Below are positions 1 to 24,107 of a stretch of 24,107 nucleotides of DNA, piece by piece (the first letter of the stretch is position 1; the number at the start of each line of letters is the position of its first letter). The notes under the pieces were generated by a model. It had not been told where the DNA came from. It did no database searches and saw nothing but the letters and a program-made list of their open reading frames with translations. The position numbers and the translations under genes are program-made. This stretch comes from a virus, in the IMG/VR virus record IMGVR_UViG_3300021960_000495, positions 1-24,107 of that record; one strand, given 5' to 3'.

Positions 1-122
1 CTTTCTTCAAGATCGCCTGCTTGGTCAATTAACTTATTAAAAAGTTTGATGGCGCGTTTAATGCTAGCTTGCTTCGCTTTTTCAGCAGCTTTAGTTTCAC
101 TTAGTATATCTGTAACTTTCAT
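1..122 (-). CDS. Capsid-targeted protein, N-terminal part only (runs off the left edge)
   Basis: Forty codons are visible from the ATG at 122. The protein starts MKVTDILSE then TKAAEKAKQ and continues as a charged, Lys/Ala-rich helix (IKRAIKLFNKLIDQAGDLEE) to the window edge, so the C-terminal part is missing. The first nine residues fit the T4-type capsid-targeting peptide, with a gp21-like cleavage site after L-S-E. The start sits one base after the TAA of the upstream gene, so it is probably translated by coupling. Its first six bases lie inside the 64-bp direct repeat that also covers the start of the next gene upstream. The function of the body is unknown. Targeting is inferred from the motif; the reading frame is clear. 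Confidence 0.75.
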   Translation of the reverse strand, partial: MKVTDILSETKAAEKAKQASIKRAIKLFNKLIDQAGDLEE

Positions 123-180
123 TTTACTTATTTCTATTATCCATTGTATCTGCTGATGGCGTTTTGCCAGGTTGTATTCC
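117..180. repeat. 64-bp direct repeat, copy 1
   Basis: This stretch is identical to 430-493. It holds the last codons and stop of one capsid-targeted gene plus the first codons of the next. The first mismatches outside it are at 116/429 and 181/494. Confidence 0.95.
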
Positions 181-435
181 TTTTACTTTTGCAGGCTTTG
201 CTGATGGTGTATTACTTGTAACTTTTTTTCCAGCGGCATCCACACTCCATTTATATATCTCTGGATCAAACTCTTGATCCTCATGATCTGATTTTCCAGG
301 GTTCATGTCAATCTCGTCGTTTCCTTTTTTTGGACTGCCATAAGGATTCTTTTTTGGTGCTATATTACTACCAACTGGCGCCTTTGATGTTTTAGGCGTC
401 ATCGGATCTTCTGTTAGTATGTCTGCAATTTTCAT
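124..435 (-). CDS. Small capsid-targeted internal protein, 103 aa
   Basis: The start is taken at the ATG at 435, giving MKIADILTE followed by DPMTPKTSK. An upstream in-frame start would add about 20 residues that merely translate the end of the neighbouring gene. The leader matches the T4 internal-protein targeting peptide, with predicted cleavage after L-T-E. The rest is hydrophilic, rich in Pro, Lys, Ser and Asp, and looks disordered. The C-terminus, GIQPGKTPSADTMDNRNK, is identical to that of the upstream gene because both lie in a 64-bp perfect DNA repeat. It is one base from each neighbour (TAA-A-ATG). It is probably packed into the prohead and ejected; what it does in the host cannot be told from sequence. 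Confidence 0.8.
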   Translation of the reverse strand: MKIADILTEDPMTPKTSKAPVGSNIAPKKNPYGSPKKGNDEIDMNPGKSDHEDQEFDPEIYKWSVDAAGKKVTSNTPSAKPAKVKGIQPGKTPSADTMDNRNK

Positions 436-493
436 TTTACTTATTTCTATTATCCATTGTATCTGCTGATGGCGTTTTGCCAGGTTGTATTCC
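430..493. repeat. 64-bp direct repeat, copy 2
   Basis: Identical partner of 117-180. The two copies bracket exactly one gene-sized unit (the 103-residue cargo gene), so recombination between them would remove or duplicate that gene and leave intact junctions. Confidence 0.95.
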
Positions 494-1078
494 AATCTTC
501 TTTGCAGGTTTTGCTACTGCTGTAGGTTTTGATTGGTCAAACTTAGCAGACGCTTGAGGGTTTGTTGCGGCGCCTGACATATTTGTTGTTGAAGCAATAT
601 TAGCGCGGGGTTTATTTGAACCAAATTCGCCGGCGGCACTAGGAGTTTGTCCTGCCTTGGCACCAGGGTTAACTATAGCTGATTTCTTTGTTTTTGCTAC
701 TGGTGTACCAGCAAACTCACCTGCATCCATTGGTGTTGGTGCTTTCTTTGTTTTTGCTACTGGTGTACCAGCAAACTCACCTGCATCCATTGGTGTTGGT
801 GCTTTCTTTGTTTTTGCTACTGCTGTTGGTTTTGCTACTGGCATACGATCAGCGCCACCTCCTCTTGGTGCAGGAGCGGCCTTTAGTTTTGCTACTGCTT
901 TGCTTACATCAGCGCCCTTGCCACCAAATGCATCTAAGCCAACTGTATTTCTTCTCGCCGCGGCCGCGCGGAATTTATCTGCTATTGGATCTGAGGTGAA
1001 CTTACCTTTAAGCCAATCTAAAAACGAAGCCTCAGATAAAAGGCTATCATTTTCTAATAAAATATCTTTAATTTTCAT
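437..1078 (-). CDS. Ala/Lys/Pro-rich capsid-targeted internal protein with tandem repeats, 213 aa
   Basis: The protein begins MKIKDILLE|NDSLLSE|ASF, which contains two candidate gp21-type sites (L-L-E and L-S-E) within 16 residues. A short amphipathic stretch follows (FLDWLKGKF), then a basic low-complexity body. Residues of about 85-135 are tandem copies of a 20-residue unit, PVAKTKKAPTPMDAGEFAGT, encoded by a 60-bp DNA repeat. It ends in the same GIQPGKTPSADTMDNRNK tail as the downstream gene. A late-promoter-like CATAAATA lies about 30 bases upstream, and this gene heads the three-gene left-end group. The composition recalls T4 internal proteins, which are small, basic and fast-evolving. 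Function after ejection is unknown. Confidence 0.82.
   Translation of the reverse strand: MKIKDILLENDSLLSEASFLDWLKGKFTSDPIADKFRAAAARRNTVGLDAFGGKGADVSKAVAKLKAAPAPRGGGADRMPVAKPTAVAKTKKAPTPMDAGEFAGTPVAKTKKAPTPMDAGEFAGTPVAKTKKSAIVNPGAKAGQTPSAAGEFGSNKPRANIASTTNMSGAATNPQASAKFDQSKPTAVAKPAKKIGIQPGKTPSADTMDNRNK
683..822. repeat. 60-bp tandem repeat, about 2.3 copies
   Basis: Bases 683-762 are repeated exactly at 743-822, a period of 60 with no mismatch over 80 positions. The period equals 20 codons, so copy-number change keeps the frame of the host gene. The perfect identity suggests a recent expansion. Confidence 0.95.
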
Positions 1079-1108
1079 AATTGTGAAATCCTGTAAAAAC
1101 GTTTTATA

Positions 1109-1116
1109 TATTTATG
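1109..1116 (-). promoter_or_regulatory. Late-promoter-like element CATAAATA
   Basis: The minus strand reads CATAAATA, which fits the T4/cyanophage late consensus (TATAAATA or NATAAATA), 30 bases before the ATG at 1078. A perfect 12-bp palindrome (TGCTAATTAGCA, 1115-1126) abuts it on the upstream side. Location between genes supports a real promoter for the left-end capsid-targeted genes. Confidence 0.6.
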
Positions 1117-1137
1117 CTAATTAGCACAATTTTAATA

Positions 1138-2784
1138 TTAAAATTCTTCGAAACCTGGTGGGGATATTCTATTAGTGCCTGAAACTCCTACCGTATCCTG
1201 TAATGCTTTCTCAAACACTGCTGAGTCTCCTAACGATTTAGTTGCGCCACTAAGCATGTTTTCTAATGAACTTTTAAATTCATTGTCCTGCATTTTAGAT
1301 GCTAATGATGAAGCAAAGCCTGTCAATGCTTGAACATTTTCTATAACCTTAGGTGCATCTGTTAAAGGTAAACTCATTTTTGCCCAAGCATCTTTTTCTT
1401 TTTGCATAATTGCGGCCACTTTTGCGGCTGCCGCGTCTGCGGCATTGCTATCTGGAGCATCTGGTAAAAGTCTAGAAAGAACAGCATTTAAACTTAACTG
1501 ACTAGAAGCATTGTCTGGAATAGGCGTAGGGTCTGCACCAATACCTTCAATAGTTCCGCCGTCACTGCTTGCTGTAACATCTGTCCAATCTCCATAACAT
1601 GCATTCTTAATCATTTCATAAACTTCAGTATTTCCAGAGAGTGCATCTTGATATTCTTTTAACGCTTGTTCAAACTCGCTTGGCTCTTCAGTTCTATTAC
1701 CAAATTCATCATAGGTAACTGTAGGACCCATTACTGATCCCATCATGTCTTTAAAAGTCATAGCACCATTTTCTCCACTGCCGCCGCCGAATTGATCTGT
1801 TAAACTAGTTACTGCCGCCGAACTTACTTTAGTTCCTCCGGAAGGCGCGTCGCCTTGACCAGGAACCCACGCATTAATGCTTAAACCACCTAATGCATTG
1901 CTAAGTTCTCCAATACCCTCATTAGCAAGTGCGCCAAAATTTCCAGCAAAGTCTTTTACATAATTAGAATATTCGTCAGTGCTAATTGCGCCAGCAGATG
2001 AAATTGCCTTGTCTAAAAAGTCTGCTCCTGTGCTACCCGAACCGGCGCATCCTAATGCATTTTTCATTTCAGCAATAGCAGTAGGGTCGGTTACACTGGA
2101 TAATAAATTTTGTGCTTCTGTATCTGTAAAGTCTGTTAAATCTAATGTGCCTAATGTTTCCATGGCAGTATTTCTAATGCCAGGAAGGCCTTGAACTGAT
2201 TCCAATAGTGCTGTTGCTCCTTCTTCTAAAGGAATATTTCCTAATGTTTTCAGTGTATCAGCCGCGCCAGTAAACGTTGCGCCAGTTATTCCTCCTGACG
2301 CCATTGGTGCAAATTGTCCTGCTACTTTTGCTAAACCAGAAATATTTTCAGAAGCGCCAGTTACAGCATTATGCATTGCTTTCTTTGATTGGCTAACTGC
2401 TGATTCAATTTGCCCAAAGTTTTCTGCAAATTTAGACAAATCTGTGGGCAATATAGTTTTCATATGGCCTTCAATAGCGTCAACAAACGCGCCATCACCC
2501 CATTCAGTTTGTAATGATACGGGAGTATTACCTGTTGAAGAACCTAAGTTTCCTATTTCTTCAACAAATATAGATGAAATGCCAAATATGCCACTTTCGT
2601 TAGCCGCAGAATATGCATTATTAGCTGCTCCGACCATTTCTTGAGCAACTGCTATTTTACTTTTAATACCATCTATTAAATTTTGAGTAGTAACTGGTAT
2701 TTGAATTCCAGTACCTTTTAATAATTCCGCTAGTGCCTCTGTTTCTAAACAGCGATCACCGGTCGCGCAATCTTTTTCAGCCAT
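1138..2784 (-). CDS. Large predicted virion protein coupled to the PAAR gene, 548 aa
   Basis: I do not recognise a family. The N-terminus has a short Cys-containing segment (CATGDRC). The rest is Ala/Ser/Gly-rich and mostly helical in character, with no obvious signal peptide, membrane segment or enzyme motif. A clear Shine-Dalgarno (AGGAG, overlapping the end of the PAAR gene) precedes the ATG, and the PAAR stop is only 4 bases upstream, so the two are co-translated. Proteins placed directly after a PAAR tip gene are often tip-bound structural proteins or delivered cargo, both in contractile phage tails and in type VI secretion systems. That is the best contextual guess. Shape and size would also fit a baseplate-associated or tape-like helical protein. 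Confidence 0.85.
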   Translation of the reverse strand: MAEKDCATGDRCLETEALAELLKGTGIQIPVTTQNLIDGIKSKIAVAQEMVGAANNAYSAANESGIFGISSIFVEEIGNLGSSTGNTPVSLQTEWGDGAFVDAIEGHMKTILPTDLSKFAENFGQIESAVSQSKKAMHNAVTGASENISGLAKVAGQFAPMASGGITGATFTGAADTLKTLGNIPLEEGATALLESVQGLPGIRNTAMETLGTLDLTDFTDTEAQNLLSSVTDPTAIAEMKNALGCAGSGSTGADFLDKAISSAGAISTDEYSNYVKDFAGNFGALANEGIGELSNALGGLSINAWVPGQGDAPSGGTKVSSAAVTSLTDQFGGGSGENGAMTFKDMMGSVMGPTVTYDEFGNRTEEPSEFEQALKEYQDALSGNTEVYEMIKNACYGDWTDVTASSDGGTIEGIGADPTPIPDNASSQLSLNAVLSRLLPDAPDSNAADAAAAKVAAIMQKEKDAWAKMSLPLTDAPKVIENVQALTGFASSLASKMQDNEFKSSLENMLSGATKSLGDSAVFEKALQDTVGVSGTNRISPPGFEEF

Positions 2785-2788
2785 TTAA

Positions 2789-3076
2789 TTAATCTCCTAT
2801 CACAACGTCTGGACTACCTACGGATCTTGGGTGTCCGCACGTATCTATGTCTACATCTGTTCTAAGCGCAGGCTTGCCTTCTATAATAACCGATTTACAA
2901 GTAGAAACGGTTAAAGCATTGCAATGTGTACCTGGAATAGGGCAGGGAGCGTGTGGTGATACACTCATATCGGGTATACCGGCTGGTAACCCGTTAATTA
3001 AGACAGACTTTGCTCCATTTGTCGCAATGCCGCCTGCTGTATTAGGATCGTATTCTCTTTGTGCTTTGTATGACAT
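2789..3076 (-). CDS. PAAR-motif baseplate spike-tip protein, 95 aa
   Basis: Small Gly/Pro-rich protein with the features of PAAR tips: repeated short beta segments, a GKPALR segment (about residues 67-72), and Cys/His residues placed to bind a metal (PHAPCPIPGTHC near 42-53, a Cys near 60, and CGHP near 80-83). PAAR proteins cap the spike of contractile tails with a metal-stabilised cone; T4 gp5.4 is the model. A perfect late promoter, TATAAATA, ends exactly five bases before the ATG. The transcript would therefore start at or next to the start codon, and there is no Shine-Dalgarno. Followed after 4 bases by the 548-residue protein. Confidence 0.88.
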   Translation of the reverse strand: MSYKAQREYDPNTAGGIATNGAKSVLINGLPAGIPDMSVSPHAPCPIPGTHCNALTVSTCKSVIIEGKPALRTDVDIDTCGHPRSVGSPDVVIGD

Positions 3077-3081
3077 ATAGT

Positions 3082-3089
3082 TATTTATA
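3082..3089 (-). promoter_or_regulatory. T4-type late promoter TATAAATA (PAAR gene)
   Basis: Perfect eight-base match with five bases (ACTAT) to the ATG at 3076. In T4 the element spans about -13 to -6, so +1 falls on the A of the ATG, predicting leaderless mRNA. A second weaker AATAAATA lies at 3105-3112. Confidence 0.75.
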
Positions 3090-3110
3090 ACGTATTATAA
3101 TAACTATTTA

Positions 3111-3401
3111 TTATCCCATACTAATACCAGTCGTTCCTTGAATATATTGATCTGCCATTGGTTTAACTGTTTTACCAATAACCATACAATGTTTTTGATC
3201 CAATTTAATGGTACTATCTAAATCCATAGTAAACATAAATTGTGCGATTCCTACACCTTGTGGTCCCATTTGTAAGGACATTGGCTTTTCTAAAACAACA
3301 TGAGTTCCTATATGTTCTACATATCTACCAATAATTTCTTCACCAGATGTTAGTTTAATTGAGATAACATCATTCTTTTTGTAATCGAGTTCTAATAACA
3401 T
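3111..3401 (-). CDS. Sm-like small beta-barrel protein, 96 aa
   Basis: Residues of about 10-45 follow the Sm/LSm pattern: DVISIKLTSGEEIIGRYVEH, then a strand THVVLEKPMSL, that is, a hydrophobic strand, a Ser-Gly turn, a Gly-containing second strand and a third strand. The rest (QGVGIAQFMF and a terminal TTGISMG) is unlike bacterial Hfq, so an RNA-binding role is only a possibility. Similar small proteins occur in T4-like cyanophages. It is the last gene of the reductase-glutaredoxin operon, 8 bases after the glutaredoxin stop, with a modest AGGA-type ribosome site. Being in a sigma70-driven operon, it is more likely an early or middle regulatory or metabolic accessory than a virion part. Fold assignment is moderate. 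Confidence 0.75.
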   Translation of the reverse strand: MLLELDYKKNDVISIKLTSGEEIIGRYVEHIGTHVVLEKPMSLQMGPQGVGIAQFMFTMDLDSTIKLDQKHCMVIGKTVKPMADQYIQGTTGISMG

Positions 3402-3409
3402 TTTATATC

Positions 3410-3643
3410 CTAAGTAACGAGTTGATCGAGAGGTTGTTTAATTAAACCTTGAAACCCACCTTCGATCAACATGTTGTCTTTGTAAATTTGGGGGACAGTT
3501 CTAAAACCTTGCTTAATTATCCACTGCTTTGCTTCTTCATTTGTATCTAAATTAACTTCTTTATATTCAATATTGTGTTCTTCTAAATACTGTTTTGCAC
3601 TAGTACAATATCCACATGTATCTTTACTATATACAGTAATCAC
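3410..3643 (-). CDS. Glutaredoxin, 77 aa, GTG start
   Basis: A complete, minimal glutaredoxin. The CGYC redox motif is at residues 10-13, the TVPQIY segment with its cis-proline near 49-54, and a Gly-Gly turn (EGGFQG) near 62-67. It supplies electrons to disulfides, most plausibly to the reductase encoded just upstream. The start is GTG at 3643: there is a stop codon in frame immediately before it, and an AGGAG ribosome site lies 10 bases upstream, overlapping the TAG stop of the reductase. Phage reductase operons commonly carry a thioredoxin or glutaredoxin of this kind. The short length is normal for phage glutaredoxins. Confidence 0.93.
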   Translation of the reverse strand: MITVYSKDTCGYCTSAKQYLEEHNIEYKEVNLDTNEEAKQWIIKQGFRTVPQIYKDNMLIEGGFQGLIKQPLDQLVT

Positions 3644-3656
3644 TTATTCTGTTCTC

Positions 3657-5573
3657 CTAAATAATCTCGCATCCACCTGCCGCGCATGCTAGTTCTTGTG
3701 AACTGGTTGTCATATCTTGTTCTTCATATTCACTTAGCAATGCCCAGTTAACATCCTTTGGCATTTTTGTTAATAGTTCTTTATATTCTTCTTCTGTGCA
3801 GTCTTGATATGGTGCTTGTCTATAAGTATGGTCGCTGAATGGTAAGAACGACACTCCTGACATCATATCAAAGTTGTTGTACACCCACGCGCCAACTTCC
3901 ATCCATTCATTTTCTTTAACACTGATTGTTACTGATGGCTTGTGTTCGCACCAGTTTTCTTGGTATACTTTCCATAACTCTAGTTGCTCAATAGCACTCA
4001 TGTCCTTACGATATACCCCATGCTTTGGTCCTTTAACTGGAAATGAGAATACATACGTGTGGTCTGGTTTTGTCACATCATCCTCTGCCGGAAAGCCTGC
4101 TTCTAGCATCATCTTCGCTAATGGATCTTTCTTATCAGCACGAATAGTTCTAATATAATAAGGATTGTGTCTTGCGTGAATACCACTTGCGCTGTCAACT
4201 AGTTGACTAACTGTGCCACTTGGTTTAACGCATGTAATAGCAACTGATTGAGCAATACCTAACTTTGAAGCAATCTCTTTGTTTGTTGCGACTGCAACGT
4301 CTTTTAGTTTTACTAAAAGTTCTTCTAATCCTTTCTTTTTTCCGTTAGTAAGAGAATTATCCATAATGCCAGTCAATGACACGCCTAATAGCCTTTCTTC
4401 CTGGCAGTTATTTTGCCAACGCTTATTTAAGTATTTAAAATTAGTTAATGTCGATTGGAATGTTCCTAAGATTGTAGCATTAATAACTTTGTTTGTTAGC
4501 GTTTCTAATGTATCCTCTGGACGAACTACTACTTCAGATAGATTACAAAATTCTTCCGAACGCAAGATAATTTCACTGCAAGGATTGGTGCCAAAGTCAT
4601 AATCTGGATCTCTACGCCCACTTGCGGCCGCAACCGATTGTGCGGCTGCTCTATTAAAGATACCGCGCTCTCCTGATTTGGAATCATACAGTGCCTTCCA
4701 TTCTTCCATAAAAATGCCAACGTCTGGCTTTTCTGTGTAGCAAGCAGAGTTGTTTGCTAACGCACGTTGAGTTTGTGTTTCCCACCATTGGCCTGCTTTC
4801 GCATGTCTCATTCTATCATCACTTAGATTGGATAGTGAGATAAGTGCCGATCGGCGAACACCGCCAACTACGACAATCTCAGCAATCTTACATGTAATGT
4901 CATGACATTCCAAAGATGACAATTTGCGACCAGCGGCGCCTTTAAAAATACCTACGCAAAAATGAAACAAATCTTCCAGTGGGCCAGGACCTGATGCTCT
5001 ACCGCCAAATGTTTTTAGTGGTGCGCCAGCTGGGCGAACCTTAGACAAGTCCCAACGAGGAATTTGCCCACCATATAACAAATGGACAAGTTCTTTAAGT
5101 GCCTTTGCCCAACCTAATTTTGAGTCTGCTACAACAATTGTTGTTTCAGTTTCATGGAAGTCATCAGCAATGCGTGGCATTTCATTAACCATTTGTCTTT
5201 CAACGCTAAACCCAACGCCAGTGCCGTTCATTAAAATATATAAAATCTCATCAAATGCTCTTGGTGTTTCAATGGCAACGAAAGAGCAGTTATATCCTGC
5301 GATATTTTCTCTACGTAATGCTTCACCTGCCGTCATAAGACAACGCATTGATGGCATTACTTCTAAGTTTAAAACTGAATCAGTTAATTGTGTTTTTAAA
5401 CCTGCTGGAATTTTATACCCGCATTGTTCTTCTAAATGCTGTTGGAAAAAGTCAAAATATCTATTAACTGTTTCCTCCCATGTTTCTCTACGTTTAACAT
5501 CATATCTGTAACGAGAGTATCTTGATAAGTGAATGTACTGCTGATATAGGGTGGGTAATTGGTGTGTTGTCAT
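3657..5573 (-). CDS. nrdJ: Class II (cobalamin-dependent, RTPR-like) ribonucleotide reductase, 638 aa
   Basis: Makes deoxyribonucleotides for phage DNA synthesis using adenosylcobalamin as radical source. The residue pattern matches monomeric Lactobacillus RTPR: Cys96 in AGYNCSFVA (redox), the finger-loop NPCSEI at 330-335 with Cys332 (thiyl radical) and Glu334, Cys343 in EFCNLSEV (second redox Cys, 11 residues on as in RTPR), and a C-terminal Cys630-x4-Cys635 pair with RTPR spacing. The segment CVKPSGTVSQLVDSASGIHA is also typical. At 638 residues it is about 100 shorter than RTPR. A sigma70-type promoter lies just upstream and AAAGGA precedes the ATG. It is first in an operon with glutaredoxin and the Sm-like gene. 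Confidence 0.95.
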   Translation of the reverse strand: MTTHQLPTLYQQYIHLSRYSRYRYDVKRRETWEETVNRYFDFFQQHLEEQCGYKIPAGLKTQLTDSVLNLEVMPSMRCLMTAGEALRRENIAGYNCSFVAIETPRAFDEILYILMNGTGVGFSVERQMVNEMPRIADDFHETETTIVVADSKLGWAKALKELVHLLYGGQIPRWDLSKVRPAGAPLKTFGGRASGPGPLEDLFHFCVGIFKGAAGRKLSSLECHDITCKIAEIVVVGGVRRSALISLSNLSDDRMRHAKAGQWWETQTQRALANNSACYTEKPDVGIFMEEWKALYDSKSGERGIFNRAAAQSVAAASGRRDPDYDFGTNPCSEIILRSEEFCNLSEVVVRPEDTLETLTNKVINATILGTFQSTLTNFKYLNKRWQNNCQEERLLGVSLTGIMDNSLTNGKKKGLEELLVKLKDVAVATNKEIASKLGIAQSVAITCVKPSGTVSQLVDSASGIHARHNPYYIRTIRADKKDPLAKMMLEAGFPAEDDVTKPDHTYVFSFPVKGPKHGVYRKDMSAIEQLELWKVYQENWCEHKPSVTISVKENEWMEVGAWVYNNFDMMSGVSFLPFSDHTYRQAPYQDCTEEEYKELLTKMPKDVNWALLSEYEEQDMTTSSQELACAAGGCEII

Positions 5574-5599
5574 TATTGATTCCTTTAAACTGTTCTAAC

Positions 5600-5628
5600 A
5601 TTATACTACAAAAGTGACAGGATGTCAC
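5600..5628 (-). promoter_or_regulatory. Sigma70-type early promoter for the reductase operon, with palindrome at -35
   Basis: On the minus strand, -35 GTGACA (5628-5623), a 17-base spacer and a consensus -10 TATAAT (5605-5600). A perfect inverted repeat, GTGACA-TCC-TGTCAC (5614-5628), covers the -35 and is placed like an operator. The ribosome site AAAGGA and ATG at 5573 follow. Confidence 0.75.
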
Positions 5629-5741
5629 GGTTTTTTTATTAATAATGTATATATCGCGATTGCGAAGTTAAATGTATTTAAATGGTTGGTAAGAAAATTA
5701 TGTAAGTAGTTAAACTATTTTCTTGGTGCTTTGAAAGCAGA
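5629..5741. other. Short A+T-rich noncoding gap
   Basis: Between the tail-fibre stop and the reductase promoter. I see only a small hairpin, TCGC-GATT-GCGA (5654-5665), and runs of A/T that may act as an upstream promoter element. No gene or convincing terminator was found. Confidence 0.5.
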
Positions 5742-7577
5742 TTAATTTAGGTATTCTATATAATATGTCATACTTGCTGATGAACCAGTAGACGTTGTTG
5801 TATACTTTAATGTTGCTGTGCCACCACTGTGTGTAACGGAAAATGAAACACCTAAAACAGCCGTTTCATTATAATCATCTGATAAATTACTTGCACCGGA
5901 TTTTATTGCGATTGACATACTGCCTGTTCTTGATTCTGATCCACGTTCAATCTTGTATGAAATTTTAACATACTTAACTTGCGATTCTAGAAAATCTAAA
6001 CCAGTAGTAACTGCTGTTTGGTTATCAGCAAGAGTTATTTGTTTACCAATGGTGTGTTCTCTTCTGCCAAATATTTCTTTTGTTTTAGCAATAATAACAT
6101 AACTATCTGAATTGTTTGTAGCAACTCTATCATGTGTTCCAATGTCGCCATCTTGTCTACCAAATCTATCTGATATGCTAGAACAATCTGTTACGTTCGA
6201 TGATGCGAAATCAATTACATTGGCGTCTGTTGCTCCTGATCCAGTTCCGTCTGCGTCGCCATTGTTGCCAACGTCTAAGAATGTATTTCCTACAGTACGA
6301 ATACCGTCACCATAATCAACATCAACTGCTTCGTAATCGACATCTTTAAATAAGCAACCACTAATATTAATGCTATGCGGGCCAGTTCCTGAAGAAGTAG
6401 TCTCTCCTAACCAAAAGGCCTTATGCATTGTGTCAAAGTCACAGTTTTGAAATGCCAATCCTTCAACAGCATCATTAGTATATACACCAAGTGGTACTCC
6501 AAGGAAAGAACAACTATGGAAAACAATATTTCTAGTTCTTAAAGCCAATGTTTCGGATATTTTAAAACCTGCTGGTCTATCACTACTAGATAAACCATCA
6601 CCACTAGTATATGTTCCAACAAATGCTACATCATCAAAGAATGAATTTAACGTAGAATCAATTTGTATACAATCTTGTAATACATCAACAGTATCTGTAG
6701 TTTTGACTGTCATTCCTTTTACAATAATACTTTGCGGTTGAATTGCGCTGTTATTGCCGATATTTGGCGATGCTTGGCCAAGTGAGTCAACTGTACGCAT
6801 AACGCAACTATCGTGCCCTGCTGTTTTACTTGACGTAATAGCCACATTAGCAAAGGAATAACCACCACCACCGCTAATTTGCGTAAAGGATGTAATTACA
6901 CCATCTGTTAAAACTGCTTGGAAAGAAGCGCCGGCGCCGTCACCAGTGATAGTTACAACAGGAGCGGTAGCATAACCAGAGCCGCCACTAACAACTGCTA
7001 ATGACGCAACTGCTCCTGTATCAATAGTTGCCGTTGCTGTTGCGTTGGTTTGCGTTTCTTCATATTGTACTATGGTCTTTCCAGAACCATCACCATATAT
7101 TGTTGCCCAAGTTGGAACTTCAATTGGTGCGGTGACTTTATATACACCTGCTGGAAAGTAAAGACTTCTTCGGGCTTTTTGTGAAGTGTCCCTGATAAAC
7201 AATTGGTATATTGCTCTTGCTATGGCGGCAGTGTCGTCCACTGTGCCGTTACCGCTTGCTCCAAAGTCCATTACACTCACGTAGTCATCAAGTCTATCTT
7301 GTAATGATCTGACTATAGGAGTGCCTGCTGTTGCGCCAGTGTCTACTGTTGAACTAGCGTTACCTTCGTAAGTAAAATTAATAAGTCCTGCTAGATCGCT
7401 ATGCTCTGTTAAAATCTGTGTGTTACCGACTATAGGAGCACCAGCACTTAACGGACCGTTACCAATATATAATGATCGTTCGTCAGTTACCCATCCTAAC
7501 TCAGCGTGTGAGAGTTGCGGAAGGTTTTCTTGCAAACCGCGACGATGTTGAATTCTAGATATCTGTACAATTGCCAT
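5742..7577 (-). CDS. Tail fibre/spike with pectate-lyase-type beta-helix, 611 aa
   Basis: Residues 1-60 are the particle-attachment module common in cyanophage and pelagiphage fibres (MAIVQISRIQHRRGLQENLP, with LGWVTDERSLYIGNG after it). Residues of about 98-120 (YVSVMDFGASGNGTVDDTAAI) are the standard start of a right-handed parallel beta-helix of the pectate lyase type. A Gly-rich insertion (SGGSGYATAPVVTITGDGAG, repeated in form by SGGGGYSFANVAI) interrupts the helix at about 195-250. The C-terminal 130 residues look like a beta-sandwich receptor-binding or trimerisation domain. It probably binds, and may trim, a host surface glycan. It has its own perfect late promoter five bases from the ATG and no Shine-Dalgarno. 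Confidence 0.9.
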   Translation of the reverse strand: MAIVQISRIQHRRGLQENLPQLSHAELGWVTDERSLYIGNGPLSAGAPIVGNTQILTEHSDLAGLINFTYEGNASSTVDTGATAGTPIVRSLQDRLDDYVSVMDFGASGNGTVDDTAAIARAIYQLFIRDTSQKARRSLYFPAGVYKVTAPIEVPTWATIYGDGSGKTIVQYEETQTNATATATIDTGAVASLAVVSGGSGYATAPVVTITGDGAGASFQAVLTDGVITSFTQISGGGGYSFANVAITSSKTAGHDSCVMRTVDSLGQASPNIGNNSAIQPQSIIVKGMTVKTTDTVDVLQDCIQIDSTLNSFFDDVAFVGTYTSGDGLSSSDRPAGFKISETLALRTRNIVFHSCSFLGVPLGVYTNDAVEGLAFQNCDFDTMHKAFWLGETTSSGTGPHSINISGCLFKDVDYEAVDVDYGDGIRTVGNTFLDVGNNGDADGTGSGATDANVIDFASSNVTDCSSISDRFGRQDGDIGTHDRVATNNSDSYVIIAKTKEIFGRREHTIGKQITLADNQTAVTTGLDFLESQVKYVKISYKIERGSESRTGSMSIAIKSGASNLSDDYNETAVLGVSFSVTHSGGTATLKYTTTSTGSSASMTYYIEYLN

Positions 7578-7582
7578 ATGTA

Positions 7583-7590
7583 TATTTATA
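7583..7590 (-). promoter_or_regulatory. T4-type late promoter TATAAATA (tail fibre)
   Basis: Perfect match, five bases (TACAT) before the ATG at 7577, the same geometry as at 3082 and 10790. It lies in the 15-base gap after the radical SAM gene, so it separates late fibre expression from the early island upstream. Confidence 0.78.
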
Positions 7591-7592
7591 CT

Positions 7593-8870
7593 TTAGGCGT
7601 TATAATCACAGTTGCTACAGGCCATAGCACACATATTTAAATTCCCACAATCGCTGTATTCTTTATTAAAAGTGCGAAGAAAGTCATTTTCCGTAGTGTG
7701 GGGAATCCAAGTATTTGCTATAGTATCAAAAAAACCTGTTTTAAATACTCCTTCTATACCGCCATATTTTAAGGCGTTATTAACGTCATTCTTGTAGCCA
7801 AATTCTTTTAACAAGGCTTGAATATCGTAAGTATATGCATTAGCAATTCTAGTATGATTGTGTCCCATCATACAACAAGGATAAACAAATCCGTCTGCTG
7901 TGATGAATACTTTAGATTCTCGTATGGCCAAACAATCTATCTTTCTATTATTCTTTTTTTCGTTTGAAATTCCACGAAGGATTTTGTTAATATCTATATC
8001 TTTGTAATTACTAATATTAGCAACATTCGCAAGGCTATCACGGGCCCAATCAAATTTTTCTACTTCTTCTTCCCACGATCTATCTTGATTGATATATTTT
8101 TCGTGTGTTATGTTTAAAAAGTTCGTATAATTTTTAATATCAATCTGATCAATTGTTATATCCGGATCTTGCAAATTATTTTTAATATTTTCTGTTTCAG
8201 CAGTGAGGAAATTATTATACTCGCTAGTTGTTGCGCCACGCAGTTGCCCTCTGTATTCTCCCTTGCTGTTGTATACTGGAGTATTGTCTGCTCTATCTGT
8301 ATTAATAATTTCTAGTTCTGTAAATTTATAATCTTTTACTAATTTTTCAACGTCTTTCAATTGATGTTGATTGTGCTCAAACAGTATAAACTGTAGCACC
8401 GCATTACCGCCTGCATCTATATATGCTTTGGCGTTTTCTAATACTTTGCTTAGATTTGTGTTTTGTCTATAATACGAATGTACTTCCTGCGTTGTACCAT
8501 CTACGGCAAACCATATCTTAAGATTTTTGTACTTTGCAAAGTTGGCCCAATAATCAGTACTACGCATACCTCCGTTTGTATTAATATTCATATGAACGCT
8601 ATTGTTACTAGAATACAAATACTCTACCATCGCAGGCAAATTAGGATTTGTTTGTGCGTCTCCAACATTACCACAAAAAACTACCATATCTAAATTACTA
8701 ACCATATGCTCTGGCAATAAGACTTTGAACTCATCTAGCGACATATGTTTTTGATAAATTCCTGCTAGTTCACCGTAACCATAATGTGTTCTACTGCACG
8801 AAGGACAAGCCGCGTTACATTTTTCAGTTATTTCAATTTGTATAGCAGTAATATCTTTATAATCATACAT
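7593..8870 (-). CDS. Radical SAM enzyme with SPASM-like C-terminus, 425 aa
   Basis: The [4Fe-4S]-SAM motif is clear: Cys18-x3-Cys22-x2-Cys25 (EKCNAACPSC). The expected beta-barrel landmarks follow: GNVGDAQTNP near 92-101, a NTNGG motif near 117-121, and an Asp in WFAVDGTT. The C-terminal third has extra cysteines typical of SPASM/twitch auxiliary clusters (FVYPCCMMGH, then CGNLNMCAMACSNC at the very end). Enzymes of this class usually modify peptides or proteins; no substrate peptide or leader-binding RRE domain is visible here. It is 6 bases after the nuclease gene and under the same sigma70 promoter, so it is probably made early, yet it sits next to virion genes. The substrate is unknown. 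Confidence 0.9.
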   Translation of the reverse strand: MYDYKDITAIQIEITEKCNAACPSCSRTHYGYGELAGIYQKHMSLDEFKVLLPEHMVSNLDMVVFCGNVGDAQTNPNLPAMVEYLYSSNNSVHMNINTNGGMRSTDYWANFAKYKNLKIWFAVDGTTQEVHSYYRQNTNLSKVLENAKAYIDAGGNAVLQFILFEHNQHQLKDVEKLVKDYKFTELEIINTDRADNTPVYNSKGEYRGQLRGATTSEYNNFLTAETENIKNNLQDPDITIDQIDIKNYTNFLNITHEKYINQDRSWEEEVEKFDWARDSLANVANISNYKDIDINKILRGISNEKKNNRKIDCLAIRESKVFITADGFVYPCCMMGHNHTRIANAYTYDIQALLKEFGYKNDVNNALKYGGIEGVFKTGFFDTIANTWIPHTTENDFLRTFNKEYSDCGNLNMCAMACSNCDYNA

Positions 8871-8875
8871 TGTAG

Positions 8876-9556
8876 TTATAAATTATAGTATTGTTCTACT
8901 CTTTTATTCCAATGATTGGCCGCTTCTTCGAATTCTTCACCTTCGATGACAAATTCTTGGTATCCCAAGTCTCGAGAACACATTAACACAACACCTGTTT
9001 TAATATCTGTGTCGAACATTTCATTGTGCGCCATGGCATATGCGGCTAACTGACAAAAGTAATTGCTAATCCATTCTTTCTTTTTAGGTTTGTTAGTTTG
9101 CTTAAAGTCAAGTATTGCTAAGTTACCTTTCCACAGTCCTACACAATCCGTAGTGCCTGCGTATAAGCCTTCATAATAAAGAGAGACTTCTGTTCCGTAT
9201 ATTTCACTAACGTTTCTAAGTCCTTCAGCAATAATAACATTTGACATGTTATATGCTTTTTGGTGTATTACATTACTGCCAACTTTGCGTTCATGGCTTT
9301 CAATATACAGTTCTAAATTTTTGTGCATTAGGGTGCCAACGTTTGCGGCTTCTGTACTAATTTGCTGTGCTTGTGTTTCACCAACACGCTTTTTCCAGTT
9401 TGCTAATGCTTCTCTTTCTTCCCTAGGCTTTGTTGCGTCTAATATAGTTGTAACGCTAGGAACTGCTGACCCGTTAGGTAGTTCGTACTTGCGTTTTCTG
9501 TCTATAGTTGTAACACGTTTTAACTCGTGGTAGTCATATTTTTCTAATAATATCAT
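8876..9556 (-). CDS. PD-(D/E)XK nuclease (RecB/Cas4-like exonuclease), 226 aa
   Basis: The motifs fall in the expected order: GTLMHKNLE (75-82, motif-I-like His), Glu123 in GTEVSLY, Asp137 in GTTDCVG, Asp150-x-Lys152 in AILDFKQTNK, and a Gln169 motif in FCQLAAYA. This is the RecB/Cas4-type layout, so a metal-dependent DNA exonuclease acting in phage recombination or host DNA breakdown is likely. Similar genes are common in T4-like marine phages. It has a perfect sigma70 consensus promoter whose predicted +1 is the A of the ATG; the bases before the ATG contain no Shine-Dalgarno, so the mRNA would be leaderless. It is the first gene of a two-gene early island with the radical SAM gene. Confidence 0.88.
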   Translation of the reverse strand: MILLEKYDYHELKRVTTIDRKRKYELPNGSAVPSVTTILDATKPREEREALANWKKRVGETQAQQISTEAANVGTLMHKNLELYIESHERKVGSNVIHQKAYNMSNVIIAEGLRNVSEIYGTEVSLYYEGLYAGTTDCVGLWKGNLAILDFKQTNKPKKKEWISNYFCQLAAYAMAHNEMFDTDIKTGVVLMCSRDLGYQEFVIEGEEFEEAANHWNKRVEQYYNL

Positions 9557-9562
9557 TTATAT

Positions 9563-9591
9563 ATTATAACAGATTTTTATATAAGTGTCAA
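9563..9591 (-). promoter_or_regulatory. Perfect-consensus sigma70 promoter (TTGACA-N17-TATAAT)
   Basis: Minus strand: TTGACA at 9591-9586, a 17-base spacer and TATAAT at 9568-9563. Six bases (ATATAA) then separate the -10 from the ATG at 9556, so +1 coincides with the start codon. This would be read by unmodified host RNA polymerase, that is, early. Confidence 0.88.
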
Positions 9592-9599
9592 AGTTTTTG

Positions 9600-10784
9600 C
9601 TATGTGCCGCCGCCTTCACCACCTTCACCACCTTCACTACCACCACCATAGTCAGGCGGAGTTTCTTGGCTAGGTGGCGAGTATCCACTAGCATATGGTG
9701 CACCATTTGCTTCAAAAATATCAATGTTTGCTAATTCTGGTGTAACACCATTTCCAAATGTGTTTCTAATTCCTGAATGTAAATCGTAATCTGATCCACC
9801 TAATAGGCCTACCTCAGATGTAAATAGTCCAGTTTGAGTTAACTCTCCTATAACAACACCTAAGTTTGCCGCCAGTGATCCTATTAAAGCAGTTTGACTG
9901 CTGATTCCAGCGGCCGAGCTGCCTCCTGAACTTGAGTCAAAGTCGCCAGCGGCTTCGGCCTGGTTGTGTAAATTCCATCCAACATTGTTCGTGCCGCCCA
10001 ATTTTCCGTCAGCAGGAGTAACTTTAATTTTACCAAATCCTTTATTTCCTAATCCAAGAAACTCTAGACTTGTTTGTGGTAAAGTAGGCTGGACATAGTT
10101 TGATACTGGGTTAGGGGTTCCTGCCGCATCTAATGTTCCGTCTCGTTCTGCAGAGCCTAAAGGAACAAAGTTAGTTGGTTTTCCAATAACAAGTGTATTA
10201 TCAATCATCATAATATGATCCATAATAGTATTATTCCAATTAATTACCCATTTAATAGGTTGAGTAACTGTGGCGTCAAACCAGTTACCAGGATGTATTT
10301 GATATCCTAATTTTCTGTAATGTGCCAGTACTGCGTTAATTTGGGAGTGGTGTTTGAGCGCATTTGGCCCTAAAACATTTTTAATAAGTTTTAGTAAATC
10401 AGGCATGATGATGCCTTCTAATGCGGCCGCGCCGCCCAGTCGAGTAACTGATGTAAAACCGTTAAAGTGTTTTTTCCCTTCATCGTTTCGGACTCCGCTA
10501 CCTTTATTATCGCCTTCAACTTTTCTACCAATAGCACCTTGTTGGAATATTTCCTCTATACACCACCAGGAACCATATTCATATACACCAGCCATAGTTG
10601 TGCCACTGGACACTACAATACGTGTTTGGCCGGTATCACCTGCTTTTCTAATAATACTATTAAGCGCATTTACTTCGTTTTTTACATCGTTGTCACCAAG
10701 AATAACCTTAGCCCGCAATTCACTAGCGGTAGGCGTGCCTTGGTTGGCTTGATTAACTACTTGTGGTGATTCTTCTTCTGACAT
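9600..10784 (-). CDS. Predicted virion structural protein with Gly-rich tail, 394 aa
   Basis: Unknown family. The N-terminus is acidic and Gln-rich. A globular central part carries aromatic-rich segments (YEYGSWWCIEEIF, LGYQIHPGNWFDATV, PIKWVINWNNTIMDHIMMID), and the last 25 residues are Gly/Glu-rich (GGGSEGGEGGEGGGT). There is no targeting peptide, signal or membrane segment. A perfect late promoter ends five bases before the ATG and there is no Shine-Dalgarno, which marks it as a late, probably structural, gene. The stop is only about 10 bases before the early promoter of the nuclease gene. Neighbouring small structural proteins on the upstream side support a tail, neck or baseplate role, but nothing identifies which. 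Confidence 0.85.
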   Translation of the reverse strand: MSEEESPQVVNQANQGTPTASELRAKVILGDNDVKNEVNALNSIIRKAGDTGQTRIVVSSGTTMAGVYEYGSWWCIEEIFQQGAIGRKVEGDNKGSGVRNDEGKKHFNGFTSVTRLGGAAALEGIIMPDLLKLIKNVLGPNALKHHSQINAVLAHYRKLGYQIHPGNWFDATVTQPIKWVINWNNTIMDHIMMIDNTLVIGKPTNFVPLGSAERDGTLDAAGTPNPVSNYVQPTLPQTSLEFLGLGNKGFGKIKVTPADGKLGGTNNVGWNLHNQAEAAGDFDSSSGGSSAAGISSQTALIGSLAANLGVVIGELTQTGLFTSEVGLLGGSDYDLHSGIRNTFGNGVTPELANIDIFEANGAPYASGYSPPSQETPPDYGGGSEGGEGGEGGGT

Positions 10785-10789
10785 AGTAT

Positions 10790-10797
10790 TATTTATA
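10790..10797 (-). promoter_or_regulatory. T4-type late promoter TATAAATA (394-aa structural gene)
   Basis: Perfect match with five bases (ATACT) to the ATG at 10784. It is one of three late promoters here with identical spacing that predicts transcription starting on the start codon. Confidence 0.78.
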
Positions 10798-10815
10798 CTA
10801 GTATATTATACTGAT

Positions 10816-11031
10816 CTAAGATGAAGACTTTTGTTTTTTCTCTTTATTATCAACTTCTACAGCGTCATTGGCTGTAAGTGGAATAGGTTTAACATTAGCA
10901 GTTCCTAAAGTACTAAAACTGCCGTCTGGCTTTGTGCTTTTTTCCTTATCCTTAATACCTACTTTAGTAAGAACTGAGTCTTCAGAAGGAGATTTAGTAG
11001 CCTTGCGTACCGCAAACTCGTATAGTCTCAT
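10816..11031 (-). CDS. Small hydrophilic protein, 71 aa, possible capsid-targeted
   Basis: I chose the ATG at 11031, which overlaps the TAA of the upstream gene by one base (TAATG). An ATG six codons earlier would lie inside that gene. The protein starts MRLYEFAVRKATK, similar in opening to capsid-targeting peptides (compare MRFAEI and MRATEF in this window) but without the usual Leu/Ile-x-Glu cleavage site, so targeting is doubtful. The rest is Lys/Ser/Asp-rich and appears disordered, ending KEKKQKSSS. No family is recognised. Coupled translation with the 121-residue structural gene suggests co-expression late in infection. Confidence 0.65.
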   Translation of the reverse strand: MRLYEFAVRKATKSPSEDSVLTKVGIKDKEKSTKPDGSFSTLGTANVKPIPLTANDAVEVDNKEKKQKSSS

Positions 11032-11396
11032 TACCAAGAAATGTCCCAATAAAACGTGTCATTGGTTGTGGTATTTTTCTTTCTAACAATAGTATATTTT
11101 TTTGAACTAAAATGTGTCATTACTTCTCGCATCTGTTCACTTTTTAGTGTGCTTTCTACATTGCCTTTCCACACGCTGTAAAATGCTTCGCCTGTTGCGT
11201 CATCGTTTGTCATAGGACTACCAGTAATTACAGTACCATTAATAGTAACCGTTGTTGTGTCACTTGACGTTGTTGATAAAGCGTTACTAGCAATGGCGGC
11301 TAATACACGCAATTCTAGTATTGTTATTTCTTGAGCAATTAACTGATTGTCTTGTCCACGATCTCTTGCGTAAGATGCTGTTGGGAAATATGCCAT
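11031..11396 (-). CDS. Small predicted virion structural protein, 121 aa
   Basis: Begins MAYFPTASYARDRGQDNQLI. It has an N-terminal helical segment (about 20-45) and a beta-rich C-terminal half containing Thr-rich strands and ending in FYWDISW. Short proteins of this kind, opening with a Tyr/Pro-rich segment, are typical of virion components in T4-like marine phages, but I cannot name a T4 counterpart. No enzyme motif, signal or membrane segment is present. It lies 3 bases after the upstream stop and overlaps the downstream start by one base, so it belongs to a translationally coupled string. Confidence 0.75.
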   Translation of the reverse strand: MAYFPTASYARDRGQDNQLIAQEITILELRVLAAIASNALSTTSSDTTTVTINGTVITGSPMTNDDATGEAFYSVWKGNVESTLKSEQMREVMTHFSSKKYTIVRKKNTTTNDTFYWDISW

Positions 11397-11399
11397 AGT

Positions 11400-11792
11400 T
11401 TATGTTCTCTTTTTTAATGCTCGTTTAGCCATTGTGTCAACTGTGTTTTGACTTGGCTCATCAATATTTGCCTCATCTGAGACATCTATATCTATTTCTT
11501 CTTCTGTGTTTAGTGTGATAAAGTCTTTGTCAAAGTTCTTTATTAAATTTTGGATGCTTGGAGTCATGTCATAAATTTGTTTGAAACTACCAAAGTCAAT
11601 AACATGCCCCAAGTTTCTCATAGTATGAACTAGTTCTACAAAACTTATTTTGTTGTCGCCCATATCAGCTGAATTATCTGCACTTTTAAGTTCATGATTC
11701 AATATAGTAGTTAAGGCTTCGACCATATCGTCGTCCGATGGACCTTCTATAATATTGCTCTCAGCAATGCTAGTTATTTCAGCAAAACGCAT
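11400..11792 (-). CDS. Acidic protein with capsid-targeting-like start, 130 aa
   Basis: The start is taken at the ATG at 11792, one base after the upstream TAA. A longer start would only translate the end of the previous gene. The opening MRFAEITSIAE|SN resembles the T4 internal-protein peptide, with Ile-Ala-Glu as the cleavage site. The body is acidic and helical, with a Glu/Asp-rich segment near residues 95-115 (TEEEIDIDVSDEANIDE) and a basic end (KRALKKRT). Next to the 382-residue core-like protein, and with this charge pattern, it could be a prohead core or scaffold component, or cargo. I cannot decide between them. Confidence 0.75.
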   Translation of the reverse strand: MRFAEITSIAESNIIEGPSDDDMVEALTTILNHELKSADNSADMGDNKISFVELVHTMRNLGHVIDFGSFKQIYDMTPSIQNLIKNFDKDFITLNTEEEIDIDVSDEANIDEPSQNTVDTMAKRALKKRT

Positions 11793-11793
11793 C

Positions 11794-12942
11794 TTATTCG
11801 CGCTCTTCTCTACCTTCTGGTGCATCTTCGCCGGCAGCTACATCAGCAGTTGCAAACTCTTCTTCAGCAGGTAGTTCTTCAACAGGTGCTTCTACAGGAA
11901 CTTCTTCAGCACCCATTTGTTCTGCTGGTGCTTCTTCGCCTGTAATAACTCTGCTTGCTTGTGCAAGTGTTTCACGACCATCGCCTAAAGATTGCACTAA
12001 TCCATCTAATGTCGGAATCGCAATTGCGGAGTATGCTTCGCTCATTTCAGAGCCAAGTTCATTACGCATTGCGTCTAATAGTGGTGGTAAATCTTCGTTG
12101 CGTAGCTTGCTTAAATCATCAACTGCTTTTTGTACTCTATCAACAATATCTTTTGATGCTAGTAGCAATTCTGCTTGGTCTTCTTGACTTTCATATAACT
12201 TACGTAGTTTATCTGAGATTTCAACTTCTGTTGATTCTAAGCCAAGTGACTTCTTTGCTCTCTTATCAATATTTTTTAGCAGTTGTACATTTGCCATGCC
12301 GGAACGCATAATATCGTCTAGCATGTTAAGAAGAGGAAGGAATGTTTTAACATACATAGCAGGAACAGATTTACCATTCATTGCCATTTCAATTGCGGTC
12401 TTTGCTCTTTGCATATTTTGCCCGCCAACTAAAATACGAAGTGCTTGCAAACCTTTGGAATCAAATTCGTATTTTTCCTCTTTATCTTTCTTCTCATGCT
12501 CATCAAGTTCAACTGACTCGTTTTTTTGCTTTTTAGCAATTGCTTTTTGTAAACCAGCAGGAAGTTTTTTCTGCTTTGCAGATAATCCTTTTGGTGCTTC
12601 GTCGTCCTTCTCAGCGTCTTTTGCGGCATCTTTCATTGGTTCTTTAGTGTCGCCATCTTTATCCAAATCTAAAAAGTCTGGTTTTGCTTCTTGAAGTTCT
12701 TCAATGTGCTTTTGTAAGTTTTCTCTAATGAAAACTTTTGCTAGGTATGATTTTGATTTGTGCAAACTGTGTCTATCTTCTGATAGTCGTTGCTTTTTAA
12801 TCTCTTCATTAACAGTTAGTAGTAGTTTTTGCGTATGATCTAAATCTAATTTAGAAATATCCACTTTTACGCCAAATGCGTTCTGAATATTGTTGCTAAA
12901 CTCTCCTGCTGTAACAGGTTTATTCATTTCTTTTAAGTTCAT
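11794..12942 (-). CDS. Predicted prohead-core/virion protein with acidic tail, 382 aa
   Basis: The opening MNLKEMNKPVTAGEFSNNI is of a type seen in large virion-associated proteins of cyanophages. Residues of about 100-125 read IEELQEAKPDFLDLDKDGDT: a gp21-like L-Q-E site followed by an Asp-rich DLDKDGD loop that looks calcium-binding. A Lys-rich linker follows, then helical segments, and the last 45 residues are very acidic (repeats of EEVPVEAPVEELPAEEE). Charge-segregated, helical, protease-site-containing proteins fit a prohead core role, but this is inference. AATAAATA (12977-12984) lies 34 bases upstream and a GGAAA ribosome site precedes the ATG. Confidence 0.78.
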   Translation of the reverse strand: MNLKEMNKPVTAGEFSNNIQNAFGVKVDISKLDLDHTQKLLLTVNEEIKKQRLSEDRHSLHKSKSYLAKVFIRENLQKHIEELQEAKPDFLDLDKDGDTKEPMKDAAKDAEKDDEAPKGLSAKQKKLPAGLQKAIAKKQKNESVELDEHEKKDKEEKYEFDSKGLQALRILVGGQNMQRAKTAIEMAMNGKSVPAMYVKTFLPLLNMLDDIMRSGMANVQLLKNIDKRAKKSLGLESTEVEISDKLRKLYESQEDQAELLLASKDIVDRVQKAVDDLSKLRNEDLPPLLDAMRNELGSEMSEAYSAIAIPTLDGLVQSLGDGRETLAQASRVITGEEAPAEQMGAEEVPVEAPVEELPAEEEFATADVAAGEDAPEGREERE

Positions 12943-12976
12943 AATATGTTTCCAAATTTGTAAAATAAGTTAGTTG

Positions 12977-12984
12977 TATTTATT
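12977..12984 (-). promoter_or_regulatory. Late-promoter-like element AATAAATA
   Basis: Fits NATAAATA, 34 bases before the ATG at 12942 and overlapping the stop of the upstream gene by two bases. Spacing leaves room for a leader with the GGAAA ribosome site. Confidence 0.5.
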
Positions 12985-13474
12985 AGAAAACGCAATTATA
13001 ATATAGTTGTGTTAAGCTGTCTTTTGCTTCCTGAGCATTTGATATATAGGTTGCTAGTCTAGCTTCTATTAATTCTACTTTAAACCAATCGCTTTCGTCA
13101 GCATAGTGCTTCATTCTTTCTTTTGATATCAGTAATTTTTCTAAAGCACAACCATATTTCGTGTCTTGGATGCTCGCTTCTTTAAAATTAACGTCGTCAC
13201 CGTTAGTATAGAATATAGCCATCATAATAGCAGCCTTCTTTGTGTATATATTCTTCTCAATAACAGAATAACCCCTATTATACCCCTTCTTTAGCACATA
13301 ACCATGGTTATTAAGTGTTACCTGAATATCTCCTATCTTAATACCCTTATTGAGTTTCTTAACATTCAAATAGTGCAATCTTCCAGTTTTTTCAAGACGA
13401 CTATTCAACGATGTATACATATCTGTAAAGACTGAATCGATTCGTTTGTCGTTCTTGTTTTTATTTTTCTTCAT
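12983..13474 (-). CDS. Hypothetical phage protein, 163 aa
   Basis: Starts with a very basic MKKNKNKNDKRIDSVF, followed by a mixed alpha/beta body with a strand-turn pattern (IKIGDIQVTLNNHGYVLKKG), a hydrophobic helix (KKAAIMMAIFYTNG) and a C-terminal helical part. There is no targeting peptide, catalytic motif or membrane segment that I can defend. The bases before the ATG read GTTAAATA plus five bases, a poor late-promoter match at the same five-base spacing seen at three perfect ones, so leaderless late expression is possible. No clear Shine-Dalgarno. Conserved proteins of this size occur in T4-like marine phages without known function. Confidence 0.75.
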   Translation of the reverse strand: MKKNKNKNDKRIDSVFTDMYTSLNSRLEKTGRLHYLNVKKLNKGIKIGDIQVTLNNHGYVLKKGYNRGYSVIEKNIYTKKAAIMMAIFYTNGDDVNFKEASIQDTKYGCALEKLLISKERMKHYADESDWFKVELIEARLATYISNAQEAKDSLTQLYYNCVF

Positions 13475-13510
13475 AACAGTATTTAACTGTTTTGTTGTGG
13501 TTGGTAAAGG

Positions 13511-14347
13511 TTACTGGCCCGCAATCATATTGACAATTGTATTACCGCGATGGCCAACTTGCTTATACCATTTACTATTTTGTAGTTCTTTTGCGGCTGT
13601 TTTCCAATCGCCGGCTGACGCCGCGGCGGAAAACTTTGGCCAACTCTTATGCCAATTTGGGCCCATATTATATGCTAAATCAACCATCGCTTGCTTACGC
13701 TTTTGGTCTGCCAAGTTATAGCCAGGAGTTGTTCTTGCACCTTGTACGTGATGATCAAAGTCCTTATTAAACATTTCATCTGCTTGTTTGTCTGTAATAC
13801 CTTTGGAAAAGTCTTCGCCGGGTTTAACCAAATGTCCGTATCCAATTGTGTTCTTGCCGACCGTGTCTTTATAAACTTCTAAGCGTTTGCCTTCATGTTG
13901 CTTAATCATATTCTTAAGAGCATTTACATCACCAAACTCTTTATCGTATGGATCTTGTTCAATTGTTTGTGCTACTTGTGTTTTTGTTTGTAGATCAGGC
14001 TGTGGTGTGTTTTGTTTTACTGCTGTTGCGCCGCCGGCTGCTAAGGCCGCGCCTGCTACTGCGCCAGTTGCTTTCTTTTTCCAATCTTCGTTTAATATAT
14101 CTTTATATAGTGACACTTGTATTTGAGACTCGTCTAGTTTAAAGTTACGTGTATACGCTATCTTGCCTTCAACTTTTATACGTTTGAGAATATCCTTCTT
14201 AACTAAGCCATTAGCAATCCATTGCTCATGCTCGTTTAAATCTCTTTTAAATACTCTCTTATCAGTATATTTTAACAGATAATCACTCTCTTGTAAATTA
14301 ACATAAACAAAATTTACATTAGGGTGTTGTATTTGTGCAAATCTCAT
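13511..14347 (-). CDS. T4-type lysozyme (GH24) with N-terminal extension and internal capsid-targeting peptide, 278 aa
   Basis: Residues of about 142-278 are a T4-lysozyme domain: Glu152 (KQHEGKR), Asp161 (VYKDTVG) and Thr167 (NTIGYGH) reproduce the T4 Glu11/Asp20/Thr26 spacing exactly. It should cleave the host murein glycan. Before it are an Ala/Gly-rich hydrophobic stretch (94-110) and an 80-residue domain of unknown type. At 78-88 the protein reads VSLYKDILNE|DW, a capsid-targeting-like peptide whose Val codon is GTG (14116), a possible internal start giving a 201-residue targeted lysozyme. Full-length translation starts at ATG 14347 behind AGGAAA. It could be an ejected entry lysozyme or the endolysin; the internal peptide favours the former. 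Confidence 0.9.
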   Translation of the reverse strand: MRFAQIQHPNVNFVYVNLQESDYLLKYTDKRVFKRDLNEHEQWIANGLVKKDILKRIKVEGKIAYTRNFKLDESQIQVSLYKDILNEDWKKKATGAVAGAALAAGGATAVKQNTPQPDLQTKTQVAQTIEQDPYDKEFGDVNALKNMIKQHEGKRLEVYKDTVGKNTIGYGHLVKPGEDFSKGITDKQADEMFNKDFDHHVQGARTTPGYNLADQKRKQAMVDLAYNMGPNWHKSWPKFSAAASAGDWKTAAKELQNSKWYKQVGHRGNTIVNMIAGQ

Positions 14348-14356
14348 TTCTTTTTC

Positions 14357-14701
14357 CTATAGGGTTCCAGTAAATTTCGTATTTGTTTTACGATCCTTCC
14401 ACTCTGTTCCTTTTGGCTTTTCAACGGTTCTAGTTATTTTAGCACTAATGCCCGGAACTTTTGTTTTAGTTGTTTTTTTACTAACAGGATCTCTTTTATA
14501 TTCTGTATAACCACCGCCATCAAACTTTGTTTTAGTTTGTGCTTTATAATTACTTGACGTTTTTTTGACTGTTGGATCAACTTTATTTGGTCCGTCCCCG
14601 TATATGTCATAAAATGGCGAGTGCCCTGCACTAGCATCAGCAGTCCAACCTTTATGTGCTGGACGTGGTGATCGTTCTATTAGTATTTCACAAATCTTCA
14701 T
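14357..14701 (-). CDS. Basic disordered capsid-targeted protein, 114 aa
   Basis: Starts MKICEILIE|RSPRPAHKGW, a good capsid-targeting peptide with cleavage after L-I-E. The mature part is strongly basic, rich in Lys, Thr and Gly, with little predicted structure; a short GHSPFYDIYGDGPNKVDPT segment is the only non-repetitive part. The ATG overlaps the upstream TGA (ATGA), so it is translationally coupled to the preceding capsid-targeted gene. It resembles T4 internal proteins I-III in being a small basic passenger. No function can be assigned. Confidence 0.82.
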   Translation of the reverse strand: MKICEILIERSPRPAHKGWTADASAGHSPFYDIYGDGPNKVDPTVKKTSSNYKAQTKTKFDGGGYTEYKRDPVSKKTTKTKVPGISAKITRTVEKPKGTEWKDRKTNTKFTGTL

Positions 14702-15276
14702 TTCTTTTTCCTAAGTTTTGGCGCGCCGGATAAAAACGGTCTTGTAAACCATAGTTTAAACCAGTCTTCATCTCCGGGTTCCAAGCCTAACTCATGCTCT
14801 TTGCGCCTAATACCAGTAGCAGTTTTGCTCATATTTTCTTTAACTTCTTTATTTAGTTTGGTTAACTCATACTGTACCATGTCGCCTTGGTCTTCAATGT
14901 ATGTGTTATAGCCTAACTGTCTAGCAAACTTTTGTACCATTCTAGTATAAAGTTTTGTTCTGCTTGGATTTGTGCCAGTGTTTCCTTTCTCGCCAGAGAA
15001 AAATATCATTTCGGGACTGCGTTCTTTAATAAACTTTTGTATAGCATGTAAAACTGTAGCAAATATTTTATAAGCATCGCCTTCACCAGTTACATCTAGA
15101 CTATTACCTCTGTGAAACTCTACTTGATATTCCTCGTTGCCTTCGTGATTAAACATAATAAGCAGTGTTGTGCCATCGGGTAGTTTAGCAAATGCTCTCG
15201 CATCGCCGTCCGTGCCTTCTTCCCAGCTTAACGGATATGGTTTATCAAATGTTTCAAGCAGTTCTTCTATTTTCAT
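14698..15276 (-). CDS. Capsid-targeted protein with conserved alpha/beta domain, 192 aa
   Basis: Leader MKIEELLE|TFDKPYPLSW, with cleavage after L-L-E. The body is a real folded domain (about 10-140): beta strands around FAKLPDGTTLLIMFNHEG and YQVEFHRG, a helix DAYKIFATVLHAIQKFI, a strand MIFFSGEKG, then SRTKLYTRMVQKFARQLGY. The last stretch, with Ser-Arg followed by a Tyr/Arg helix, recalls the acetyl-CoA site of GNAT-like domains, but I see no proof of activity. Domains of this form are frequent as capsid-targeted proteins in cyanophages. The C-terminus is basic (LRKKK). AAAGG precedes the ATG. The next gene overlaps by four bases. Confidence 0.83.
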   Translation of the reverse strand: MKIEELLETFDKPYPLSWEEGTDGDARAFAKLPDGTTLLIMFNHEGNEEYQVEFHRGNSLDVTGEGDAYKIFATVLHAIQKFIKERSPEMIFFSGEKGNTGTNPSRTKLYTRMVQKFARQLGYNTYIEDQGDMVQYELTKLNKEVKENMSKTATGIRRKEHELGLEPGDEDWFKLWFTRPFLSGAPKLRKKK

Positions 15277-15324
15277 TATTTTCTACCTTTTATATTATTT
15301 ACTGTAAAGATCCATAATTACAAT

Positions 15325-16452
15325 TTACCCAATCATTCCCTCGGTTACTCCTTGTTCATATGATAGATCCGGATTGCCTGCCCATCTATTCATCCAACGA
15401 CCCCATTCATCATAAAAGTGACGCATACCTTCCTCATCGTGAATTGTTGGATCACCATCAGCATCAACCTCATGTCGGCCGTGTAGAATTCTGCGAGCAT
15501 CCGCATACTCATTCATTGTAGCCTGTTGTGTGCTTACTGCGAGTAAGTCCTCATGTAGGTTACGACCAAACGGTCCCCAAATACTATTGTGATGCCGTTG
15601 TCTAATCAAACGCTCTTTCGGCGTGTCACTCTTGAGTCCAAGACCACGAAACTCAATCATCACCTTGTCTGGTGCAATTGGTGTCATAATGTCACATCGT
15701 AGTGCTGACCCTCTTAGGTTGAAGTTGACCCCTGGGAAGAAGTCTATCATCTCCCAGTGATTAGCGGGTAAATGTGGAAACGATAACTCATCCCTAGACT
15801 CAGAACCTTCATACTGGTCATACTGCACCTCAAACGAGCCTACGTTTATGTGTCCGTTATCAAATCCAATATTCTTACGAGCAAAGTAGGAGTCATTGAA
15901 CCCTGTTACACGATTGTGGTAGTGTAGATAGTCATGGTAAAACTCCGAGTTAGTGTCATGCCATAACTTATAGTTGCAAGGTATGATGGCCTTGTGATAG
16001 TGAAAGACCTCCAACGGCTCTGCGTCTAGGGACTTTTGCATACAATCAAATGATCCTGATGCCCACTCCTCGACTGTCTTGTCCATCTCCTCGTTTAGTG
16101 TGACCCATATGAATCCACCATACTTGACCTCGGTTCTTATTGGAGAAGCATCGTAAATATCTAATGCTAATGTGCCAGCAGGTTGACTGATACTCTGGTT
16201 ATGATATGCCTTTATCTCTTTATCTGATATACGAACTACAATGATTGGCTGCATCGCAACAGTCATTGTACGAAAAGAATTTGTTTTAGGTAGTTCAGAT
16301 TCGTGACATACTGGAACCCACACCTTTGAAAATATCTTTTCAATTTCTTCTTCAAATATCTTTTTGTCGGAATATATTCGACTATCAACATACTCACCAC
16401 TGTTGATCTTACCTGGAATCCTGTTCCACTGTTTATAGTTTCTTGCTGGCAT
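15325..16452 (-). CDS. Rieske-type oxygenase alpha-subunit relative lacking the Rieske cluster motifs, 375 aa
   Basis: Residues of about 20-85 follow the ring-hydroxylating oxygenase N-terminus (RIYSDKKIFEEEIEKIFSKVW, HESELPKTNSFRTMTV, then PIIVVRISDKEIKAYHNQ). Where Cys-x-His and Cys-x2-His should bind the 2Fe-2S cluster it reads NQSISQPAGTLAL, with no Cys or His pair, and the cluster loop is largely deleted. The C-terminal mononuclear-iron domain seems kept: NYKLWHDTNSEFYHDYLHYH (160-179, candidate Glu170, His173 and His177 or His179) and Asp302 in LHEDLLAVSTQQ. It therefore cannot receive electrons in the usual way. Sampled G+C is somewhat higher than in its neighbours, which suggests transfer. 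It sits inside the capsid-cargo operon but has no targeting peptide. Confidence 0.85.
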   Translation of the reverse strand: MPARNYKQWNRIPGKINSGEYVDSRIYSDKKIFEEEIEKIFSKVWVPVCHESELPKTNSFRTMTVAMQPIIVVRISDKEIKAYHNQSISQPAGTLALDIYDASPIRTEVKYGGFIWVTLNEEMDKTVEEWASGSFDCMQKSLDAEPLEVFHYHKAIIPCNYKLWHDTNSEFYHDYLHYHNRVTGFNDSYFARKNIGFDNGHINVGSFEVQYDQYEGSESRDELSFPHLPANHWEMIDFFPGVNFNLRGSALRCDIMTPIAPDKVMIEFRGLGLKSDTPKERLIRQRHHNSIWGPFGRNLHEDLLAVSTQQATMNEYADARRILHGRHEVDADGDPTIHDEEGMRHFYDEWGRWMNRWAGNPDLSYEQGVTEGMIG

Positions 16453-16454
16453 AA

Positions 16455-16769
16455 TTATTTTTTACCTGATTTCATGTTAGCACACCAGTGATACATTTTG
16501 CCTTTCTCACCGCTATACTTTTTTGCTTTTGCCCTAAGGCTGCTTATAGAACCTTTACAACTTGCGCCTGCACGTTTTACTCTGCCCGGCCGGCTTTTAC
16601 CTTTTACTTTACCATCTTTAAAGTTTTCGTTTGTAAGTAGTTTTGGCTTTCCGCTACCAAGTCCTAACTTTTTAACATTAGCAAACTCGCTTCCAATTGG
16701 AGCGTCTTTTGTAGCGTTTTGTTTTGTAATAATGCCTACTGCTTCGTTTATAAATTCTGTTGCTCTCAT
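16455..16769 (-). CDS. Basic two-cysteine capsid-targeted protein, 104 aa
   Basis: Leader MRATEFINE|AVGIITKQN, with cleavage after I-N-E. A linker follows, and then a very basic C-terminal module (about 58-104) containing a Cys in GASCKGSISSLRAKAKKY, a Gly/Lys segment and HWCANMKSGKK, that is, two cysteines about 25 residues apart among Lys and Arg. I know such modules only from T4-like marine phage proteins. The charge suggests nucleic-acid binding and the Cys pair could bind metal. The stop is 2 bases before the Rieske-like gene. Proposed role: packaged protein that coats or follows the DNA. Confidence 0.82.
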   Translation of the reverse strand: MRATEFINEAVGIITKQNATKDAPIGSEFANVKKLGLGSGKPKLLTNENFKDGKVKGKSRPGRVKRAGASCKGSISSLRAKAKKYSGEKGKMYHWCANMKSGKK

Positions 16770-16771
16770 AG

Positions 16772-17110
16772 TTATTTTGTAGCAACGTTTTTTGCTTTAC
16801 CCTTTCTGTTTTTGTTTGGGTCTTTCCTACGCTTACGGTTGGCAGCTGTCTTACGACCCTTCTTGCCTAATGCGTGTGCTTTCTTTTGTGGTAAGCATTT
16901 TGGCTTGCCCTCGCCTTTACTTCCCCTAGCGCAGTCACCACGGATTTTTCCGTCAGGGCCAAAGCGTACCCACTTCTCATCAAACCATTTCTTTAAGTCT
17001 TCATTAACACTTTCTGCGTAATATGGATTCTCTGGATCTGCATCGTCGGACTCATCAGGCCACCAGTCTAAATTACTATAGTTTTCTGTAATAATTTCAC
17101 TAATTTTCAT
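16772..17110 (-). CDS. Basic two-cysteine capsid-targeted protein, 112 aa
   Basis: Leader MKISEIITE|NYSNLDWW, with cleavage after I-T-E; a second possible site follows at SVNE (about residue 36). The first third is acidic. The C-terminal module is strongly basic and conserved-looking: KKWFDEKWVRFGPDGKIRGD, then CARGSKGEGKPKCLPQKKA (Cys pair), then Lys/Arg-rich KGRKTAANRKRRKDPNKNRK. This module recurs in cyanophages. The Cys pair and charge suggest a small metal-stabilised nucleic-acid binder. The ATG overlaps the upstream TGA by four bases, and a perfect TATAAATA lies 46 bases upstream inside the preceding gene. Confidence 0.84.
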   Translation of the reverse strand: MKISEIITENYSNLDWWPDESDDADPENPYYAESVNEDLKKWFDEKWVRFGPDGKIRGDCARGSKGEGKPKCLPQKKAHALGKKGRKTAANRKRRKDPNKNRKGKAKNVATK

Positions 17111-17715
17111 TTTATAAATGCACCTACGCGCCCATTAAATTCTGGACATTTTATATATTTATATCCTTGTGGTGGTATCGTACTTTGGTTAGGCCACACT
17201 GGAATAAACTCTGAATTATTGTATGTAAAATCTGGATTAGATCTAAAGTGTGCTTCAATCAGTTTTCCACCTATAAATTCACAGTTTATTTTGGGTTTAT
17301 TGGCAAATTGTTTCAATACACCAGGAAACGGAATTTTATCAGGCGTTATTACCCATTTATCCCACTGTATAAGTGTAGTTTCTTTCTTAAACCCTTCTAC
17401 ACAAAGAACTTGTTTTCCATACGCATAATCTACTGATAAATGTCTACCTTCAAACCATTCACAATAAAAATCACCAGGGTTGAGATCCGTTGTATATTTA
17501 ACAAGGTGTACTTTTTTAGCATTTAATCCTAGCCCTACAATATTCATTATGGGACGAACAATGTACCATCCTGCATCAGGAACGTCTATTCCCGCAGGAC
17601 CACATTTATACCCAAGTTTGCGTGATAAAATTAGTTTGTCGTATACCCAAAGTTCTTCTGGATCTGCGTTTTTCCAATATACATCTTCTTCTGTATCATC
17701 GTACAATTCACGCAT
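17107..17715 (-). CDS. Conserved phage protein of unknown function, 202 aa
   Basis: Starts MRELYDDTEEDVYWKNADPE with no targeting peptide. Central segments DKLILSRKLGYKCGPAGIDV and AGWYIVRPIMNIVGLGLNAK, followed by GDFYCEWFEGRHLSVDYAYG, look like a folded alpha/beta enzyme-like domain. I recall similar proteins from T4-like cyanophages, where they are unannotated. The spacing of Arg-Pro, Gly-rich turn and the acidic CEWFEG strand is loosely like ATP-grasp proteins, but key residues cannot be assigned. It lies in the capsid-cargo operon, 12 bases after the upstream stop, and overlaps the next gene by four bases. Function open. Confidence 0.8.
   Translation of the reverse strand: MRELYDDTEEDVYWKNADPEELWVYDKLILSRKLGYKCGPAGIDVPDAGWYIVRPIMNIVGLGLNAKKVHLVKYTTDLNPGDFYCEWFEGRHLSVDYAYGKQVLCVEGFKKETTLIQWDKWVITPDKIPFPGVLKQFANKPKINCEFIGGKLIEAHFRSNPDFTYNNSEFIPVWPNQSTIPPQGYKYIKCPEFNGRVGAFIK
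17156..17163 (-). promoter_or_regulatory. T4-type late promoter TATAAATA inside the upstream gene
   Basis: Perfect match within codons for YKYI of the 202-residue gene, 46 bases before the ATG at 17110. It would start a transcript at about 17150 for the downstream cargo genes. Being inside a coding region, it could be chance. Confidence 0.5.
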
Positions 17716-17727
17716 TAGAGTTTGGTC

Positions 17728-18354
17728 TTATTTTTTCTTACTCTTGTTGCCCCAGTTCTTTGCGCCAACTTTGCGACATTTTACTAGTGCGCCACTTGCG
17801 TAAGCACTTGGCCAAATTTTGTAACGCGACTTTACTTTACGGTAGCAAGCGTCTTTCTCGCCTTCTTCTAGTTCATAACTTTCTACGGTTACTGTTGCTT
17901 TCTTTCGTGCAAGTTCACCAATAACTCTATACTTTTCTGCTCGTGATCTCTCATCTTCAAAGTGTATCATACCAGATGAATTATCAACATCAATGTAATA
18001 GTTCATTCCTTGTATTCTTACTTCCGCACCATCTGGACTATTAGGATCTGTCGCAATGATCATATTGCCCTGTGTACGCACAACCTGATATTGTGCCTTC
18101 CCACCACCTGGTTGGGCAACCATAAATGGAGTGCCAGGCGGCATTTGTTTTTGTATAAATCTTGTTTGCTCTGCTTCTGTGTATTTAGGTTTAATAACAA
18201 TGCCTCTAGCGTTGTCCATGTCAATGCGCTTGTCTCGTAAATCCACTACGATTTCAGTTTGGTCACCTTGAGAACCTAATAGTGGTAACTCGTCTCCGCT
18301 AACCGGACCTGCGACTTGGTACATGGCTTCAGTAAATAGTTCTGCTAGTTTCAT
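17728..18354 (-). CDS. Capsid-targeted protein with basic two-cysteine C-terminus, 208 aa
   Basis: Leader MKLAELFTE|AMYQVAGPVS, with cleavage after F-T-E. The middle (about 30-140) is a beta-rich domain (EIVVDLRDKRIDMDN, GGKAQYQVVRTQGNMIIATD, MNYYIDVDNSSGMIHFEDE). Near 160-168 is another protease-like site, SYELEE|GEKD, which would release the last 42 residues: KDACYRKVKSRYKIWPSAYA, then SGALVKCRKVGAKNWG and a Lys tail. That basic module, with two cysteines, recurs in marine T4-like phages. The ATG overlaps the upstream TGA by four bases. Two cleavages would yield a separate beta domain and a basic peptide in the mature head. Confidence 0.83.
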   Translation of the reverse strand: MKLAELFTEAMYQVAGPVSGDELPLLGSQGDQTEIVVDLRDKRIDMDNARGIVIKPKYTEAEQTRFIQKQMPPGTPFMVAQPGGGKAQYQVVRTQGNMIIATDPNSPDGAEVRIQGMNYYIDVDNSSGMIHFEDERSRAEKYRVIGELARKKATVTVESYELEEGEKDACYRKVKSRYKIWPSAYASGALVKCRKVGAKNWGNKSKKK

Positions 18355-18623
18355 TTGTTTAACCTTTGCTTCATAATACTTGCTGGGTTAGTTCTCTTTG
18401 TTCTTGCGGCCTTTCTTGCTATTCTTGCTCCTAATTTTGCTTTAGTCATTTTTAATCTAAAACGCTTTTTAATATCTGGAGCGGCAAAACACTGGGCAGG
18501 CTTACCCACAATACGGCCCTTGCGTCTACCAGCCGTACAGCGATATTTACGAACAAGTTTATTACCTTGTCGTTGCCACGCCATTTTTGTTTCTGCTATA
18601 TTATAAAGTTCTTCTAAATACAT
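18351..18623 (-). CDS. Small basic two-cysteine capsid-targeted protein, 90 aa
   Basis: Leader MYLEELYNIAE|TKMAW, with Ile-Ala-Glu as in T4 internal protein III. Almost all of the mature part is a basic module: NKLVRKYRCTAGRRKGRIVG, then KPAQCFAAPDIKKRF, then Arg/Lys/Ala-rich repeats ending in TKRTNPASIMKQRLNK. The two cysteines are about 18 residues apart. The module is familiar from cyanophage proteins. Charge and size fit a DNA- or RNA-binding protein packed with the genome. It is the first gene of the cargo run; ACTAAATA seven bases before the ATG is a poor late-promoter candidate. Confidence 0.83.
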   Translation of the reverse strand: MYLEELYNIAETKMAWQRQGNKLVRKYRCTAGRRKGRIVGKPAQCFAAPDIKKRFRLKMTKAKLGARIARKAARTKRTNPASIMKQRLNK

Positions 18624-18625
18624 TG

Positions 18626-19792
18626 TTATGTATTTAGTAGTTTAGTGATGTCTTCTTTAACTATATCGTACGACATTTTGGCTAGAGATGTATTAAAAAA
18701 GTGCCCATTGTGTGCATTATCTCTGGCTAATAGTTTTGGATGCATTGAATCATTTCCAATTCCGTCAAGGTATTCATTGTAAACTCCTTTATTAACATCT
18801 TTATAAAAACAAACCATAAATTGTTTAAGATATAACGATTTATAGGCTATAATATTCTTTTGGGAATTTATTAAGTAATAGTCTAATAGAGCCTCTTCTT
18901 GGGATAGATTATCATAAAAATGGGAAGCAGTATTTGCATAGGTGTATGAACTACAATAATCTAAATACTGAATAATATCAGCCAAATCATCTGTACGCAT
19001 TTTAATTATTTGCTCAAATAAATTTCTAAATTGATGAAAGTTAGTAAAAGAAAATAGTTTTATATTATTGTACTCGCACAAATCTCGCACAATAGAAAAG
19101 TTTCTAGAAAAATTTTGATACCTAGTTTGAGCGTCCAAAGATCCATATAAAGAATAATTAAGTATATTTTTATCTTTGCTCATCGCGACTGAGTCTAAGA
19201 TAGAAGGAAATACAGTTAGTGTTTCGTGTTCAAATTGATCTTGCGGCACTTCAAAAACATCGCCAGAGTCTAACAATGTATGAGAATTTTTTCCAATATC
19301 ATATCTTCTCCAATTTGGAGGCATCCAAAATACAATATTTGGTTTAATAACGTTTATTAATTGGTATAATTGTGCTGTATTTAAATCAGAACTCGCACCC
19401 GGTGTGCCTAGATTAAACACTTCTACGTCATCAGTGTCGTATTGCATAATTAATTGTTTAAGTTGCTCTGCCCAAGTACTACTGTCATCTATGCCTGTTC
19501 CAAACACATGACTGCATCCAATAGTAATTATTTTTATTTTTTTATTAGAATTAAAAGACGGTCCGCGATAACCGTGTGCATTAAAGGTATAATTAATTGT
19601 TTTATCCTGCCACAGCGAATTGGCTACAAAGCTGTCTGTATCAAAAAAGTCAAAACTATATGTGCGATCGGAATCTTGTAAATAATTTTCGTATATATCA
19701 CACTGTGAAATTGATGAAGAGAGGGGTGCCAAACTAGGATCCCAAAATCCTTTTGTCCACTTCGAAGTGGTTCGATATTTCTTATATTTCAT
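18626..19792 (-). CDS. SGNH/GDSL-type hydrolase, 388 aa
   Basis: Block I is KIKIITIGCSHVFGTGI (86-101) with nucleophile Ser94. A Gly-Asn-type block is represented by EVFNLGTPGASS (124-135, Asn127 and Gly129), and the C-terminal catalytic Asp/His is probably in GNDSMHPKLL near residue 360. The N-terminal 70 residues are extra and Tyr-rich. Such enzymes cleave esters, often acetyl groups on polysaccharides, so processing of a host surface glycan is plausible; a non-virion role cannot be excluded. No signal peptide or targeting peptide. TATAAATT lies six bases before the ATG, an imperfect late promoter at nearly leaderless spacing. Confidence 0.8.
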   Translation of the reverse strand: MKYKKYRTTSKWTKGFWDPSLAPLSSSISQCDIYENYLQDSDRTYSFDFFDTDSFVANSLWQDKTINYTFNAHGYRGPSFNSNKKIKIITIGCSHVFGTGIDDSSTWAEQLKQLIMQYDTDDVEVFNLGTPGASSDLNTAQLYQLINVIKPNIVFWMPPNWRRYDIGKNSHTLLDSGDVFEVPQDQFEHETLTVFPSILDSVAMSKDKNILNYSLYGSLDAQTRYQNFSRNFSIVRDLCEYNNIKLFSFTNFHQFRNLFEQIIKMRTDDLADIIQYLDYCSSYTYANTASHFYDNLSQEEALLDYYLINSQKNIIAYKSLYLKQFMVCFYKDVNKGVYNEYLDGIGNDSMHPKLLARDNAHNGHFFNTSLAKMSYDIVKEDITKLLNT

Positions 19793-19801
19793 TTAGATAA
19801 T

Positions 19802-20056
19802 TTATAATGTAGCTTGTGTTAATAGATAGATTACTGCTGAAAATAGTGCGGCAATAACTGAACCACTTAAAACCCACATTGATTTATATTTATTTTTCTC
19901 GCTAATAAGTAAATTATGCCTGATTTCATCGAGTTGTTGTTCAATAATAGTTAAACGACTTTCGATTCGTTCCATGTTCTCCTCCAGATACCCGTATCGT
20001 TCTGAGCAAATTTCTACGTGTGCCTCAAGGCTCTGCTTTTCAATTTCTGATGGCAT
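19802..20056 (-). CDS. Holin-like protein: coiled coil plus C-terminal membrane segment, 84 aa
   Basis: Residues 5-58 form a charged heptad-like helix (MERIESRLTIIEQQLDEIRH), followed by a short basic stretch (SEKNKYKS) and one clear membrane segment (WVLSGSVIAALFSAVIYLL, about 61-79), then four or five residues. This N-out/C-membrane layout with a coiled coil is that of XhlA-type haemolysin/holin proteins and some spanin or holin accessories. It is a good candidate for the missing holin of this phage, but other small membrane proteins share the shape. A strong ribosome site (AGGAAGGA) precedes the ATG, and CATAAATA lies 49 bases upstream at the edge of the 12-bp periodic array. Confidence 0.78.
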   Translation of the reverse strand: MPSEIEKQSLEAHVEICSERYGYLEENMERIESRLTIIEQQLDEIRHNLLISEKNKYKSMWVLSGSVIAALFSAVIYLLTQATL

Positions 20057-20087
20057 AAATCCTTCCTAAATGTATAATACAACAAAT

Positions 20088-20165
20088 GCCTACCGCCCGC
20101 CCTATATTTATGTGCCTTTTAATATGCCTTTTCATTTCGCCTAAAATGAGCCTAAGTCTTTGCCT
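20088..20165. repeat. Roughly 12-bp-periodic GCCT array in a noncoding gap
   Basis: GCCT (AGGC on the minus strand) starts at 20088, 20114, 20126, 20139, 20150 and 20162, and a near copy GCCCT at 20099. Steps are 11, 15, 12, 13, 11 and 12 bases. The array fills most of the gap 20057-20190 between a structural gene and the holin-like gene. It looks like iterons or multiple binding sites; no fold or gene explains it. Confidence 0.6.
20105..20112 (-). promoter_or_regulatory. Late-promoter-like element CATAAATA (holin-like gene)
   Basis: Intergenic NATAAATA match, 48 bases before the ATG at 20056, embedded in the array of GCCT repeats. It would give a leader of about 43 bases with the AGGAAGGA site. 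Confidence 0.6.
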
Positions 20166-20190
20166 AGTACTGTATTTAAGCAAACAGGTA

Positions 20191-20748
20191 TTAAAAATTA
20201 ACTGATAGTTTATCAGACGAAGTTATGTAGATGTTTTTGTTTTTCGCACTTGTCGTGTCCCAAATAGGTGTTTTTATACTAGCTGACTCGGTTAAACCTA
20301 AAATAACTGGAACATTTGCCAAGTCGTTCAATAAACCAGAGCCAGGAATGTGTTCTTGTCCGCGTTCTAAGTAAAGTCCTGGTTGTTCTACCGTAAAGGA
20401 TGTTACCCAAAAAACATGTTGTTTTTTAAAAGAAGAACCAAAGTCTAAGTCTGTGACATCTTCCACAGAATATTTACGTGGAGTTTCTATATACATAGGA
20501 TTACCACGTAAACTAATAGTTTGTATAAGAGTTTCTAAATTGCTTTGTTGTCCACGGCTTCTAATCCAAGATTCTTGATTATTGACAATTTGTTTGGCAT
20601 CATCAACAAACGCAGGAAGATTAGATCTATACTGTGCAACTACGCCTGTCATTGTAATGTCGATTAACGTATATACTGTAAAGAATTCACCCACACCGCT
20701 TCCAAACCTACCGGCTCCTGTAAATCCGTGTTCTCTCACATTTTCCAT
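20191..20748 (-). CDS. Predicted virion structural protein, 185 aa
   Basis: Begins MENVREHGFTGAGRFGSGVG and has an alternating strand pattern throughout (FFTVYTLIDITMTGVVAQYR, QHVFWVTSFTVEQPGLYLER, NIYITSSDKLSVNF). There is no signal, membrane segment or catalytic motif. The beta-rich composition and position among late genes suggest a tail, tube-like or baseplate component, but no T4 equivalent is recognised. The ribosome site is weak (AAGG about 6-9 bases before the ATG). A short hairpin, CTGATA-AAC-TATCAG, followed by a T-rich run overlaps its last codons (20202-20216) and may act as a weak terminator. Confidence 0.78.
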   Translation of the reverse strand: MENVREHGFTGAGRFGSGVGEFFTVYTLIDITMTGVVAQYRSNLPAFVDDAKQIVNNQESWIRSRGQQSNLETLIQTISLRGNPMYIETPRKYSVEDVTDLDFGSSFKKQHVFWVTSFTVEQPGLYLERGQEHIPGSGLLNDLANVPVILGLTESASIKTPIWDTTSAKNKNIYITSSDKLSVNF

Positions 20749-20803
20749 ATGTATACCTTATAATATGCTACTATTATATTTAGTGTAGACTATTTAGTCA
20801 AAT

Positions 20804-20833
20804 AAAAAGCGGGATATTTCTATCCCGCTTTTT
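20804..20833 (-). terminator. Rho-independent terminator, copy 1 (bidirectional shape)
   Basis: Perfect 8-bp stem GCGGGATA/TATCCCGC with loop TTTC at 20809-20828, A-run on one side and T-run on the other. It lies about 50 bases after the stop of the 108-residue gene. Confidence 0.92.
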
Positions 20834-20841
20834 GAGTACAT

Positions 20842-20864
20842 AGTTTTCAGCAATGCTAAAAACT
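20842..20864 (-). other. Stem-loop between the stop of the 108-aa gene and its terminator
   Basis: Ten-base arms (AGTTTTCAGC and GCTAAAAACT, one mismatch) around a 3-base loop. It may protect the 3' end of an abundant mRNA or serve as an auxiliary terminator. Confidence 0.55.
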
Positions 20865-20880
20865 GTGATTTTTCGCTAAA

Positions 20881-21207
20881 TTAAGCTAAGCCAACACCTG
20901 TAACTGTTTTAATACTTAGTGTTTGTGCTTGGATTGCGTCTAGACGTGCTTCTAGTGCTGTCCATACTGTGCCTGAACCGGCTGCAATGTGAGCGTGTGC
21001 ACCTGAAAGACCTACTACGAAGCCAGCTGCTGTAACTTCGCCTACAACTTCAATTGTACCATGTTGTGCAATTGCTTCTAGTGCTAGTTGTGCATCTGTA
21101 TCTGTTGTGAAATCACCACCTGTTGAACATACCCATGTGATGTCGCGACCTAAGTATTCTGCGTTATCTTGTGCTGTTGAATATGCTGGGTTTGAATAAC
21201 CTGCCAT
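20881..21207 (-). CDS. Small, probably abundant virion protein, 108 aa
   Basis: Starts MAGYSNPAYSTAQDNAEYLG. A compact alpha/beta pattern follows: helix TDAQLALEAIAQHG, strands TIEVVGEVTAAGFVVGLSG, helix VWTALEARLDAIQAQ and strand LSIKTVTGVGL. No family is recognised. It stands alone between its own perfect late promoter (TATAAATA, 21261-21268) and a strong hairpin terminator, and has an excellent AGGAG ribosome site. That layout is expected of a protein needed in many copies, such as a capsid decoration or tube protein. The 123-residue gene upstream has the same layout and a similar helix-strand order, so the two may be distant paralogues. Confidence 0.88.
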   Translation of the reverse strand: MAGYSNPAYSTAQDNAEYLGRDITWVCSTGGDFTTDTDAQLALEAIAQHGTIEVVGEVTAAGFVVGLSGAHAHIAAGSGTVWTALEARLDAIQAQTLSIKTVTGVGLA

Positions 21208-21260
21208 TTTTATAATCTCCTTTATCTTGTAATGTATAGATTCCTCTATACCGTTACTAG

Positions 21261-21268
21261 TATTTATA
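21261..21268 (-). promoter_or_regulatory. T4-type late promoter TATAAATA (108-aa gene)
   Basis: Perfect match 53 bases before the ATG at 21207, directly after the terminator of the preceding gene. The leader includes a GGAGA ribosome site. Confidence 0.85.
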
Positions 21269-21280
21269 CCGTTCAGTCAC

Positions 21281-21310
21281 AAAAAAAGCGGGATATTTCT
21301 ATCCCGCCTT
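21281..21310 (-). terminator. Rho-independent terminator, copy 2
   Basis: Same 20-base hairpin as at 20809-20828 (stem GCGGGATA/TATCCCGC, loop TTTC, here 21288-21307) followed on the minus strand by seven Ts. It ends the 123-residue gene transcript. Confidence 0.93.
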
Positions 21311-21332
21311 TAAATAAAATGTATATTTTCTA

Positions 21333-21704
21333 TTATAGAACGTATGTTTTTGCTGTTACTGTTGCTGATGCAAAGTTTACAGAATCGACTATACCCAAAT
21401 CAATTAAAACATCTTCTAAGTGGGCGGCCAATGTTTCACTGCTTGAACCATCGTATGTATCTGTACCGTAGTTACCCTCAACACATACTGAAAGGTTATT
21501 GTCTGCACTATGTAGTGGGCCGATAATTACAATGTTAAAGCCTGCGCCTTGAATTGCATCCATGGCAGATGCTACTGCTGATGCTGGGCCTAGCTTTCCT
21601 GAAACGTCTGCGCCAAAATCAATATCTAAGTGTGCCAATGTTTTACCTAGAAAATTGGTGCTAAGACCAAATGATGCAGGTACTGTTCTTGTTACTGAAG
21701 CCAT
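21333..21704 (-). CDS. Small, probably abundant virion protein, 123 aa
   Basis: Starts MASVTRTVPASFGLSTNFLG. An alpha/beta pattern follows: strand LAHLDIDFG, helix ASAVASAMDAIQGAG, strand FNIVIIGPL, strand LSVCVEGNYG, helix SETLAAHLEDVLIDLG and a final pair of strands ending TVTAKTYVL. No family is recognised. A perfect TATAAATA (21727-21734) starts a short leader with AGGAG, and the 20-base hairpin terminator follows the stop, making a single-gene late unit. It is likely a major virion protein. The helix-strand order parallels the 108-residue neighbour. Confidence 0.88.
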   Translation of the reverse strand: MASVTRTVPASFGLSTNFLGKTLAHLDIDFGADVSGKLGPASAVASAMDAIQGAGFNIVIIGPLHSADNNLSVCVEGNYGTDTYDGSSSETLAAHLEDVLIDLGIVDSVNFASATVTAKTYVL

Positions 21705-21726
21705 TTTTAATCTCCTAATTTACTAC

Positions 21727-21734
21727 TATTTATA
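21727..21734 (-). promoter_or_regulatory. T4-type late promoter TATAAATA (123-aa gene)
   Basis: Perfect match 22 bases before the ATG at 21704. It predicts a leader of about 17 bases carrying AGGAG at a good distance from the start. Confidence 0.87.
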
Positions 21735-21742
21735 CTAAACTG

Positions 21743-22459
21743 TCAACGTTTAGTTACTGGGCCACCTTTCATAACTCCAGATTTTATAAACTTACCTATT
21801 GCAGTACCCACTAGAGCACCTGCGCCAATAGCGGCTGCTGTGCCTACCCAGCTCTTGTTGCTTTGTTCTGGATTCTTAGCACCTTTAAGTTCATAACCGC
21901 CTTTACGCATAAATCCTTCGTATGATCCACGTAAATCACTTTTAGGTGTTTTGGCTCTTAATGCTTGAAGCAGTCTTGTTGAACTTGTTTTACGTTCACT
22001 TCCATATAATCTATGCCAGTCACTTAACAATCTTCTTACTGCGCTGTAACCACCATTACTAACTCCTAAGTTTCGTTCTAAGGACATAAGGAATTGTTTA
22101 TCAAAGTTAGGATTACTTTTACCTTGTGCTACGTCTCTAAGATAACGCTTAAACTGTAAGATAGGCATACTTGCTCTGCCTACTGGGCCAATTTGTGCTT
22201 CGTATCTTGAAGGATTATTAAACACTGCTACCCAATTGTGTAGGTCAGTGCCTGTTTGTCTAATATTGCTGAAGTCTTGATACTGTAAAGTCTTTCTTGC
22301 ATATTCAGCTGCCTGTCTTGCGGTATTAGGATCATTACGCATTGCTTGAAGCGACAGCACAGACAAGTAAATATTTTCTGCAACCTGTTCTGCACTAAGT
22401 TTTAGGCCACGCTCTGTTCGCAACGCCCTTGCTTCTGTTAAATCTTTTATAAATTTCAT
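21743..22459 (-). CDS. Capsid-targeted helical protein with hydrophobic C-terminus, 238 aa
   Basis: The start is the ATG at 22459, which overlaps the upstream TAA (TAATG). The only earlier in-frame candidate is a TTG inside the previous gene. The leader MKFIKDLTE|ARALRTERG is close to T4 MKTYQEFIAE. The body is helical and Arg/Ala-rich. Near residues 205-222 is a Gly/Ala hydrophobic segment (VGTAAAIGAGALVGTAIGKF) of membrane length, followed by a basic end (KSGVMKGGPVTKR). A packaged protein with a membrane-active end could help carry DNA or proteins through the host inner membrane. That is inference; no homologue of known function is recognised. Confidence 0.84.
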   Translation of the reverse strand: MKFIKDLTEARALRTERGLKLSAEQVAENIYLSVLSLQAMRNDPNTARQAAEYARKTLQYQDFSNIRQTGTDLHNWVAVFNNPSRYEAQIGPVGRASMPILQFKRYLRDVAQGKSNPNFDKQFLMSLERNLGVSNGGYSAVRRLLSDWHRLYGSERKTSSTRLLQALRAKTPKSDLRGSYEGFMRKGGYELKGAKNPEQSNKSWVGTAAAIGAGALVGTAIGKFIKSGVMKGGPVTKR

Positions 22460-23952
22460 TATTTCCAAGCCTTTATGTCTAAAAAGTTTCTTCGTGAAAA
22501 CTCTAATCTATCCACTAACTTTACGGCATTGCCAATTTTATCAATTGCTACAAATCCTTCAGGATCGGCAACCTCATAACCATCATCTGTTTTATAAAAC
22601 ATACCAATACTTTCTACTCTATTAAGTTTTCTAATTAGTATTTGCTTAACTTGGATAAGTTGTTTATATACTGCTAATACTCCTAAAAGAGCATTACTAT
22701 TATCCTCAATAAATTGTCTGTTTGACTCAATATCTTTTAAGCGAGCCTGACCTGCAGGCCCGTCGATTCCAGTTTTTAGTTTATCAATCTCTTTTTGTTT
22801 ACGATCATCGTAGTAGTTTATAAAATCTTTTAAAAATTGCGTAGCGTTTGATACTTGGCCTTCACCTGACTTAATTCTACTATTAACAAAGGGTTCAATT
22901 AACTTCTTAAACTCTTTATTTTTCATAATATTATTAAACGACTGAGGATTAACCTTTTGTATCAAACCACTTATTTTTTCGATTCCGCGTCTTACTGAAT
23001 CTGTTTCTTTTGCTGTTAAGGTAGCAAGTCCTGTTAAATCTTTGTATGTAGCGTCATCTGAAAAAACTTTTGCTGTACTCTTTGGTGCTACTGGACCGTA
23101 TTGTGCCGACATATCACCTAACTCAGGACCACCCACATACTGCGTATGCCAAACTACACCAATTTCAGATGATAACATCTGTTTTGCTAATTTACTATCT
23201 TCCGGAACAGCATATGTTATTAATTGTGGTTTGAAAACAATATAACTCTCACCATTAATTTTTTCTGTTTTTAAATCCTCTTTTGCAAAGAGAATATCGC
23301 CTTGTAAAATACCTTCTATACCTAACTTTTTAAAATGCTTGAGTGCAAGCATTAGTTTGTTTTGTAGACCAGGCGATTCGTGATTTTTTCTAATATCTGC
23401 GGGTGTTTTGTTTAACTTCGGACTCTTGTTAAATATGCTTTTAGTAGCAACAAAGAACCTACCATCTTTTGGATCTTTCCCAGCAAATATAGCAGGACTG
23501 CCGTCCCACTTAGTTGTTACTTTTGCTTTCTTACCGCCGTGCCCAGACAACATGCCAGCAACACTAGCAAGATGATTTAATGCCTTTTTTGCACCATTAA
23601 GTCCTTCATAGAATACTAAATCCTCTAAGTGAGTCATGTGTGTATTCTTACCTTCTGCTTCTAGCAATGTCCACTTTGCCATGTCCTTGCTTTCCCCGAA
23701 TCGATATGTTCTTTCTTCTCTATTTGATCTTTCTTCTCTATTTGGCCTGTCATGGCTAGGGATCGGTTTTCTTTTAGTTACTGGCTTGTTGGGTTGTTCT
23801 TCGCTCTCTTCATCGTCTAATCCGATAAGATTAGCGGCGCCAGCAACTGCACCTTTTAAAAACTTTTCTACTTTACTGGCTGCTTTATTTTCCCAAGAGT
23901 CTGGGTTGGTGCCTTTATCCCAATTACCCTCGTTTAAATCAGATATCTTCAC
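22459..23952 (-). CDS. Capsid-targeted protein with ligase-like motifs and two targeting peptides, 497 aa
   Basis: I place the start at GTG 23952, giving MKISDLNE|GNWDKG; an ATG eight codons earlier is possible. Residues of about 30-90 contain a hydrophobic patch (KFLKGAVAGAANLIG) and a duplicated NREERS/NREERT stretch. At residue 91 (ATG 23682) a second targeting-like peptide begins, MAKWTLLE|AEGKNTH, after which the body starts. Motifs recall the nucleotidyltransferase/ligase superfamily: TTKWDGSPA (K148-x-D-G, motif I), GILQGDILF (motif III-like), YIVFKPQLI, and near the end EGFVAIDKIGNAVKLV (motifs IV/V of RNA ligases). The wide motif spacing makes activity uncertain. Similar bodies occur in cyanophages. 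Confidence 0.82.
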   Translation of the reverse strand: MKISDLNEGNWDKGTNPDSWENKAASKVEKFLKGAVAGAANLIGLDDEESEEQPNKPVTKRKPIPSHDRPNREERSNREERTYRFGESKDMAKWTLLEAEGKNTHMTHLEDLVFYEGLNGAKKALNHLASVAGMLSGHGGKKAKVTTKWDGSPAIFAGKDPKDGRFFVATKSIFNKSPKLNKTPADIRKNHESPGLQNKLMLALKHFKKLGIEGILQGDILFAKEDLKTEKINGESYIVFKPQLITYAVPEDSKLAKQMLSSEIGVVWHTQYVGGPELGDMSAQYGPVAPKSTAKVFSDDATYKDLTGLATLTAKETDSVRRGIEKISGLIQKVNPQSFNNIMKNKEFKKLIEPFVNSRIKSGEGQVSNATQFLKDFINYYDDRKQKEIDKLKTGIDGPAGQARLKDIESNRQFIEDNSNALLGVLAVYKQLIQVKQILIRKLNRVESIGMFYKTDDGYEVADPEGFVAIDKIGNAVKLVDRLEFSRRNFLDIKAWK

Positions 23953-24107
23953 TTTCGCCCGCCCTGCGAATACCACGAATAAATTTTTTATTATCTTGTC
24001 CGCGTATACTATTGATGAGGCGTCTTTCTAGTTCAGAAGCAGTATCATGGTCGTAATTTTCATAAAGCTTGTTAACAAGATTTACGGCACTGTCAATGAT
24101 GTGTATA
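23939..24107 (-). CDS. C-terminal end of an unidentified protein (runs off the right edge)
   Basis: Reading the minus strand from 24106 gives 55 codons to the TGA at 23941-23939. The residues begin IHIIDSAVNLVNKLYENYDH and end RGIRRAGESEDI, a charged helical tail. The stop lies 14 bases inside the next gene if that gene starts at GTG 23952, a normal overlap for this region. The segment is too short to name; Arg/Glu-rich composition is like the other cargo or core proteins here. Confidence 0.6.
   Translation of the reverse strand, partial: IHIIDSAVNLVNKLYENYDHDTASELERRLINSIRGQDNKKFIRGIRRAGESEDI

Follow-up and report, generated by a model that had tools for sequence, protein, structure and literature searches.

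What does it mean that twelve genes in one 24-kb stretch of viral DNA open with variants of the same short peptide? The first-pass annotation of this stretch (hereafter the window, 24,107 nucleotides) had read the peptides as a T4-like capsid-targeting and cleavage leader set on many different proteins. We found all twelve peptides as openings of minus-strand genes, at a frequency well above chance. Scored at the first ATG, a strict motif drawn up after the peptides were known, ^M[KR].{2,6}[LIFM].E, matched 8 of the 31 called window ORFs, compared with 0.41 expected from shuffled residues (never above 3 in 500 shuffles); a position-specific null likewise gave 0.41 expected, and none of 2000 draws got to 8. 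This count is conservative because four of the twelve peptides escape the motif through start rules or a Tyr at position 2. The leaders are 8–11 residues long, most being 9-residue M-K-I-x-[DE]-I-L-x-E forms, and the L/I-x-E end claimed for them is present in 11, with MKLAELFTE ending in F-x-E. Being this short, and with none ending in A-x-E, they do not fit the long propeptides of the phiKZ/SPN3US type. According to the accessible text of PMC5694885, those phages also use a prohead protease that cuts head proteins after Glu, and they have many ejected proteins, but several SPN3US propeptides exceed 100 residues and carry the motif A-X-E; phiKZ further differs in having no match to the T4-type prohead protease (S77) and no leader excess (2/349 strict-motif starts, 3.08 expected).

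Reading from the left end of the window, with all genes on the minus strand and arrows marking predicted cuts, the first leader gene (1..122; MKVTDILSE↓T, 96-122) is truncated by the window's end, and its full orthologue has 199 aa in the related records G002 and G011. It is followed by 124..435 (MKIADILTE↓D, 409-435; 103 aa; mature pI 9.1) and 437..1078 (MKIKDILLE↓N, 1052-1078; 213 aa), the latter with a 68% identical counterpart in G002 (MKISEILVE). At 10816..11031, a leader-like gene of 71 aa starts MRLYEFAVRK, without the x-E end; its orthologues start MRLYEFVVRK in G001 and G002 and MRLKEITE↓P in G016. Gene 11400..11792 encodes an acidic 130-aa protein whose MRFAEITSIAE↓S leader (11760-11792) begins at an internal ATG, 11792, and the same start is called in G001, G002 and G012. 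This gene occupies the position of the MKIKDILVE gene of PA5oct, a related jumbo phage whose record marks proteins by mass spectrometry (MS), that gene among them. When the 11400 family was searched as a profile, the PA5oct MKIKDILVE protein was not among the matches listed, so the two are positional counterparts only. Its neighbours at 11031..11396 (121 aa) and 11794..12942 (382 aa, acidic, not cargo by leader) are related to the MS-marked PA5oct genes 157843-158178 and 156341-157528, respectively. The T4-type lysozyme at 13511..14347, which the first-pass annotation had counted among the leader-bearing proteins, starts MRFAQIQHPN and stands outside the twelve; it has a possible 20-aa leader ending VNLQE↓S (14288-14347), a longer and weaker candidate than theirs, and another possible site, ILNE↓DW, about 100 aa in.

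To the right of the lysozyme, 14357..14701 (MKICEILIE↓R, 14675-14701; 114 aa; pI 10.0) has no counterpart in G001 or G002, indicating gene gain or loss, and 14698..15276 (MKIEELLE↓T, 15253-15276; 192 aa) carries DUF6934. The gene at 16455..16769 (MRATEFINE↓A, 16743-16769; 104 aa; pI 10.4) corresponds to a 349-aa form with an insert in G001, while in G012 another leader, MKIAELTE, is fused to the same body start; in Pfam, the longer G001 form matched a ParB-like nuclease just above the cut-off and OAR weakly. Two genes encode parts related to phrog_727, namely 16772..17110 (MKISEIITE↓N, 17084-17110; 112 aa), a basic Cys domain of this type that is 252 aa long with an identical leader in G001, and 17728..18354 (MKLAELFTE↓A, 18328-18354; 208 aa), which has the phrog_727 C-terminal domain and whose orthologues have leaders of 8, 9 or 12 residues, ending in L-F-E in G001 and I-T-E in G016. 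Gene 18351..18623 (MYLEELYNIAE↓T, 18591-18623; 90 aa; pI 12.0) has orthologues with an 8-aa leader in G014 and G016. The last two are 21743..22459 (MKFIKDLTE↓A, 22433-22459; 238 aa; pI 10.4) and the DUF6267/phrog_455 gene at 22459..23952 (MKISDLNE↓G, 23929-23952; 497 aa), for which the leader requires a GTG start at 23952; in G012 the same gene opens MKISDLHE with an ATG start.

The proteins behind these leaders had been described as unrelated, and this holds for nearly all of them. An all-against-all BLASTP of the twelve gave one related pair, 124-435 and 437-1078, whose C-terminal tails match over 28 aa with 86% identity, and 16772-17110 and 17728-18354 match separate parts of phrog_727. Once trimmed, the bodies are mostly basic, with pI above 8 in 9 of 12 compared with 3 of 21 other proteins (p = 0.0003); one is acidic (11400) and two are near neutral. 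No Pfam match was found for nine of ten proteins searched (eight leader proteins of relatives and window gene 21743-22459). Leader proteins of two relatives, G012 108205 (MKSLKQYITE, E 5e-22) and G016 231628 (MKNFREILE, E 1e-26), match PHROG families annotated as head and packaging, virion structural protein.

When the whole window was compared with phages by megablast, nothing matched. An excess of leaders was sought in individual relatives and controls. Strict-motif starts numbered 8/45 in G001 (0.48 expected), 12/55 in G002 (0.67), 8/89 in G011 (0.84), 13/207 in G012 (1.91) and 16/394 in G016 (3.47), with a weaker excess in G014 (8/263, 2.39 expected, shuffle maximum 8). Such a likeness could in principle be a functionless bias of gene-start sequence, A/T-rich early codons yielding M-K-I-x-E, as the few such starts in several phages might suggest; in T4 the strict motif is found in 9/256 starts, which is not above the position-specific null (p = 0.28). 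That null, which covered the window, G002, G012, G014, G016 and T4 (G001 and G011 stood outside it), cannot account for the window, G002, G012 and G016 (0/2000 draws for each relative), and gave p = 0.023 for G014. The motif was also absent from starts in four records without an S77 match (N4 0/69, lambda 0/69, HTVC010P 0/62, T7 0/46), and leader ends in relatives survive substitutions and indels. Start bias was thus already disfavoured, and we consider it highly improbable.

The first-pass annotation had proposed checking whether the peptide stays fixed while the bodies change. What is retained in relatives is the [L/I]-x-E end, despite changes in leader sequence and length. In a comparison that includes two 'leader' families, 30866 and 136536, that are probably not true leaders, the end was kept in 15/16 G012-to-G014/G016 pairs versus 25/43 among other proteins carrying that short motif (Fisher p = 0.0075). 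Cargo genes are meanwhile gained and lost between near-identical phages.

A 202-kb relative encodes a T4-type S77 prohead protease together with a major capsid protein, gp23, with a predicted cut at LTE↓A, and both genes are present in G012, G014 and G016. The S77 gene was not found within the window, nor in G001-G005, G007-G010, G011, G013, G015, G017 or G019-G022, records that may be fragments. Aligned with T4 gp23 (...SFLTE↓AEIGG), which has a propeptide of 65 residues according to the accessible text of PMC9026906, the relatives read ...GYLTE↓AATAG (G012) and ...QYLSE↓AA (G014 and G016), such that the leader end and the gp23 site predicted from T4 have the same form. Many leaders are not an automatic accompaniment of an S77 protease. 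Among ten S77 records outside the lineage, none went beyond its own shuffle maximum in strict-motif count (maximum in brackets): T4 9 (10), Melnitz 6 (10), HTVC008M 1 (7), Syn9 5 (6), P-SSM2 6 (9), S-PM2 3 (7), DLP6 2 (6), KVP40 7 (13), G006 5 (5) and G018 4 (8). HTVC008M, the first marine candidate, was dropped for this absence of excess (1/187).

These data bear on whether the leaders might instead route proteins, uncut by the prohead protease, to assembly sites other than the head, for example the baseplate, the tail tube or a replication compartment. Some neighbouring genes do resemble tail or other structural genes, and a head location of the MS-marked leader proteins of PA5oct is not proved. 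The leader end nonetheless shares the form of the predicted gp23 site, and in 44 leaders, a set picked by eye in which many are mutual orthologues, the residue following Glu is A in 16 and one of A/S/T/G/N/D in 38. This set omits the lysozyme, strict matches judged not leader-like (MKRKTRTILEE, MRENLVE and MKYVKNNMLYE among others) and a few more, for example MRANVFLAE and MRLKEITE of G016. There is also no excess in the five S77-negative controls, though most S77 controls likewise have none. We regard routing elsewhere as improbable. In the same 44 leaders the match to the T4 targeting half is only partial, P7 being hydrophobic in 59% and P4 in 45%; in T4, residues 4 and 7 serve chiefly targeting and residues 8 and 10 processing, as the accessible part of PMC9026906 describes.

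Virion evidence by proxy came from PA5oct (Arenbergviridae). Among named major capsid proteins, the closest are those of PA5oct-type phages (66.5% to G012 gp23), and MS-marked PA5oct proteins carry leaders such as MKIKDILVE and MKINDIITE. The strict leader opens 6/93 of its proteins marked by ESI-MS/MS record notes, whose purified-virion origin is our reading of the label 'structural protein', versus 4/339 other ORFs (p = 0.0085), and among proteins of 50-150 aa it opens 3/19 marked versus 2/243 others (p = 0.003). It is absent from 87/93 marked proteins, and a looser motif showed no enrichment (15/93 versus 38/339, p = 0.14). EST35_0349, which is marked and homologous to 14698-15276, opens with MHLFELFDQIEKY and has no strict leader. 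PA5oct differs in having fewer strict leaders for its size (10/432 ORFs examined), and most cargo bodies of the window have no match there at E 1e-3. The ESI-MS/MS notes also mark enzymes, for example ribonucleotide reductase. In S-SM1, the cytidylyltransferase T4-GC190, reported from the purified virion in the accessible text of PMC3037559, opens with MKKFSAFLNE↓A; T4-GC15, named beside it there, opens MTTYLNQTTEG, without L/I-x-E.

Enrichment, retention in orthologues, the site form common to gp23, S77 in relatives, mostly basic bodies and the enrichment among marked PA5oct proteins together uphold a T4-like leader on many different proteins, and we think it likely that the leaders are T4-type capsid-targeting propeptides and that most of the twelve are packed and cut. 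The T4 internal proteins IPI, IPII and IPIII and Alt provide the model, with a short N-terminal leader, a hydrophobic-x-E end (MKTYQEFIAE in IPII and IPIII), mutually unrelated and mostly basic bodies and the site form of gp23. By analogy with T4, an N-terminal peptide of 8-12 residues, mostly with an M-K/R start, hydrophobic residues and an L/I-x-E end, would bring its protein into the scaffold core of the prohead during head assembly; the S77 protease known from relatives would cut after Glu, as predicted for gp23 at LTE↓A, and the freed bodies would remain with the packaged genome. The tag would thus probably pack about a dozen proteins into the shell, to enter the next host cell alongside the viral DNA, and ejection of most of the twelve is, on this analogy, the outcome we lean towards, with less assurance than packing and cutting.

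It may be, on the other hand, that proteins cut from their leaders do sit in the head, but that the majority serve there in the scaffold or core or in condensing DNA and are not injected effectors. This has packing and cutting in common with the preferred reading, so the probabilities given to the two overlap. It would suit the basic bodies and the head-assembly aberrations of T4 lacking IPIII (PMC9026906, accessible text). Against it stand the ejection of T4 internal proteins and Alt and the action of Ip1-3 and Alt inside the host (PMC9026906 and PMC12373910, in their accessible parts), the gain and loss of cargo between near-identical phages, which is unlike essential core genes, and an enzyme-like domain among the cargo; we judge it unlikely, though well ahead of routing to another site. 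Returning to injected cargo, the leader would behave as a module, with cargo genes coming and going, growing and shrinking, and leaders exchangeable at a junction where the L/I-x-E end is kept. Individual cargo proteins would probably act during the opening minutes of infection, for instance in repair or in anti-restriction, as for T4 Ip1-3, each of which blocks a different GmrSD restriction enzyme according to the accessible text of PMC12373910.

The claim of far more such proteins than in T4 held in part. T4 has three internal proteins and Alt, while records of this lineage have 8-16 strict starts, some of them false; T4 itself has nine, not above its null, by a motif that overlooks IPI and Alt and counts some probable non-leaders in every genome. 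Also unlike T4, this is another phage lineage with mostly 9-residue leaders and some larger, enzyme-like cargo. The principle is already known from T4 internal proteins, and in T-even phages the leader has been used for finding injected proteins, as the accessible part of PMC12373910 reports; what appears new, within the literature searched, is the scale, the lineage and the cargo. That search, whose scope excludes subscription papers and does not imply absence from print, returned no description of the leader in marine or Arenbergviridae phages. Should large marine phages carry a readable tag of this kind, sequence alone would suffice to draw up a list of candidate injected proteins. For phages in which most virion proteins lack annotation, that list would supply candidates for early counter-defence, and the tags themselves would offer a set of short sequences for directing proteins into heads.

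The 'ligase-like protein' named among the cargo corresponds to the DUF6267 protein (22459..23952), whose predicted RNA-ligase-like fold has modest support. Its motif I, K-x-D-G, is invariant at K58, D60 and G61 across 12 sequences, several of them near-duplicates, and K-x-D-G, E-G-x-V and a later K stand in the order seen in RNA ligases (Naegleria RNA ligase, T4 Rnl2 and Rnl1), from which it differs by a large helical insertion and 10-14% identity in the cited ligase rows. In VIA-align, the top 13 rows were one RNA ligase with Z 7.9-8.3, a level (about 8) that can be chance, followed by DnaK at 7.2 and 6.6; the best Foldseek E of 0.15 is not significant. The sequence had a single match in the PDB, an unrelated regulator at E 0.15, and no paper mentioning the domain was among the literature matches listed. 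In the fullest version of our proposal, a lineage of large marine T4-like phages would use an exchangeable 8-12 residue capsid tag as a general means of loading at least a dozen injected proteins that change fast, one of them an RNA-ligase-like enzyme that would arrive in the cell together with the genome and could mend tRNA or other RNA cut by immediate host defences; this is possible but, in our estimate, doubtful. DUF6267 homologues in P-SSM2, S-PM2, Syn9, S-SM1, L025-L028 and G006 are without a leader as called. The window protein has a further possible site, LLE↓A, immediately ahead of the DUF6267 domain, and many distant DUF6267 proteins carry an [L/I]-x-E leader in just this place.

All twelve short N-terminal leaders that the first-pass annotation had placed at gene openings were found at gene starts in the window, a separate virus record of 24,107 bases, and all of the genes concerned lie on the minus strand. 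Two of these starts, the GTG at 23952 that opens the MKISDLNE gene and the internal ATG at 11792 that opens the MRFAEITSIAE gene, are choices backed by relatives, and the MKVTDILSE gene is truncated where the window stops. Previously counted as one of the twelve, the lysozyme (13511-14347) lies outside the set. The ORF at 10816-11031 opens with MRLYEFAVRK, which is leader-like and lacks a cleavable end; its orthologue in G016, a more distant relative, starts MRLKEITE, and the window gene perhaps carries a leader whose cut site was lost.

A strict motif (^M[KR].{2,6}[LIFM].E), scored at the first ATG of our own non-overlapping ORF calls, occurs in 8 of the 31 window ORFs, compared with 0.41 expected from 500 rounds of shuffling residues 2-31 (maximum 3). 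The excess recurs in the near-identical relatives G001 (8/45, expected 0.48), G002 (12/55, 0.67) and G011 (8/89, 0.84), and in the more distant relatives G012 (13/207, expected 1.91, shuffle maximum 8), G014 (8/263, 2.39, 8) and G016 (16/394, 3.47, 11). Among ten records outside the lineage that encode S77, the T4-type prohead protease, none had a count above the shuffle maximum: T4 (9/256, expected 3.24), Melnitz (6/202, 1.92), HTVC008M (1/187, 1.95), Syn9 (5/199, 1.71), P-SSM2 (6/308, 2.64), S-PM2 (3/238, 2.00), DLP6 (2/233, 1.41), KVP40 (7/381, 3.73), G006 (5/166, 1.28) and G018 (4/176, 1.64). Records without an S77 match gave 0/69 (N4), 0/69 (lambda), 0/62 (HTVC010P), 0/46 (T7) and 2/349 (phiKZ, expected 3.08). 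Because gene starts have a composition of their own, we added a null in which residues were drawn from position-specific columns; the observed count was reached in 0 of 2000 draws each for the window, G002, G012 and G016, with p = 0.023 for G014 and p = 0.28 for T4. Calculation establishes the leaders and their excess, and likewise the retention, the charge pattern and the PA5oct association described below. The motif misses T4 IPI and Alt, picks up some probable non-leader starts, and was formulated after the peptides had been seen; therefore the tests on G012-G016 and on the related Pseudomonas jumbo phage PA5oct outweigh the window count.

Throughout the lineage, orthologues retain the [LIVMF]-x-E end of the leader, whereas leader sequence and length differ among them. 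Leaders of the 17728 family span 9 residues in the window, 8 in G001, 9 in G012 and 12 in G016, those of the 18351 family 11 (window, G001, G012) or 8 (G014, G016), and in the 16455 family MRATEFINE in the window corresponds to MKIAELTE in G012 ahead of body starts that agree at ~90% of 48 residues. When G012 was compared with G014 and G016, a short motif within the first 13 residues was kept in 15/16 leader pairs versus 25/43 pairs of non-leader proteins having it (Fisher p = 0.0075); internal [LIVMF]-x-E sites, scored by another rule (no more than 3 residues from the aligned position), were kept in 33-52% of cases at local identity <65%.

Bodies may also turn over behind constant leaders. 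Most genes are 79-100% identical between the window and G002, with 437-1078 at 68%, yet for 14357-14701 (MKICEILIE) neither G001 nor G002 gave a match at E 1e-5. G002 carries a leader gene (40023-40790, MKIEDIIKE) flanked by its versions of 1138-2784 and 437-1078; at that place the window has just 59 bases. Genes 16455 and 16772 encode 104 and 112 aa in the window versus 349 and 252 aa in G001, with identical leaders. Such a pattern fits cargo that is replaced or altered while its leader persists. The long form of gene 16455 (G001 21889-22938; L033:4389-5438) contains an insert, missing from the window version, with a ParB-like nuclease match barely above the cut-off.

S77 (PF03420) and the major capsid protein gp23 (PF07068) are encoded near each other in G012, G014 and G016. 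G012 (201,690 bases) has a ribonucleotide reductase 91% identical to that of the window, and between S77 and gp23, at the gp22 scaffold position, a 366-aa protein in which [LIFM]-x-E occurs 26 times. Compared by eye (a slash marks the predicted cut), the gp23 site SFLTE/AEIGG of T4 corresponds to GYLTE/AATAG in G012 and QYLSE/AA in G014 and G016, a form shared by the leader ends DILTE, DILSE, ELFTE/A and KDLTE/A. Residues 4 and 7 of the T4 leader are described as serving mainly targeting and 8 and 10 processing (PMC9026906); numbered backwards from the cut, they correspond to P7, P4, P3 and P1. In 44 leaders chosen by eye, P3 is L/I/F/V and P1 is E throughout, by selection, and a hydrophobic residue stands at P7 in 59% and at P4 in 45%, so the processing half fits T4 well and the targeting half only partly. 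We infer that the leader proteins would be cut, packed and ejected, and would function in the host.

In three leader proteins, G012 200629-201087 (L156 record), G011 53018-53260 and G016 281826-282659, the sequence after the cut resembles the mature gp23 start of the same phage, with 9/18 residues shared in G012 and 13/18 in G016 (AATAGATASGNIA); perhaps they have a shell-binding arm copied from gp23. A similar appearance, judged by eye, is seen in S-SM1 152805-153353, whose annotation is major head protein.

Evidence on virions comes by proxy. The closest named proteins to G012 gp23 (66.5%) belong to PA5oct-type Pseudomonas jumbo phages, and 93 proteins carry the mark 'ESI-MS/MS' in the PA5oct record. 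The strict leader is associated with this mark (6/93 versus 4/339 other ORFs, p = 0.0085; 3/19 versus 2/243 at 50-150 aa), the six being MKINDIITE, MKILEMAE, MKLFEVFTLYE, MKIKDILVE, MRLNEINLIE and MKILEFNLTE; a looser motif showed no enrichment (15/93 versus 38/339). The MKIKDILVE gene, flanked by relatives of 11794-12942 and 11031-11396, occupies the place of the MRFAEITSIAE gene and is its counterpart by position only. Also MS-marked are EST35_0349, a homologue of 14698-15276 without a strict leader, the PA5oct lysozyme homologue, and the homologue (start MKSFRDYYD) of G012 108205 (MKSLKQYITE). G012 108205 and the G016 231628 leader protein match PHROG families annotated as virion structural protein. 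The cytidylyltransferase T4-GC190 is reported in the S-SM1 virion (PMC3037559); the S-SM1 protein starts MKKFSAFLNE/A, and T4-GC15, named alongside it there, has no such leader.

The window lysozyme has a conserved candidate leader of 20 residues (19 in G014 and G016) ending VNLQE/S, longer than the others, as is that of T4 IPI, a protein that starts MKTFKEFTSTTTPVSTITE followed by A after the cut; T4 IP propeptides span 10-19 residues (PMC9026906). A second candidate site, ILNE/DWKKK, sits immediately ahead of a stretch rich in glycine and alanine and of the lysozyme domain, and by eye the MS-marked PA5oct lysozyme begins near the equivalent place.

Leader-trimmed bodies are predominantly basic (pI >8 in 9/12, compared with 3/21 among the remaining proteins of the window; p = 0.0003). 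Those 3 of the 21 are the lysozyme, 12983-13474 and gene 10816 with its degenerate leader. T4 internal proteins are likewise described as basic (PMC9026906).

The DUF6267 protein (22459-23952, MKISDLNE) belongs to a large family with 463 phage records, and an [L/I]-x-E leader immediately precedes the domain in many distant members (DLP6 MKFTQFLAE, L007 MLRFKQYLAE, L016 MIKFKEFISE, L014 MNKFLEFLTE, Melnitz FSKYITE); none is present in the proteins as called in P-SSM2, S-PM2, Syn9, S-SM1, L025-L028 and G006. The window protein was modelled from residue 91 onward (407 aa, mean pLDDT 82, first 14 residues <50); in VIA-align the top 13 rows for this model were all Naegleria RNA ligase (Z 7.9-8.3), and rows named T4 Rnl2 and Rnl1 came at Z 5.9-6.1, with helical DnaK rows (Z up to 7.2) between them; the best Foldseek E was 0.15. 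The invariant residues K58-x-D60-G61, E375-G376-x-V378 and K388 follow ligase order. On the ligase rows and this order, we read the protein, with moderate confidence, as a putative RNA-ligase-like nucleotidyltransferase.

That T4-like phages may pack varied proteins by means of a leader is already published (PMC9026906), and at least 10 internal proteins are reported in T-even relatives (PMC12373910). Within the literature we searched, the scale per genome, the lineage, the signs of exchanged leaders and of cargo turnover, and the RNA-ligase-like cargo appear new.

Two neighbours amid the cargo genes have no leader: a radical-SAM protein (7593-8870, phrog_21308) and a 375-aa protein (15325-16452) with no PHROG match, which we take to resemble a Rieske-type oxygenase. 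The window carries six copies of TATAAATA, presumably the T4 late promoter, on the coding strand (minus strand: 3089, 7590, 10797, 17163, 21268 and 21734) and 0 on the opposite strand; one lies 53 bases upstream of the leader gene 16772-17110, and as an expression signal for window genes these boxes are suggestive only.
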